64,000 nucleotides of DNA from Saprospiraceae bacterium (lineage in GTDB: Bacteria; Bacteroidota; Bacteroidia; Chitinophagales; Saprospiraceae): the NCBI GenBank assembly GCA_020628645.1, contig JAHDES010000013.1, positions 42,174 to 106,173 on the forward strand, in the 5' to 3' direction. The notes beneath the pieces were generated by a model, which was not told where the DNA came from, did no database searches, and saw only the letters and a list, made by a program, of their open reading frames with translations. Shown piece by piece: positions 1-64,000 of this stretch (its first letter is position 1; each line of letters starts with the position of its first letter). The position numbers were made by a program, and so were the translations under genes.

Positions 1-37
1 TATTCGTTTCGGTCTGATAATTGCTATACTCTAAAGT

Positions 38-1321
38 ATGACGAGAATCTTTAATATATCTATACTTTTACTCTATTGTGGGTTGGTTTTCGCCAATCAA
101 TCCTTGATCTTTGAATCGCGGGTAGCCACAGCCCTAAATTCCGTTACCTTACATCCTGATAGTTCGCTCACGGCGCATTCCAATAGTGTTTATTTAGAAG
201 GGACGCTTTTTGAGGTTTTAGATGAAAGTTATTACGAGCATGAAGATGATTCTCAAAATCAAAAGTATAAATGGTTTAAAGTTCGTTCGCCACAAGGAGA
301 AGAAGGTTGGATTTTTGGAGATGGATTAGCCGTAATTTTACAAGATCAAGAAGTAGAGTATTATTTCAAGCAATTTCATAAGCAGCGAGCTAGCTTTGGA
401 AAAGGCTTTGATGATGTAGTGATGTGGATGGCGCGCATTGTAGGGCGTGATAATTTCCATGAAAAAGATTATATGAACCCTGTTTATGATGAATATTATC
501 TGGTAATTACTAATAAATTAGGGCGCTCTGTACAACTCAATGTAGGTGGAGAAAATATGCGTGGTAAATCTAAATTACATGATATTGAATTTCGAGACAT
601 CACAGGAGACCGAATAGATGACATTATTATTCAAAAAAGTACCTTTCCAGCCGATAGTAAAATCGAAAATAGAGAAGTCAATATTTTTTCTTGGCAAGGA
701 GGTACCTTGATGAATGTCCTTCAAGAAAGTGTTACGCTTTCATATCGAGATGGAGAAAAATCTCCTGCTTTATTTAAATACTTAGAAGTAAAAGAAAATG
801 TAGTTCGTGTAGAATATATTGATTTTGTGGATTGTAGCCGTTACCAACAAAAAATTGCTACTGGAATCACATCAGTAGATAAAGAACGGTGTGTGGAGTT
901 TGTGACTTATTCGTATCATTGGAATAGCCGCAAAAAGAAATATGAAATTTTATATGATGAAACACGCACTCCACCTCGTGCGGTCTGTAAATATGAAAAC
1001 ACCAAACTTCGCAATCATCCTGATCAAATCGTAGGGAATAGTGTAAGATTAAGCCGATCTCAACCCCTCAAAATCATAAAAACCTATGAAAAAGAAGTGC
1101 TACGTAATCGTCATTTGTACAAAGAATATTATTTCTTAGTGCAAACTCGATCAGGGGTACAAGGCTATATTCCTGCCGAAAAATTGGGTTTTATCAATGC
1201 GTTTCATTCTGCCTTATTGACCAGTTATTTTTACAAACCACCTACTTCTAATGCCAATTGGAATTCTTCCATTCCTTTCTTAAAATTTGTTGAACCAAAA
1301 GAACGAACGGCTTCTAGATAA
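38..1321 (+). CDS. Exported protein with two SH3-like segments
   Basis: The 427-residue product begins with a hydrophobic signal sequence (about residues 1-19, ending near FAN). Residues about 30-100 look like a bacterial SH3 domain: a variable stretch followed by WFKVRSPQGEEGWIFGDGL, the usual 'W-x-K-V...G-x-x-GWI' pattern. A second similar segment lies near residues 315-390 (YFLVQTRSGVQGYIPAEKLG). The middle part (about 130-310) has no family I recognise. Bacterial SH3 domains often bind cell-wall peptides or act as spacers in envelope proteins, so a periplasmic or surface role is inferred. Only 37 bases lie upstream in the window, so its promoter and any operon partner are not visible. The next gene, rsmG, has its own promoter-like sequence and is unlikely to share a function. 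Confidence 0.7.
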   Translation: MTRIFNISILLLYCGLVFANQSLIFESRVATALNSVTLHPDSSLTAHSNSVYLEGTLFEVLDESYYEHEDDSQNQKYKWFKVRSPQGEEGWIFGDGLAVILQDQEVEYYFKQFHKQRASFGKGFDDVVMWMARIVGRDNFHEKDYMNPVYDEYYLVITNKLGRSVQLNVGGENMRGKSKLHDIEFRDITGDRIDDIIIQKSTFPADSKIENREVNIFSWQGGTLMNVLQESVTLSYRDGEKSPALFKYLEVKENVVRVEYIDFVDCSRYQQKIATGITSVDKERCVEFVTYSYHWNSRKKKYEILYDETRTPPRAVCKYENTKLRNHPDQIVGNSVRLSRSQPLKIIKTYEKEVLRNRHLYKEYYFLVQTRSGVQGYIPAEKLGFINAFHSALLTSYFYKPPTSNANWNSSIPFLKFVEPKERTASR

Positions 1322-1342
1322 AAAACCTTCTTTTATAATTCG

Positions 1343-1370
1343 TTGCTCTTATCGAAAGCCTGTACATTTG
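1343..1370 (+). promoter_or_regulatory. Bacteroidota-type promoter of rsmG
   Basis: TTG at 1343-1345 and TACATTTG at 1363-1370 match the Bacteroidota promoter pattern (TTG, about 17-23 bases, TAnnTTTG) with a 17-base spacer. The -7 box ends only seven bases before the first ATG of rsmG, which implies a leaderless or nearly leaderless transcript, or use of the ATG at 1387. No experimental start site is known from this sequence. Confidence 0.55.
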
Positions 1371-1377
1371 CGGGAAA

Positions 1378-2013
1378 ATGATAGGTATGCAGCAGATTCG
1401 CCACTATTTTCCAAATCTTACAGATATTCAGTACCAACAACTGGAACAATTAGCATCCTTGTACCAAGATTGGAATACTAAAATCAATGTCATTTCTCGT
1501 AAAGACATGGACAATTTCTATTTGCACCATGTTCAACATTCTATGGCGATTAAAAAAATAATCAATTTCAAGGCTGGGGCTTCAGTATTAGATTTGGGAA
1601 CGGGAGGTGGCTTTCCCGGAATTCCATTAGCCATTTTATTTCCAAAAACGAATTTTACTCTTATTGACGGTACCCGAAAAAAATTGAAAGTAGTAGAAGA
1701 TGTGGCCTTACAAATTGGTTTGGAAAATGTTACTGTGATTCATAAACGAGCAGAAGAACTCAAAGGGAAATTTGATTTTGTGGTGAGCCGCGCAGTGGCA
1801 AGCATAGACAAATTATGGCTTTGGAGTGAACGGCTACTACATTATCAGCAAAAACATGTAGTTCCAAATGGCTTAATTGCACTAAAAGGAGGGAACATAA
1901 AAGCAGAGCTAAAATTACTTCCAAAAGGTACCTATTACGAAATAAACTCGTTCAAGAAAATCTATCAAGAAGATTATTTTGCAGAGAAATGTATCGTTTA
2001 TGTACAAGCTTAA
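1378..2013 (+). CDS. rsmG: 16S rRNA (guanine-527-N7) methyltransferase RsmG
   Basis: RsmG transfers a methyl group from S-adenosylmethionine to N7 of G527 in the 530 loop of 16S rRNA. The 211-residue product has the family's usual length. Its SAM-binding motif I is VLDLGTGGGFPGIPLA at residues 70-85. Before it comes the typical helical N-terminus with DWNTKINVISRKDMDNFYLHHVQHS (31-55). Motif IV is represented by FDFVVSRAVAS. The start is either the ATG at 1378 or the one at 1387 (MQQIRHYF); the promoter box ends at 1370, so the second would leave a short leader. The gene is cytoplasmic, single, and probably transcribed alone. An A/T-only hairpin follows the stop. In other bacteria loss of RsmG gives low-level streptomycin resistance. 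Confidence 0.95.
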   Translation: MIGMQQIRHYFPNLTDIQYQQLEQLASLYQDWNTKINVISRKDMDNFYLHHVQHSMAIKKIINFKAGASVLDLGTGGGFPGIPLAILFPKTNFTLIDGTRKKLKVVEDVALQIGLENVTVIHKRAEELKGKFDFVVSRAVASIDKLWLWSERLLHYQQKHVVPNGLIALKGGNIKAELKLLPKGTYYEINSFKKIYQEDYFAEKCIVYVQA

Positions 2014-2019
2014 GTATTT

Positions 2020-2040
2020 ATCTATTTTCAAAAAATAGAT
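2020..2040 (+). terminator. Possible weak terminator after rsmG
   Basis: Nine-base arms (2020-2028 and 2032-2040) around the loop CAA form a hairpin just after the rsmG stop. The stem is almost all A/T and only a short T-rich tract follows, so termination would be weak. Confidence 0.3.
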
Positions 2041-2043
2041 TCA

Positions 2044-2078
2044 TTTGACAAATAATATATCGTTTTTTTCTATACTTG
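2044..2078 (+). promoter_or_regulatory. Candidate metF promoter
   Basis: TTTG at 2044-2047 and TATACTTG at 2071-2078 resemble the Bacteroidota -33 and -7 boxes (one mismatch in TAnnTTTG, 23-base spacer). It would start transcription near 2085, giving a leader of roughly 18 bases before the metF ATG. Confidence 0.45.
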
Positions 2079-2102
2079 CATCTGGGTTTTAATTAGAATT
2101 TT

Positions 2103-3059
2103 ATGAAAGTTACAGAGTATTTCAAAAAAGCAAAAGGACAAACCCTTATTTCCTTTGAAGTTCTGCCTCCACTAAAAGGTGGTAGCATGAAAGCGATTTT
2201 TGACACACTTGATCCATTAATGGAATTCAAGCCTCCTTTTATAGATGTAACCTATCACCGCCAAGAGTTTATTTATAAACAACGCCCAAGTGGTTATTAT
2301 GAAAAAACAGCAATACGCAAACGACCCGGTACGGTTGGAATATGTGCTTCTATCATGCATCGGTACGGAGTAGATGCTGTACCTCATTTGATTTGTGGAG
2401 GGTTTACAAAAGAAGATACTGAAAATGCCTTGATCGATTTGAGCTTTCTAAATGTTCAAAATGTCCTTTGTCTACGTGGAGATGCTCGTAAATTCGATGG
2501 TCGATTTATTCCAGAAGAAGGAGGACACAAATACGCCATTGATTTAGTAAAGCAAGTAACCGATATGAACAATGGTGCCTATTTGGATGGTACAATTGTA
2601 GATGGAGCAAAAACAGAATTTTGTATTGGGATAGCAGGTTATCCTGAAAAACATTTTGAAGCTCCCAATAAATCAATGGATTTAGAATTTACACGCCAAA
2701 AAATTGATGCAGGTGCAGATTATATTGTGACCCAAATGTTTTTTGATAATGAAAAATACTTTCAATATGTGGAAGATTGCAAAGAAGCAGGAATTACAGT
2801 GCCTATAGTACCAGGTTTGAAACCAATTACAAAAGCCTATCAGTTGAATTCATTACCGCGTTTATTCTTTGTAGACTTACCAGATGCACTTACGAAAGAA
2901 ATGATGAAAGCCAAAGCAAAAGATGCCGTCAAAGAAATAGGGATAGAATGGTGTATTCAACAATCAAAAGAGTTGAAAGAACGTGGTGCTCCATGCTTAC
3001 ATTATTATACAATGGGTGATTCAGAGACCATTCGTCGTATTGTAAAGGCAGTATTTTAG
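2103..3059 (+). CDS. metF: Methylenetetrahydrofolate reductase MetF
   Basis: MetF is a flavoprotein that reduces 5,10-methylenetetrahydrofolate to 5-methyltetrahydrofolate, the methyl donor for methionine synthesis. The 318-residue product shows the family features: the N-terminal ISFEVLPP block with the catalytic glutamate at residue 19, the FIDVTYHR strand, the NVLCLRGD motif near residue 125 (FAD-binding aspartate), an AGYPEKH segment, and DAGADYIVTQMFFD followed by PIVPGLKPI. The length is close to the Bacteroidota form, slightly longer than the E. coli enzyme of about 296 residues. It is a cytoplasmic housekeeping gene with its own promoter-like sequence and no neighbour in the pathway. 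Confidence 0.95.
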   Translation: MKVTEYFKKAKGQTLISFEVLPPLKGGSMKAIFDTLDPLMEFKPPFIDVTYHRQEFIYKQRPSGYYEKTAIRKRPGTVGICASIMHRYGVDAVPHLICGGFTKEDTENALIDLSFLNVQNVLCLRGDARKFDGRFIPEEGGHKYAIDLVKQVTDMNNGAYLDGTIVDGAKTEFCIGIAGYPEKHFEAPNKSMDLEFTRQKIDAGADYIVTQMFFDNEKYFQYVEDCKEAGITVPIVPGLKPITKAYQLNSLPRLFFVDLPDALTKEMMKAKAKDAVKEIGIEWCIQQSKELKERGAPCLHYYTMGDSETIRRIVKAVF

Positions 3060-3392
3060 GGAGTCTTTTTTTTTCGTAACGGTCAAATAATTAATTCCCA
3101 ATTTTCTTCAAATAGTGAAGAAATAACTGATTGTAAATGAAGTTTTTCAAACTAATTGGAGAAATTTAAAAAAGGGAATTTAATTTTTGCCAAATACTTA
3201 GTTATCTTTCGGGGCTTTTTTTAAAAAAAATAAACCAAGTTGCGTATCGTGAGAGAAAAGAAGCCCGCCTGGTATAAAAAAATCAAAAAAGGCGGACAGG
3301 GAGAATTTTAAGAAAATCTATGATTTTTGTAAAATATGACGCTTTTTCTCTCCTTGAAACGATAAATCGCAACTTCAATTAAATATGCTTCG
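3060..3392. other. 333-bp intergenic region with a palindromic element
   Basis: There is no gene here. The first part is T-rich and has no clear terminator stem. The second part (3237-3375) is a long inverted-repeat element described separately. I see no convincing TAnnTTTG promoter with a correctly spaced -33 box for the following carboxypeptidase gene. Confidence 0.7.
3237..3375. repeat. Inverted-repeat element, copy A
   Basis: The left arm at 3237-3260 and right arm at 3342-3375 are imperfect reverse complements (AGTTGCG, then ATCG, then GAGAGAAAAG, with small insertions in the right arm). Inside are two smaller stems: CCGCCT/AGGCGG (3265-3270/3290-3295) and AAAATC/GATTTT (3313-3318/3322-3327). 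A shorter copy lies at 47739-47802, sharing the left arm (one mismatch over 23 bases) and an identical 16-base stretch beginning GACGCTTTTT. The element ends 17 bases before the start of the M14 peptidase gene, so it would be part of that gene's leader or promoter region. It could be a dispersed palindromic repeat or a regulatory hairpin. Confidence 0.65.
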
Positions 3393-5903
3393 ATGCGATT
3401 ATCTAATATCCTACTCTTTCTTTTTTTTAGTATTGTATCCCTTCATGCACAAAGAGGTGTACAATCGCCAGATGATTTCTTTCCCTACGAATTAGGAGAA
3501 CATTTCATACCTCATCATTTAATTGTTGATTATTTCGAACATCTAGCGGATAATAGTGATATTATTCAATTAGAAGAATATGGTCGTACGAATCAGCGTC
3601 GCCCCTTGATGTTAGCTTATATTTCCTCTAAAGAAAATTTAGCGAAACTAGACCAAATCAAACGAAATAACCTCATTCGTACAGGATTGATAGATGGAAA
3701 AATTGAAGAAGAAGAACCCATTGCTATCGTTTGGTTGGGCTTTGGAGTACATGGAAATGAGGCAGGAGCAACCAATAGTGCCATTGCAAGTGTTTATGAA
3801 TTGGTCAGTCCAACGAATACTACCACAAAAGAATGGCTCAAAAATACAGTGGTTATCCTTGACCCCTCTCTCAATCCCGATGGCTATTCTCGCTATACAC
3901 ATTGGAACCATAATGTAGGACATGCCACGCCTAATCCTCATCCTGATTCAAAAGAACATCATGAGCCTTGGCCGGGGGGACGGGTGAATCATTATCTTTT
4001 TGATCTCAATCGGGATTGGGCTTGGGCTTCGCAAGTAGAAACACAAGCACGTTTGAAAAAATACCATGAATGGATGCCACACATCAATGTAGATGTACAT
4101 GAGCAATATCCAAATTCTCCTTATTATTTTGCTCCAGCAGCACAACCTTACCATACCTATATCACGAAATGGCAAGCCGATTTTCAAACAGAAATAGGAC
4201 TTAATCATACGCGTTATTTCGATCAAGAAGGATGGTTGTATTTTACCAGAGAAGTATTTGATCTATTCTATCCAAGTTATGGAGATACTTATCCTACCTT
4301 CAATGGCGCAATAGGCATGACCTATGAGCAAGCAGGGCATAGTCCAGCAGGGCGAGCGATTTTAATAAATAATGGCGATACTTTGACCCTTACTGATCGA
4401 ATTGTTCATCATAAAACAGCCATTCTTTCAACCGTAGAAATGGGTTCACAACATGCAGCTCGCATTAATGATAATTTTGAAAAATATTTTAATGATTCTA
4501 AAAGTGGTAATATTGGTACTTACAAAACCTATATCATCAAAGCGTCTAATGGAAGAAATAAACTAAAAGAATTGACTTCCTTTTTAGATCAACATAATAT
4601 CGAGTATGGATCTGTGAAAAGTGGTAGCTCTGTTTCTGCTTTTGATTATCAAACAGGTAAAACTAGAAGTGTAAATGTAGATGAAAAGGACTTAGCCATC
4701 TCCATTCATCAGCCTATGTCTATTTTAGCACAGGTATTATTTGACCCACAAGCTGAACTAGTGGATTCTTTGACCTATGATATTACAGCTTGGTCTTTAC
4801 CCTATGCGCATGGATTAGAAACTTATGCTACTACGCAGCGATTATCTGTAGATGAAGATTATAAATTGCCTACCTATACAGAAGTTCGTACTGATAAAGT
4901 GCCCTATGCTTTTTTAGCAGAATGGAATTCCTTAAATGATACTCGTTTTCTGAGTGCTTTATTACAAAAAGGATTGGTGGTTCGTTCGGCTACTACGGAT
5001 TTTGTACAAGCAGCTAAGACCTATAAAGCAGGAACACTCATTATATTACGTATTGACAATCAGAAAAAATTTGGCGATCAATTTACGAGTACAGTACAAA
5101 AAATTGCACGTGAGTTTGAACAACCACTTGGTTTTGCTACAACAGGATTTGTAACTTCAGGACATGATTTTGGTTCTTCTGCGGTTAAAATTTTAAAACG
5201 TCCAAATGTATTAGTCGTTTCAGGAGATGGGGTAGGGGCGAATGCCTTTGGACAGGTATGGCATTATTTTGAACAAGAGATTGATTTTCCTGTAGCTGTT
5301 GTTAATGCAGATCGATTGAGTCGTACTGATTTAGATGAATATTCTGTTTTAATTATGCCCAGTGGTTCATATTGGACACTAAAAGGAGATGCCTTAGATG
5401 GTGTAAAAGAATGGGTACAAGATGGTGGAAAACTAATTGCAATTGGTGGCGCGATCAATAAACTAAAAAGCGATAAAGGCTTTGCGGCAAAACGAAAAGA
5501 AGGACAAAAACCTGCTCCCAAATTACCTTATGTGGGCTGTTATGCTAGCCAAGAACGGGATGGTATCTCAAATTATATTCCTGGGGCTGTCTATAAAAAT
5601 GCGGTAGACAATACGCATCCGCTAGGATTTGGATTGCCAGAATACTATTTCTCCTTAAAAACTTCAGGTTCTGCTTATAATTATTTTGACAATGCTTGGA
5701 ATGTAGGTTTTGTAGAAGATGATCCAATGGTCATCGGATTTGTTGGGAGTCAATTGAAACCCCAATTAGAAAAAACAATGACCTTTGGCGTACAAAATAT
5801 GGGTGGAGGAAAAGTCGTTTATTTCGTAGATAATCCACTTTATCGAGCCTTTTGGAAACAAGGACAATTTCTATTTGGAAATGCTCTATTTATGGTGAAT
5901 TAA
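3393..5903 (+). CDS. Secreted M14-family zinc carboxypeptidase
   Basis: The 836-residue product has a signal peptide (residues 1-19, ending SLHAQ) and an N-terminal metallocarboxypeptidase domain of family M14, which removes C-terminal residues or cleaves peptide-like substrates with one zinc ion. The zinc ligands are visible: His120 and Glu123 in VHGNEAG and His236 in VDVHEQYP. The substrate-binding NR pair is in DLNRDW (206-207), and the catalytic glutamate is Glu312 in TYEQAG. The C-terminal 450 residues include a glutamine-amidotransferase-like segment (VLVVSGDGVGANAFGQVWHYFEQ...VLIMPSG...GGKLIAIGG), as in other large Bacteroidota M14 proteins. There is no T9SS sorting domain, so it is probably periplasmic. 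The start at ATG 3393 places the signal peptide correctly. The upstream palindromic element may regulate it. Confidence 0.9.
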   Translation: MRLSNILLFLFFSIVSLHAQRGVQSPDDFFPYELGEHFIPHHLIVDYFEHLADNSDIIQLEEYGRTNQRRPLMLAYISSKENLAKLDQIKRNNLIRTGLIDGKIEEEEPIAIVWLGFGVHGNEAGATNSAIASVYELVSPTNTTTKEWLKNTVVILDPSLNPDGYSRYTHWNHNVGHATPNPHPDSKEHHEPWPGGRVNHYLFDLNRDWAWASQVETQARLKKYHEWMPHINVDVHEQYPNSPYYFAPAAQPYHTYITKWQADFQTEIGLNHTRYFDQEGWLYFTREVFDLFYPSYGDTYPTFNGAIGMTYEQAGHSPAGRAILINNGDTLTLTDRIVHHKTAILSTVEMGSQHAARINDNFEKYFNDSKSGNIGTYKTYIIKASNGRNKLKELTSFLDQHNIEYGSVKSGSSVSAFDYQTGKTRSVNVDEKDLAISIHQPMSILAQVLFDPQAELVDSLTYDITAWSLPYAHGLETYATTQRLSVDEDYKLPTYTEVRTDKVPYAFLAEWNSLNDTRFLSALLQKGLVVRSATTDFVQAAKTYKAGTLIILRIDNQKKFGDQFTSTVQKIAREFEQPLGFATTGFVTSGHDFGSSAVKILKRPNVLVVSGDGVGANAFGQVWHYFEQEIDFPVAVVNADRLSRTDLDEYSVLIMPSGSYWTLKGDALDGVKEWVQDGGKLIAIGGAINKLKSDKGFAAKRKEGQKPAPKLPYVGCYASQERDGISNYIPGAVYKNAVDNTHPLGFGLPEYYFSLKTSGSAYNYFDNAWNVGFVEDDPMVIGFVGSQLKPQLEKTMTFGVQNMGGGKVVYFVDNPLYRAFWKQGQFLFGNALFMVN

Positions 5904-5925
5904 ACTTCTTAACTAGTTGCTATAA

Positions 5926-6040
5926 TACACTGTAATCTAAGTTTTATGATTGGCCCAAGGGAACATGTTCCCTTGAAATTCAGGATGCTATAATTGGGGT
6001 AGAACACCTTGAAGTTGAAAATTATTTCGATTACAGTGTA
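5926..6040. repeat. Nested palindrome between convergent genes
   Basis: Perfect 12-base arms TACACTGTAATC (5926-5937) and GATTACAGTGTA (6029-6040) enclose a perfect 20-base palindrome centred on ACATGT at 5956-5975. The region lies between the ends of two convergent genes, so it could serve as a transcription stop or be a small mobile palindromic repeat. There is no T-run next to either stem, which is unlike an ordinary intrinsic terminator. Confidence 0.6.
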
Positions 6041-6070
6041 ACTAATACAAATCATTTAATCACTTTCGTA

Positions 6071-6964
6071 TTATTTCCGTTTTTTTCGTTTCTTCTTTTT
6101 CTTCTTGGATTTTTTCTTCTTCTTTTTCTTAGTCGGTTTGTCCTTAGAAACTTTTGGTTCTTTCTTTTCACGTTTTAAAAACAAATCATCAATATCAATT
6201 GCTACTCCCATTTGCGCATCTGCTCCATCAAAATTGACAACACTTGGATTAGCAGTAGTTAGAAAAGACAAAGAGAAAAAGCCTCGTATCTGTTTTGTAC
6301 CTGATTCTAAACGAATAGATGACTCAATTAAATCAAAAGAAGGATTTTCTTCGATTTCAGCGGTTTCTTGAAATGCTTGCGCTCCCGCATCTCCCAAAAT
6401 TGTTCCTTTTAGGTATTGTAAACGCGAGTAGCGCGCCATAAAAGAAATATTAAAAAATCGATTCTGTATGTGTAAACCAGGTTGAATATAAAATTTGTGA
6501 AATTGGATATTTGCTACGCCACCAAATTGATATACATTTTGATTCCATCCTCTACCATATCCTCCATACACATCAAATAATACACCTTCTCGCATTTGTA
6601 GAGGTCGCTCCGCTCTTCCACTTTCTCGATCTAAAAAATGATAATATCCTACTGCGCCACTTACCGATCGGGTACGAGAATATGGATTGACCACAGGTGT
6701 AGAAAACCCACCTCCAAAAGCATTACCAATTACATTGGTTCTACTGTTGGTATAAGCGGCTGTAACACCTATGTGTTCTTTAGGACTATAGCCCACTTGA
6801 CCTCCTGAGAATATTCCTCCTGAAGCTTTAATATCTCCTTTTTCTTGAAGTCGAAGGCTATGTCCTGCATCTACCGCATAATATTGATGAGAACAAGAAG
6901 ATAGGGAAAGAAGACCAAGAACAAATAAATAAAGAAAGAATAGTGTATTTCTTTGTAGCAACAT
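6071..6964 (-). CDS. Outer-membrane-type lipoprotein with poly-lysine tail
   Basis: I start this gene at the ATG at 6964 (297 residues) rather than at 7021, because the upstream codons overlap the terminator of the preceding gene and only the shorter form gives a proper signal sequence. Residues 1-26 are MLLQRNTLFF..LLSLSSCS, a lipoprotein signal with its cysteine in LSSC. The middle has alternating hydrophobic and glycine-rich segments (GGIFSGGQVGYSPKEHIGVTAAYT, GAVGYYHFLD, YGGYGRGWNQNVYQFGGVANIQFHKFYIQPGLHI) like a small outer-membrane beta-barrel. The last 34 residues contain 22 lysines and 3 arginines, including runs of seven and six lysines. I do not recognise the family. Such a tail could bind lipopolysaccharide, nucleic acid or another acidic polymer, but this is inference. 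Confidence 0.65.
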   Translation of the reverse strand: MLLQRNTLFFLYLFVLGLLSLSSCSHQYYAVDAGHSLRLQEKGDIKASGGIFSGGQVGYSPKEHIGVTAAYTNSRTNVIGNAFGGGFSTPVVNPYSRTRSVSGAVGYYHFLDRESGRAERPLQMREGVLFDVYGGYGRGWNQNVYQFGGVANIQFHKFYIQPGLHIQNRFFNISFMARYSRLQYLKGTILGDAGAQAFQETAEIEENPSFDLIESSIRLESGTKQIRGFFSLSFLTTANPSVVNFDGADAQMGVAIDIDDLFLKREKKEPKVSKDKPTKKKKKKKSKKKKKKRKKRK

Positions 6965-6993
6965 GATAGGAAAGATTGGGAAATTAAAGACGC

Positions 6994-7037
6994 AAAAACT
7001 ACAAATCACGAACTGAACCATTCAATTCGTGATTTGT
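6994..7037 (-). terminator. Terminator of the cytochrome c peroxidase gene
   Basis: Twelve-base perfect arms (7001-7012 and 7026-7037) form a stem that, read on the minus strand, is followed by AGTTTTTG. It lies just beyond the stop of the 7057-8235 gene and before the chosen start of the next gene at 6964, so the two are separate transcription units. Confidence 0.75.
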
Positions 7038-7056
7038 AAAAGAAAATCAAATTCAA

Positions 7057-8235
7057 TTATTGCTTGAACGGATTTGAGAAACGTTCTAACGTAAGTAAGT
7101 TATCGTCTTCAAAAGTAGCTAAGAATGTGATTAAAGCTGCCTTTTCTTCCGCCGTAAAATTAAATTGTTTTGGCGCACCGAAATTATCAGTTAGCTCTGC
7201 ACTTAAATTAACATGAGGCTGAATATTCGTACTGTAATGATCAATTACTTCTTCTAATGTAGCAAAGCGACCATCATGCATATAAGGCTGTGTTAAAGTA
7301 ATATTACGTAAAGTAGGTACTTTAAATATTGCTTTTTCGTGTGCCTCACCTGTAGTTTGACCAACGCCGCCGTCATTGTAATCCATCTCTAAACCATTAT
7401 TGGCAGCAATTAAACCAGGCGAACCATTGATGTTACCATGACAAGATGCACAGTTATTGATATAAAGTTTTTTACCTAAATTTTCTTCAGCCGTAAAGGA
7501 AGGGAAATCTATATCTCCAATATCAAAATTGTTACCGCCTGTATTAAAATGCGCTTCTAAACCCGTATCATACTTAGAATGTACAGAAGCCATACTATTT
7601 ACAAATTCGCCTATTGCATCTAAAATGCGTTGTTCATTAATTTTATCATTACCAAAAGCATTACGGAAAAGGGGTTTATAAAAATCTTCTTCCTTAACAC
7701 GATCTATCACTTGGCTCATTTCCATGCCCATTTCATCTACATTAGCAAAGGTTTGTTTGCTTTGTTCTTGTACGGTAAAAGCACGATTATCCCAGAAAAA
7801 AGGAACTCCACCAAAAGTTGGATTACCATAATATTCATTAAAACTAAATACTGAACCTAATGCAAGAGAATTACGCGCTGTTTTACGCCCGTTGACACCA
7901 TCGCTATGTGCTTTACCATCTGCAAAGGCTTTTTCTTGCTGATGACATGAACCACATGAAATGGATCGATCAACAGATAAATTAGCATCATAAAAAAGTA
8001 CTCGTCCAAGTGTAGCTAAACTATTGTTAAATGTTCGAGTATCTCTAGGATAATAAGAAGGAAATTCTACGGTGTAATCAGTAGGAGCATTGTCTAAATT
8101 GAGTTTTTGAGCGATCAATGCATACTCATCTTCTTCATAAAATTCTCTTGTAACTTCAAAATCATCACCACAAGAAGAAAAAATAAATAGACAAATGATT
8201 GGGGTGAAAAGTGTAAAAAGGGAAAGACGTCTCAT
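7057..8235 (-). CDS. Di-haem cytochrome c peroxidase (MauG/CcpA family) lipoprotein
   Basis: This 392-residue protein carries a lipoprotein signal (cysteine 22 in IFSSCGDD) and the two c-type haem sites of the bacterial cytochrome c peroxidase family: C94-GS-C97-H98 and C262-AS-C265-H266. Family blocks are present: LGRVLFYDANLSVDRSISCGSCH, FWDNRA, EMGM and PTLRNITLTQPYMHDGRFATLEEV. Such enzymes reduce hydrogen peroxide to water with electrons from small cytochromes or, in MauG-like members, oxidise other substrates. It probably sits on the periplasmic side of a membrane through its lipid anchor. It is a single gene with its own terminator. Whether it is a true peroxidase or a MauG-like enzyme cannot be settled here. 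Confidence 0.92.
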   Translation of the reverse strand: MRRLSLFTLFTPIICLFIFSSCGDDFEVTREFYEEDEYALIAQKLNLDNAPTDYTVEFPSYYPRDTRTFNNSLATLGRVLFYDANLSVDRSISCGSCHQQEKAFADGKAHSDGVNGRKTARNSLALGSVFSFNEYYGNPTFGGVPFFWDNRAFTVQEQSKQTFANVDEMGMEMSQVIDRVKEEDFYKPLFRNAFGNDKINEQRILDAIGEFVNSMASVHSKYDTGLEAHFNTGGNNFDIGDIDFPSFTAEENLGKKLYINNCASCHGNINGSPGLIAANNGLEMDYNDGGVGQTTGEAHEKAIFKVPTLRNITLTQPYMHDGRFATLEEVIDHYSTNIQPHVNLSAELTDNFGAPKQFNFTAEEKAALITFLATFEDDNLLTLERFSNPFKQ

Positions 8236-8350
8236 ATTACTAATGGTTTTTTTTGTAAAGTTAAGTCAAACAAATGTAATATATGAAGTAAATATTACTT
8301 GAAGAACTGGGAATCTCTTAAAATATTGTTAAAAATTCATTTCTTAACAG

Positions 8351-8386
8351 AAAAAGGGTAGTTCCTTGATAAGAACTACCCTCTTT
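8351..8386 (-). terminator. Terminator of the OmpA/TSP3 gene
   Basis: Ten-base perfect arms (AGGGTAGTTC at 8355-8364, its complement at 8373-8382) with an eight-base loop. On the minus strand the stem is followed by a run of T (the A-run at 8351-8355). It lies downstream of the 8428-10029 gene. Confidence 0.85.
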
Positions 8387-8427
8387 GCATATTTTTTAAA
8401 ACTGACTAGTGAACAGTTTTAATTATT

Positions 8428-10029
8428 TTATCGTTGAAATAATTCAAACTCTACACGTCGGTTTTGACGACGACCTTCAGATGAGCTATTAGAAGCAACA
8501 GGACGACTTTCACCATAACCAGCATACGATAAACGAGAAGGAGAAATTCCTTTACCTGCTAAATAATCATAACAAGCTTTTGCACGCTTTTCTGATAAAC
8601 GCTGATTAGAAGCCGAATCTCCTACACTATCCGTATGGCCACTAATACGTAAGCTATAACTTGGATAACGATTCAAAACATCTACAATTTGATTCATGAT
8701 AGAGAAAGACTCGGTCTTGAATACACTTCTAGACGTTTCAAAACGAATATTTTTAATCGCAAAATCAATAGTTGCTTTGTCTGCAGCTGCAATACCTGGA
8801 CAACCATTATTAGCTGCAATTCCAGCTTTGCTAGGACAATTATCTTTAGAATCCATGATACCATCACCATCTGTGTCTCCATCTGCACAACCACCATATT
8901 TAGCTATACCAGCTTGATTAGGACAGTTATCTTTACGATCTTCGATTCCGTCACCATCTGTATCAGGACAGCCATTGAACATACGTGCGCCTGCAATAGT
9001 AGGGCATCCATCTTCTTTATCTACGATACCATCACCATCTGTATCTACCACTACTTCTTTTTTAGGGCAACCACCTTCAGCAGCAATTCCTTTTTCGTTT
9101 GGACAACGATCATCTTTGTCGGCTATACCATCACCATCACTATCAGGACAACCTGCTAAAGTACCTGAAATAGTAGGACAAGCATCATCTTTATCTGCTA
9201 CTCCATCATTATCTGTATCAGGACAACCCGCAAACATAGCTTTTCCAGCTACAGTCGGACACATGTCTTGCGCATCTGGAACACCATCATTATCGGCATC
9301 AGTTACTACTGGTGGCACTTCTTTTGGTGCGCTATTTCCAAGACGGAAGGTTAAAGTTGCTCCTCCGAATCCATACCAGTCATTTTTATCAGGATTAGCA
9401 GCTACACTAATACCATCTAAATAATCTGTTAATGGAGGACGAAATCCTGCCTCAAGACCTAAAATAGCTTTTTCAGATAAATCAAATTTTAATCCAAATC
9501 CAAGAGGAATAGCAATACCTACTTTTGAAAAATCAGCGTTTTTATCCGTATTAATATTTGATTGTACACCAGCAGGCATATCTGGCGATTCATTGAAGTC
9601 AGGTGTAGGATCAAAAAAAGCTGCTCCTAATCCTGCAAATAAGTAAGGCGACCAACTTTTTTGAAAGGTGCCATCTTCGTTCATCCAGTCTTTAGCGAGT
9701 GGAGACCACTCTAGCTGTAAAGCAATTTCTGTTAGCGGCGATTCAAAGCTAAATGCTCTATTTTGACGCCAAGCAGGATCACTAAAATTCAAATCTGTTC
9801 CTGTAATTTTACCAAAAAGTAAATTACCGCGTAATGCCCATTTAGGGTTAAAACTGTTGCGGATTACCAATCCATAAGCGAAGTTTGTTTCACTGAATTC
9901 ATAAATATCGGTAGCAACAACATCTCCTTGATAATTTGATCCACCAAGGAAAATTCCACCTTCTAATTTTTGTGCATTCAGTACAACAGGTAAAACTAAT
10001 AATAAGAGTAATAATTTTAACGGCTTCAT
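8428..10029 (-). CDS. OmpA-family outer-membrane protein with thrombospondin type 3 repeats
   Basis: The 533-residue protein has a signal peptide (1-19, ending VVLNAQ), an N-terminal beta-barrel-like domain (about 20-232, beginning KLEGGIFLGGSNYQGDV, like the DUF6089-type porin domain of Bacteroidota), six thrombospondin type 3 calcium-binding repeats (about 244-412, each of the form DxDxDGxxDxxDxCP), and a C-terminal OmpA-like peptidoglycan-binding domain (about 425-532). The last shows SGHTDSVGDSASNQRLSEKRAKAC and the RRVEFELF ending. It therefore spans from the outer membrane to the cell wall and gives envelope stability. It ends at a strong terminator and is probably transcribed alone and abundantly. 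No missing domain or frameshift is visible. Confidence 0.92.
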   Translation of the reverse strand: MKPLKLLLLLLVLPVVLNAQKLEGGIFLGGSNYQGDVVATDIYEFSETNFAYGLVIRNSFNPKWALRGNLLFGKITGTDLNFSDPAWRQNRAFSFESPLTEIALQLEWSPLAKDWMNEDGTFQKSWSPYLFAGLGAAFFDPTPDFNESPDMPAGVQSNINTDKNADFSKVGIAIPLGFGLKFDLSEKAILGLEAGFRPPLTDYLDGISVAANPDKNDWYGFGGATLTFRLGNSAPKEVPPVVTDADNDGVPDAQDMCPTVAGKAMFAGCPDTDNDGVADKDDACPTISGTLAGCPDSDGDGIADKDDRCPNEKGIAAEGGCPKKEVVVDTDGDGIVDKEDGCPTIAGARMFNGCPDTDGDGIEDRKDNCPNQAGIAKYGGCADGDTDGDGIMDSKDNCPSKAGIAANNGCPGIAAADKATIDFAIKNIRFETSRSVFKTESFSIMNQIVDVLNRYPSYSLRISGHTDSVGDSASNQRLSEKRAKACYDYLAGKGISPSRLSYAGYGESRPVASNSSSEGRRQNRRVEFELFQR

Positions 10030-10339
10030 GAGTTTGAAAAAGTTAATTTGTTGAATATTATAATTATTTTATTTCTATACTAAAAAACGGTATACGATAA
10101 AGCTTGAAATAAGTTTTGAGTAGCTTAAAACAATTTCAATAAAAAATAAGTACGGCTTACTTTTGATTTTATCACAAAAAGGAGTACTCAAATACTAAGT
10201 TTACTGCACAGGAGTGACTTTTTTCCTAAATGGGTGTTTTTGATTGTAAGAAAGTTGAGTGTGTAGTTTTTACAAAGGGAGTATTATCATTCTGTTTATT
10301 AGGACGACGATTTAAAAGAATAGTTGCAATTTTTCTAAT
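10030..10339. other. 310-bp intergenic region, nothing recognised
   Basis: This space separates two minus-strand genes. I see no ORF with coding character, no good terminator and no promoter box in the expected spacing. It presumably holds the promoter of the OmpA/TSP3 gene. Confidence 0.5.
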
Positions 10340-11518
10340 TTATTCTACATATAAAATTAATCCCTTTAAATAGGCACCCTCTGCATGAAAGAGATTTACA
10401 GGATGATCTGCTGGTTGACTTAAATGACGTAATACTCTTACTTTACGTTTTGCCTCTATTGCTGCTGCTACTATTGTATCATAAAATAATTGACGATCCA
10501 CTACTTGCGAACATGAAAAAGTAAATAATATGCCTCCATGAGTTAATCTCTTCAATGCCAAAATATTCAGCCTTTTGTATGCCTGAATAGCATTGTGCCG
10601 TTTATTCTTACTTTTGGCAAAAGCTGGAGGATCAACTACAATGATTTCATACTTTTGAGTACTATCTTTTAAAAATTGCATTACATCTGCAGTATAAGAA
10701 CGATGCTTATTTGCAAATTGTCCATTTAATGCTATATTTTTTTCTGTGAGCGACATGGCATTAGATGAAATATCTATAGAATGAACCATTTTTGCTCCTG
10801 CATTGAGGGCATAAACAGAAAACCCACCCGAATAACAAAAAGCATTTAATACAGTTTGATCTAGGACAAAATCACTCAAAAATTGACGATTATCTCGCTG
10901 ATCTAGAAAAAAACCTGTTTTCTGACCATTGATCCAATCCACCTGAAAACGTAAATCATTTTCTAATACAATACCAGATTCATTAGAGCCATATAGATGT
11001 TCATCTTGGATATTATTAGCGAAATTACGTGGCAAAGTATTTTCACTCTTTAAATAAATACTCTCTATTTCATCTTCAAAAATGGATTTAATTGCATTTG
11101 AAATTTTGAATCTGCTATGATACATTCCTATCGAATGGCATTGAACGACTGCCGTTCTATTATAAATATCTACTATTAAACCGGGTAACCCATCTCCTTC
11201 AGCATGTAATAATCTATAACAGTTTGTATTATTGTTGTTGATTAGGCCTATTCGTAAACGATAATCATAGGCACTTTCTATTTTTTCTTTCCAAAAAGAA
11301 GCATTTATTGGTGTTTGCTGAAATGAAATTATACGGACAGCAATACTTCCATCATGATAATGACCAATAGCAAGAAAATCATTATTAGCAGCATATACTT
11401 CTACTAATTCTCCATCTTGGGGTTTTCCTTCAATTTTATAGATTGCTCCAGAAAATATCCAAGGATGAAACCTACGTACGGCCTGATCTCTACGTTTTTT
11501 TAAAATGATTTTTATCAA
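10340..11518 (-). CDS. rlmI: RlmI-like class I SAM-dependent rRNA methyltransferase
   Basis: The 392-residue product has the length and layout of RlmI, which makes m5C1962 in 23S rRNA. An N-terminal PUA RNA-binding domain (about 1-75, RRFHPWIFSGAI...GELVEVY...FLAIGHY) is followed by a linker with the conserved GDGLPGLIVDIY block (108-119). The C-terminal Rossmann methyltransferase domain has GQKTGFFLDQRDNR (198-211), motif I as LNAFCYSGGFSVYALNAGA (224-242), VVDPPAFAKSK (294-304) and the cysteine of the SCS segment (336). The family also contains paralogues with other positions as targets, so the exact nucleotide is inferred. It is cytoplasmic and separated by 460 bp from the giant genes. Confidence 0.85.
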   Translation of the reverse strand: MIKIILKKRRDQAVRRFHPWIFSGAIYKIEGKPQDGELVEVYAANNDFLAIGHYHDGSIAVRIISFQQTPINASFWKEKIESAYDYRLRIGLINNNNTNCYRLLHAEGDGLPGLIVDIYNRTAVVQCHSIGMYHSRFKISNAIKSIFEDEIESIYLKSENTLPRNFANNIQDEHLYGSNESGIVLENDLRFQVDWINGQKTGFFLDQRDNRQFLSDFVLDQTVLNAFCYSGGFSVYALNAGAKMVHSIDISSNAMSLTEKNIALNGQFANKHRSYTADVMQFLKDSTQKYEIIVVDPPAFAKSKNKRHNAIQAYKRLNILALKRLTHGGILFTFSCSQVVDRQLFYDTIVAAAIEAKRKVRVLRHLSQPADHPVNLFHAEGAYLKGLILYVE

Positions 11519-11978
11519 GAATGTTATTTTTAATTGTGACGATGGTTTTTTAATTGCTGCAAATAAAAGAAATCTATAGTAGAAATTTGTTCTATTCTTC
11601 TAAATTTTAGTGAGAGAAGTGAAATGTCACTCTTAATCTACAGTAAAATATAAACTCTAATAACATTTGTTCACTAGTATATTGAACTAAATTGTGTAAT
11701 CTCAAAGTCCTTTAATGATGCCTCTATATCTAAGTAACATAACAAATAATTTGTGTCATTTTTTGAATCTCAAAGCATAGTTATGTTTTGATAGTATTTT
11801 AACAATGTCACAGGTTCTCTTTGTAAAAATCAGCTTAGGAACAATCTTTGGTACATATTTAAAAAAATACATGCGATATACTTAACATCATGTCACATGT
11901 TCCAAAACAATATACAGACAATCTTGCAATTTTCAGAAAACCAGTATTAGTCTATTTTATCATTAGATCAAAATAAGT
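11519..11978. other. 460-bp divergent intergenic region
   Basis: This is the space between the rlmI-like gene (minus) and the first giant gene (plus). It is very A/T-rich. I find no ORF, no long inverted repeat and no promoter box with correct spacing. It must hold promoters for both directions, and its length leaves room for a long leader on the giant gene. Confidence 0.5.
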
Positions 11979-14900
11979 ATGTACAAGACGCAATTTCTAC
12001 TAATTGTAAGTTTATTAATCGTAGTAACCACAGTTGTACAAGCAAATGAAACAACTGCTACTATCCCAAAAAGTAGTAATGACGCTTACACAATTACCCA
12101 TCTTTGGAAGCGAATATGGCTATCTTTTATTCCTACTAAGGAAGATTTATTGGTAAAAAAAGAACTTAAAAAAGCAACACAAGCACAACAGATTTCACAA
12201 ATCATTGATGGATTTAAAGATAAAACATCAGTCACAAGTCAGCAAAAAGTGGCAAATTCTGCTACTTTTTTTCGCCGTTTAGAAGTCACAGAATGTTTCC
12301 GAACAGCCACCTGTGAAGCTGATGCAGAACAACTCGATAATGGTAATAATTTAGTGATCTGTGGAGCGAATAATCTTTCTGATTTAGAAATGGGCTCACT
12401 CGGTATAACGGATAATAATGTAGGACTCAATTTTGCTGGTTGGAATATTCCGCAAGGTGCTACGATCATCTCTGCACGTATACAATTCACGGCTGAACGA
12501 ACAATACGAGGGCCTGCCAATTTCCTAATTCGTGGAGTCGATCGCGATAATCCATCTGACTATAGTGTTGGAGATGATGTAATAACTCGTCCCTTAACAG
12601 GTACTTCGGTCAATTGGCAACCTGCCGATTGGACGGCAGGAAGTGCTAATGTAGCACAGTTAACTCCTGATTTAAAAGATATTATTCAAGAAATTGTCAA
12701 TCGACCTACTTATGCCTTAGGAAATAATATCGGTATACAGATTGCTGGATCTGGAACTCGATCTGCAATATCTTATGATATTAATCCGGCACAAGCACCT
12801 CAATTGTGTATTACCTACGATGTACCTGATCCTTCTGATCCACCTGAGCCGATTCAATGTGATGGTTGCTCGGAGATTAATGTTTCTTCTTTACAAGGCG
12901 TACCTAATTTTCCTCAGGTTGACATCCTAAATGTATGTAGTACGCCTGATACGGTATCTCTTTTAATGTACAATGCAGGAGAATGTCCAGTCACCAATAT
13001 GCAAATCACAGTGGAATTTGATAATGGACTAGCCTATGGAGGTTTTGTAGAAAGTCATAATCCAGATCAAACTATAACAGAGTTTAATGTATCCGATGGT
13101 AGTCGTCCTGTTTTTTTAGTAGAACAACTAGATACAGGGAAAGTAGTCATTGTCAATTTTGGGATGACTGGAGACTGTAGCTTGAATTTAGAAAATGATG
13201 AGCCACTCAATTTTGATGTCAATATTGATTTCTTTTCGAATACCTCTTCCAATGGTGTCCTAAAATGTAATGTGATGGAAGAAGGTATTGGGGAGTTCAA
13301 TTCTGGGATTAAAGTACCTGTTGTAAATATATTATCCATTACACCAGAATCGGTTGATTTAGCAAATTTCACCGATGAGTTTTGTCAGCAACTGGAGATT
13401 TCGCAAGACGGTATTGAAGCCACCTTGGATCATGTGAGTATGACGGTGGAGAATTTAGATTTAGGAGGCACCGTTTCCTTAAGTTCTATTCGAGTAAATG
13501 GAAATGTTGTCCCAGGAAGTTGGTGGAGTTATGATGCAGGTACGCAGATATTGAGTTTGCGGATTCGTCAAAATTTCTTCAATCAAAATACAGGAGGCAA
13601 TTCAAATAATTTCTTTGAAGAGAATGAGCGTTTAACCGTCGATTTCTGTTATCGGGCGAGTGGCTGTGTTGATCCTACTCAATTTTTGACCTATAGTGCC
13701 TTTTATGGTTGTAATAATGATATTTGTTTTGATATTTCATCGAAACAAGGAACATTGGATTCCCAAGCGGATTTTTCTGCAAATGTAAATGCGAGTGCTA
13801 GTTTTAACCAAGCTGGACAAATTTGTGGAAATGATCTTCTATTTGATGTTTCCATAAGTGCAAGTAATACACATCCATTAGAAGGTTTATGGAAAGATTT
13901 AATTATTAAATTTAATGCCTGTAATACACCTTTTTCAGAGGTGACGGCTATTGCTTTAAATGGTACACCTTTACCTTCCAATGTTTGGTCGGAAAATAGT
14001 GGATCGATTACAATAAATACAACAGCCAATACCACACCGATTGGCAACTTAGTGGATCAAGATGGGGATGGACGTTATGATGATTTGATGGGAGGTACTT
14101 CTTTGACCTTTAATATGACGATGGAGCTGAATTGTGCCGAAGACCCTTCTTGTGGTTCATCTCAATGTTCCATAGAACAAGTTGAAGTAAATGGAGTACG
14201 GGACTGTGGACAAACCTTCCAAGAGTTCGCTTCCTTAGGAGCGCCTGTAACCTATGGCTATGGAGAAACCAGTTTTATGACGTATGATACAATTGAGTAT
14301 TCAAATGGACAACATTATTATGAAAATTGGTATACGACTGTTCCTTGTGATGAATGGGGCCCAGCACCAAATGGGTTTAAACTAGAATATACCTATGGTA
14401 CAAATAATGTGGCTGCATGTACGAACTCTAATATTGTGGCTAAAGTACGATTGTCAGATAATAATAATTGGCATATGTGGCGAGATATTCGTTATGAGGC
14501 CAATTCGACTACCTATAATGGGACACCTATTGGAGGAATTGTTTTTGATTATATCTTAGATGATCATGGCGATACTACAGCTATCGAATTTGTTATTCCT
14601 GCAGGCGACCCCAATGCAGTCAATCATGAATATTACTTTAATATTGAAACTTCAGGAGATTGTCGCTCTGATCGTCACCTTTATGTAGAATGGGAAATAG
14701 TAGAACAATGTCCTGATTGTACAGGCAGTGATTGTGAGGTATTACGTTCTTGTCATAGCACCTTATCACGTATTCGTTGGAATGGAACGAATTGTATTTG
14801 TGATTGCGATTTTCAATCAATTACAAGAGCAGAACGCTCTACTTTTGGCTATACGGATTGTGGTTTAACCACAGCAATCAATCCTGCTAGTGTTCCTGCT

Positions 14901-17900
14901 GCTGATTTAAATCGTTTTATGCCGGGGGATGTGATGAAAGTAACAATGACGACAGAAATCTTAAATGTCAATGCCTTACGAGAAGGAAGTGAGCGATGGA
15001 GATGGCGTATTTTAGGGCCACATATTAATGCGCCTAGTGCGTGGGACAATGGAAATGCAGTGTTTGAAAATATCTATTTCGAAAAAGCAGGAACAGGCGT
15101 ACGTCAACCCCTTATTCCGACCTGTATCTTAGATGAATATCCAGCTAATCAACAACTCCATCATGATAACCCTAATGGTCGCAACTTTTCTATCGACCTA
15201 AGAAATGTAGGGGTAACACATACAGCACCTGTTAATAATATTGCTTGTCAAGATTTTTCTAATGCGACGAATCCTAATTATCCTTTTGATCAATCAGCTC
15301 CAAATGGAATGCGTTATTCTGATAATTCGACAGGCTGGGGGGCCTATCAAACCTGGACGGGAGCAAGATATTTTGGACATAATGATGGTTATGATTGGGA
15401 AGATGATGATATATATATACGGATGTATTTTGGAAATAATTTGGCTTGTGATGGAGCTACCGTTAATGAAGATGCAGATGCTTGTGCCAATGCGCTGGTA
15501 GATGCTTTTAATATGGAAAATGGCGATTCCTTTCACGTTGTGGTACATGTCCCTATCGTCGCTAATGGTTTTCATAAATTAGATAGTACGGATTATAATA
15601 ATCAGAATGTCAATGGAACTTTTAATACCTATGATCAAAGAACAACCAATTGTAATGCTGTTGAACATGTTGGAACGTCCTGTCAAACCGATAGCTATTA
15701 TGACTTTCATATTCCTGAAGTGGGGCATACGACTGAAGTAACCTTAAATGATTGTACCGTTGAAGTAGAACATACGATATACCTTACCGACACCCTACCA
15801 GAAGTCACAGCAGGTCAAACGCCTTGGTACGAAAATGAATACCGTCCAGCCATGGGGGTCGAATGGATTGAACCTTTCTTCCCGACCAATTTAGTTTATG
15901 ATGGTAATATGGTCATCGAAGATATGAATGGCGTACAAACGCCTATTTCCAATCAATGGATAGATGAAGAATATGGAAATCTACATTGTGAACCTGATGG
16001 TTTTGGAGGGGTTTGTTGTGTAGCCGCAGATCAGTCTGATTATGCTCGCTTACGGATTGTCGACCAAGCTTATATAGATGGAAAAGCGAATACCTGTTAT
16101 ATGTATGATGCGTATAACAAACCATTGATTAATCGTCATTTAGATCCGTTTCCGCTACTCGCTCAAAGTGGTGCAGGACGTTGTGAATTTAAAATAAAAT
16201 ATACCTTAACAGCACTTTGTCCAGAAGACATACAATCCTCTGATTTTGGATTGAATGGACAGTTTTCACATGTTTATCTACCTGATTTTCTAGCTCATCA
16301 TCGTTTAGCGAATAATTTGGCTGATCCAAATTCAGGAGTTGGGGAATATTTAGGTTTGCCTTTTGATCGAGTACATACGGACGGTACACCCTTTAGTTTT
16401 TTAGCTTGGGATGATAGTGAACACGGTTCTATTCCATATTGGCCATTTAGTATTCATCCAGATAAGTTTGCTAATCACTCTAGTCGTTTTGTAACGAGTG
16501 AAATCACCACACCTGATAATTTTAATGATTTATCGAATGGTTTCCCTCCTTTGATGGCAAGTGTAGATCGCTTATTGATTGCTGATGCAGCTGGTGCGAA
16601 TGAGACGGTGACCTATGAGCTGTGTGCAGGTAATAGCGCTGGTATGACGCATGATTATGTTTCGGCGACGATCCAAGTACCGCTTAGTGTAGAATTGATT
16701 GATATTCAAAGTTTAAGTGGTACAGGAAATACTTATACCTTAGTCCAAACTACTGCTACTCACAATGAGTATGTAATCGAGATGCGTGATTTGGCTCCTG
16801 GGGCTTGTGATCAAATTAATATCATAACAGAGTTGACCTTCTGTCCTACAGGAACAGGAGCAGATACCCGCATTAATATCAAAGCTAATAGTGGATGTGT
16901 GCCTGTGGCTAAATCATCTCAATTGCTGGCTGGTCTAGAAGTATGTAATGCAGTAGAAATGGCTTATGAATACATCCGAGAAGAAGCCGATATACAAGTA
17001 GAATGGGATCCGAATCCAGCTGGAGAATATGGTCTTTGTGATCGCATCTTAGTAGGTACACGAATCAAAAATGTAAAGCCTGCTGTATTGACAGATATTG
17101 ATACGCGATGGTGGTTCCCAGGAGGTTTAGAATTTGTACCGAATACTTGGCAAGTTTGTTATCCTGGCGGGCCAGGCAATGTCGGTCCTTGTGTATCTAT
17201 TCCTGATCCTACGATGAACGCGTCAGAAAATTCTGCCTTTGGCGAATATTTTGAATATGTCGATGATGCGATCTGGAGTGCTTACATTGCATCTAATGGT
17301 TTGAAAGGGGTAACTTCTTCCTTAGATAGTAATAAAGTGGCTTTCCGTTTTGAAGTAGAAACGCTTTGTGATGAATTTATTTCTGGAACGAGTATTTGGT
17401 TTCAAGCAGATGCAGCCGATCCATGTGAAGGTAGAGTAGAGTCGATGCAAGTACAATCTAATCCAGTGGTTATTGAAAATGCGAATCCACTTGACTTTGC
17501 ACAGTTTTATGTTTTTCCAGAACCCACCAATGTATATTGTGGAGTAGAAACGACAGTGGATTTGACCTTTTTGAATATTAGTCCACTAGGATTTACGGAA
17601 AACTCTACCGCTTGTATTGAGTTACAGGGTGATGTATTTGATTATACTCCTGGAAGTCTAGTATGGGTTACCCCCATTCATACTCCTACTATAGAAGAGA
17701 CAATTAGTGGAGCTGTAACTCGCATCTGTATGGATGTCCCTGATGGAATAGGGCCTAATGAAGTCTTTAAGTTAGAATTGACCTTTACGGTGCCAGATGA
17801 TGCACCTTGTGGCGACCAAAGTATGAATGTACAAGTCTTCACGGTGGTAGAAGATCAAGTATGTTCTGATCCACCGAGTAATTGCGATGTGAATGTAACC

Positions 17901-19607
17901 AATTCGGTAAATCCAATTGTTGATATTGAATTTAATCCCCCTTTACCCGTAAGCCGAGATGATTTATTTGTACGATGTACAGATGCTAGTGGTATGGTCG
18001 ATTTATGCTATACGGTAGAAGTAGGTAATATTAATGATGTGATGTATGCTGATAATTTTACGATTAGCTTAATTCGAGATATTGATGCCAATGCTAGTTT
18101 AGATAATTATGATCCAATCTTGGTATCAGAAACAGTTCCCGTTGTTGTACCGCCAGGAGAGAATCGCATCTTAGAAAATTGTTTTACAATAAATGCTACA
18201 GATGCCTGTCCTGTATTTTTACAAATTGAACAGAATTCGCCCTGTGTTTGTGAGATTGTAACGAGCTATCATCCTGCTATTGAACCTGAACCATTTGCTG
18301 CTTTAAATGACCAAGTAAATTTATGTCCAAACTCAACGATGAGTTTTGAAGCCTGTGATGATTGGACGTATAGTGTATCACCATCGGCGGGAGGTTCCTT
18401 TTATGATGATGGCATGGGTAATATGGTCTTTACATTAGCATCGGGTTATGGCTTGGATAGTCCAGTGAAGATTCAGGCAACTTCAGCGATAGGGGGTTGT
18501 GATCCAGAAACTTTTGAGAAAAAAATCTATAGTCTTTCTGCTTTTGATTTAGGTCCTTATACCGCAACAGAAGTTTGTGAAACAGATTGTCAACAATTGG
18601 ATTTAAATATCTTAGCGCAATATCGAGATAATGTAAGTGTGAGTTGGTCACCGACAACATTTTTAGATGATCCTACTTCCCAAACACCAACGATCTGTCA
18701 ACCCACAAGTGATATTATCTATACCGTTACAGTCACCTTCTCAGAAGATGGACAGACTTGTGATTTTGTGGAAAATTTTCCAATAGATATGATCGAGCAA
18801 CCAATAGAAGATGTCATTCCTAATGGTAAATTATGTAGCGTTGCTGATGCTACCTTCACCGCTCCTGCAGGTTATGATACCTATGAGTGGTTGTATCTAA
18901 ATGATGACGGTACAGAAAGTTTTGTAGCGGCGGGAGCATCTAATGAATTATATACAGAGACCGTCGGGTTTTATTATGTATTGTATTACAATGCGACGGA
19001 TGTATGTAAGACAAGATCTACTACTTTTGAGATGGAGTATTGTATAGATTATGGAGATTTACCAGATGATGGCGTAGGCACGGGGCATTTAAATTATGAG
19101 ACGGACACCTTGAACAATGGCCCTGCCCATGACGTAGAAGAAGGTTTCTATCTAGGTTCAAGAGTAGATGATGAATATAATGGTCAGCCTGATGGGACAG
19201 CTACAGGAGATGGATTAGATGAAGATGGAATTATATTCCCTGCGAATGTTCATTGGACACAAGGTAGCCACGTACGAATTCCGTTTAGTGTAAATAACCC
19301 AAGTGGACAGCAAGCGGAGTTAGAAATCTGGATTGATTGGAATGGCGATGGCGATTTTGATGATCCTGATGAATGGGTAGTTGATATATCGGATAATGGC
19401 TTTGGTGATTTTGGTCGAAATGGTTATTTGACGATTTATGTACCAGAGAGTTTAGCGCCAGATACCGAGATTGGATTTAGAGCTAGATTGAGTCACACCA
19501 ACAATATGACTCCAAATGGACGAGTGAATACAGGGGAAGTAGAAGATTATCTGCTTCGTATAGATTGTGATAATGTTTGTTTGCCTGTAATAAGTTCACA
19601 AAACTAG
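11979..19607 (+). CDS. Giant exported GEVED-domain protein 1 of 3
   Basis: The 2,542-residue protein has a signal peptide (1-22, ending VVQANE) and then the motif YTITHLWKRIWLSF (37-50), kept in all three tandem copies, and a glutamine-rich, probably helical segment (55-90). A domain at about 105-280 (ECFRTATCEADAEQ..WNIPQGATIISARIQF..IIQEIVNRPTY..LCITYDVP) looks like a jelly-roll of the DNRLRE/carbohydrate-binding type. A long series of Ig-like, DUF11-like repeats rich in paired cysteines follows, with an acidic DQDGDGRYDD loop near 690-700. The C-terminus is a GEVED domain (about 2354-2535, starting CIDYGDLPD and ending GEVEDYLLRIDC) and then CLPVISSQN. I see no type A or B sorting domain and no membrane anchor. 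A surface or extracellular structural or adhesive role is inferred. In the middle it is nearer to copy 3, elsewhere to copy 2. Confidence 0.8.
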   Translation: MYKTQFLLIVSLLIVVTTVVQANETTATIPKSSNDAYTITHLWKRIWLSFIPTKEDLLVKKELKKATQAQQISQIIDGFKDKTSVTSQQKVANSATFFRRLEVTECFRTATCEADAEQLDNGNNLVICGANNLSDLEMGSLGITDNNVGLNFAGWNIPQGATIISARIQFTAERTIRGPANFLIRGVDRDNPSDYSVGDDVITRPLTGTSVNWQPADWTAGSANVAQLTPDLKDIIQEIVNRPTYALGNNIGIQIAGSGTRSAISYDINPAQAPQLCITYDVPDPSDPPEPIQCDGCSEINVSSLQGVPNFPQVDILNVCSTPDTVSLLMYNAGECPVTNMQITVEFDNGLAYGGFVESHNPDQTITEFNVSDGSRPVFLVEQLDTGKVVIVNFGMTGDCSLNLENDEPLNFDVNIDFFSNTSSNGVLKCNVMEEGIGEFNSGIKVPVVNILSITPESVDLANFTDEFCQQLEISQDGIEATLDHVSMTVENLDLGGTVSLSSIRVNGNVVPGSWWSYDAGTQILSLRIRQNFFNQNTGGNSNNFFEENERLTVDFCYRASGCVDPTQFLTYSAFYGCNNDICFDISSKQGTLDSQADFSANVNASASFNQAGQICGNDLLFDVSISASNTHPLEGLWKDLIIKFNACNTPFSEVTAIALNGTPLPSNVWSENSGSITINTTANTTPIGNLVDQDGDGRYDDLMGGTSLTFNMTMELNCAEDPSCGSSQCSIEQVEVNGVRDCGQTFQEFASLGAPVTYGYGETSFMTYDTIEYSNGQHYYENWYTTVPCDEWGPAPNGFKLEYTYGTNNVAACTNSNIVAKVRLSDNNNWHMWRDIRYEANSTTYNGTPIGGIVFDYILDDHGDTTAIEFVIPAGDPNAVNHEYYFNIETSGDCRSDRHLYVEWEIVEQCPDCTGSDCEVLRSCHSTLSRIRWNGTNCICDCDFQSITRAERSTFGYTDCGLTTAINPASVPAADLNRFMPGDVMKVTMTTEILNVNALREGSERWRWRILGPHINAPSAWDNGNAVFENIYFEKAGTGVRQPLIPTCILDEYPANQQLHHDNPNGRNFSIDLRNVGVTHTAPVNNIACQDFSNATNPNYPFDQSAPNGMRYSDNSTGWGAYQTWTGARYFGHNDGYDWEDDDIYIRMYFGNNLACDGATVNEDADACANALVDAFNMENGDSFHVVVHVPIVANGFHKLDSTDYNNQNVNGTFNTYDQRTTNCNAVEHVGTSCQTDSYYDFHIPEVGHTTEVTLNDCTVEVEHTIYLTDTLPEVTAGQTPWYENEYRPAMGVEWIEPFFPTNLVYDGNMVIEDMNGVQTPISNQWIDEEYGNLHCEPDGFGGVCCVAADQSDYARLRIVDQAYIDGKANTCYMYDAYNKPLINRHLDPFPLLAQSGAGRCEFKIKYTLTALCPEDIQSSDFGLNGQFSHVYLPDFLAHHRLANNLADPNSGVGEYLGLPFDRVHTDGTPFSFLAWDDSEHGSIPYWPFSIHPDKFANHSSRFVTSEITTPDNFNDLSNGFPPLMASVDRLLIADAAGANETVTYELCAGNSAGMTHDYVSATIQVPLSVELIDIQSLSGTGNTYTLVQTTATHNEYVIEMRDLAPGACDQINIITELTFCPTGTGADTRINIKANSGCVPVAKSSQLLAGLEVCNAVEMAYEYIREEADIQVEWDPNPAGEYGLCDRILVGTRIKNVKPAVLTDIDTRWWFPGGLEFVPNTWQVCYPGGPGNVGPCVSIPDPTMNASENSAFGEYFEYVDDAIWSAYIASNGLKGVTSSLDSNKVAFRFEVETLCDEFISGTSIWFQADAADPCEGRVESMQVQSNPVVIENANPLDFAQFYVFPEPTNVYCGVETTVDLTFLNISPLGFTENSTACIELQGDVFDYTPGSLVWVTPIHTPTIEETISGAVTRICMDVPDGIGPNEVFKLELTFTVPDDAPCGDQSMNVQVFTVVEDQVCSDPPSNCDVNVTNSVNPIVDIEFNPPLPVSRDDLFVRCTDASGMVDLCYTVEVGNINDVMYADNFTISLIRDIDANASLDNYDPILVSETVPVVVPPGENRILENCFTINATDACPVFLQIEQNSPCVCEIVTSYHPAIEPEPFAALNDQVNLCPNSTMSFEACDDWTYSVSPSAGGSFYDDGMGNMVFTLASGYGLDSPVKIQATSAIGGCDPETFEKKIYSLSAFDLGPYTATEVCETDCQQLDLNILAQYRDNVSVSWSPTTFLDDPTSQTPTICQPTSDIIYTVTVTFSEDGQTCDFVENFPIDMIEQPIEDVIPNGKLCSVADATFTAPAGYDTYEWLYLNDDGTESFVAAGASNELYTETVGFYYVLYYNATDVCKTRSTTFEMEYCIDYGDLPDDGVGTGHLNYETDTLNNGPAHDVEEGFYLGSRVDDEYNGQPDGTATGDGLDEDGIIFPANVHWTQGSHVRIPFSVNNPSGQQAELEIWIDWNGDGDFDDPDEWVVDISDNGFGDFGRNGYLTIYVPESLAPDTEIGFRARLSHTNNMTPNGRVNTGEVEDYLLRIDCDNVCLPVISSQN

Positions 19608-19633
19608 ATTTTAAAAACCAAAAACTTTTTCAT

Positions 19634-19812
19634 ACAAACCCTCATTCGATATAAGTAACCTAACTTATTTGCTTGTCGTATAACTGCATTCATCATAAAA
19701 AGAATAAATAACTGACTGTAAGAAAGTTATGCACGATTTTTTGATGAATTTTAAAAGCAGTTATTGACCAAATAATTAGGTGAACCTACTTATTATCGAA
19801 TGGGGGTTGTTT
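19634..19812. repeat. Long imperfect palindrome between giant genes 1 and 2
   Basis: The left arm (about 19634-19700) and right arm (about 19738-19812) are reverse complements with gaps. Matching blocks from the outside inwards are ATTCGATA.TAAGTA (19643 onward) against its complement near 19790-19801, AACCTAACTTATTT against the complement near 19770-19787, ATAACTGC (19679-19686) against GCAGTTAT (19757-19764), and ATTCATCA (19688-19695) against TGATGAAT (19742-19749). The whole is about 180 bp. It could fold into one long hairpin or cruciform. No ORF lies inside, so it resembles a small non-autonomous palindromic element. Confidence 0.6.
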
Positions 19813-20103
19813 TTTTAATAAAGGATAAACATCATCAAATAATACGAAATTGAATAAGTGATTTCGTAAATCACACCAAAAAGGTATAAGTATACTTTTT
19901 TATTCTAGTATTTTTTATACAAACGATCTTTCTAATAGTTATGAGGAATAAAAAACGTGTCTACTTCACTAATAAAGTATTAACAAAACAATGTATTTAC
20001 TGAAATTGTGTAGTCACATTTTATGCATATTATTGATTAACTAGGCTAAGAATATATTGATATTGCTCCATATATCTCCCCACTTTAATTATTTCCCCTC
20101 TAG

Positions 20104-20127
20104 TAATATTACATATAATATGTTGTT
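20104..20127 (+). promoter_or_regulatory. Motif shared by the leaders of giant genes 2 and 3
   Basis: TAATATTACA (20104-20113) and ATATGTTGTT (20118-20127) recur before giant gene 3 at 27916-27935, there without the four-base TATA between them; both are followed within a few bases by GCAT. They lie 98 and 160 bases before the respective starts. They may be a regulator site or simply remain from the duplication. Confidence 0.35.
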
Positions 20128-20201
20128 GAGCATCCATCTTACAATCTAATCTAGCCTAAGACAATACAAATTTTGGATTTTTTTACTTCAATAAGCATGA
20201 T

Positions 20202-23200
20202 ATGATGCACAAATTACAATCGCTATTCTTTACCATTTTATTGATGGGGACTACTTTCTTAGTTTCAGCTAATGAAATTAAAAGCTCCCTTGATCACCAA
20301 GAAAATATGCAGTTGTCTTCTTATACTGTTACACATTTATGGAAACGAATTTGGAATGCGTTTATACCAACTAAGGAAAGTATAAAAGCCTTAAAACTAC
20401 AGAAAAAAGTAGCACAAGAAACTCAAATTCAACAAATAATCAATGGATTTGAAAATAAAACTCCCGTCACTCATCAACAAAAAGTAGACAACTCTGCTTT
20501 ATTTTTCCGACGTGCCGAAGTCACAGAATGTTTCCGAACAGCTTCTTGTGAAGCGGATGCCGAACAATTTGATGGAGGGAATAATTTCCAAAATTGTGCT
20601 GCCAACAATGTCTCTGATTTAGAAATGGGAGAGTTGGGCAGTAATGATAATGTGGTTGGACTCAATTTTGCAGCTTGGAATATTCCGCAAGGCGCCACCA
20701 TCATTAGTGCGCGGATTCAATTTACGGCAGAACGAACGACTCGTGGCGCTGCCAATTTTATTATTCGAGGAGTAGATCGTGACAATCCAGTGGATTATTC
20801 CGCAGGAGATGATGTAATTACACGTCCCTTAACATCTAACTTAGTAACTTGGCAGCCACCAGATTGGGCGGCTGGTAGTGCTAATGTGGCGCAATTAACG
20901 CCTGATTTAACCGATATCATACAAGAAATTGTGAATCGTCCAACTTATGCACTAGGTAATAATATAGGTATTCATATCGAAGGTTCAGGCTTACGCTCTG
21001 CAGTATCGTATGATATTAATCCAGCGCAAGCGCCTCAATTGTGTATCACTTATGATGTACCTGATCCATCTGATCCACCACCACCAATCGAATGTGATGG
21101 TTGTTCAGAGATCAATATCTCGTCTCTACAAGGGGTGCCCAATTTCCCACAAGTAGATGTATTAAATGTGTGTAGTGCGCCCGATACCGTTTCTTTATTG
21201 GTATACAATGCGGGAGATTGTCCTGTTACCAACATGCAAATTACAGTCAATTTTGATAATGGACTTGCTTATGGCGGATTTGTAGAAAGTCACAACGCAG
21301 GACAAACTGTAAGTGAATTTAATGTCGCAGATGGAAGTAATCCTGTATTCTTGGTAGAACAATTAGATACAGGGAAGGTGATTATTGTCAATTTTGGTAT
21401 GACAGGGGATTGTAGTTTGAATCTCGAAAATGATGACCCTCTAAATTTTGATGTAAACATAGATTTCTTCTCGAATACTTCCTCCAATGGGGTTCTAAAA
21501 TGTAATGTTTCACAAGAAGAAATTGGAGAATTCAACAGTGGTATTAAAGTACCTGTTGTGAATGTTCTCTCTATTGATCCAGCTTCCGTTGATTTAGCGA
21601 ATTTTACGGACGAGTTTTGTCAGCAATTAGTGGTATCCCAAGATGGTATCGAAGCGACATTGGATCATGTAAGCATGACGGTGGAGAATTTAGATTTAGG
21701 AGGCACCGTATCCTTAGGTTCTATTCGTGTAAATGGTAATGTAGTACCAGGTGGCTGGTGGTCGTATGATGCAGGGACAGAAATATTGAGTTTACGAATA
21801 GGACAAAACTTCTTTAATCAAAATACAGGTGGTAACACAGATAATTTCTTTAATGAAAATGAACGCTTAACCGTTGATTTCTGTTATAGAGCTAGTGGTT
21901 GTGTTGACCCCACCCAGTTTATCACCTACAATGCTTTCTATGGTTGTAACAATGATATTTGTTTTGATATTTCTTCAAAACAAGGAACATTGGATTCAGA
22001 AGCCGATTTTTCAGCCAATGTAAATGCATCGGCTAGTTTTAATCAAGCGGGGCAGATTTGCGGAAATGATTTTCTTTTTGATTTTACGATTTCTTCTGAT
22101 AATTCTCAACCCTTAGAAGGATTATGGAAGAATTTGATAATTAAATTTAATGCTTGTAATACCTCATTTTCAGAGGTAACCGCTATCGCTATTGGGGGTA
22201 CTCCTTTACCGTCCAATCTTTGGTCAGAAAATAATGGTGCAATTACAATCAATACGACATCGAATACGACCCCGATAGGTAATTTAGTGGACCAAGATGG
22301 TGATGGACGTTACGATGACTTATTGGGTGGAACATCCTTGACCTTTAATGTTACCATGGATGTGACCTGTAGTGATGACCCGTCTTGTGGTACCGCTACT
22401 TGTTCAATCGAACAAATTGAAGTAAACGGAACAAGAGATTGTGGACAAAGCTTCCAAGAATTCGCTCCAATTACCCCTCCCATCACCTATGGCTATGGGG
22501 AGACTAGCTTTATAACCTATGATATCATACAAACGAATAATAATTATTATGAAAATGATTATGCAACAGTTCCTTGTGATGAATGGGGCCCAGCACCCAA
22601 TGGTTTTAGATTGGATTATACTTATGGCACAGATAACATTGCTCCTTGTACGAATTCCAATGTTTATGCAAGAATTACCTTGGATAATCATAATTGGGAT
22701 ATGTGGCGTGATATCCGTTATGAAGCGGGTTCTGCGACCTATAATGGGGCACCTGTCAATGGCGTTACCTTTGAGTATATACTAGATCAAAATGGAGATA
22801 CAACACAAATTGATGTAGTCATTCCTGCGGGTGATCCGAATGCGACTAATCACGCTTATTATTTTAATATAGAAACCTCTGGAGACTGTCGCCCTAATAG
22901 AAATCTTTGGGCAAATTGGGAAATCGTAGAAGAATGCCCAGATTGTACAGGAGGTGATTGTGAAATACTTCGCTCTTGCCATTCTGTATTAACACTAATT
23001 CGTTGGAGTTCGGTGAATTGTGTTTGTGATTGTGAATTTGCGACGCATACCACGAACAAACGCCTTACTTATGGACATACTGATTGTAATTTGACCACTC
23101 CTCTAACAGAGGCGAGTATTCCTGCACAAGACTTAAATCGTTTTATGCCTGGGGATATTATGGAAATCACTGGTACGGCAGAGATTTTAGATGTCAATGC

Positions 23201-26200
23201 CCTTAGAGATGGAACCACTCAATGGTCCTTCTATATAGACGGCCCTCATATCAATTCTGAGGGTGCGTGGGACAATATGAACGCCGTACTTGATAATCTC
23301 TATTTTCAAAAAGCAGGTTCAAACGTTCGTCAGCCTTTAATACCTACCTGTATCTTGGATGAATTTCCTGCCAATGGGCAGTTGCACTATGATTCACCTA
23401 ATCGTGATTTTCGCGTTTTAATATACGGTTTAGGGGTTAGTCATCGAAATCCAGATGATGGTTCAAATTGTATTGACTATAGTAATGCCGCGGCTAATTA
23501 TCCTTTTGACCAAACTTCTGCAACAGGTTATCGCTATACCGATGGCTCTTCAGGGCATTCGGGTTATGAATTATTTACAGGAGTGCAATATAATGATGTC
23601 AATCATAGTAATGACTTTTATGATTCTCGCATAGAGGTACATTTTCAGTTTGGGAATAATCTCACTTGTGATGGAGCATTGTATAATGAAGATGCGGATG
23701 CCTGCGCCAATAGCTTAGTCGATGCTTTTAATATGGAAAATGGGGATTCTATCCACATGGTAGTACGGGTGCCTATTGCTGCAAATGGGTTTCATAAACT
23801 AGATTTTCCAGATTATAAAACGGAAGAATCACGCTTTTTTGTCAACACCTATGATCAAAGAGAAACAAATTGTAATTCTACTATAGCAATAGGAGGTTCT
23901 TGCTGGACAGAAACGCCCTATCAAGTCTACATTCCAGAGGTCGATCATACAACAGAAGTGACGGTTAATGATTGTAATATAGAAGTAGAGCATACTATTT
24001 TTATAGCGAATCCGCTCCCAACAGTAACAGCAGGACAATTACCTTGGTATGAAAATGAATATCGAGGGGCAATTGGGGTAGAATGGATCGAGCCATTTTT
24101 TCCAACCAATATGATATATGATGGGAGCATGGTGATTGAAGATATGAATGGGGTACAAACACCCATTGCCAATCAATGGATTGATGATTCTAAAGGGAAT
24201 TTACATTGTGAACCCGATGGTTTTGGAGGGGTATGTTGCGTAGCAGCGGATAATTCTGATTATGCTCGTCTACATATTTTTGACCAAGCTTATATCGATG
24301 CAAAAGCTCATACCGATTGTTATTTATATGCTGCCTATAATGAACCACATATCAATCGTCATTTAGATCCCTTTCCACTACTTCCCGTATCAGGTGCAGA
24401 GGATTGTTTTTATAAAATCAAATACACCTTGACAGCTCTTTGTCCAGAAGATTTACTATCATCTGATTTTGGACTTAAAGGACAGTTTTCTCATGTTTAC
24501 GTACCAGATTGGTTTCAAACTAGAACGATAGCTAATTATTTAGCCGATCCTACTAAAGCTTATAATCAAAATATTGGCTTACCTTTTCCGACAAATGGTC
24601 GAGAAACTTTAAATGAAAATGGTGATCCATTGGGTACTTCCTATTGGCCATTTGGTCCAGATCCTGATTTATTTTCTGATCACCCGAGTCGTTTTGAAAC
24701 GAATGAAATTACAACACCAGATAATTTTGACGATTTTAGCAATGGTTTCCCTCCTTTACTAGCAGGTGTAGATCGTTTATTGATTGCCGATGAAGCAGGA
24801 GCAAATGAACGCGTTACTTATGAATTATGTGCTGGTAATAGTGCAGGTGCAACCCACGACTATGTATCGGCTACAGTAGAAGTTCCCCTGAGTATTGAAT
24901 TGATTGATATACAAAGCCTGAGTGGTTCTGGAAATACTTATTCCTTAGTAGAGACAACGCCAACACACAATATTTATGTGATCGAAATGCGCGATTTAGC
25001 CCCAGGGGCTTGTGATGAGATTGAAATTACAACCGAGTTGACCTTTTGTCCTACAGGAACGAATGCCGATACTCGTATTAATATTAAAGCCAATAGTGGT
25101 TGTTTGCCAGTAGCGAAATCTTCTCAATTATTAGCAGGCTTAGAAGTTTGTAATGCAGTGGAGACAGATTACGAATACATCCGTGAAGAGGCTGATATTC
25201 AAGCAGAATGGGATCCAAATCCAGCAGGTGAATATGGACTTTGTGATGAACTTTCGGTCGGTACTCGTATTAAAAACGTAAAACCAGCGGTGCTAACAGA
25301 TATTGAAACGCGTTGGTGGTTTCCAGATGGCTTAGAGTTTAAACCAGGTACTTGGCAAGTGTGTTATCCTGGAGGTCCAGCGAATTATGGGCCTTGTGTC
25401 AATATTCCTGATCCGACAATGAATTCATCGGAGAATTCTGCTTTTGGTGAATATTTTGAATATACGGATGATGCAATCTGGAGTTCATACATAAATTCTA
25501 ATGGATTGAAGGGAGTAGCCTCTTCTTTAGATAGTAATAAAGTTGCCTTCCGTTTTGATGTAGAAACACTTTGTGATGAATTTATATCTGGTACGAGTAT
25601 TTGGTTTCAAGCAGATGCTGCTGATCCATGTGAAGGTCGTGTACAATCGATGCAAGTACAATCGAATCCAGTAATTATCGAAAATGCCAATCCTTTAGAT
25701 TTTGCACAGTTCTTTGTCTTTGCTGATCCTACTGAAGCTTATTGTGGGAATGAAACAGTCATGGATTTAACCTTTTTAAATATTAGCCCATTAGGATTCA
25801 CGCAAGATAGTGAGGTCTGTATTGAATTAGAAGGAAGTGTTTTTGACTATACACCCGGAAGTTTATCTTGGATTAGTCCAATACATTCGCCCAATATTGT
25901 AGAAACGACGAGTGGAGCCGTCACCAAAATCTGTATGGATGTCCCTGATGGAATTGGCCCTAATGAAGTCTTTAAACTAGAATTAGCGTACACCGTACCA
26001 GATGATGTTGCTTGTGGCGATCAACACCTAAATATTCAAGTGACGACTACTGTAGAAGATCAAGTATGTTCAGATCCACCGAGTAATTGTGATGTAAAAG
26101 TTACAAATTCTGTAAATCCAATTTTAGATATCGAATTTAGTCCTCCATTACCAGTCAGTCGTGAAGATTTATTTGTACGTTGTACAAGTGGTGGCGGTAT

Positions 26201-27812
26201 GGTAGATATTTGTTATGAAGTAGAAGTAGGTAATATTAATGACGTGATGTATGCCGATAATTTTGATATCACCTTGATTCGAGATATTGATGGCAATGCT
26301 AGTTTGGATCATTATGACCCTATTTTAGTAACGGAAACGACCCCAGTGATTGTTCCACCAGGAGATAATCGTATTGTATCCAATTGTTTTACAGTGAATG
26401 CAACGGATGCTTGTCCTGTATTTATGCAGGTAACGCAAAATTCACCCTGTGTATGTGAAACGAAGCTAAGTTATCATCCAGCCATTGAACCCGAACCATT
26501 TGCCGCCTTAAATGATCAGGTGAATTTATGTCCGAATTCAACGATGAGTTTTGAATCTTGTGATGATTGGACGTATAGCGTATCACCATCGGCAGGAGGG
26601 ACATTTACTGATGATGGGGCAGGTAATATGGTATTTAGCCTAGCAAGTGGCTATGGTTTGGATAGTCCAGTGAAGATTCAAGTGACCTCAGCTATTGGTG
26701 CATGTGATCCAGAAACTTTTGAGAAAAAAGTGTACAGCCTTTCAGCCTTTAATTTAGGCCCTTATACCGCAACAGAAGTCTGTGAGACGGATTGTCAACA
26801 GCTAGATTTAAATATCTTAGCACAATATCGAGATAATGTAAGTGTAAGTTGGTCTCCTACCACTTTCTTAGATGATCCAACTTCTCAAACACCCACGATT
26901 TGCCAACCCACAAGTGATATAACTTATACGGTCACTGTTACTTTTACAGAAGATGGTCAAACTTGTGATTTCACACAAAATTTCCCAGTAGATATGATTG
27001 AACAGCCTGTCGTCGATGTAATCCCTGATGGAAAATTATGTAGTGTAGCAGAATCCACCTTCACGGCACCTCCAGGTTTTGATACCTATGAATGGTTATA
27101 CCTCAATGATGATGGAACGGAAAGTTTTGTAGCGGCAGGTCCATCCAATGAACTATATACAGAGACCGTCGGGTTTTATTATGTCTTGTATTATAATGCG
27201 ACGGATGTATGTAAGACACGTTCTGAAGATTTTGAATTAGAATATTGTATAGATTACGGTGATCTACCTGATGTAGGTGCGGGTACAGGAAATTTGAATT
27301 ACGAAACAGACACCTTAAACAATGGCCCAGCCCATGATGTGGAAGAAGGCTTCTATTTAGGATCAAGAGTGGATGATGAGTATAATGGTCAACCTGATGG
27401 AACAGCCACAGGAGATGGATTGGATGAAGATGGGATTACTTTTCCTTCCAATATTCATTGGACCCAAGGAAGTCATGTCCGTATTCCATTTAGTGTAAAC
27501 AACCCAAGTGGTCAACAAGCGGAGTTAGAAATTTGGATTGATTGGAATGGAGATGGCGATTTTGATGATCCAGATGAATGGGTCGTCGATATATCAGATA
27601 ATGGCTTTGGTGATTTTGGTCGAAATGGTTATTTAACGATTTATGTACCAGAAAGTATTTCACCAGATACAGAAATTGGGTTTAGAGCTCGATTAAGCCA
27701 TACGGATAATATGACTCCAAATGGGCGAATAAATTCAGGAGAGGTAGAGGATTATCTGCTTCGAATAGATTGTGATAATGTCTGCTTACCAGTAAGAAGT
27801 TCGATGGATTAG
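20202..27812 (+). CDS. Giant exported GEVED-domain protein 2 of 3
   Basis: The 2,536-residue paralogue of protein 1 has the same domain order: signal peptide (1-23, ending VSANE), YTVTHLWKRIWNAF (41-54), a glutamine/lysine-rich helical stretch (60-90), a jelly-roll-like domain (about 105-285), a long run of cysteine-rich Ig/DUF11-like repeats, and a GEVED domain (about 2347-2530) ending in CLPVRSSMD. N- and C-terminal thirds are very close to protein 1, for example IEFSPPLPVSREDLFVRC against IEFNPPLPVSRDDLFVRC. The middle (about residues 750-1450) is much more divergent from both neighbours, for example LPFPTNGRETLNENGDPLG where the others have VHTDGTPFSFL. No sorting domain is visible. A strong terminator at 27839-27871 ends the transcript. 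It is probably exported and disulphide-rich; function unknown. Confidence 0.8.
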   Translation: MMHKLQSLFFTILLMGTTFLVSANEIKSSLDHQENMQLSSYTVTHLWKRIWNAFIPTKESIKALKLQKKVAQETQIQQIINGFENKTPVTHQQKVDNSALFFRRAEVTECFRTASCEADAEQFDGGNNFQNCAANNVSDLEMGELGSNDNVVGLNFAAWNIPQGATIISARIQFTAERTTRGAANFIIRGVDRDNPVDYSAGDDVITRPLTSNLVTWQPPDWAAGSANVAQLTPDLTDIIQEIVNRPTYALGNNIGIHIEGSGLRSAVSYDINPAQAPQLCITYDVPDPSDPPPPIECDGCSEINISSLQGVPNFPQVDVLNVCSAPDTVSLLVYNAGDCPVTNMQITVNFDNGLAYGGFVESHNAGQTVSEFNVADGSNPVFLVEQLDTGKVIIVNFGMTGDCSLNLENDDPLNFDVNIDFFSNTSSNGVLKCNVSQEEIGEFNSGIKVPVVNVLSIDPASVDLANFTDEFCQQLVVSQDGIEATLDHVSMTVENLDLGGTVSLGSIRVNGNVVPGGWWSYDAGTEILSLRIGQNFFNQNTGGNTDNFFNENERLTVDFCYRASGCVDPTQFITYNAFYGCNNDICFDISSKQGTLDSEADFSANVNASASFNQAGQICGNDFLFDFTISSDNSQPLEGLWKNLIIKFNACNTSFSEVTAIAIGGTPLPSNLWSENNGAITINTTSNTTPIGNLVDQDGDGRYDDLLGGTSLTFNVTMDVTCSDDPSCGTATCSIEQIEVNGTRDCGQSFQEFAPITPPITYGYGETSFITYDIIQTNNNYYENDYATVPCDEWGPAPNGFRLDYTYGTDNIAPCTNSNVYARITLDNHNWDMWRDIRYEAGSATYNGAPVNGVTFEYILDQNGDTTQIDVVIPAGDPNATNHAYYFNIETSGDCRPNRNLWANWEIVEECPDCTGGDCEILRSCHSVLTLIRWSSVNCVCDCEFATHTTNKRLTYGHTDCNLTTPLTEASIPAQDLNRFMPGDIMEITGTAEILDVNALRDGTTQWSFYIDGPHINSEGAWDNMNAVLDNLYFQKAGSNVRQPLIPTCILDEFPANGQLHYDSPNRDFRVLIYGLGVSHRNPDDGSNCIDYSNAAANYPFDQTSATGYRYTDGSSGHSGYELFTGVQYNDVNHSNDFYDSRIEVHFQFGNNLTCDGALYNEDADACANSLVDAFNMENGDSIHMVVRVPIAANGFHKLDFPDYKTEESRFFVNTYDQRETNCNSTIAIGGSCWTETPYQVYIPEVDHTTEVTVNDCNIEVEHTIFIANPLPTVTAGQLPWYENEYRGAIGVEWIEPFFPTNMIYDGSMVIEDMNGVQTPIANQWIDDSKGNLHCEPDGFGGVCCVAADNSDYARLHIFDQAYIDAKAHTDCYLYAAYNEPHINRHLDPFPLLPVSGAEDCFYKIKYTLTALCPEDLLSSDFGLKGQFSHVYVPDWFQTRTIANYLADPTKAYNQNIGLPFPTNGRETLNENGDPLGTSYWPFGPDPDLFSDHPSRFETNEITTPDNFDDFSNGFPPLLAGVDRLLIADEAGANERVTYELCAGNSAGATHDYVSATVEVPLSIELIDIQSLSGSGNTYSLVETTPTHNIYVIEMRDLAPGACDEIEITTELTFCPTGTNADTRINIKANSGCLPVAKSSQLLAGLEVCNAVETDYEYIREEADIQAEWDPNPAGEYGLCDELSVGTRIKNVKPAVLTDIETRWWFPDGLEFKPGTWQVCYPGGPANYGPCVNIPDPTMNSSENSAFGEYFEYTDDAIWSSYINSNGLKGVASSLDSNKVAFRFDVETLCDEFISGTSIWFQADAADPCEGRVQSMQVQSNPVIIENANPLDFAQFFVFADPTEAYCGNETVMDLTFLNISPLGFTQDSEVCIELEGSVFDYTPGSLSWISPIHSPNIVETTSGAVTKICMDVPDGIGPNEVFKLELAYTVPDDVACGDQHLNIQVTTTVEDQVCSDPPSNCDVKVTNSVNPILDIEFSPPLPVSREDLFVRCTSGGGMVDICYEVEVGNINDVMYADNFDITLIRDIDGNASLDHYDPILVTETTPVIVPPGDNRIVSNCFTVNATDACPVFMQVTQNSPCVCETKLSYHPAIEPEPFAALNDQVNLCPNSTMSFESCDDWTYSVSPSAGGTFTDDGAGNMVFSLASGYGLDSPVKIQVTSAIGACDPETFEKKVYSLSAFNLGPYTATEVCETDCQQLDLNILAQYRDNVSVSWSPTTFLDDPTSQTPTICQPTSDITYTVTVTFTEDGQTCDFTQNFPVDMIEQPVVDVIPDGKLCSVAESTFTAPPGFDTYEWLYLNDDGTESFVAAGPSNELYTETVGFYYVLYYNATDVCKTRSEDFELEYCIDYGDLPDVGAGTGNLNYETDTLNNGPAHDVEEGFYLGSRVDDEYNGQPDGTATGDGLDEDGITFPSNIHWTQGSHVRIPFSVNNPSGQQAELEIWIDWNGDGDFDDPDEWVVDISDNGFGDFGRNGYLTIYVPESISPDTEIGFRARLSHTDNMTPNGRINSGEVEDYLLRIDCDNVCLPVRSSMD

Positions 27813-27838
27813 TTACTTAAATTATATTTAATAAGGAG

Positions 27839-27871
27839 CGCCCAATCATTTTTTTTGATTGGGCGTTTTTT
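27839..27871 (+). terminator. Strong intrinsic terminator after giant gene 2
   Basis: Perfect ten-base arms CGCCCAATCA (27839-27848) and TGATTGGGCG (27856-27865), a seven-T loop and a six-T tail. This is the clearest terminator in the giant-gene array and shows that gene 3 is transcribed from its own promoter. Confidence 0.92.
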
Positions 27872-27915
27872 ATGTAATTTGTTCTATATAAGACAAAAAT
27901 GAACCATTAAAACAA

Positions 27916-27935
27916 TAATATTACAATATGTTGTT
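27916..27935 (+). promoter_or_regulatory. Second copy of the giant-gene leader motif
   Basis: TAATATTACA followed directly by ATATGTTGTT, matching 20104-20127 apart from a four-base gap. It lies after the terminator of gene 2 and 160 bases before the start of gene 3. Confidence 0.35.
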
Positions 27936-28075
27936 ATTTGGCATTATTTTGGTTTCTCCTTAAAAAACACATCCCTACTAGAGTCTTTTTATTTCTCCCC
28001 ATCCCCTTCATTAGTTTTCCCGAGCACAGATAACAATACTACACTATTTATCATCAAGTAGATAAAGTTAAATTT

Positions 28076-31000
28076 ATGTACAATAACAAGTTTTTGTTGG
28101 TTGTACTAGCCCTCAGTCTAGTACAATCAGTTAGTGCCAAAAATGATAATGGGGCACTTGAGAATAATCAAACGGCAAGCTTTTCCATTTCCAATTATAC
28201 AGTTACCCATTTGTGGAAACGACTTTGGAACGCTTATACTTCATTAGAGCAGCAAGTAGTCAGGGAACAAAATGCAACGAACCAATCCCAACAGATTCAA
28301 CAAATAGTTGCTCAATTAGAAGAAAACCAAGTTATTGGTACACCAGTTCGTACTAATGAATTTGCTAGTTCGATGCGAATGCCTACAGAAGCCACCGAGT
28401 GTTTTCGAACAACCTCTTGTGATACAGATGCAGAACAATTGGTAGATGGCGGAAATTTAGCGATTTGTGGCGATGCGAATTTAACGGATTTAGAGATTGG
28501 AAATTTAGGCTCAAGATCCAATGTAGTGGGGTTAAATTTTGCGGGTTGGAACATTCCCCAAGGCGCTACGATTTTGAATGCGCGGATACAATTTACTGCC
28601 TATACGACGAATCGAGGCCCCTCGAATTTAACGATTAGTGGTGTAGATCGGGATAATCCTGCGGTCTATAGTTCTGGTGATAATGTGATTACCCGACCCT
28701 TGACTACTACTACAGTGAATTGGTCACCCCCAGATTGGGTGGCGAATGAATCAGGTGTAGGTCAATTAACGCCCGAATTACGAGACATTATCCAAGAGAT
28801 TGTGAATCGCCCTACTTATGTACAGGGCAATAATATAGGATTACACATCACAGGCTCAGGTACACGCAGAGGAATAAGTTATGATATTGATCCAGCCCGT
28901 TCCCCTGAATTGTGTATTACTTATGAGATCCCTGATCCTGATCCCGAACCAGAGCCAGTTGAATGCGATGGCTGTTCACGTATTAGTATATCTTCTTTAC
29001 AAGGTGTTCCTAACTTTCCCCAAGTAGATATATTGAATGTATGTAGTACACCTGATACCGTTTCATTATTGGTTTACAATTCAGGCGATTGTCCAATTAC
29101 GAATATGCAAATTGGTATTGCCTTAGATCAAGGATTGGCCTATGGTGGTTTTGTAGAAAGTCATACAAATGATCAGACGGTCTTAGAGTATGATGTAAGT
29201 GATGGTTCAAATCCGATTTTTCTAGTAGAACGCCTAGATACGGGGAGGGTAGTGATTGTCAATTTTGGGATGACGGGTGATTGTAATGTGAATTTAGAAA
29301 ATGATGAGGCCTTAAATTTTGATGTGAACATTGATTTCTTTTCAAATACTTCCTCGAATGGTGTGTTGAGTTGTAATATGCAACGAGAAGGAATTGGCGA
29401 ATTTAATAGTGGGATTAAAGTACCCGTAGTGAATCTATTATCGGTTAATCCCCAAGAAGTAGATTTAGCGAATTTCACGGACCAATTTTGTCAACAACTA
29501 GATATTTCTCAAGATGGTATTGATGCGGTATTGGACCATTTGAGTATGACAGTAGAAGGCTTAGATTTAACGGGTACAGTTACCCTTGGAAGTATACGCG
29601 TCAATGGTAATGTGATACCTACTTCATGGTATTCCTATGATGGAGGCACACAAAGATTGGATTTGAGAATAGAAGACAATTATTTTAATCAAAATACTGG
29701 AGGCAATTCCAATAATTTTTTCGATGAAGGCGAACGAATGACGGTGGAGTTTTGCTATCAGGCCATTGGTTGTGTCGATCCTGCCCAATTTATCACCTAC
29801 AATGCCTTTTATGGTTGTAATAATGACATTTGTTTTGACATTTCTTCCCAACAAGGAAGTCTTAGTTCCAATGCAGACTTTGGCGCGAGTGTGAATGCGA
29901 GTGCCAATTTTAATCAAGCAGGACAGATATGTGGGAATGATCTACTCTTTGATTTTACGATTAGTTCGAGTAATTCACATCCTTTAGAAGGCTTATGGAA
30001 AGATTTGGTGATTAAATTTAATGCCTGTAATACACCATTTTCAACCGTAACAGGAATTGCCCTAAATGGCACACCTTTACCTTCCAATGTTTGGTCAGAG
30101 AGTAGTGGGGCGATTACGATTAATACGAAATCTAATACCACGCCGATTGGCAACTTAGTGGATCAAGATGGGGATGGACGTTATGATGATTTAATGGGGG
30201 GGACTTCTCTTCGGTTTGATATAACGATGGAACTAAATTGCTCAGAAGATCCATCTTGTGGCTCGGCTCAATGTTCCATAGAACAGATAGAAGTAAGTGG
30301 TACTCGTGACTGTGGTCAAGATTTCCAAGAATTCGCCACATTAGGAGCGCCCGTCACTTATGGTTATGGCGAAACAAGTTTTGTAACCTACGATACAATT
30401 GAAGCCTACAATCATTATTATGAAAATTGGTACACGACCGTTCCTTGTGATGAATGGGGCCCAGCTCCAAATGGCTTTAAATTAGAATATACCTATGGTA
30501 CAAATAATGTGGCTTCTTGTACCAACTCAAATATTGTAGCTAAGGTACGAATGTCAGATAATAATAATTGGCATATGTGGCGAGATATTCGTTATGAGGC
30601 CAATTCGACTACCTATAATGGGACACCTATTGGAGGAATTGTTTTTGATTATATCTTAGATGATCATGGCGATACTACAGCTATCGAATTTGTTATTCCT
30701 GCAGGCGACCCCAATGCAGTCAATCATGAATATTACTTTAATATTGAAACTTCAGGAGATTGTCGCTCTGATCGTCACCTTTATGTAGAATGGGAAATCG
30801 TAGAACAATGTCCAGATTGTACAGGTAGTGATTGTGAGGTATTACGTTCTTGTCATAGTACCTTATCACGTATTCGATGGAATGGCACGAATTGTATTTG
30901 TGATTGTGATTTTGAGTCATACACTAAAGCAGAACGCTCTACATTTGGTTATACCAATTGTGGGTTGACTACAGCGATTAATCCAGCTAGTGTCCCTCCT

Positions 31001-34000
31001 GCTGATTTAAATCGTTTTATGCCAGGGGATGTGATGAAAGTAACGCTTACGACGGAGATTTTAAATGTTAATGCCTTAAGAGAAGGAAGTGAGCGTTGGC
31101 GCTGGCGTATTTTAGGCCCACACATCAATGCACCAAGTGCATGGGATAATATGAATGCAGTTTTTGAAAATGTCTATTTTGAAAAAGCAGGATCGGGAGT
31201 TCGTCAACCGCTGATTCCGGATTGTATCTTAGATGAATTTCCAGCGAATTCTTCACTTCATCAAAGTTCAACTCAGCCTTTTTATGTGGAACTAAGTAAT
31301 ATAGGTGTTGCTCATACGAGTTCAGTCGATAATATCGCCTGTCGAGATTTTTCAAATATCACTAATCCTACTTATCCTTTTGATCAAGCAAGTCCTAATG
31401 GGGTACGCTATTCAGATAATTCAACAGGATGGGGAGATTATCAGTTGTGGACTGGGGCAAGATATATAGCTCGTAATGATGGTTATGATTGGGAAGATGA
31501 TGATATGTATATCCATTTCTTTTTTGGAAATAATTTGGCTTGTGATGGGGCATTATACAATGAAGATGCAGATGCTTGTGCCAATGCACTAGTAGATGCC
31601 TACAATATGGAGAATGGTGATTCTTTCCATGTGGTGGTACATGTACCGATCGTTGCCAATGGTTTTCATAAATTAGATAGTACGGATTATAATAATCAAA
31701 ATATCAATGGTACCTTTAATACTTGGGATCAAAGAACAACCAATTGTAATGCTATAGAACATGTAGGAACATCCTGTCAAACAGATAGTTATTATGAGTT
31801 TCATATTCCAGAAGTAGGACATACGACTGAGGTGACCGTGAATGATTGTACCGTAGAAGTAGAACATACAATATTCCTCACCGATACCCTTCCAGAAGTT
31901 ACAGTAGGACAAACGCCTTGGTATGAAAATGAATATCGTCCTGCTATGGGGGTAGAATGGATTGAACCTTTCTTTCCGACCAATATGGTTTATGATGGCA
32001 ATATGGTCATCGAAGATATGAATGGGGTGCAAACACCTATTTCCAACCAATGGATAGATGATGAATATGGGAATTTACATTGTGAACCTGATGGATTTGG
32101 CGGCGTATGCTGTGTAGCGGCAGATCAATCTGATTTTGCGCGTTTAAGGATTGTCGATCAAGCTTATATAGATGGTAAGGCGAATACTTGTTATATGTAT
32201 GATGCCTATAACAAACCCTTGATTAATCGCCATTTAGATCCTTTTCCGCTTTTAGCTGCTAGTGGCGCGGAACGATGCGAATTTAAGATAAAATATACCT
32301 TGACGGCCTTATGTCCAGAAGATATACAATCCTCTGATTTTGGATTGAATGGGCAGTTTTCGCATGTTTATGTACCCGATTTTCTTGCCTATAATCGTTT
32401 GACTAATAATTTAGGAGATCCAAATTCAGGGGTAGGGGAATATTTAGGGACACCGTTTGATCTTGTACATACAGATGGTACGCCTTTTAGCTTTTTACAA
32501 TGGAACGATACCGAACATGGAGCAAGACCTTATTGGCCCTTTGCTCCACATCCAGATAAGTTTTCGAATCACCCCAGTCGATATGTAACGAGTGAGATTA
32601 CGACCCCCGATAATTTTGCCGATAATAGCAATGGATTTCCACCCCTTTCTTCTTCAACAGATCGTTTGTTGATAGCGGATGAAGCAGGCGTAAATGAGAC
32701 AGTGACCTATGAACTTTGTTCAGGTAATAGTGGAGGTATGACGCATGATTATGTTTCAGCGACCATTGAGATACCTTTGAGTATTGAATTAATTAATATA
32801 GTAAGTTTGAGTGGGACGGGTAATTCTTATTTTCTAGTAGAAACGACTCCTACTCATAATATTTATGCCATTGAGATGCGAGATTTAGCGCCTGGCGCTT
32901 GTGATCAGATTGATATTACAACAGAGCTGACCTTCTGTCCTACAGGTACGAATGCCGATACTCGAATTAATATCAAAGCGAATAGTGGTTGTTTACCAGT
33001 TGCAAAATCTTCTCAATTATTAGCAGGCTTAGAAGTGTGTAATGCTGAGGAAACGGCTTATCAATACATCCGAGAAGAAGCCGATATCCAAGCGGAATGG
33101 GATCCTAACCCATTTGGGGAATATAGCTTATGTGATGATATCGAGATGGGGATACGAATTAAGAATGTAAAACCAGCAGTATTGACAGATATCGAACCTA
33201 AATGGTGGTTTCCAAAAGGTTTACTATTTAAAAATGCGTCATGGGAGGTGTGCTATACTGGTGGTCCTACACACATTAATAATTGTACCACGATTCCCGA
33301 CCCTACACCAGTAGCATCGGAGAATTCTGCCTTTGGCACCTATTATGAATATGCCGATGATGGCATCTGGAGTTCGTATATCAATACCTTTGGTTTACCA
33401 GGCGTGGGTTCTAGTTTAGATAGTAATAAAGTGATGTTCCGTTTTATAGCGAATACAGAATGTGATGAATTTGTAAGTGGGACGAGTGTATGGTTTCAAG
33501 CCGATGCAGCGGATCCATGTGAAAGTCGAGTAGCCTCGATGCAGATTCAATCGAATCCCGTGATTATAGAGAATGCGAATCCGAATGATTTTGCACAGTT
33601 TTTTGTATTTGCGGAACCAACGGATGCGTATTGTGGAGTAGAAAACACTTTAGGCTTAACCTTTTTAAATATCAGTCCCTTGGGTGAATCGAGTGAGAGT
33701 AGGGTTTGTATGGATTTACAAACAGATATATTTGATTATACACCTGGTAGTGTACGCTGGCTGAGTCCGATCCATAATCCAGCTATAGAAGAAAGCTCGA
33801 CAGGAGCAGTGACGACGATATGTATGACGATCCCAGATGGGATAGGACCGAATGAAGTTTTTCAATTAGAGATGGATTTTACGGTACCGAATGATGCGGG
33901 CTGTGGCGCACAGACAATGAATATACAAGTAACGAGTACGGTAGTAGATCAACAATGTGATGCGATGGGTACGGTTTGCGATGTGGATGTATTGAATACG

Positions 34001-35710
34001 GTTAATCCCCAGTTGGATATAGACTTCAACCCACCATTACCAATAAAAGGTCAACGTTTGAGTGTAAGTTGTACCGATGGAGACGGAATGGTAGATGTGT
34101 GCTATGAAGTAGATATTAGTAATATTAGTGATGAGATGTATGCGGATAATATAACGGTGAGCATCATCCGCGATTTAGATGGGAATGGTCGCTTAGATCC
34201 CTATGATCCATTATTAGCATCAGAGACGACGCCCTTAGTACTGCCAGTAGAAGATGAGCGTCGATTGACAGGTTGTTTTAGTGTAGCAAGTACAGATGCC
34301 TGTCCCTTATTCTTACAGGTACAACAATCGAGTGGCTGTATTTGTGATACGGAAACAACATATTTTGATGGCTTAGAACCAGAAGATTTTGCGAAGCTAC
34401 CGGATTTAGTAAATATCTGTCCAAATAGTTCGATTTCCTTACGCACGTGTTCCGATTGGTCGTATGCCTTATCACCTAGTGGAGCAGGTACGGTAGTAGA
34501 TGATGGTAATGGAAATACGGTGATTACTTTGGGTAGTGGTTATGGAGTAGATAATTCGGTTACTTTAGAAGCAACTTCTACCACAGGAGCTTGTGATAAT
34601 GTAACTTTTGAGCGTAAGCTGTATAGTTTAGCCGATTTTGAAGTAGGGCCTTATACGGCAGTAGAAGTTTGTGAGACGGATTGTCAACAATTAGATTTAC
34701 GAGTACCAAATCAATATCGTGATAATGTAGAAGTAAGTTGGTCACCGACGACTTTTTTAGATGATCCTACTTCACAAACGCCAAGGATCTGTCAACCTAC
34801 AGGAGATATTACTTATACGGTGACGGTAACATTTACGTCCCCTGATGGGAGTACGACCTGTGATTTTACAGCGAATTTTCCAATAGATATGATCGAACAA
34901 CCAATTGAGAATAGTATACCAGATGGGAAGTTGTGTAGTATAGCGGAATCGACCTTTACAGCACCAGTAGGTTATGAGACCTATGAATGGATCTATGTAG
35001 CGGCAGATGGGACGGAAAGTTTTGTGAGTGTAGGAAGTTCGAATGAATTGTATACAGAGACGGTTGGTTTTTATTATGTGTTGTATTACAATGCGACGGA
35101 TGTATGTAAGACGCGCTCGGAAATATTTGAATTGGAATATTGTATTGATTATGGCGATTTACCAGATGGGGGCACGGGAACGGGCTATTTGAATTATGAG
35201 ACAGATACCTTGAATAATGGCCCTGCGCATGATGTAGAAGAGGGCTTTTATTTGGGAGCGCGAGTAGATGAAGAATACAATGGCCAACCAGATATGACGG
35301 CGACGGGCGATGGAGCAGATGAGGATGGCTTTACGTTTCCCTTACATGTACAATGGACACCAGGGAGTCATGTTCGCTTACCCTTTAGTGTGAGTAATCC
35401 GAGTGGGAATCAGGCGGAATTAGAGATATGGATTGATTGGAATGGGGATGGTGATTTTGATGATCCGAATGAATGGGCAGCGGATATATCAGATAATGGC
35501 TTAGGCGATTTTGGGCGGAATGGCTACATAACGATTTATGTGCCAGAGGATATATCCCCAGGCTTAGATATAGGTTTCAGAGCAAGATTGAGTCATGAGA
35601 ATAACATGACGCCATATGGACGGATTGCAACGGGAGAAGTGGAGGATTATTTACTTCGTATTGATTGTGATACCAATGTCTGTTTGCCAGTTCGATCGAA
35701 CTTTGATTAA
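28076..35710 (+). CDS. Giant exported GEVED-domain protein 3 of 3
   Basis: The 2,544-residue third paralogue has a signal peptide (1-21, ending VSAK), YTVTHLWKRLWNAY (41-54), a glutamine-rich helical segment (58-82), the jelly-roll-like domain (about 108-285), a long cysteine-rich repeat region and a GEVED domain (about 2355-2538) ending CLPVRSNFD. Its two ends are the most divergent of the set (WSPPDWVANESGVGQLTPEL; FNPPLPIKGQRLSVSC), but its middle is nearly the same as protein 1, including 247 identical base pairs at 30552-30798. The last 2.5 kb seems to use more G-ending codons (gcg, acg, ggg) than genes 1 and 2, which may indicate a separate history. There is no visible sorting domain. 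A cell-surface or extracellular role is inferred from the architecture only. Confidence 0.8.
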   Translation: MYNNKFLLVVLALSLVQSVSAKNDNGALENNQTASFSISNYTVTHLWKRLWNAYTSLEQQVVREQNATNQSQQIQQIVAQLEENQVIGTPVRTNEFASSMRMPTEATECFRTTSCDTDAEQLVDGGNLAICGDANLTDLEIGNLGSRSNVVGLNFAGWNIPQGATILNARIQFTAYTTNRGPSNLTISGVDRDNPAVYSSGDNVITRPLTTTTVNWSPPDWVANESGVGQLTPELRDIIQEIVNRPTYVQGNNIGLHITGSGTRRGISYDIDPARSPELCITYEIPDPDPEPEPVECDGCSRISISSLQGVPNFPQVDILNVCSTPDTVSLLVYNSGDCPITNMQIGIALDQGLAYGGFVESHTNDQTVLEYDVSDGSNPIFLVERLDTGRVVIVNFGMTGDCNVNLENDEALNFDVNIDFFSNTSSNGVLSCNMQREGIGEFNSGIKVPVVNLLSVNPQEVDLANFTDQFCQQLDISQDGIDAVLDHLSMTVEGLDLTGTVTLGSIRVNGNVIPTSWYSYDGGTQRLDLRIEDNYFNQNTGGNSNNFFDEGERMTVEFCYQAIGCVDPAQFITYNAFYGCNNDICFDISSQQGSLSSNADFGASVNASANFNQAGQICGNDLLFDFTISSSNSHPLEGLWKDLVIKFNACNTPFSTVTGIALNGTPLPSNVWSESSGAITINTKSNTTPIGNLVDQDGDGRYDDLMGGTSLRFDITMELNCSEDPSCGSAQCSIEQIEVSGTRDCGQDFQEFATLGAPVTYGYGETSFVTYDTIEAYNHYYENWYTTVPCDEWGPAPNGFKLEYTYGTNNVASCTNSNIVAKVRMSDNNNWHMWRDIRYEANSTTYNGTPIGGIVFDYILDDHGDTTAIEFVIPAGDPNAVNHEYYFNIETSGDCRSDRHLYVEWEIVEQCPDCTGSDCEVLRSCHSTLSRIRWNGTNCICDCDFESYTKAERSTFGYTNCGLTTAINPASVPPADLNRFMPGDVMKVTLTTEILNVNALREGSERWRWRILGPHINAPSAWDNMNAVFENVYFEKAGSGVRQPLIPDCILDEFPANSSLHQSSTQPFYVELSNIGVAHTSSVDNIACRDFSNITNPTYPFDQASPNGVRYSDNSTGWGDYQLWTGARYIARNDGYDWEDDDMYIHFFFGNNLACDGALYNEDADACANALVDAYNMENGDSFHVVVHVPIVANGFHKLDSTDYNNQNINGTFNTWDQRTTNCNAIEHVGTSCQTDSYYEFHIPEVGHTTEVTVNDCTVEVEHTIFLTDTLPEVTVGQTPWYENEYRPAMGVEWIEPFFPTNMVYDGNMVIEDMNGVQTPISNQWIDDEYGNLHCEPDGFGGVCCVAADQSDFARLRIVDQAYIDGKANTCYMYDAYNKPLINRHLDPFPLLAASGAERCEFKIKYTLTALCPEDIQSSDFGLNGQFSHVYVPDFLAYNRLTNNLGDPNSGVGEYLGTPFDLVHTDGTPFSFLQWNDTEHGARPYWPFAPHPDKFSNHPSRYVTSEITTPDNFADNSNGFPPLSSSTDRLLIADEAGVNETVTYELCSGNSGGMTHDYVSATIEIPLSIELINIVSLSGTGNSYFLVETTPTHNIYAIEMRDLAPGACDQIDITTELTFCPTGTNADTRINIKANSGCLPVAKSSQLLAGLEVCNAEETAYQYIREEADIQAEWDPNPFGEYSLCDDIEMGIRIKNVKPAVLTDIEPKWWFPKGLLFKNASWEVCYTGGPTHINNCTTIPDPTPVASENSAFGTYYEYADDGIWSSYINTFGLPGVGSSLDSNKVMFRFIANTECDEFVSGTSVWFQADAADPCESRVASMQIQSNPVIIENANPNDFAQFFVFAEPTDAYCGVENTLGLTFLNISPLGESSESRVCMDLQTDIFDYTPGSVRWLSPIHNPAIEESSTGAVTTICMTIPDGIGPNEVFQLEMDFTVPNDAGCGAQTMNIQVTSTVVDQQCDAMGTVCDVDVLNTVNPQLDIDFNPPLPIKGQRLSVSCTDGDGMVDVCYEVDISNISDEMYADNITVSIIRDLDGNGRLDPYDPLLASETTPLVLPVEDERRLTGCFSVASTDACPLFLQVQQSSGCICDTETTYFDGLEPEDFAKLPDLVNICPNSSISLRTCSDWSYALSPSGAGTVVDDGNGNTVITLGSGYGVDNSVTLEATSTTGACDNVTFERKLYSLADFEVGPYTAVEVCETDCQQLDLRVPNQYRDNVEVSWSPTTFLDDPTSQTPRICQPTGDITYTVTVTFTSPDGSTTCDFTANFPIDMIEQPIENSIPDGKLCSIAESTFTAPVGYETYEWIYVAADGTESFVSVGSSNELYTETVGFYYVLYYNATDVCKTRSEIFELEYCIDYGDLPDGGTGTGYLNYETDTLNNGPAHDVEEGFYLGARVDEEYNGQPDMTATGDGADEDGFTFPLHVQWTPGSHVRLPFSVSNPSGNQAELEIWIDWNGDGDFDDPNEWAADISDNGLGDFGRNGYITIYVPEDISPGLDIGFRARLSHENNMTPYGRIATGEVEDYLLRIDCDTNVCLPVRSNFD

Positions 35711-35733
35711 GGATGAAATTTGATGATAATACT

Positions 35734-35770
35734 AAAGGATGGTGGAATTAATTTTCTGTCATCCTTTTTT
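35734..35770 (+). terminator. Probable terminator after giant gene 3
   Basis: Eight-base arms AAAGGATG (35734-35741) and CATCCTTT (35760-35767) are followed by more T. The 18-base loop contains a small GAA/TTC pairing. It follows the gene's stop by about 25 bases. Confidence 0.55.
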
Positions 35771-35772
35771 AG

Positions 35773-35929
35773 TAATGGACGAAAAATAAGTTCCGTATTT
35801 TGACAAGGGAATTTTGGATCAAGACAAGGCAAAAAACATAGACGATGCCTAGCATCGGCGAGGCTTTTTAACGCCGTATTGGTTCAAAAGTACCAGTCAT
35901 TAAATCGTTAAGTTATTATTTGACCATTA
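35773..35929. repeat. Long imperfect palindrome between convergent genes
   Basis: The element is symmetric about position 35850: a perfect core CGATGC-CTA-GCATCG (35843-35857), then partly matching arms with ATTTTGGATCAAG.C (from 35812) against its near-complement around 35877-35890, and outer ends TAATGG (35773-35778) against CCATTA (35924-35929). It fills nearly all the space between giant gene 3 and the SprB-repeat gene. It looks like the palindrome at 19634-19812 in design, though I see no shared sequence. Confidence 0.55.
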
Positions 35930-35930
35930 C

Positions 35931-38900
35931 TTATTCTATTATAATGATTTTTTCTAGTTGTGAATGTTCATCTTGTTGTAAAAGTATGAAATATGTTCCA
36001 GTTGAATATTCATCTAAAGGCAATTGTACTTTATCTTGAGGATTAGAAAACGATTCTTCTAAAAGCAATTGCCCTAAAAGATTGTATAGTTTAATTTCAA
36101 TAGGATTACTGTTTCCAATTATGTTTTCAATAAAAACATAATTTACTGTAGGATTTGGATAAATGGTAAATAAGGAAGAATCATCTACATTTGTAGTAGA
36201 AGTAGTCATTAAATCAAAAGAAGCGGTAAGTACACAATCATTTGCATCAAGAACAGTCACTTGGTATGTTCCACTTGCTAGATTTTCTATTGTAGAACTT
36301 ACTTCATCATTTTCCCAGAAATATTGATAAGGAGGTATACCTCCATTCACTGTAATACTAATACTACCATTTGCTGAATTATCGTTTGGTAATATAATTT
36401 CAGAAGTATACGAAAGACTATCAGGGGTGTTAACAATATAATTTTCTGTTTGGGAGCATAAATTAGCGTCTGTAATCGTAAGGGTATAAGCCCCAACAGT
36501 TAAATTCATTAAATTACTTTCTGTAGCCATCGTACTCCATTGATAGTCATAAGGAGGATTACCACCCATCACGTCGGTATTGATTTGTCCATCAAAATTT
36601 CCAAAACATAATACATTGAAACTACTACCATTAATATTGATCGGATCAGGTTCGTTTACAGAAGTGATGCCTTCTTTCGTACATCCATTTGCATCAGTAA
36701 TGGTATATTCATAATCTCCCGCAAATAGAAAATTAAGTAAAGTATCCGTTTCACCATTACTCCAATTATAAGCATAAGGCGGCGTTCCCCCATTAGCACT
36801 AATTTGTAACTGCCCATCAGCCATTCCATGACAAGTTACATCAAAACCAGAAATGGAAGATGAAATTGCTTCAGGTGTTTCTAAAGTAGTAGAAATAATC
36901 GTCGAACACGAATTTGCATCACTAACCGTAAGCGCATACATTCCTGCTGCTAATCCTGTGATAAAACTAGTCGTTTCACCTGTACTCCACTCAAAGGTGT
37001 AGCCACTCGTTCCTCCTGTTACATTAGCAATCAAAACGCCATCAGTATCATCTGCACAACGAATTTCATCTACTGATAAATCAACTTCTAATTCTGAAGG
37101 AGCTGTAATGTCAGTTTGAGAAGTAATCGTACAATTATTGGCATCTGTGATAGTTACGCTAAACGTTCCTTCCGCTAAATTATTGATAGAAGCAGTAGTT
37201 GCACCATTATCCCATAAATAAGAATAAGGGCTTGTACCACCATTCACTTGTGTCTGAATAGCACCATTTGCAGTATCAAAACAATCATTATTAGTAAAAT
37301 TTGAAGCTACTTCCAATTCCAAAGGGGCGATTATTTCAGTCGTATAAATTTGAATACAATTATTCGCATCAGTAACAGTTAATTCATAAGTGCCTTCTTC
37401 TAAATTTTGAATAGCCGCACTTGTTGCATCATTCGACCATAGATAAGAATAGGGTAGTGTACCACCATTTATTTGTACATTGATCGTTCCATTTTCAGCA
37501 TCAAAACAGGTAGGATTAGTAGAATCTCCATTTATCGTTAGCAGATTTGGTGCATTGATGACAGTAGAATATTCCAAGGTACAACCATTTACATCAGTAA
37601 CGGTAAGTTGATAATTGCCTTCGTTCAAATTATTAACAGAAGCGGTGGTTTGCCCTGTACTCCAAGTATACGTATAAGGTGCTGATCCACCACTAATTTG
37701 CGTTGAAATACTTCCATCTTGTGCCTCAGAACAAGAAAGATCATTCGTATCACTCGTTAAAATTAATTCATTGGGTGCAGATAAAGTAGCAGCATACGTT
37801 ATAGCACAGTCATTCGCATCAGTTACGGTAAGGCGATAATTTCCTTCACTTAGATTGTTGAGCGTAGCGGCAGTTGCTCCATTGTCCCAAGTATACGTAT
37901 AAGGTGGTGTACCTCCATCCATTTGTATTTGAATGGCACCATTGGATGCGTCAAAACAAGAAGGATTGCTTATAGTTCCAGCGAGGGATAATTCACTTGG
38001 GGCATTGATAATTGTAGAAAAAATAGAGGTACAATTATTGGCATCAGTAGTCGTCAATTGATAATTTCCTTCAGGGAGATTGTTAATCATTGCGGAAGAT
38101 TGTCCTGTACTCCAAGTATAGGTATAAGGAGAAATTCCGCCACTAGATTGTATGTTAATCGCTCCATCTTGTGCATCAAAACAAGAAAGATCAGATGAAT
38201 TTCCTGAAGTGCTTAAAGCATTAGGTTCATTTAAAGTAGTGGTATATTCCGAAGTACAATTATTGGCATCGGTGACGGTAAGGGTATAAACTCCAATAGA
38301 AAGTTCATTAATCGTAGCGGAAGTTTGCCCTGTATTCCAAGCATAAGAATAAGGGGAAGTCCCTCCACTAATTTGGGTATTAATACTTCCGCTTGCTTCG
38401 CCAAAACAAGCAATATCTTGTGGTTGCGCTGTAATAGCTAAAATATCGGGTTGTTCAATACTGGTAGAAAATGTACCCGTACATCCATTATTATCCGTTA
38501 AAGTAAGTTGATAATTGCCGATTGCTAAATTATTGATGGTAGCATCTGAATTACCGTTACTCCATTGATATGTATAAGGTGCATTGCCACTTAATGGGTT
38601 TACATTTATTGAACCATCATTGCCGCCAAAACAACTATTATTTATAGCGGTTAAATTGGCTTCTAAGTCGGGATTAATTGAAATAGTAATCTGGTCTGTT
38701 GCACTTAATCCAGTTCCATCGGTAATGGTTAAGGAATAGGTGGTATTTATGGTAGGATTTACCAAAAGGGTAGGAGCGGAGCTTCCATCATTCCACAAAT
38801 AACTACAATCAGTACAAGCAGTGGATGGATTTAAAGTAAGACTTTGTCCTGCACAGATGCTTTGATCTGCACCCAAATTTACGCCCAATTGGTACGTACC

Positions 38901-40181
38901 TTCTAACTTAATCAACCAAGTATCAATGCTTCCTTTTCTCCAAGCAATGTCTTCATTAGAGGACATGGTTTCAGCCGCTAAATAATAACTGCCATCATTC
39001 GTTTGTAATACTGCTTTGCCAAAATCACTGGCGTTGCCACCATAATTGCGTTGCCACTCAATGCTTCCGTTGGCATCTGTTTTGACGATCCAGACATCCG
39101 ATTTGCCTTTGTTGGTGGTAATATCGCCATCAAATGAAGAAGAGCTTGCACTCATCAAAAGACCACCATCTAAGGTGACGATACTTTTTGTGGCTCGTTC
39201 TTGGCGTGTTCCACCATAGTTTTTTGACCAGATTTCATTACCGTTAGTATCCATTTTAAACAGCCAAGCATTTTCATCATAATCTTGTTTAACACCTGTT
39301 GCTGTATAATCTATGATGCCCGTATAGCCTGTAAGGATAAAATTTCCATCTAAGGAAGGAATAATCGACTTAAATTCATTTGTAGTTTCATTGCCAAATT
39401 GTTTTACCCAAATTTTATCTCCATTAGCATTTAAAGCTAAAACAAAGCCATCACTATGTCCTAAAGAACTTGAAAAATCTCCATTTCTAGAAAATGTACT
39501 TCCGACCAAAAGGACTAGTTCATTATCTTGTTCTACTGCATCAAATACCTGATCAGAACGGTCTCCACCAAATCGTTTTTGCCAAATAGGCGTACCGTTG
39601 ACATCTATTTTTAGAGCGAAAATATCAGCATAGCCTTTTTTGATCGTATTAATTGGAAAGTCGTCGGAATGGGTATTTCCAACTAAAAGAAAATTACCAT
39701 CTTGAAGGGAGATAATTTGTCGAATCTCGTCTAATTTAATTCCACCATAAGTTTTTGACCATTCAAAGTCGCCATTGGTAGTTGTTTTTATCAATAGGCC
39801 ATCTCCATTTTGAGTAGAAGTAGCAATATTTCCATTAGAAGAATAGGTCGTTCCTACCAAAAAATAACCATCCGTTGTAGCGATACTATTATAAATAATA
39901 TCATCTTGACTCCCTCCATAGGTTTTTAACCAAACCAAATTTCCAAATTCATCTAGTTTACTACAAAAGGCATCCAATTGTCCTTGATTACTAGTAATAT
40001 CAAAATCGGAAGAAGCTGTAGAACCCGAAAAAATCAAATGATTATCAGTAGAAGAAAGAATAGAAGCGACTTGTTCGTTGCCACTTCCGCCTATGGTTGT
40101 GGACCACTCAATAGACGATTGAGCAACGGAAGCCCCCGCACAAAAGAAAAATAGCAGTGTATAAATCCAGTTCATGTTCAT
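35931..40181 (-). CDS. Cell-surface protein with SprB repeats and type A T9SS sorting domain
   Basis: I start at the ATG at 40181 (1,416 residues; 40175 is also possible), giving MNMNWIYTLLFFFCAGASVAQ as signal peptide. The N-terminal part (about 20-430) consists of about seven repeats of the form 'W.K.YGG...DE...I....DG.....G.T.S.DG', likely a beta-propeller. One Ig-like segment follows (CAGQSLTLNPSTACTDCSYLWNDGS), then eleven SprB repeats of about 75 residues (CFDAxNGxIxxxxxGGTxPYxYxWxNGxTxAxxxNLxxGxYxLTVTDANNC). The last 75 residues (FTIYPNPTVNYVFIEN...GTYFILLQ) are a type A sorting domain, so the protein is secreted through the T9SS and attached to or released from the surface. SprB repeats occur in gliding adhesins, so adhesion is likely. 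It is transcribed towards the giant genes. Confidence 0.9.
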   Translation of the reverse strand: MNMNWIYTLLFFFCAGASVAQSSIEWSTTIGGSGNEQVASILSSTDNHLIFSGSTASSDFDITSNQGQLDAFCSKLDEFGNLVWLKTYGGSQDDIIYNSIATTDGYFLVGTTYSSNGNIATSTQNGDGLLIKTTTNGDFEWSKTYGGIKLDEIRQIISLQDGNFLLVGNTHSDDFPINTIKKGYADIFALKIDVNGTPIWQKRFGGDRSDQVFDAVEQDNELVLLVGSTFSRNGDFSSSLGHSDGFVLALNANGDKIWVKQFGNETTNEFKSIIPSLDGNFILTGYTGIIDYTATGVKQDYDENAWLFKMDTNGNEIWSKNYGGTRQERATKSIVTLDGGLLMSASSSSFDGDITTNKGKSDVWIVKTDANGSIEWQRNYGGNASDFGKAVLQTNDGSYYLAAETMSSNEDIAWRKGSIDTWLIKLEGTYQLGVNLGADQSICAGQSLTLNPSTACTDCSYLWNDGSSAPTLLVNPTINTTYSLTITDGTGLSATDQITISINPDLEANLTAINNSCFGGNDGSINVNPLSGNAPYTYQWSNGNSDATINNLAIGNYQLTLTDNNGCTGTFSTSIEQPDILAITAQPQDIACFGEASGSINTQISGGTSPYSYAWNTGQTSATINELSIGVYTLTVTDANNCTSEYTTTLNEPNALSTSGNSSDLSCFDAQDGAINIQSSGGISPYTYTWSTGQSSAMINNLPEGNYQLTTTDANNCTSIFSTIINAPSELSLAGTISNPSCFDASNGAIQIQMDGGTPPYTYTWDNGATAATLNNLSEGNYRLTVTDANDCAITYAATLSAPNELILTSDTNDLSCSEAQDGSISTQISGGSAPYTYTWSTGQTTASVNNLNEGNYQLTVTDVNGCTLEYSTVINAPNLLTINGDSTNPTCFDAENGTINVQINGGTLPYSYLWSNDATSAAIQNLEEGTYELTVTDANNCIQIYTTEIIAPLELEVASNFTNNDCFDTANGAIQTQVNGGTSPYSYLWDNGATTASINNLAEGTFSVTITDANNCTITSQTDITAPSELEVDLSVDEIRCADDTDGVLIANVTGGTSGYTFEWSTGETTSFITGLAAGMYALTVSDANSCSTIISTTLETPEAISSSISGFDVTCHGMADGQLQISANGGTPPYAYNWSNGETDTLLNFLFAGDYEYTITDANGCTKEGITSVNEPDPININGSSFNVLCFGNFDGQINTDVMGGNPPYDYQWSTMATESNLMNLTVGAYTLTITDANLCSQTENYIVNTPDSLSYTSEIILPNDNSANGSISITVNGGIPPYQYFWENDEVSSTIENLASGTYQVTVLDANDCVLTASFDLMTTSTTNVDDSSLFTIYPNPTVNYVFIENIIGNSNPIEIKLYNLLGQLLLEESFSNPQDKVQLPLDEYSTGTYFILLQQDEHSQLEKIIIIE
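36200..38665 (-). repeat. Eleven tandem SprB repeats (coding)
   Basis: Eleven units of about 225 bp encode the SprB repeats of the 35931-40181 protein. Each begins near a CFD/CFG cysteine and ends with ..P before the next unit. The last unit lacks the first cysteine (ILPNDNSANGSISI). Differences between units are spread over all codon positions, so the array is old rather than freshly expanded. Confidence 0.85.
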
Positions 40182-40255
40182 AGGATAGAATCTATAAAAA
40201 CGTGTATGTTTTCTAACGATTATGGGGATGTATAGGGCTAGGATTATCAATTTTT

Positions 40256-40303
40256 ATTAGTTTGACTTTTTAAGTTTAGCCAACTTGGAAAGTCTAAACT
40301 AAT
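40256..40303. repeat. Hairpin in the divergent promoter region
   Basis: Arms at 40256-40269 and 40289-40303 pair with one bulged A (ATTAGTTT.GACTTT). An inner stem AAGTT/AACTT (40272-40276/40282-40286) extends it. It lies between the SprB-repeat gene and the esterase gene and may be an operator or small palindromic repeat. Confidence 0.4.
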
Positions 40304-40403
40304 TTGAAATAAATACTCCAAGGAATAGTTAAGTTAGAGTAAATAATCGACCTAATTACGCATTAGATATTATTTTAATGTATTGAATACCTATTGACTT
40401 TAA

Positions 40404-40434
40404 TTGCTAATGCGCCCTAAAATTATTAATTTTC
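40404..40434 (+). promoter_or_regulatory. Candidate promoter of the esterase gene
   Basis: TTG at 40404-40406 and TAATTTTC at 40427-40434 (one mismatch to TAnnTTTG) with a 20-base spacer; the expected start of transcription is near 40441, about 18 bases before the ATG. Confidence 0.35.
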
Positions 40435-40458
40435 GGCTGAAATTGCTAATCTTATCTC

Positions 40459-42012
40459 ATGAACAACGCGAATAAGAGTATTCTTTGTCTTTTCTTTTTA
40501 ATGCTTTGTTATATAAGTAGTACTGCACAATTGCAGGTAGTGGCAGATCGAGCTGACGCGACTTATGAAGCTGGTGAATTGATGCATTTCTTAGTGACAT
40601 CCCCTACTACAGGGCCACTGACATACACCATCCGTTACGATGAACGTAGTGCTATTTTAGTAGAAGGAACCATTGATGTGGTGGCGGGTCAAACGGCACG
40701 TATTCCTTTTCAAGAATTTGAGCCAGGTTTTGTGTTGTGTCGAGTAACGCAATTTGGGGCGTCTAATCTTGCGGCTGCTGCATTCTCTCCTTATGATATT
40801 GCACCTTATGAAGAAGAACCTGCGGATTTTGATGCTTTTTGGGCGAGTATGAAAGCTCAATTGGCTTCTATTCCGATGGATGTACAAATTTGGCAGCATT
40901 CTGCGACTAATTTGAGTACGACTTATCAGGTGAATATGGCAAATATTGAAGGGCGACGCGTGTATGGTTATTTATCCATTCCAAATGGGACAGGCCCTTT
41001 TCCTGCTACTTTAGTCATGCCTCCTTTTGGCAGTGGCCCTAATCATGTGAAGCCAGAAAATTATATTACAGAGCAGACAGGGATGATGGTTTTTTCTTTG
41101 AGTATTCATAATGCAGTACCAAGTACAGGCGATTTTAATGCTTATCAACCTAATAATTATGATCAAAAAGATGGAAATTATTATCGTTTTGGTTTGTTGG
41201 GAGCGGTGCGAGCGATAGATTATATTTTTTCAAGACCCGAGTTTGATGGTACAAATATGATGGTAATGGGTGTGAGTCAAGGTGGTGGATTGTCCATTAG
41301 TATTGCTGGATTAGATCAGCGTATTAAAATGATGATTAATAGCATTTCCGCTTTATGCCAACATTCTGGATTGCGTTATGGAAAAACGATGGGGCATCCA
41401 TATTTCATTTTTAAATCTCGCACAGAAGAAGGTTCTGCTGCGCACGAAGCCAATACAGTTGAAGCGACCAAATATTATGATGCGATGAATTTTGCGAAGC
41501 GATTCAAAGGACCATCCTTAACTTATATGAGTTATGAAGATGTAACTTGTCCTGCAGGAACGGTATTCGCTGCAAATAATCAACTTACCGAAAGTAAAGT
41601 CATTTTTCATCGTCGAGAAGAAGGACATGATAGTCCAGATTATTGGTTGGGACGTTTTGATTTTATTCGTACTCATTTTCCGATGACTCAGAATGCGCCT
41701 GTTGGAACAAATACGACCACAGGCTATCAAATTACAGCGAGTAATGATGCAACTACAGCTGTAAATACACCTATTTCTGTTACTGCTACCATGACGTTAA
41801 ATGGGATCAATCAAACTTATCCCGTTTATTGGGAAAAAGTAAGCGGCCCAGGAGGCGTACGATTTAACAATCCGGAACAAGCCAATACGATGGTTCAATT
41901 TGATACGCCAGGTGAATATCTACTTCGTATTACTGCTACAGATGATAATTTTCCAGCTTCCGATGCAAAATGGGTTACTTTAGTGGATTATGTGAAGGTG
42001 ATTGTGCAATAA
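40459..42012 (+). CDS. Secreted acetylxylan-esterase-like hydrolase with C-terminal Ig/PKD-like domain
   Basis: The 517-residue protein has a signal peptide (1-23, ending SSTAQ), an N-terminal beta-domain (about 25-110), an alpha/beta-hydrolase of the acetyl xylan esterase/cephalosporin C deacetylase family (about 115-410) and a C-terminal Ig or PKD-like domain (about 415-517). The AXE1 features are visible: DFDAFWASMK at 123-132, GRRVYGYLSIP at 165-175, the nucleophile Ser273 in GVSQGGG, Asp361 in YEDVTCPAGT and His390 in EEGHDSPDYW, a complete triad. Relatives remove acetyl groups from xylan or other acetylated sugars. The final domain may bind substrate or the cell surface. There is no clear T9SS sorting domain. 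No neighbouring glycosidase supports a xylan-degradation locus, so the substrate is uncertain. Confidence 0.85.
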   Translation: MNNANKSILCLFFLMLCYISSTAQLQVVADRADATYEAGELMHFLVTSPTTGPLTYTIRYDERSAILVEGTIDVVAGQTARIPFQEFEPGFVLCRVTQFGASNLAAAAFSPYDIAPYEEEPADFDAFWASMKAQLASIPMDVQIWQHSATNLSTTYQVNMANIEGRRVYGYLSIPNGTGPFPATLVMPPFGSGPNHVKPENYITEQTGMMVFSLSIHNAVPSTGDFNAYQPNNYDQKDGNYYRFGLLGAVRAIDYIFSRPEFDGTNMMVMGVSQGGGLSISIAGLDQRIKMMINSISALCQHSGLRYGKTMGHPYFIFKSRTEEGSAAHEANTVEATKYYDAMNFAKRFKGPSLTYMSYEDVTCPAGTVFAANNQLTESKVIFHRREEGHDSPDYWLGRFDFIRTHFPMTQNAPVGTNTTTGYQITASNDATTAVNTPISVTATMTLNGINQTYPVYWEKVSGPGGVRFNNPEQANTMVQFDTPGEYLLRITATDDNFPASDAKWVTLVDYVKVIVQ

Positions 42013-42049
42013 AAAAAAGAGCAAATTCATCCACAGATAAATTTGCTCT
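42011..42049 (-). terminator. Terminator of citrate synthase gene (perhaps bidirectional)
   Basis: Ten-base arms (42018-42027 and 42040-42049) around a 12-base loop. On the minus strand the stem is followed by a run of eight T. It lies between the ends of two convergent genes and may also stop the esterase transcript. Confidence 0.8.
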
Positions 42050-42080
42050 CCTATTTATATATAATAATAGCGTTTTTAGT

Positions 42081-43406
42081 CTAACTTTCTACCCCTGCTT
42101 CTTTTTCTAACCATTCTGTTACCCATTCAGAAGTAACTGATTTTGGTCGTTCGAGTGGCATACCTAAAGCACGCGACCAGCATAAAGCAGATAATACACC
42201 TAACGCACGAGACACACCGAATAGAACGGTATAGTAGCTGTATTCTTTCATCCCATAGTACACTAATAATGCACCAGAATGAGAATCTACATTAGGCCAA
42301 GGATTTTTAACCTTACCAAGTGATTGTAAAATTGGAGGAACAACATCAAATATTTTCCAAACTACATTGACAATATCTGAGTCCTTAATGTATTCTTCTG
42401 CAAATCGTTTTTGAGCTGTAAAACGTGGATCAGGCTGACGCAAAACGGCATGTCCATATCCAGGAATTACTCGCCCAGAAGCTAAAGTACTTTTAACATA
42501 ATCAGCGATCTGCTCTCTCGTTGGTTTCGTTGTACCGAGTGCATCCACCATTTTGAAAATCCACTTGATCACTTCTTGATTCGCCAAGCCATGTAATGGA
42601 CCAGCTAAAGCATTCATTCCACCTGCTAATGCATAATAGGCATCACTCAAGGTTGAACCTACTAAGTGCGTAGCATGAGCAGAAGCATTTCCTCCTTCAT
42701 GATCTGCATGAATAGTTAAATACAAACGCATCAAACTCTTGAAATCAGGACTATCCGTGGTACCTAGCATGTGCGCAAAATTCGCTGCCCAATCTAAAGA
42801 GAAATCAGGATTGATATGGTCACCATTGTGGTACGTACGACGATAAATATAAGCTGCTACTCGTGGTAAACGAGCGATTAAGTTCATCGTATCTTCATAA
42901 GTCGCATCCCAATATTCTGATTTACGCATGCCTTCTGCATAACGACCAGAAAAAACACTCCCTGTTTGCATAGAGACAATCGCCATACTCAACTGCGTCA
43001 TAGGATGTGTATCTTTTGGAAGCGCATCTAGTACTTTGAAAGTATGTTCAGGTACATTAGAACGATTTTTCCATTGATCGCATAACCAATTGACTTGTTC
43101 ATCGGTAGGAATTTCACCAACGAGCATTAGCCAGAATAAGCCTTCTGGTAAAGGTTCTTTATCACCAGCAGCTTTTGGTAGTAATTCTCTTAACTCAGGA
43201 ATGGAATAGCCGCGAAAACGAATTCCTTCAATAGGATCAAGTTGGGAAGTTTCCCAAACCATACTTTTTACGCCACGCATTCCGCCGAATACTTGCTTGA
43301 GCGTTACTTCATCTACTTTTTGACCGCCATGTTCTTTTAGCATGGCTTTTAATTTTTTAGCAAGAGCGGAAGATTTTTCTTGGAATTTCTGTTTTAACGG
43401 ATCCAT
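42081..43406 (-). CDS. gltA: Citrate synthase, mitochondrial (type I) form
   Basis: Citrate synthase condenses oxaloacetate and acetyl-CoA into citrate, the first step of the TCA cycle. This 441-residue sequence is unusually close to the mitochondrial form: it has VFGGMRGVKSMVWETSQLDPIEGIRFRGYSIPE near the N-terminus, GPLHGLANQEV with His272, GYGHAVLRQPDPRF with His319 and PNVDSHSGALL with Asp374. These match the catalytic His274, His320 and Asp375 of the pig heart enzyme almost number for number. Most bacterial GltA proteins are of the hexameric or shorter type, whereas a subset of Bacteroidota carry this eukaryote-like form. It would be a dimer not regulated by NADH in the manner of the E. 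coli enzyme (inference). The gene stands alone. Confidence 0.95.
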   Translation of the reverse strand: MDPLKQKFQEKSSALAKKLKAMLKEHGGQKVDEVTLKQVFGGMRGVKSMVWETSQLDPIEGIRFRGYSIPELRELLPKAAGDKEPLPEGLFWLMLVGEIPTDEQVNWLCDQWKNRSNVPEHTFKVLDALPKDTHPMTQLSMAIVSMQTGSVFSGRYAEGMRKSEYWDATYEDTMNLIARLPRVAAYIYRRTYHNGDHINPDFSLDWAANFAHMLGTTDSPDFKSLMRLYLTIHADHEGGNASAHATHLVGSTLSDAYYALAGGMNALAGPLHGLANQEVIKWIFKMVDALGTTKPTREQIADYVKSTLASGRVIPGYGHAVLRQPDPRFTAQKRFAEEYIKDSDIVNVVWKIFDVVPPILQSLGKVKNPWPNVDSHSGALLVYYGMKEYSYYTVLFGVSRALGVLSALCWSRALGMPLERPKSVTSEWVTEWLEKEAGVES

Positions 43407-43595
43407 TTATAGTTTTAAATTATTAGGAGGATTATAACGAATTTAATTAAAGTGTTATTCATAAAAAGTAACAATAAAATTAAAATAATGTTTCCTTATG
43501 TTTAAAATGAAGTTGCGAAAATAATAATTATATCTTTTATTCAGAATAAAAAAAGGTGTATAATAGTTGTGTTATTGTAAAATTTAGTGTTTGGA

Positions 43596-46500
43596 TTAAT
43601 TTGGAAGTCTATTTTCTCCCCATTCAAATACTTGCATTTTAGCATTATTGTTAGCTACTAAAATCAGTTTTTGCCCTTTTTGACTTACCAATTCTATATC
43701 TTTGACGTCGCCATATGTCATAAAGCCACTTTTTGTAGCAGATAATGGCGTGAAATTTCCTTTTCCATCTCCAATTAAACAAAGTCCTACACTAGCATCA
43801 TTTCGAGGTGTTTCTACTTCAGAAGCAAATAAATTACCCGCTAACAAAGCATCTAGATTGCCATCTTTATTAAAATCTTCCACAAGGATTCCATTGACAG
43901 AAGAGAGTTGTGCTTCTGGAGGTAGTGCAATGAGTTCAAAGGCACCATTTCCATTGTTTTTGAGTAAACTCGTCGCAAAGTTCGTAGCTGTTCGATGATA
44001 AGCAATATCCAAATCGTCTCCATAAACTTCTCTTAAATTTGCCTTTCCAAAAGATTCAAAGGAAGGGAATTTCTCTGCGATAAAAGGCATTTGTTGGCTA
44101 GAGCACTCACGCCCACGCAATGGATAACAAATCCCCTCATTAAAATAGCCTAATACAATATCTAGATTCCCTGTTTTATCAAAATCATGACAATAAATAT
44201 GAAAGGGTTCTTTTTCGCTGGCTTTGTATTTATAGTTCAGCCCTAAATTTCCTAAGATAAAATCCGTATCTCCATCCTTGTCAAAATCACCACTTCCTAT
44301 GCTACTCCACCAACCTTGCGCGGCTTGAATATTATCTGGAGTCTTATTTTCAAAAGCAGAACCAGTGTTTTGTAAAATATTAACAGACATCCATTCACCT
44401 GCTAGAACCAAATCTATTTTTTTATCTTGATTAATATCTTCTGCACTTGCTGCTGTGATGATTCCTAAATCTTTTAAGAAAGGAGCATAAGTAGCTGTTG
44501 CATCTTCAAATTTTCCATTTTTATTTAATAAAATATACGAAGATTCTGGGAAAGGATATTCTGCTGGCACCATTCGTCCTCCGACAAATAAATCAGCATA
44601 ACCATTGCCATCAAAATCTGCACTTACTGCGACTGATCCACTTGATTGTAAAACAGGTAGAACACCATTCGTTTTTGTGAAATTTCCTTTTCCATCATTT
44701 TGATATAAACGATCTCGATATTGAGGGGCATCTTTTGTGTATTCATTGCCACCACTCACGACAAATAAATCAAGATCACCATCTTTGTCGTAATCCAAAA
44801 AGACACTTTCCATATCTTCATGAAGCGCATCTTTTTGAAATGTACTTTCAGATTTAGCCGTGAAAGAACCATCTTTTTGTTGCACATACATAGCACCTGC
44901 TGAACCTTTTGCACCACCAATATAATAATCCTCTAATTGATCGCCATTCACATCAGCTTTTGATAGATAAGGGCCGTGCATGGAGTTTTTGTGTGGCAAT
45001 AATAATTCTTTTATAAAATCATCGTAAGGATTTTCTTGATGTTGATAAAGATTAGTCGATCTAGCAGAAATATCGTTAAATAAGGGATTGACTTCTGAAC
45101 TTGCCAAAGGCTGGTCACTGGCATCTCTTTTATCAATATTTAAACGCTGATTGGCAGGAATGTTAGTTAAGGTTTGTGTGAGACCACCAGCCCATTCAAC
45201 TTCTACTTTATCCACAGTAGTTGCATCACCTAATCCAAAATGAAGGATATTATCCATTGCAGATTGGTAGCCACGCACGGGACTCAATTCTTGAAATTGA
45301 ATACCATTTTTGGTGTGAATGGTCACTTTAGCATTTAAGCAAAGCGAAGGTAAGTAACGACCTGCTGCTAATAAATTGATTTGTAGATAATTGGTACCCG
45401 TTGAATTGTTTCGATAAATGAAGGCTTCATCATCCATATTATTGACAACCAAATCAAGATCTCCATCTAAATCTAAATCTACATAAACAGCTCCATTAGA
45501 AAATGATTCTTCATCTATGCCCCACTTTTTACCCATCTTATCAAAATGAAGTTGACCGTCATTGCGATAGATTTGATTCTTTAATTTATAAGCAGGAGGT
45601 TTATTCAACCATTTTTCTTTTATAGCATTAGGTACTTTACCAGAAGGATAATTTGCTTTCATTGCCTTAAATTCAAGACTAAAATCATTATCCATGGCAT
45701 TGCGTTTATAACCATTCGTTATGAATAAGTCTTTGTAGCCATCATTGTCATAATCTGCAAAAAGGGTCGCCCATGACCAATCTGATTTGTGTACACCAGC
45801 CATTTTTGCACACTCACTAAAGCGTCCGTTACCTTGATTGAGTTGTAGTGCATTAAACATGTATTGGGTGTGATAGCCAAATTTATCCGTTAAATCATTG
45901 AATAACTGAGGATTCATGGACGGCATCAAAGTCTTGGAACGTAGGTTATTCCCAGGAGCCATATCCACAACACTAATATCGACAAGACCATCATTATTAA
46001 AATCGGCAATATCAGCGCCCATACTATAGAAAGACGTATGTCCTGTAAAGTCAGCAATTTTATCGGTGAATGTGCCATCACCATTGTTGATATACATAAA
46101 ATCAGGTTGGGAGTAATCGTTGGCAACATAAATATCAGAAAAACCATCATCATTAATATCTGAAACGACTAAACCTAAACCGAAACCATAACGTAGTACG
46201 CCAGCTTCTTTAGTAACATCTGTAAATTTCTTGAAACCATCATTTCGATAAAGATGACCCGAGAATTTTTGGACAAAATTGTCATCTTTTATTTTTTCGT
46301 TGATTTCATAAATGTCAGTCCAATATTGCGTGGAGTGATTCATGACATATAAATCAAGATCACGATCATTGTCATAATCAAAAAAGACGGATTGCGTAGA
46401 ATGTCCTGTGTCATGGATACCATACGCTTCCGATTGTTCGGAAAAGGTAACGACTTCTTTTCCATTTACTGTTTTCACACCTTCATTGATGTATAAAACA

Positions 46501-46976
46501 TTTGCTCGATTAGCAGCTTTTCCATAACCACCAGATTTGCTGATATAAATATCAATTAAGCCATCATTATTGACATCACCTACAGTGATACCAGAAGACC
46601 AACTCTGTTTACTGCCATTACGCCAGCCTGTCATGCCACTTTCTTCGGTAATATCTTCAAATTTTAAATTGCCTCGATTGAGATAGATTCGATCAGAATC
46701 CATATTGGCCGTAAATGCTAAATCAGGTAATCCGTCATTATTAAAATCAGCTGAAGCAACACCAGAACCATTAAAAAAGTAGTTGTAGGCAAAAATGTTT
46801 TGATGGACATTCTGCTTATTTACATTATTGAAATCTATTCCTGTTTGATCAGAAGATAATAGTGTAAAAAGAGCTCCTTTCGTTGAAGATTTAGAAGAAG
46901 TTGAAGAATTATTACTATCTGTATTACATGCACAGATCAATAGTATCATCAAAAATGATAGGGTATATGTTCTCAT
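43596..46976 (-). CDS. FG-GAP/VCBS-repeat lipoprotein with ASPIC/UnbV domain
   Basis: The start chosen is the ATG at 46976 (1,126 residues), giving a lipoprotein signal MRTYTLSFLMILLICACNTD with the lipid-bearing cysteine in the LICAC segment; an upstream ATG at 47003 only adds nine residues. The sequence consists of two seven-bladed-propeller-like sets of FG-GAP/VCBS repeats with calcium loops such as DFNNDGLPDLAF, DVNNDGLIDIYIS and DYDKDGDLDLFV. Between them lies an ASPIC/UnbV domain (about 545-625; LNAKVTIHTKNGIQFQELSPVRGYQSAMDNILHFGLGDATTVDKVEVEWAGG). This family is abundant in Bacteroidota outer-membrane lipoproteins, often linked with SusC/SusD systems, but no such genes are near. The function is likely binding of a polymer or partner protein on the cell surface. 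Confidence 0.88.
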   Translation of the reverse strand: MRTYTLSFLMILLICACNTDSNNSSTSSKSSTKGALFTLLSSDQTGIDFNNVNKQNVHQNIFAYNYFFNGSGVASADFNNDGLPDLAFTANMDSDRIYLNRGNLKFEDITEESGMTGWRNGSKQSWSSGITVGDVNNDGLIDIYISKSGGYGKAANRANVLYINEGVKTVNGKEVVTFSEQSEAYGIHDTGHSTQSVFFDYDNDRDLDLYVMNHSTQYWTDIYEINEKIKDDNFVQKFSGHLYRNDGFKKFTDVTKEAGVLRYGFGLGLVVSDINDDGFSDIYVANDYSQPDFMYINNGDGTFTDKIADFTGHTSFYSMGADIADFNNDGLVDISVVDMAPGNNLRSKTLMPSMNPQLFNDLTDKFGYHTQYMFNALQLNQGNGRFSECAKMAGVHKSDWSWATLFADYDNDGYKDLFITNGYKRNAMDNDFSLEFKAMKANYPSGKVPNAIKEKWLNKPPAYKLKNQIYRNDGQLHFDKMGKKWGIDEESFSNGAVYVDLDLDGDLDLVVNNMDDEAFIYRNNSTGTNYLQINLLAAGRYLPSLCLNAKVTIHTKNGIQFQELSPVRGYQSAMDNILHFGLGDATTVDKVEVEWAGGLTQTLTNIPANQRLNIDKRDASDQPLASSEVNPLFNDISARSTNLYQHQENPYDDFIKELLLPHKNSMHGPYLSKADVNGDQLEDYYIGGAKGSAGAMYVQQKDGSFTAKSESTFQKDALHEDMESVFLDYDKDGDLDLFVVSGGNEYTKDAPQYRDRLYQNDGKGNFTKTNGVLPVLQSSGSVAVSADFDGNGYADLFVGGRMVPAEYPFPESSYILLNKNGKFEDATATYAPFLKDLGIITAASAEDINQDKKIDLVLAGEWMSVNILQNTGSAFENKTPDNIQAAQGWWSSIGSGDFDKDGDTDFILGNLGLNYKYKASEKEPFHIYCHDFDKTGNLDIVLGYFNEGICYPLRGRECSSQQMPFIAEKFPSFESFGKANLREVYGDDLDIAYHRTATNFATSLLKNNGNGAFELIALPPEAQLSSVNGILVEDFNKDGNLDALLAGNLFASEVETPRNDASVGLCLIGDGKGNFTPLSATKSGFMTYGDVKDIELVSQKGQKLILVANNNAKMQVFEWGENRLPN

Positions 46977-47527
46977 GGGTATTAAAATTGTTAAACGCGC
47001 CATAAAGATACGTAAAAATTAGTGGTTTTGAGAAAAGCAATGAAGCTTAAAAACTATACGCGTTTTTGTGAAAAATGATGAATCTTTAGCACAAATAATT
47101 TTATGGATTGTAAAAAAAAGTCAAATTGAAGTATAATTTTTGTCGTTTTTGCTATATTTTTTCTCTTTTACATGACTTTTCGTAATTTTACCATAGCTGT
47201 AAATGATTATATATAGCTGACTTAGGATCACTTGGTAAGGATGAAAGTAAATACAAAATTTATAAGCTAAAAGTCCTAGGAGTAAAAGATTTCTTAAAAC
47301 AAAAGGGAGCATTTCTTCTAGTCTTAGCGTTTATATTAACAGAAAAAAGAGAACAAAGAAAAATTATCTATTTTTTTTATTTATACAATAAATTTAAATT
47401 GATAGCGTTTTTGTGTTCTATCTACATTTTTTAGTGACTAAATATTCTCTTTTCGTCCTAAAAATAGTTTCAAGCCTTCACACTAAGCCGAGTGGCATTG
47501 CATTAAACACACATATCTAAAAGAAAA

Positions 47528-47689
47528 ATGACCTCAAACCATAATCGTATCATGCAGTGATTGCTTTATACTTTTATCGTTTTAATCTGGGGAAATTTGA
47601 CAGCATATCGAATCGCCTTATACGATATTAACGAATTACAATTTTCAATTTTGAAAACTGTAAGTCTATTTCAAATGATTTGGAAATAG
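47528..47689 (+). pseudogene. Possible broken fragment of an EamA/DMT-type transporter
   Basis: Reading from the ATG at 47528 gives ten codons, then TGA at 47558-47560, then LLYTFIVLIWGNLTAYRIAL and, in the same frame, YDINELQFSILKT before another stop at 47687. The pattern LIWG......R.AL......Q with a preceding tryptophan matches the first membrane helix of EamA-family metabolite exporters, and a TGG-to-TGA change would explain the stop. Nothing of the remaining helices is present. This is pattern recognition only and may be chance. Confidence 0.3.
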
Positions 47690-47697
47690 TCTTTTTT
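47666..47697 (+). terminator. Terminator-like hairpin upstream of the T9SS cassette
   Basis: CTATTTC (47666-47672) pairs with GAAATAG (47683-47689), with inner AAA/TTT around TGA and one bulged base; the stem is followed by TCTTTTTT. No intact gene precedes it on this strand, so it may end a small RNA or be left from the broken reading frame there. Confidence 0.35.
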
Positions 47698-47738
47698 ACT
47701 TGAAAAAACGAAAACCATACAACTGTATTAAAGAACCC

Positions 47739-47802
47739 AAGTTGCGTATCGCGAGAGAAAATAAGACGCTTTTTCTCTCCATAAAGCGATCATCCGCTAC
47801 TT
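47739..47802. repeat. Inverted-repeat element, copy B
   Basis: Left arm 47739-47761 and right arm 47769-47802 form an imperfect hairpin. The left arm matches 3237-3259 with one difference over 23 bases, and 47765-47780 is identical to 3338-3353. Copy B lacks the roughly 75 bases that separate the arms in copy A. It ends 117 bases before the start of the PorP-like gene. Confidence 0.65.
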
Positions 47803-47853
47803 GAATCAAAGCATACATTGCGAAATAGCATTGATAACAGACAACTATGTACA

Positions 47854-47873
47854 ATAGCATAAATGTATGCTAT
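47854..47873 (+). promoter_or_regulatory. Dyad upstream of the T9SS cassette
   Basis: ATAGCATA (47854-47861) and TATGCTAT (47866-47873) are perfect complements around AATG, 46 bases before the start of the PorP-like gene. It could be an operator for the three-gene cassette or a leader hairpin. Confidence 0.4.
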
Positions 47874-47919
47874 AAAAGAAAATTATTATCCCATTTCCTA
47901 ATCTTAAAACTCTAGTACT

Positions 47920-48981
47920 TTGAAAAGTTTTACCCCCTTCAAAACCCTACTTTTGTTAGGTGTTTTTTTATGTTGCTATCAAAGTTCAAAAGCACAAGAC
48001 ATTCATTGGACACAGTTCCACAATTCATCCGTTTACCTTAGTCCTGCGCTCACTGCCGTTTTCAATGGCGACACTCGTTTTGTAGGTCATTATCGGAGTC
48101 AATGGAATAAAGTGCCCGTTAATTATTTAACCTTCACTGGTGCATTCGATACCAAATTCTTCAATCCTAAGTTAAAAAACAGCCTCTTTGGTTTTGGGCT
48201 TATCTTCAATAGCGATACTGCTGGTGATGGTAAATTAGGGAGCAATCAAATTGCCATTAATGGTGCTTACACCCATCAATTAGCCACCAAACATTTTCTT
48301 ACCCTTGGTGTGCAAGGAGCATTTACCCAAAGAGGAATTGATTACAATGCATTCCGTTTTGGAAGTCAGTATGATGGTGATATTTGGAATGCTAATCTTG
48401 GAACCAATGAAAATTTCTTAGTCGATCGTTCTAGCTTTTTTGATTTTTCTGCAGGATTGAATTATCACTTTCAAAATCCAGGTAAACGATCCAAATTGGA
48501 TTTAGGTTTTGCCTTACATCGTATCAATGAACCAGAAAATACCTTCTTTACTGATGAATCTTCTATCATTTATCGTCGTCTGAATTTGTATGGCATGGGA
48601 ACGATTGGTATCAAAGAACGACTCGATCTTCTTTTGATGGGAATGGGGCAGTTTCAAAAGACTCATATGGAAGTTGTTCCTTCTATTGCCTTACGTATCC
48701 ACTTAGATATTACACCCACACAAGAAACAGCACTTCAGTTTGGAGTAGCTTATCGTTTCTCTAAACCACATCCTGATTATATTACTACTACTTTGGAAGA
48801 AGATGCGATTGCACCTGTTCTCGAATTTTTCCATAAGCGTTGGCATGTGGGCTTGAGTTATGATATTAATTTATCAGGCTTCCAGCCTCAGACCAGACGA
48901 TATGGTGGACCAGAAATGGTAGTAAGATACACCATTACAAAAGTGCGTATTGGCGAATTCAAGATTTGTCCGATTTACTAA
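47920..48981 (+). CDS. PorP/SprF-family type IX secretion outer-membrane protein
   Basis: The 353-residue product has a signal peptide (1-25, ending SSKAQ) and the PorP/SprF layout: DIHWTQFHNSSVYLSPALTAVFNGDTRFVGHYRSQWNKVPVNYLTFTGAFDTKF, then repeated beta-strands with LFGFGLIFNSDTAGDGKLG and an AYRFSKPHPDYI near the end. In Flavobacterium SprF is needed for secretion of SprB, and PorP/SprF-like proteins are the partners of cargo with type B sorting domains. Here the gene is followed by a TPR/OmpA protein and a type B cargo protein, so it is most likely the dedicated outer-membrane partner of that cargo. The start codon is TTG at 47920. No in-frame ATG exists before or within the signal peptide, so this unusual start is well supported. 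Confidence 0.9.
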   Translation: MKSFTPFKTLLLLGVFLCCYQSSKAQDIHWTQFHNSSVYLSPALTAVFNGDTRFVGHYRSQWNKVPVNYLTFTGAFDTKFFNPKLKNSLFGFGLIFNSDTAGDGKLGSNQIAINGAYTHQLATKHFLTLGVQGAFTQRGIDYNAFRFGSQYDGDIWNANLGTNENFLVDRSSFFDFSAGLNYHFQNPGKRSKLDLGFALHRINEPENTFFTDESSIIYRRLNLYGMGTIGIKERLDLLLMGMGQFQKTHMEVVPSIALRIHLDITPTQETALQFGVAYRFSKPHPDYITTTLEEDAIAPVLEFFHKRWHVGLSYDINLSGFQPQTRRYGGPEMVVRYTITKVRIGEFKICPIY

Positions 48982-49031
48982 TTCTTTTTTGTAACCCTCT
49001 CATTCAACCTTTTTAAGAATTAGAACAAACT

Positions 49032-51476
49032 ATGAATAAAATATATCTATTTCTATTATGGATTTGCTTGACTACAACTGTTCAAGCTCAAACCTTAAAA
49101 CAATATCAAAAAGCAGCATTAAAAGCATTTATTGAGCAAGATTATTTGACGGCGCTTAATCATTATTCGCTGCTATTACAAGTCGATTCTACTAATGTAA
49201 ATAATCATTATAAACGAGCAGAATCTGCTCGGAATTTTAGTGCCTATAAAATTGCAGAGACTGCGTATCAAACAGTATCGACAAGTACACAACGTGGCGA
49301 ATTTCCATTGACAGATTACTGGCTAGCAGGAGTTAAGAAAAGCTTGGGTAAATATGATGAAGCAAAAACCTTGTACGAACGCTTTTTAATTAATAATCCC
49401 AATGCAGAAGAAGAATATCGCCTGAAAGCACAAACGGAAGTAGACAATTACAATTGGGTCATGAATACAGCAGGCACGACCACAGAAGGAGTGAAAATTA
49501 TTCATCTAGGAGAAGAAGTAAATACGCCCTATTCTGAAGTAAGTCCTTTTGTAGTTAATGATAAATTATACTATACCTCTTTCCGCTACGAAAATGATGA
49601 AGACGAGCATTATCCATTTCGCCCTATTTCCAAATTACACGCTTCTACTGATGGAGAAATGGGGATGCTTTTGGATGGAACAGTAAATGTGGAAGAAAAA
49701 CATACAGCTCATGCTACATTCAATCGTACAGGCGATCAAATGTATTATACCATATGCGATTATGTACAGCATACCAATATTCCTTGTGCTATTTATGCTC
49801 GTGAAGTGACTGGAGATGGTTGGGGAACTATTCAAAAATTACCTGCCACGATCAATCTTGAAGGATATACTGCCACACATCCAAATATTGCATACGATAA
49901 AGCAAGTGGTGAAGAACGTCTCTATTTTGTTTCGGATCGCCCTGAAGGGAAAGGAGGAACAGATATTTGGTATAGTGTGATGAATGAAGGAACTTGGAGT
50001 GATCCTATTAATTTAGCTACTATCAATACCAGTGGTGATGAGATTAGTCCTTTTCATCATGCTGCATCTAATACACTTTATTTTAGTACGAATGGGCGTA
50101 AAAATTTAGGGGGATACGATATTTATAAATCAGAATATCGAGAAGATAAATGGAATGAACCTACACACATGGGATTTCCTATCAATAGTAGCTATAACGA
50201 TTTGCATTATATTGTTAATGAAGAAGAAACAGAAGCTTATTTTGCCTCTAATCGCTTGGAATCTTTTTATTTAAAAGATGCTGAAGAAGCTTGTTGTAAT
50301 GATATTTATCGAGCAGAATTAAATCCGATGAATATCAATTTGATTGCTTTGACCTTTAATAAAGCGACTCGCAATCCATTAAATGGGGTAGATTTACAAT
50401 TTTTAGAAGAAGTAGAAATAGTGGCAGAAGATAATCATGAAGATGATAATGAATACCGATATGAAGGAAAGCGAAATAAAAAATATGCGTTCATTGCTTC
50501 TAAATTAGGTTATGCTCCTGATACCGTGTATTTATCTACGATGGATATTACAACTTCTACCGATATTACAAAGGAGTTATATTTAGATCCGTATCGTTTA
50601 GATTTGATTGCCTTAACGTTTGTGGATAATGAAGAAAAACCACCTTTATTAGGTGCGACTGTTCATCTTACAGATTGTGAGGGTAATATTTTAAAAAATA
50701 TCACCTATCTCGATAAAAATGATTATTTCTTTCAAACCTTAGATATTGAGGGATGCTATAAACTAAATGTTAGTGCTCCAGAACACTATCCTGCCTCTGT
50801 AGATGTAAGTTTGCCAGAATTATTGACTTCTTCAGTTACCTTAGAAGAAAAAATCTATCTCAAACCTAAACCAGTTACAAAGGAAACTTTAGATAAATAT
50901 TTGCCACTACCGCTTTACTTTGATAATGACCAGCCTGATAGCCGTACAACGCGTGTTTATACCAACAAAACATACGATCAAACAGCAAGAACGTATATAG
51001 CTCGTCAGCCAGAATTCAGACAAGAGTTTAGTAAAGGACTTACTTCTGAATTGGCCATTCGTGCTGAAACAGCGGTAGATGAGTTTTTTGTGGAAGTAAG
51101 GATGGGAGCAGATACTTTAGAGAATTTCACGAGTTATTTAATTCGTTATTTGGATCAAGGGAATACAGCAGAAATAATGATACGTGGTTTTGCAAGTCCA
51201 CTTGCAGGCTCACGTTACAATAAGAATTTGACCAAACGTCGTATCAGTAGTGTCCTCAATTATTTTAAACGATATAGTGGAGGAGCAATGGATAAGTATG
51301 TCGCTTCTGGTCAACTCAAAGTAACGGAAGTTCCTCATGGAGAACTCTTGGCATCAGAGGCAGTAAGTGATCGAATTGAAGATCGTAAAAATTCTATTTT
51401 CAGCCCTGCTGCATCCCGTGAACGACGAGTGGAAATTATTGAAATACGAGCAGAGGAAGACGTGCCACAAGAATGA
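49032..51476 (+). CDS. TPR/PD40/OmpA-like envelope protein of a T9SS cassette
   Basis: The 814-residue product lies 50 bp after the PorP-like gene. It has a signal peptide (1-20, ending TVQAQ), two or three TPR helices (about 22-145), WD40-like PD40 repeats (about 160-425; EVSPFVVNDKLYYTSFR, GGTDIWYSVMNEGTWSDPINL, GGYDIYKSEY), a carboxypeptidase-regulatory-like beta-domain (about 430-620) and a C-terminal OmpA-like domain (about 625-805; LPLYFDNDQPDSRT...IMIRGFASPLAGSRYNKNLTKRRISSVLNYF...RERRVEIIEI). This order is that of PorE-like proteins, which link the T9SS outer-membrane complex to peptidoglycan. A long insert after the first OmpA strand is typical of the type. It probably works with the PorP-like and giant proteins encoded on either side. 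Confidence 0.88.
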   Translation: MNKIYLFLLWICLTTTVQAQTLKQYQKAALKAFIEQDYLTALNHYSLLLQVDSTNVNNHYKRAESARNFSAYKIAETAYQTVSTSTQRGEFPLTDYWLAGVKKSLGKYDEAKTLYERFLINNPNAEEEYRLKAQTEVDNYNWVMNTAGTTTEGVKIIHLGEEVNTPYSEVSPFVVNDKLYYTSFRYENDEDEHYPFRPISKLHASTDGEMGMLLDGTVNVEEKHTAHATFNRTGDQMYYTICDYVQHTNIPCAIYAREVTGDGWGTIQKLPATINLEGYTATHPNIAYDKASGEERLYFVSDRPEGKGGTDIWYSVMNEGTWSDPINLATINTSGDEISPFHHAASNTLYFSTNGRKNLGGYDIYKSEYREDKWNEPTHMGFPINSSYNDLHYIVNEEETEAYFASNRLESFYLKDAEEACCNDIYRAELNPMNINLIALTFNKATRNPLNGVDLQFLEEVEIVAEDNHEDDNEYRYEGKRNKKYAFIASKLGYAPDTVYLSTMDITTSTDITKELYLDPYRLDLIALTFVDNEEKPPLLGATVHLTDCEGNILKNITYLDKNDYFFQTLDIEGCYKLNVSAPEHYPASVDVSLPELLTSSVTLEEKIYLKPKPVTKETLDKYLPLPLYFDNDQPDSRTTRVYTNKTYDQTARTYIARQPEFRQEFSKGLTSELAIRAETAVDEFFVEVRMGADTLENFTSYLIRYLDQGNTAEIMIRGFASPLAGSRYNKNLTKRRISSVLNYFKRYSGGAMDKYVASGQLKVTEVPHGELLASEAVSDRIEDRKNSIFSPAASRERRVEIIEIRAEEDVPQE

Positions 51477-51497
51477 TGATCCATTATAATCCCTTAG

Positions 51498-51539
51498 ATT
51501 TTCCCATCTAAATAATCCCGATTATTTAGATGGGAAAAT
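51498..51539. promoter_or_regulatory. Perfect 19-bp hairpin in front of the type B giant gene
   Basis: Arms 51498-51516 and 51521-51539 are perfect complements around a CCCG loop. The structure ends 19 bases before the ATG at 51559. No T-run follows on the plus strand, so it is not a standard terminator; it could regulate translation or balance expression between the OmpA-like gene and the 9-kb gene. Confidence 0.7.
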
Positions 51540-51558
51540 AAATTAATTTTTAAAAACG

Positions 51559-54500
51559 ATGAACAGCATAAATACCTCCCAATTCAGCGTTATGACTAAA
51601 AGAATAACTACACTTTATCATTTTTATAAAAAGAACCTTTACCTATTTATTTTACTTTTTATAGGTTCTTTTACAGCTCAAGCCTCTCATATTGTAGGTG
51701 GAGAGTTGTATTATACTTGTTTAGGTAATGATCAGTTTGAAATAACTCTTACGATTTATCGAGATTGTGCTACTGGACAAGCTCCTTTTGATGATCCTGC
51801 TTATTTGGGGATTTTTGAAGGATTGAATGATACTTACCTTCGTACAGAAAATCTTCAGCTAGGAGCTATTTCGCCTCCAACGCCACTTAGTATTCTAGAT
51901 CCCTGTCTTGAAGTAGAAGATGACGTTTGTATTCATAGTACCGTTTATAGAGATACTATAAATCTTCCTTTTCGACCGGGAGGATACAAATTAGCGTATC
52001 AACGCTGTTGTCGAAATGGAGCTATCGTAAATATTACCCAGCCTACAGAAACAGGAGCGACTTATACAGCAGAAATCAATGAAGAAAGTTTAAATTCTTG
52101 TAATAGCGCGGCAGTATTTTACAACCCAACAGGCGATGTTAATGGATGGCCACCTATTTTTATCTGCCAAGGAATAGATATTGAATTTGATCATTCTGCT
52201 ATTGATCCTGACGGTGATTCACTAGTATATAAATTATGTACTCCTTACTTAGGAGCTAACTCTTCTCCTACGGGTTCTCGACCTGTTCAACCATCCAATC
52301 CACCCTATGATACCATAAATTATGAGATGGGATATGGACCAGAAGATATGCTAGGTAATTTAGATGCACCTTTTTCTATTGATCCACAAACAGGTATGCT
52401 TTCAGGTAGACCTCAATTCTTTGGACAATATGTAGTAGGAATTTGTGTCGAAGAATATCGTAATGGTGTATTGATTTCGACTACTCGTCGCGATTTTCAG
52501 TATATCGTTGGACAATGTAATCAAATACAATCTCAAATTGGAAATCCTAACGTACTTTGTGATACCTTAACGGTAGAATTTGAGAATACCAGCCAATTTG
52601 CAGGAGACTTCATATGGGATTTTGGTGTCCCTGGCATTGACACAGATGTATCTACGGAAGAAAATCCAACTTATACTTATCCTGATACAGGTACATATAC
52701 AGTAATGTTAATTTCTGAACCAGGTGATGAATGTACAGATACTTTATTCTGGGATATTTACTTAAAAGTAACAGAAATTGAAATTGAATACACAGCAGAA
52801 GTCTTCAAATGTGATGATGGGATTTTGATTGCAACCAATAACTTAACTACTCCTACTACAGGACTTAGCTTTGAATGGTATGTGGATGGAGTATTGACTT
52901 CTACAGATGAACATCCCCAATTTCCATTAGCAGATACAGGACAAGATATTGAGGTTACTTTAGTGGCTACAGATCAAGATGGTTGTTCTCGTTCTCAAAC
53001 TACAACTATTCGTAATTCAGATGTACCTAATGGAATATTTAGAGATACGATCACAGCTTGTAGAGGAGACTTAGTCGATTTATTCGCTAATGCTTTTCCT
53101 CTTCCTAATATTGATTATACTTGGTCGCCAGCTACAGGATTGAATAATCCAAATACGATAAATCCTACGTTTATTGCTGATAATTCTATTTTATATACCC
53201 TTACCACAACAAGTCCTGCGAACCCTGGTTGTTCCATTCAAAGAGAACGATTTGTTCAAGTAAGTGATATTGAAGATTTACAAATTGAAGCAGAATTACT
53301 TAATCAAGCAACAGGTGAGACTTCTATTTTTACAGATGAAAGCACAATCGTAGCCTGTGAAGGGGAGGTAGTTACCTTGAGTGTAACTAATGTAGATATA
53401 AATGTTACTACGTATTTTTGGTATGATGAAAATGGAAATGTTATTGCAACTTCAAGTGAATTATTGTTTAATCCTAACCAAGGTTCAACAACTGTTGTTT
53501 TAGAAGTATTTGACGAGTTTGGATGTTTTGCTACCAAAGAAATAGAAATTATTGCGAATCCTGTTAATGTTCAAATTGAAGAAATAACAAATCCAGGAAG
53601 CGGAAGTGGCTTGAGTGATTTAAATGGAGACGGTATTTTAGACATTTGTGTAGGTAATACCTCCTTCCTTTCCATTACTAATTTAGATGCCAATGATATG
53701 AATATGTATACTTGGTCAGGAGATACAGGCCTTTTCAGTGCAGGTTTTGATAATAATTTAACTCCAGAAGTAATTGCTACCATTCCTGGAATCTATAACC
53801 TAACATTAACAGCTACCAACCAAGATGGTTGTTCTGCCGATATTCCTGTGACAATAGAAGTTCATGAAACACCTGTAATTGATATTGCAGTTGAATTAAC
53901 GAATACTTCTACTATGACTACCACCACAATTACCGATCAAGATATTGTGACGGTTTGTGGAGGAGAATCTGCAGAATTAGTATTAACATCTACAACAATT
54001 TTAGATGATAATTATACTATTTTATGGACAGATAGTAGCGGGAATCCTTTAGGTAATTCTGATCAAATCACTCATAATGCAGATGGAACGATTACTTATT
54101 TTGTAACAGTAAGTAATGATGTTGGCTGTATGGCTGAAACCTCTATTACGATTCAAGGAAGTCCCATAGAAATAGTTATAGAAGAAACTGACAATGATCC
54201 TACCAATGGAAGTGGTTTAGCTGATCTAAATGGAGATGGAATTCTCGATATGTGTCCAAATGATGTTTCTGCTTTGACGGTAACAAGTCTTGATCCTACA
54301 GATGATAATACCTATTCTTGGTCAGGAGATATACAATTAATTGATGGTAATACATCGGATAATCCAAATCCAACCATCAATGCATCTCAAGCACCAGGAG
54401 TTTATACCCTGATTTTAACGACCTCTAATCAATTTCCAGATTGTGAACGAGTAGATACGGTTCAAATTGAAATCCATGATTTACCTGTAATTGATATTGC

Positions 54501-57500
54501 AGTTGACATCACCGATAATACGACCATGACCACTACTACAGTTACCGACCAAGATGTTGTGACGGTTTGTGGTGGAGAATCTGCAGTATTATCCATAACA
54601 TCTACTACAACTATTGATAATGATTTTACGATTTCATGGACAGATAGTGATGGAAATCCTTTAGGTGATATGCCATCTTTGACTCACAATACAGATGGTA
54701 CAATTGTTTATACCGCAACTATAACAAATGAAGTAGGTTGTACAGTATCAAGCATGATTACCGTTCAAGGAAGTCCGATAGAAATTGTGATCGAAGAAAC
54801 CGATGATGACCCAACTAATGGAAGCGGTTTGAGTGATTTAAATGGAGATGGCACACTAGATATGTGTCCGGGAGATATTTCTACTCTTACAGTAACTAGC
54901 CTTGATCCTACAGATGATAATACTTATTCTTGGTCAGGAGATACACAAATAATCTCTGGAAATATATCGGATAATCCAAATCCAACCATTATAGCACCAC
55001 AAGTAGGAGGAATTTATACCTTAGTTTTAACGACTTCTAATCAATTCCCAGATTGTAATCGAGTAGATACGGTTTTAGTTGAGGTACATGCTATTCCTGA
55101 AATTGACATTACAGCAGCAGTAATTGATACTTTGACTAATGATACCCTCTTTTTTACAAGTGCGGATACTATACGGGTATGTGAAGATCAAGTAGCTTTA
55201 CTTAGTTTGGTTGGTATCAATGGTACAATAGATCAAGATGCTACTGTAGAATGGTGTATCTTAGATGATGATGGTGAATTAGTAGAAGGAATACCTGGTG
55301 ACCAGATTTTAAGTGTAACGCCATTTGGTACAAAAGTGTACACGGTAAAAATTGATGATGTAGGTTGTACGGCAAGTACAGAAATTGTACTTACAGGTAG
55401 TCCAGTAGAAATTTCTATCTTAGAAACAGATGGTGATGCAGCTACTGGCGATCCAAATCTCACGGATATTGATGGCGACGGCGATCTTGATCTTTGTGTG
55501 GGCGATGTAGCTTCACTTAATGTTGAATCCCTTGATCCTACAGATGTTAATACCTATCAATGGACAGGAGATGTACAAATCTTAAATGATGCAACGAGTC
55601 CAACACCGACAGTTCAATCAAATACAGCAGGTGTATATAATTTAACGATAGAAGCCGTTAATCAATATGGTTGTAATACAATAGATCAAGTCATTGTTGA
55701 AATCCATGATTTACCAACGATAGATTTAGATGCTTTATTTACCAATTCAAATGGTGAAACCACAGCTACTCATACAGGAGAAGACGAAATCGTTAATTGT
55801 GAAGAAGACTTAATGACACTAACGCTTACTTCTACCACAACACTTTCATCTGATTTGACCATTACTTGGTTAGAAAATGGAAATCCTATTGCAGGAGAAT
55901 CCAATCCAACGATTACACTCAATCCTGATGGTTCAGTAATGTATACGGTAGTTATTAGTGACCAATTTGGTTGTAGTACCGAAAGTTCCATTACTGTAAA
56001 TGGTAGTCCTGTAGATATTACCATTCAAGAAATCACAACAGATACCGATGGAGACGGCAATCCTGATCTTGATGTCAATGGAGATGGAATTATTGATCTT
56101 TGTATAGGAACAGATTTAACATTAAATACCATAAATAATGATGCGAATCAAGTAGTGGAGTATTTATGGTCTGCTGATCCTACGGTAAGTGTTTTACCAC
56201 CCAATGCTTCCAATCCAACTATTACAGTTACTCAATTTGGTACGTATAATATTTATTTAGCTACCGAAAATCAATGGGGCTGTACTAGATTAGATACTAT
56301 TCCAATTTCAGTTACCGATCCGGGAGAGCCTGTAGATTTTACTTATTTTCAAGATTGTGCTGGTTTATCGGTTAACTTTACAACCAATACAATAAATTAC
56401 GAATATTATGTTTGGAATTTTGGAGATAATAATGCTACAATAGTTGGTCAAGTTAACCCTTCTTATACCTATCCTGCTCCAGGAATGTATACAGTGAGTT
56501 TGACACCTTTACCAGGATTACCTTGTGATTTACCAACTTATACGGAAGTAGTGGAGGTAGAAAGCTCTGTAATTAATTTAGATTTCACATACGAATACGA
56601 AGATTGTGGAGTAGATGGGGTAACAATCAGATTCACGGATCAATCTACATCTGGAAATGGAACGATAAATTGTGATTGGAATTTCACCTATGATGGTACG
56701 AATCAAAATGCAGGTGGACCAAGTCCTATTTTAGAATTATCATCTAGTACTTCCTTATCCGTTACCAAGACAGTGACCGATGAAACAGGATGTAGTGGTA
56801 GCTCTACCGAGGTTTTAGATATTATTTTGATTACGCCTATTTCTCATGATGATCCAATTATTCATTGTCCAGATGGATTACCTTTTGGTTTAAATCCAAA
56901 TCCTGTGGCAGGACATGTTTATACTTGGGATAATGGATTAGGAACAACACCCAATCCTACTGTTGATCCAGAAGTAAGTACGACCTATTGTGTGACTATT
57001 ACGGACAGTAATGGTGCAGATGTTTGTAGTCATTCGCAATGTATTGACGTATTTGTACCAGCAGATATTAATTTAGCATTAGAGGCTACAGGTACAGTTA
57101 CAGGTGATTTTGATATTGATAGTGCTGCAGATACGACTACGATTACTTCTTGTGAAAATGAGGTGATTACGATTTCTAATACGACAACACTTACATCAAC
57201 TGATATTGCATCTATTGAATGGACACCAGACCCGAATACTGGCAACACTTCTCTAGAAGTTAATCCTGATGGTTCACAAACCTATTGTGTGACGGTTACG
57301 GATATTTATGGCTGTTCTGCCACTAAATGTATCACTGTAGAAGGAGGGCCAGTAGATATTACAATAGAAGAGACTTCTGAAACAGATGTTAATGGAACAG
57401 TTACAGGTATTTTAAATTCAGATGGCACAATTGATATGTGTTTAGGATCGCCTTTCACTTTTGAAGTAGAAAATAATAATCCTAATCATGTATTAAGCTA

Positions 57501-60500
57501 TTCTTGGACGGGTGATCCAATTATTCAAGCAGGTACTGAAAATTCAGCAAATCCAGTATTAGATCCAGCAGAAGAAGGCGTGTATACTATTTATTTAGAA
57601 ACGATGAATCAATTTGGTTGTATACAATTAGATACTTTCCCAGTAACAGTAGTTGATCCTAATCGTGCGATTGATTTCGATTTTGTCAAACAATGTGATG
57701 GAATTACCATAGATTTTACCAATAATGGTAATCCTGATTTCGATTATATCTGGACGATTACAAATAGTAATGGGGGAATTGTAGCTATTTTTGATGATTA
57801 CAATGTAACGATGGCACTACCACTAATTGATACTTATACGGTTTCTTTAGAAGTAGATGTCAATGTGGGTTGTTTAGAAACAGCGACGGATCAAGTAATT
57901 ATTCAATTACCTATTTTAACAGCAGATTTTGAATACGATTATTTAGATTGTGGTCCAGATGGAGCTACTGTTCAGTTTGTGAATACAAGTATTAATCCAG
58001 AGAATAATACACAATTTGTAATTTTCCATGTTGGCGATACAGAATATGAAGGAGAAACCCTTGAATTTACGTTTACACAAGATACCGTAATTGATGTTTA
58101 TGTAACTATTTTAACAACGACGGGTTGTGAAGCTAGTTCCGAACCAATTGCCTTAGATGTAGATTTAATAGAGGAAATACCATTAGCATCTCCTAATATT
58201 CATTGTCAAAATGATGGCCCAATTGCTCTAAATCCTGATGGTGATGTGAGTTATGACTATCAATGGGATAATGGACTGGGTACAGCGATGAATCCAATGG
58301 TTGATCCAGAAATGACCACTACCTATTGTGTAACCATTACGAACAATTCAGGTAGCCTACCTTGTTCATTAGTACAATGTACCACGGTAGAAGTAGCAGA
58401 TGAAATACTTCTAACCGTTACCGACGATTTCACGACAAATTGTGTAGATACAGCTGATTTATTCGTAGCTGGAAATCTTCCCAATCTTACTTATGAATGG
58501 TTTGAAGGATCAAATTCTATAGGTACAGGTGGAAACATTACGGTATATCCTTCTGGTGAAATAACCTATACAGTAGTGGCAACAGATGGCGATTCAGGTT
58601 GTACTGAATCTGCAAATGTAACGGTTACGGGTACAGGTTTAAATGTCTCCTTAGATGACTTAGTTTATATTTGTCAAGATGATACAGGAACAATTGGTGT
58701 TCAAAATGATGATCCTAATGATGAGTTAACAATCCAGTGGGAAGCTAATGATCATTTTACATTAAGTACGGATTTAACGAGTGCAGAAGTCACTGTTAAT
58801 ACATCTGAACCCTTTACGGATACCTTCTATGTAAGTATCACAAATCAATACAATTGCACAACCACAGATAGTATTATTGTGATTGTTCTTGGTTCAGTTC
58901 AACAACCAGAATGGGGACAATGTGAAGGACTTGATATTACCTTTATTACAGAAGATGATCCGAATGCTGCTACTTATTCTTGGGATTTCGGTGATGGCGA
59001 AACAGCAGAAGGTGTAATCAATCCTGTTCATACCTATGCGGAGGAAGGTACATACACGGTTACGATGAGTTTGCCAAATGGAGATAAGTGTGATGGTGCT
59101 CTCAGTTTTGAAGTAGAGGTAGTTGCCGATCCATTAGCTGCTTTATCTTTTGAGTCAGATCATGAAGACTGTTCAGATGTAGGTGTCGTTAACTTCTTAA
59201 ATGTATCCCACACAGGGAATTTAGGAACAATAACGGACTATGCTTGGGATTTTGAAGACTATGGAACTTCCAGTATGGAAAACCCAACCGTTACGGTTAT
59301 GGAAAGTGATACGATCAACGCAACTTTAGTCATTACAACGGCTGCAGGCTGTCAAGATAGTATTGATACAGAAGTTCCTGTTTTACTAATTAACCAAGAA
59401 GTTATTCTTGCAAATATTAATGATTGTATTGATTATGAAGTGGATTTAAATCCCAATAATGCTGATTATCCAAATTACACATTTGCTTGGCAAGCATTAG
59501 ATGGAGAAAATCCTACCGTAAATGTGGTAGAAGGGCAAACTACTTATACCGTTACCATTACAGATGATACTTATGGTTGTACAAGTGAACAAGAAGTAAC
59601 TGTTGAAAATCATCCATTGATTAATTTACAAACACCTGAGGATAGTACGGCTTGTAAAGAGGAAGATATTTTAGTAGCGGCTAACTCTACAGAATTTGTG
59701 AATTTTGTTTGGACGAATAATGTTGAAGATACTATTTCTACTAGTGCAATGGCAACCGTAACAACTGGCGATGGTAGCATTCCACAAGAATACATGGTCA
59801 CGGCAACCGATAATTTCGGATGTGAAGAATCGGGTACTTTCATTATGGATAATCAAGAATTAATTTTAGAGATGGCAACTGAAGGCTTTGTATGTAATGA
59901 AAATGAGGTTATTCAGCCTACAATTGTTCCTGGACCATTAAGTTCTGATGATTTTATCATTTATGATTGGGATAATGATGATTATCCAGAATCTATTAGT
60001 GATCCTACTGCTGCATTACCTATCTTCTCACCACCAGCTAGTACAAACTATTTCCTAGATGCCGTCAATCAGTATGGTTGTGAATATAGCAATGAGTTTT
60101 ATGTTTATGTTTCTGATTTATCGGCTGATATTTTTGGCGAAGTTGTAGGGCCATCAGGTGATATCTATGTGGATCGCACCTATGAATTGAGTGTTTTACT
60201 AGCCGATAATTATGACTATTTATGGGAAGGACATGGGGTTGATCCTAATAACAATTCTGGCAATATGATTAGTTTCACACCTACTGAAGCTGGTGATCAT
60301 ACCTACACTGTTACGATTACTGAATTAGGAGGTTTGGGCGAACCTGAAACAGATTGTGAAATCCAAATTGCTATTACTATTACGGTATTGAATCGTCTGT
60401 GTGATGATCCTTATGTTTTCTTCCCCAATGCTTTTACACCAAATGGTGATGGAGAAAACGATTTCTTACAATTGCATTTCTTCCCTAGTCATGTTGTAGA

Positions 60501-60687
60501 ATTAGAGTGGGCTATTTATAGTCGCTGGGGCGAACGCATTTTTGAAACGACTGATCTCGATGGTAAATGGGATGGAACACACTTGGGCGAACCTGTTTCA
60601 CCAGATGTATATGGGTACTGGGTACGTGCTATTTGTGATGATGGGCAAGAATTTTACCGCCAGGGTAATGTGACGGTGATTCGATAA
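51559..60687 (+). CDS. 3,042-residue T9SS type B surface protein with PKD and tandem calcium-loop units
   Basis: The third gene of the cassette encodes a huge exported protein. The signal peptide ends at residue 42 (TAQA), followed by SHIVGGELYYTC, the common N-terminus of large Bacteroidota gliding-type proteins (about 43-330). A PKD domain (about 340-420) follows. Six copies of a roughly 204-residue two-domain unit come next: five in tandem (about 573-1590), each with a loop like DLNGDGILDMC, and one further on (about 1835-2035) after PKD domains. More PKD/Ig-like domains (FIWDFG, YVWNFGD, YSWDFGDGETAEG) fill the rest. The last 90 residues (VFFPNAFTPNGDGENDFLQL...YSRWGERIFETTDLDGKWDGT...DVYGYWVRA) are a type B sorting domain. 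It is probably a secreted adhesin or filament-forming protein exported by the T9SS with its PorP partner. ATG 51592 is an alternative start. Confidence 0.9.
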   Translation: MNSINTSQFSVMTKRITTLYHFYKKNLYLFILLFIGSFTAQASHIVGGELYYTCLGNDQFEITLTIYRDCATGQAPFDDPAYLGIFEGLNDTYLRTENLQLGAISPPTPLSILDPCLEVEDDVCIHSTVYRDTINLPFRPGGYKLAYQRCCRNGAIVNITQPTETGATYTAEINEESLNSCNSAAVFYNPTGDVNGWPPIFICQGIDIEFDHSAIDPDGDSLVYKLCTPYLGANSSPTGSRPVQPSNPPYDTINYEMGYGPEDMLGNLDAPFSIDPQTGMLSGRPQFFGQYVVGICVEEYRNGVLISTTRRDFQYIVGQCNQIQSQIGNPNVLCDTLTVEFENTSQFAGDFIWDFGVPGIDTDVSTEENPTYTYPDTGTYTVMLISEPGDECTDTLFWDIYLKVTEIEIEYTAEVFKCDDGILIATNNLTTPTTGLSFEWYVDGVLTSTDEHPQFPLADTGQDIEVTLVATDQDGCSRSQTTTIRNSDVPNGIFRDTITACRGDLVDLFANAFPLPNIDYTWSPATGLNNPNTINPTFIADNSILYTLTTTSPANPGCSIQRERFVQVSDIEDLQIEAELLNQATGETSIFTDESTIVACEGEVVTLSVTNVDINVTTYFWYDENGNVIATSSELLFNPNQGSTTVVLEVFDEFGCFATKEIEIIANPVNVQIEEITNPGSGSGLSDLNGDGILDICVGNTSFLSITNLDANDMNMYTWSGDTGLFSAGFDNNLTPEVIATIPGIYNLTLTATNQDGCSADIPVTIEVHETPVIDIAVELTNTSTMTTTTITDQDIVTVCGGESAELVLTSTTILDDNYTILWTDSSGNPLGNSDQITHNADGTITYFVTVSNDVGCMAETSITIQGSPIEIVIEETDNDPTNGSGLADLNGDGILDMCPNDVSALTVTSLDPTDDNTYSWSGDIQLIDGNTSDNPNPTINASQAPGVYTLILTTSNQFPDCERVDTVQIEIHDLPVIDIAVDITDNTTMTTTTVTDQDVVTVCGGESAVLSITSTTTIDNDFTISWTDSDGNPLGDMPSLTHNTDGTIVYTATITNEVGCTVSSMITVQGSPIEIVIEETDDDPTNGSGLSDLNGDGTLDMCPGDISTLTVTSLDPTDDNTYSWSGDTQIISGNISDNPNPTIIAPQVGGIYTLVLTTSNQFPDCNRVDTVLVEVHAIPEIDITAAVIDTLTNDTLFFTSADTIRVCEDQVALLSLVGINGTIDQDATVEWCILDDDGELVEGIPGDQILSVTPFGTKVYTVKIDDVGCTASTEIVLTGSPVEISILETDGDAATGDPNLTDIDGDGDLDLCVGDVASLNVESLDPTDVNTYQWTGDVQILNDATSPTPTVQSNTAGVYNLTIEAVNQYGCNTIDQVIVEIHDLPTIDLDALFTNSNGETTATHTGEDEIVNCEEDLMTLTLTSTTTLSSDLTITWLENGNPIAGESNPTITLNPDGSVMYTVVISDQFGCSTESSITVNGSPVDITIQEITTDTDGDGNPDLDVNGDGIIDLCIGTDLTLNTINNDANQVVEYLWSADPTVSVLPPNASNPTITVTQFGTYNIYLATENQWGCTRLDTIPISVTDPGEPVDFTYFQDCAGLSVNFTTNTINYEYYVWNFGDNNATIVGQVNPSYTYPAPGMYTVSLTPLPGLPCDLPTYTEVVEVESSVINLDFTYEYEDCGVDGVTIRFTDQSTSGNGTINCDWNFTYDGTNQNAGGPSPILELSSSTSLSVTKTVTDETGCSGSSTEVLDIILITPISHDDPIIHCPDGLPFGLNPNPVAGHVYTWDNGLGTTPNPTVDPEVSTTYCVTITDSNGADVCSHSQCIDVFVPADINLALEATGTVTGDFDIDSAADTTTITSCENEVITISNTTTLTSTDIASIEWTPDPNTGNTSLEVNPDGSQTYCVTVTDIYGCSATKCITVEGGPVDITIEETSETDVNGTVTGILNSDGTIDMCLGSPFTFEVENNNPNHVLSYSWTGDPIIQAGTENSANPVLDPAEEGVYTIYLETMNQFGCIQLDTFPVTVVDPNRAIDFDFVKQCDGITIDFTNNGNPDFDYIWTITNSNGGIVAIFDDYNVTMALPLIDTYTVSLEVDVNVGCLETATDQVIIQLPILTADFEYDYLDCGPDGATVQFVNTSINPENNTQFVIFHVGDTEYEGETLEFTFTQDTVIDVYVTILTTTGCEASSEPIALDVDLIEEIPLASPNIHCQNDGPIALNPDGDVSYDYQWDNGLGTAMNPMVDPEMTTTYCVTITNNSGSLPCSLVQCTTVEVADEILLTVTDDFTTNCVDTADLFVAGNLPNLTYEWFEGSNSIGTGGNITVYPSGEITYTVVATDGDSGCTESANVTVTGTGLNVSLDDLVYICQDDTGTIGVQNDDPNDELTIQWEANDHFTLSTDLTSAEVTVNTSEPFTDTFYVSITNQYNCTTTDSIIVIVLGSVQQPEWGQCEGLDITFITEDDPNAATYSWDFGDGETAEGVINPVHTYAEEGTYTVTMSLPNGDKCDGALSFEVEVVADPLAALSFESDHEDCSDVGVVNFLNVSHTGNLGTITDYAWDFEDYGTSSMENPTVTVMESDTINATLVITTAAGCQDSIDTEVPVLLINQEVILANINDCIDYEVDLNPNNADYPNYTFAWQALDGENPTVNVVEGQTTYTVTITDDTYGCTSEQEVTVENHPLINLQTPEDSTACKEEDILVAANSTEFVNFVWTNNVEDTISTSAMATVTTGDGSIPQEYMVTATDNFGCEESGTFIMDNQELILEMATEGFVCNENEVIQPTIVPGPLSSDDFIIYDWDNDDYPESISDPTAALPIFSPPASTNYFLDAVNQYGCEYSNEFYVYVSDLSADIFGEVVGPSGDIYVDRTYELSVLLADNYDYLWEGHGVDPNNNSGNMISFTPTEAGDHTYTVTITELGGLGEPETDCEIQIAITITVLNRLCDDPYVFFPNAFTPNGDGENDFLQLHFFPSHVVELEWAIYSRWGERIFETTDLDGKWDGTHLGEPVSPDVYGYWVRAICDDGQEFYRQGNVTVIR
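53276..56330 (+). repeat. Five tandem ~610-bp coding repeats
   Basis: Units start near 53276, 53875, 54487, 55099 and 55718. Units two and three are the most alike, with VIDIAVxxTxxxTMTTTTxTDQD.VTVCGGESA and IEIVIEETDxDPTNGSGLxDLNGDG in both, which indicates a relatively recent duplication. A sixth, diverged unit lies at about 57060-57660. Confidence 0.85.
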
Positions 60688-60696
60688 TGGTGTTTT

Positions 60697-60731
60697 AAGA
60701 CGTTTCAAGTTAATCAAACTTGAAACGTCTT
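60697..60731 (+). terminator. Hairpin after the type B giant gene
   Basis: Perfect 15-base arms (60697-60711 and 60717-60731) with a five-base loop right after the stop. There is little T-run on the plus strand, but a second hairpin follows at once. Confidence 0.6.
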
Positions 60732-60749
60732 CTGATAAAATTAACATAA

Positions 60750-60786
60750 AAAAAGCCGAGGATATTGAATTATCCTCGGCTTTTTA
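60750..60786. terminator. Bidirectional intrinsic terminator
   Basis: Perfect 12-base arms AAGCCGAGGATA (60753-60764) and its complement (60771-60782) around TTGAAT, with A-run before and T-run after. It can serve the T9SS cassette on the plus strand and tatA on the minus strand. Confidence 0.92.
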
Positions 60787-60816
60787 GGTTTTTTGGTAGA
60801 ATAATGGAGTAGCCGC

Positions 60817-61035
60817 TTAGCTATTATTGCTGATTTGCTTTTGATCTGCTTCTTTCATTCCTTCTTTAATTTCAGATTCAATAGAAGCACGGGCATTATT
60901 AAATTCCTTAATGCCTTTTCCTAATCCTCGCATGAGCTCAGGAATTTTACGTCCACCAAAAAGCAACAAGATGACAAAAAGTATAATGAAAACTTCAGGG
61001 CCACCTGGTATACCGATTAAATAAATTGCATCCAT
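60817..61035 (-). CDS. tatA: Twin-arginine translocase subunit TatA/E
   Basis: The 72-residue protein has the TatA design: a short periplasmic N-terminus, one membrane helix (about 12-26, [17 protein letters not shown]), the FGG hinge, and an amphipathic helix with [19 protein letters not shown] (30-48) followed by a charged tail. TatA forms the pore or weakens the membrane for export of folded proteins with twin-arginine signals, together with TatC and often TatB. No tatC is in this window. It follows the bidirectional terminator and is transcribed as a separate short gene or after the dioxygenase gene (162 bp apart). Confidence 0.93.
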
Positions 61036-61197
61036 AATTAGATTGATTTATGATAAACATATTTACAAATAAATAATATCTGTAGTAATGCTTATAGATT
61101 TCATAATAAAGTTAAGAAATAATCAGTGGTATAACAAAGCTCCAAGGATAACTTCTACTCTTTTGACATAAAAAAAACAGCTAAGTTTAATATTACC

Positions 61198-62154
61198 CTA
61201 CTTTTTTAATCCAATTTCTCGTAAACGCTCATCTAAATATTCGCCTGCCGTAATGGGCTCATAATGTAATGGATTGTCATTAGTAACACATTTATCTAAG
61301 CAAGTTAAATCCATCGTACTACGTGGGTGCAAGAAAAAAGGAATCGACAAACGAGGTAAATGCCACATTTCGCGGGGTGGATTTACGACGCGATGTGTTG
61401 TTGATTTGAGGTAATTATTGGTCAAACGTTGTAGCATATCACCCACATTAATTACGATTTCATCTTCTTCTGGTGTAATAGGCATCCATTCATCATCCAT
61501 ATTTAATAATTGCAAACCACCTGCAGAAGCTCCTACTAAAAGGGTAATCAAATTAATGTCTTCATGTTGCTCTGCACGAATCGCCGAATCTGGTTCTTTC
61601 GTAATAGGAGGGTAGTGGATTGCACGAAGGATACTATTCCCATTATGGATTTTATCATCGAAATAATTTTCTCCTAAGTCCAAATAAATGGCAATCGCTT
61701 TTAATAAATGTGCCCCTGCTTCTTCGAAGGCACTATACAAAGACGTACCAGTATTGGTGAAGTCAGGCATTTCTGTAACAGCAACATTATCTGGATATTC
61801 ACTTTTGATTGGATCATCATCGGCAACGGTTTGTCCAATTTGAAAGAATTCTTTTAAATCGGCTACTTCTGATTGCTTCGCATGTTCTTTTCCAAAGGAA
61901 GTATAACCTCGTTGACCTGCAAGACCAGCGATTTCATACTGTCGTTTTGTACCAACAGGAAGTCCAAAAAAGGATTTAGAAGTAGAATAGAATTTATCAA
62001 TCAGTGCTTTAGGAATACCGTGATTTTTTACGCCAACAAACCCAATGTTGTGAAAAGCTTGTCCTAGCTCTTGTACAAATTCAGCACGTTCAGCTTCGTT
62101 TCCGTGAACAAATTTTGATAAATCGACAACAGGTATATTTCTTTTTGATGCCAT
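61198..62154 (-). CDS. 2-oxoglutarate/Fe(II) dioxygenase of the isopenicillin N synthase-like family
   Basis: The 318-residue protein has the two family parts: a DIOX_N-type N-terminal region (NIPVVDLSKF..., IGFVGVKNHGIPKALIDKFYSTSKSFFGLP at about 6-66, then GQRGYTSFGKEHAKQSEVADLKEFFQIG) and a 2OG-Fe(II) oxygenase core. The iron ligands are His197 and Asp199 in EQHEDIN and His254 in STTHRVV; the 2-oxoglutarate-binding pair is Arg268-x-Ser270 in PRLSIPFF. Enzymes of this type hydroxylate or oxidise small molecules using oxygen and usually 2-oxoglutarate. Its substrate cannot be told from sequence, and the neighbours (tatA, a serine hydrolase) give no pathway. Isopenicillin N synthase itself is not implied, since no peptide synthetase is near. 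Confidence 0.88.
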   Translation of the reverse strand: MASKRNIPVVDLSKFVHGNEAERAEFVQELGQAFHNIGFVGVKNHGIPKALIDKFYSTSKSFFGLPVGTKRQYEIAGLAGQRGYTSFGKEHAKQSEVADLKEFFQIGQTVADDDPIKSEYPDNVAVTEMPDFTNTGTSLYSAFEEAGAHLLKAIAIYLDLGENYFDDKIHNGNSILRAIHYPPITKEPDSAIRAEQHEDINLITLLVGASAGGLQLLNMDDEWMPITPEEDEIVINVGDMLQRLTNNYLKSTTHRVVNPPREMWHLPRLSIPFFLHPRSTMDLTCLDKCVTNDNPLHYEPITAGEYLDERLREIGLKK

Positions 62155-62298
62155 AAGGAATCGTTTTTTGTGTTTTTAAATTGATAACTCACAAATTTAA
62201 GGAATTCACTTGAAATCTCCTTATAAATAGATGTTAATAAAATGTGGATAACTTTGATTTTTCATTAATGTAGGATACGTTAGGTTTGTTCAAAGTGT

Positions 62299-63810
62299 TT
62301 ACTCATTCACTCTTTTGGTAAACATCTTATGTACAATCGTCCATTTCCCCATTATTTTTGTTAACATAAAATAGTCGATATAGGGCGTTTTACTTTTTGG
62401 ATGGGAGATTTGTACTTTCGCGACAGCGATGTCATTTTCATAATCAATATTGATTATTTTTCCTACTTCTCCTGTTGGAATGCCTTCTTTAGTATCTTCA
62501 ATATAAGCCTCGCCACTCCATATTTTTAAATTGCCTTCTTTGATGTAATAAAGATTTAAATCAGGATGAAACGCTTTTTTTAACCGATTGGGTTGTCCGT
62601 TGGTAGAACCTTCAATATAATCAATGAGGGTGGCAGTGATCTGTTCTATTTCTGAAGATTCTTTTGTTGAGGCATACGCATTTAAACGATCCGAATATTC
62701 ATTAAGCATAATTTTTGAAAGGGCATCTAATACATTTTTTCTAAGCTTTCGCGCATCTCTATCTAAAATATAAACCGAAATAGACGTATTAATAGCAGGA
62801 AAATGCATCATCACTGTTCCCCAAAATCCACCATGCCCATAAGCTTTCATTCCATGATAGGTGCTTTCTGACAGACCTAAGTAATAAGGATTTTGTGCCG
62901 TTTCTTTGGTAGGAATATAAGTGAAAATTAAATTCTGAATCGCTTTATCTTTGACGATTTTCCCATTAAAAAAATGGTTAACAAAAAGGGCTAAATCTTT
63001 CGTTGGACATGCAATTCCTCCGCCTCCATATAAATCCCAAGAAACATCCATCTTATAAGAATCCCAATTTTTCTCGCCCCAATATTGGTGCACCAGTTCT
63101 TTCGTTCCACTTGGTTTATCTTCTAAAGTAGGAAACCATGTATTTTGAATATCTAATTCTTCATACTTGAGTAGTTGTCGCATGGCATCGTAAAAAGGAA
63201 GTTGGGTAGCATTTTCTATAATCTCCGTTAATAATAAATAATTCGCATCGGCATAACTAAATTGCTCCCCCGCTTTTCCCAGTGGATCGCCCACTTCAGT
63301 AGCTAGTTTCAATTGTTCCTCTCTCGTCCAACGGTACATCGGATTTTTATCCTTATGTTCTATGTATTCTTTATTCGCATAATCCTCAATTCCACTCGTA
63401 TGCGACAAAAGATGTTGTATTTGAATGCTTTTTAAATCGTAGCCATCTTTTTCAAAAAGTGTTTTGGATTTAGGAGAAATGAGTTTTTCAATAGCTTGAT
63501 CTATCGTTATTTTTCCTTCTTCTACTAAGCTCAAAATGGTAGCAGCGACATAGGTTTTGATGCTACTTGCAATTAAAGCGGGTTGATCTGGGGATAATTT
63601 CGATTTTGAATTTTGATCCGAATAACCACTTGCTCCACTCCAAGAGATATTTTTTTCAGGTGCTTCCACATGAACCATTATGCCTATGGCTTCAGGATGC
63701 GCTTGATAAATAGAATCTAAAACGTTTTGAAATTGTTGCTCTAGTGTAGATTGAGCGTAAAGCGTACTAGTACAACAAAAAAGTAATAATGCGATGGTGA
63801 GGTTTTTCAT
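62299..63810 (-). CDS. Exported serine hydrolase (beta-lactamase/DD-peptidase fold) with lumazine-binding-like C-terminal domain
   Basis: I place the start at the ATG at 63810 (503 residues), because it gives a signal peptide (MKNLTIALLLFCCTSTLYAQ) and the longer reading frame runs through a palindromic element. The catalytic domain (about 25-375) has the SxxK motif SSIK with Ser82 and Lys85, a YAD variant of the YxN motif at 186-188 (FSYADANYLLL), LLSHTSGIEDY at 134-144 and GHGGFWGT for the third motif. The last 115 residues (TATLIDYIEG...LYYIKEGNLKIWSG...YFMLTKIMGKWTIVHKMF) look like the NTF2-type 'putative lumazine-binding' domain common behind such hydrolases in Bacteroidota. It is probably periplasmic and acts on esters, peptides or cell-wall fragments; true beta-lactamase activity is doubtful. 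Confidence 0.85.
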   Translation of the reverse strand: MKNLTIALLLFCCTSTLYAQSTLEQQFQNVLDSIYQAHPEAIGIMVHVEAPEKNISWSGASGYSDQNSKSKLSPDQPALIASSIKTYVAATILSLVEEGKITIDQAIEKLISPKSKTLFEKDGYDLKSIQIQHLLSHTSGIEDYANKEYIEHKDKNPMYRWTREEQLKLATEVGDPLGKAGEQFSYADANYLLLTEIIENATQLPFYDAMRQLLKYEELDIQNTWFPTLEDKPSGTKELVHQYWGEKNWDSYKMDVSWDLYGGGGIACPTKDLALFVNHFFNGKIVKDKAIQNLIFTYIPTKETAQNPYYLGLSESTYHGMKAYGHGGFWGTVMMHFPAINTSISVYILDRDARKLRKNVLDALSKIMLNEYSDRLNAYASTKESSEIEQITATLIDYIEGSTNGQPNRLKKAFHPDLNLYYIKEGNLKIWSGEAYIEDTKEGIPTGEVGKIINIDYENDIAVAKVQISHPKSKTPYIDYFMLTKIMGKWTIVHKMFTKRVNE

Positions 63811-63860
63811 AATGTTTTTTTTTATAGTTCTTAGACAAAAACCGTGATTTGGATTTTTTC

Positions 63861-64000
63861 TCGTTGTCGGCGGCGTCGAGCCTTGACAACGAAGAAGGAG
63901 GTTTCTAGGAGGTGAAGCTACTCCAAGTAGCTGTTTAACAGCTACTTGGAGTAGCTTCACCTCCTAAGACCACCCATAATAATTGCAAGGGCTCGACGCC
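63861..64000. repeat. GC-rich nested palindromic element at the window edge
   Basis: The outer ends GGCGTCGAGCC.TTG (63872-63885) and CAAGGGCTCGACGCC (63986-64000) are reverse complements. Inside is a perfect 30-base inverted repeat with a single central base (63906-63935 and 63937-63966). The left part also contains TCGTTGTC (63861-63868) pairing with GACAACGA (63885-63892). The element is richer in G and C than its surroundings. It may continue beyond position 64000. It has the look of a small non-autonomous mobile element; it lies upstream of the serine hydrolase gene. Confidence 0.7.

Follow-up and report, generated by a model that had tools for sequence, protein, structure and literature searches.

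The window, by which we mean the whole stretch of 64,000 nucleotides from a Saprospiraceae bacterium that was analysed, carries three adjacent genes for proteins of about 2,540 residues. What kind of proteins are these, how could they reach the cell surface, and how have the copies come to differ? Four alternatives had to be distinguished: the copies could be surface adhesins, alternative or mixed subunits of one appendage, proteins whose ends do not serve export at all, or duplicates of a protein used in polymer degradation.

Three tandem genes of one layout

The first-pass annotation had described three genes on the same strand with lengths within eight residues of each other, a common layout and a GEVED end, and in these respects it was correct (Table 1). 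The open reading frames have no internal stops in the window translation, N-terminal hydrophobic leaders are visible in the translations of all three, and GEVED (PF20009), situated at the extreme C-terminus of each copy, is the sole Pfam domain above the cut-off. The description of the body as 'DUF11-like' found no sequence support, as DUF11 (PF01345) was not matched by the three proteins at E ≤ 1 in Pfam; true DUF11 repeats follow the same body in some giant relatives. The NCBIfam scan yielded no matches for the three proteins at E ≤ 1, the Pfam and NCBIfam scans revealed neither type A nor type B domains of the type IX secretion system (T9SS; PF18962/TIGR04183 and PF13585/TIGR04131) and no catalytic domain, and a whole-protein search of PDB sequences with copy 1 gave zero matches. 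The three-copy locus is real and coherent, and its family has no name in Pfam and NCBIfam; the kind is already known, namely the large Ig-chain surface proteins of Bacteroidota. The newest part is the end of the protein, yet it may already carry a putative NCBIfam name.

Table 1. Features of the three genes, in window coordinates
Feature	Position	Strand	Remarks
Copy 1	11979..19607	+	2542 aa; hydrophobic leader, cap, head, GEVED/CxxxC tail
Copy 2	20202..27812	+	2536 aa; layout as copy 1
Copy 3	28076..35710	+	2544 aa; layout as copy 1
Cap, copy 3 (residues 98-290)	28367..28945	+	no Pfam match; equivalents 12264-12839 (copy 1), 20499-21074 (copy 2)
Head N-half, copy 3 (residues 298-1010)	28967..31105	+	equivalents 12861-15005 (copy 1), 21096-23231 (copy 2)
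Head C-half, copy 3 (residues 1512-2356)	32609..35143	+	GhpA-resembling Ig/PKD-like domains; equivalents 16515-19043, 24720-27248
Terminal DYGDLPD-GEVED module, copy 3	35144..35707	+	C-x4-C-L-P tail; equivalents 19044-19604, 27249-27809 (C-x3-C-L-P, copies 1, 2)
Exchanged central block, copy 1 (type a)	13836..16457	+	informative-site analysis
Exchanged central block, copy 2 (type b, nearer to sister protein)	22071..24662	+	informative-site analysis
Exchanged central block, copy 3 (type a)	29942..32551	+	informative-site analysis
247-bp DNA-identical tract, copy 1 / copy 3	14452..14698 / 30552..30798	+	likely recent conversion tract

The pairwise identities of the copies are 79, 77 and 69%, and each copy has 79 cysteines, a pI of about 4.1 and a mass of about 280 kDa. 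Every one of the 79 cysteines of copy 3 is kept in the three copies, as are 73 of the 79 across six family members, against an overall invariance of only 659 out of 2442 columns; hence the likeness of the three copies is not due to chance. The cysteine count is odd in each window copy, so at least one cysteine could be free for cross-linking; the sister protein from the same-genus genome G150 has 80. All three copies have calcium-loop-like motifs, detected with an expression that we wrote ourselves, around residues 696 and 2454.

When the upstream regions of the three genes were compared by blastn, the only match between regions was one of 12 bp, and a consensus Bacteroidota promoter was found in none of them. 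No PorP/SprF gene adjoins the three genes, and their neighbours look mostly unrelated, the exception being an acetyl xylan esterase-like gene. At five other loci of the same genome with terminal-GEVED genes, inspected by eye from ORF starts, there was no recurring partner gene to support the dedicated extracellular structure or undescribed machine of the first-pass annotation; its other suggestion, an exported adhesin-type family with varying copies, is the best supported one, given the T9SS domains on giants with the same head, the fold matches and the mosaic structure described below.

Two further surface-protein loci lie in the window. A protein with SprB repeats and a type A sorting domain (35931-40250, minus strand) converges on copy 3, and positions 47920-60687, about 12 kb downstream, hold a PorP/SprF-type gene together with genes for a PD40 protein and for a protein of 3042 aa, the end of which was matched by CHU_C when the genome was searched; we read these as a type B T9SS adhesin cluster.

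The head, its predicted fold and its relatives

The body between the cap and the terminal module, or the head, comprises about 2,060 residues (approximately 298-2356 in copy 3). Two AlphaFold models of the head (pLDDT 76.5 and 81.7) are mostly beta and consist of chains of beta-strand domains. Their PDB matches include the Ig-like domains of PrgB (E 9.2e-21), the neck of the grappling-hook protein GhpA, second in the Foldseek ranking (7.9e-15), the GhpA base (5.8e-11), sortase pilins and the C-domains of AgI/II, all of these being matches of generic beta-sandwich domains with low global TM-scores. The models thus suggest a chain of beta-sandwich domains resembling adhesins, pilins and the Aureispira grappling-hook protein. 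The head N-half has the Ig-like domains of PrgB and antigen I/II among its best matches in structure, but with approximately 10% identity the likeness is one of fold only. The profile search of PDB with the cap returned one designed protein and antibody chains.

The likeness to GhpA (Aureispira sp. CCB-QB1; PDB 9flp, 9fly and others) lies in the giant size and the tandem Ig-like domains, whose repeats are matched by the C-half profile and the model. The C-half profile reached E 2.4e-24, spread over many repeats, and the strong stretches are confined to generic Ig/PKD-like repeats (profile positions about 567-821; best single stretch i-E 0.0016), while the N-half profile had no match among PDB sequences at E ≤ 10. 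Since only the generic repeats match, and no full-length homology was found, orthology with GhpA was rejected. GhpA also differs in that it is described as a heptamer of 5898 residues per chain (PMC13319060), versus about 2540 residues in the window proteins. The fibrillar adhesins of the CshA type likewise have GEVED inside a large multidomain protein, but there, as described in PMC10952558, stalk domains come after GEVED, whereas in the window copies only the short tail does. The NR2 ligand-binding domain, which precedes GEVED in the CshA type, is absent among the Pfam matches of the three proteins.

The head occurs almost only in Saprospiraceae. Besides the three copies, our genome (6.18 Mb, 98 contigs) encodes another full-length paralogue, the fourth, at 42% on contig 89; eight further proteins share the end only. 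In the family sample, 31 of 150 genomes, our own included, gave a match at E ≤ 1e-30; head parts were present in 26 of these (again with our own), and only the cap or only the GEVED end in five. In nearly all genomes only two candidates were scored, hence the copy numbers in this sample are lower bounds. Phylum-wide, the N-half profile matched four of 296 sampled genomes, three of them from Saprospiraceae (including our own) and one, partially, from outside; a scan that retained organism names gave 38 loci, all from Saprospiraceae, Chitinophagales or Bacteroidetes MAGs and Neolewinella aurantiaca SSH13. Relatives outside the window were compared with copy 3: the N-half gave identities of 20-40%, the C-half 24-48%.

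The idea that the tandem arrangement is conserved was borne out in part. Pairs recur in three relatives, i.e. in MAG-185 (the genome G150, JAHDEQ010000017.1; 63% and 41%), in MAG-65 (two giants on one contig) and in Neolewinella aurantiaca (2193 and 2116 aa), but none of the 31 stretches of relatives that were read, many of them short contigs, contains two head ORFs.

In the relatives, whose ORFs reach about 9,700 aa, the head is N-terminal, preceded by the leader or the cap. Six of the head ORFs seen are 3'-complete and longer than 3,000 aa, and we call these giants. The type A domain PF18962 forms the end of four of them (8098, 6211, 9016 and 3547 aa; one at 26.3 bits with a cut-off of 27). 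Ahead of this domain, the last 600 residues contain SdrD_B in three giants and DUF11/DUF7507 in one, and the post-head stretches read in two of the four are DUF11-rich. Of the remaining giants, one (L189, 4020 aa) has a C-x4-C tail at its end and no Pfam match in the last 600 residues, and the other (L210, 4956 aa) matches neither Pfam nor NCBIfam there. Three kinds of C-terminus occur among the shorter 3'-complete head proteins: GEVED followed by the tail, the tail with GEVED lacking (G026, 2054 aa), and a third ending, LLVDCG.F.WDG, seen in a protein of G116 (L071, 1496-7867) and in the N. aurantiaca pair (L212, 6023-12601 and 13324-19671). The third ending has neither GEVED nor any Pfam or NCBIfam match in its last 120-150 residues, and it is possibly another C-terminal signal. 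A T9SS domain at the end of every giant head protein was accordingly rejected: with one giant ending in the tail, one in no known domain and three head proteins in the third ending, not all head proteins have a recognised signal.

Thus, the SdrD_B/DUF11 giants with a type A domain have the same N-terminal head as the window copies, but possess a stalk and a sorting domain of their own; in the window copies both are absent, and the head runs into GEVED and the tail instead. The cap is also found without the head in other genomes. On plasmids of Sinorhizobium and Ensifer the cap has relatives that are 41-43% identical, and one ORF of G020 contains it twice, so the cap is a module that has spread.

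The GEVED end and a putative sorting tail

The window copies have a C-x(3-4)-C-LP tail at their end, and the distance from the GEVED motif to this end is 24-25 residues. Among the 22 ORFs with GEVED in the same genome we observe two fractions. In the first (n = 12), the protein stops 24-26 residues from the motif start, which leaves no room for a sorting domain; all 12 tails contain two cysteines 4-5 positions apart, and X-P follows the second cysteine in nine. In the second (n = 10), GEVED is followed by a type A domain in nine cases and by a 3-coathanger domain in one.

Similar endings were found in other Saprospiraceae. In 10 of the 150 family genomes the match to the terminal-module profile (191 positions) extends at least to position 184 (E ≤ 1e-25), and in all 14 such loci that were read the protein stops 24-32 residues from the GEVED motif, the first tail cysteine being missing in one of them (L154). 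No such ending was seen at 29 further loci from the class-wide sample (L118-L146), in eight of which the expression did not locate the motif. The profile search of PDB with the terminal module gave nothing. An expression for the tail, written after the tails had been seen and missing the three of the 12 own-genome tails without the proline, matches 25 of 239 distinct ORFs of at least 300 aa, 22 with GEVED and three without, in a set of loci enriched for this family. The tail as a general feature of the proteins of this genome was rejected, as only two of 444 ORFs (40 stretches, 800 kb) match, and neither of them resembles the tail. As a separate observation, a 4020-aa head protein and a 1299-aa ORF at one locus (L189) share the near-identical ending CPP.RC.PI.ITKK, and in G062 (contig 1, about 851192-860200 and 1500065-1502722) ORFs of 6570 and 4833 aa contain long arrays of similar GEVED modules.

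The nearest named model is CVP-CTERM of NCBIfam (NF058574, 17 positions, 'putative sorting domain'). It was matched at E ≤ 10 by four of 22 aligned tails, one of them at 26.5 bits, over the model's cut-off of 19, and by none of the three window tails. In a search of 11 genomes the sole match over the cut-off was the end of a head protein (G072, contig 234); below it, other such ends are mixed with apparent chance matches, and sub-cut-off matches occurred in eight of 14 control genomes. The window tails hence resemble CVP-CTERM in their extreme C-terminal place and in that relatives with an aligned tail match the model, but they themselves fall short of it, and the function of the model is itself putative.

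Our genome carries a T9SS. SprA_N was found in 10 of the 11 genomes with the terminal module, including our own (E 2.4e-143); the exception is G072, a fragmented MAG with several terminal-GEVED proteins. Our genome also encodes at least 150 type A and at least 45 type B T9SS signals over the cut-off. Three types of T9SS sorting domains, A, B and C, are described in PMC10202324, type C being the C-terminal domain cl41395, and PorV and PorP/SprF are named as T9SS shuttles in PMC12618676. As similar tails on some relatives match CVP-CTERM, we infer that the tail replaces the T9SS signal. The literature searched yielded no paper on Saprospiraceae and GEVED together.

Probable exchange between the copies and the likely role of the locus

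In the alignment of the three proteins, copies 1 and 2 are nearest to each other at both ends, and copies 1 and 3 in the middle. We applied a four-sequence test to the copies and the sister protein from G150 (201 informative sites). Within residues 623-1492 (copy 3 numbering), 90 of 100 sites join copies 1 and 3 against copy 2 and the sister protein, with which copy 2 sides at the informative sites of the block; outside, only 14 of 101 do so. The best window has z = 10.8, a value reached in none of 200 permutations (maximum 4.0). Copies 1 and 3 also share the identical tract listed in Table 1; the next one in length between them measures 50 bp, and in neither of the other pairs does an identical tract reach 40 bp. 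Synonymous divergence of this pair is 0.72 in the block versus 1.25-2.46 in the other regions listed. Copies 1 and 3 therefore likely share their middle third by exchange, judging from these sequence comparisons. Positive selection on the exchanged block was unsupported: dN/dS does not exceed 0.28 in any region compared (being 0 where dS is saturated), hence the copies look constrained, and exchange explains the pattern better than positive selection.

The genes are best read as a tandem adhesin locus in which exchange of the central region has created diversity. Specifically, we consider it reasonably probable that the products are paralogous surface adhesins, predicted from sequence, that are exported and anchored via a short CVP-CTERM-like tail and varied by exchange of the central block. 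The leader would bring the protein into the periplasm, from where the T9SS of the same genome, with its SprA, would carry it through the outer membrane by means of the C-terminal tail. The disulfide-rich beta-sandwich chain with its calcium-loop-like motifs could then project the cap and the central region as a short, rigid adhesin near the cell, while in relatives a long DUF11/SdrD_B stalk would lift the same head. Exchange between adjacent copies would reshuffle the central block, which probably carries the binding specificity, e.g. to neighbouring cells or matrix. The fold class, together with the attachment to other bacteria reported for some Saprospiraceae (PMC9304909), suggests a role in attachment for the three proteins.

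The same observations have to be weighed against other explanations. It is quite unlikely, in our opinion, that the genes encode a multimeric appendage, a hook or fibre organelle of the GhpA kind in which the three copies would serve as subunits, either as alternatives or in mixture. The near-equal length of the tandem copies and the GhpA matches of the C-half profile and the head models would fit such an organelle, but the strong GhpA stretches are generic repeats, the N-half finds no counterpart in PDB, and the window copies have no long repeat stalk. An end that is no export signal, leaving the proteins in the periplasm or in a disulfide-linked outer-membrane sheath reached by another route, seems unlikely as well. 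While the missing type A and type B domains, the odd cysteine count and the terminal-GEVED genome without detected SprA agree with it, the same head sits on proteins with T9SS domains, related tails match a putative sorting-domain model of NCBI, and the cysteine count of the sister protein is even, at 80.

We regard it as very unlikely that the genes are plain tandem duplicates of a protein that binds substrates or acts as a scaffold in polymer degradation and has no adhesive role. In one study, T9SS was present in all five wastewater Saprospiraceae genera considered and was linked to polysaccharide degradation (PMC9304909), and a cap with no head attached is found in other genomes as well as on plasmids from other phyla, both consistent with such a role; the scans of the three copies nevertheless showed no catalytic domain, and the neighbouring genes, apart from the acetyl xylan esterase-like one, seem mostly unconnected.

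Returning to the adhesin locus, a more far-reaching version of it can be proposed only tentatively, and we hold it to be doubtful: the C-x4-C-LP tail, on GEVED and on other ends, might be a working signal for outer-membrane export and anchoring, a further class beside types A, B and C, and the tandem locus might be a natural mosaic generator in which central binding cassettes are traded by gene conversion, with cassette types kept across species.

The head is large, nearly family-specific and adhesin-type, and has been without a name in Pfam or NCBIfam. It is used in a modular way, either joined to a stalk and a T9SS signal or followed by a short GEVED end, and the latter ties a putative sorting tail to an adhesin-type head. 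Saprospiraceae are abundant in wastewater plants, and some cells, a minority of those studied, were seen attached to other bacteria (PMC9304909); the three genes are therefore candidates for testing how partners are chosen. The locus shows visible exchange between neighbouring giant genes, and through such exchange the cell would be able to change its adhesion targets.
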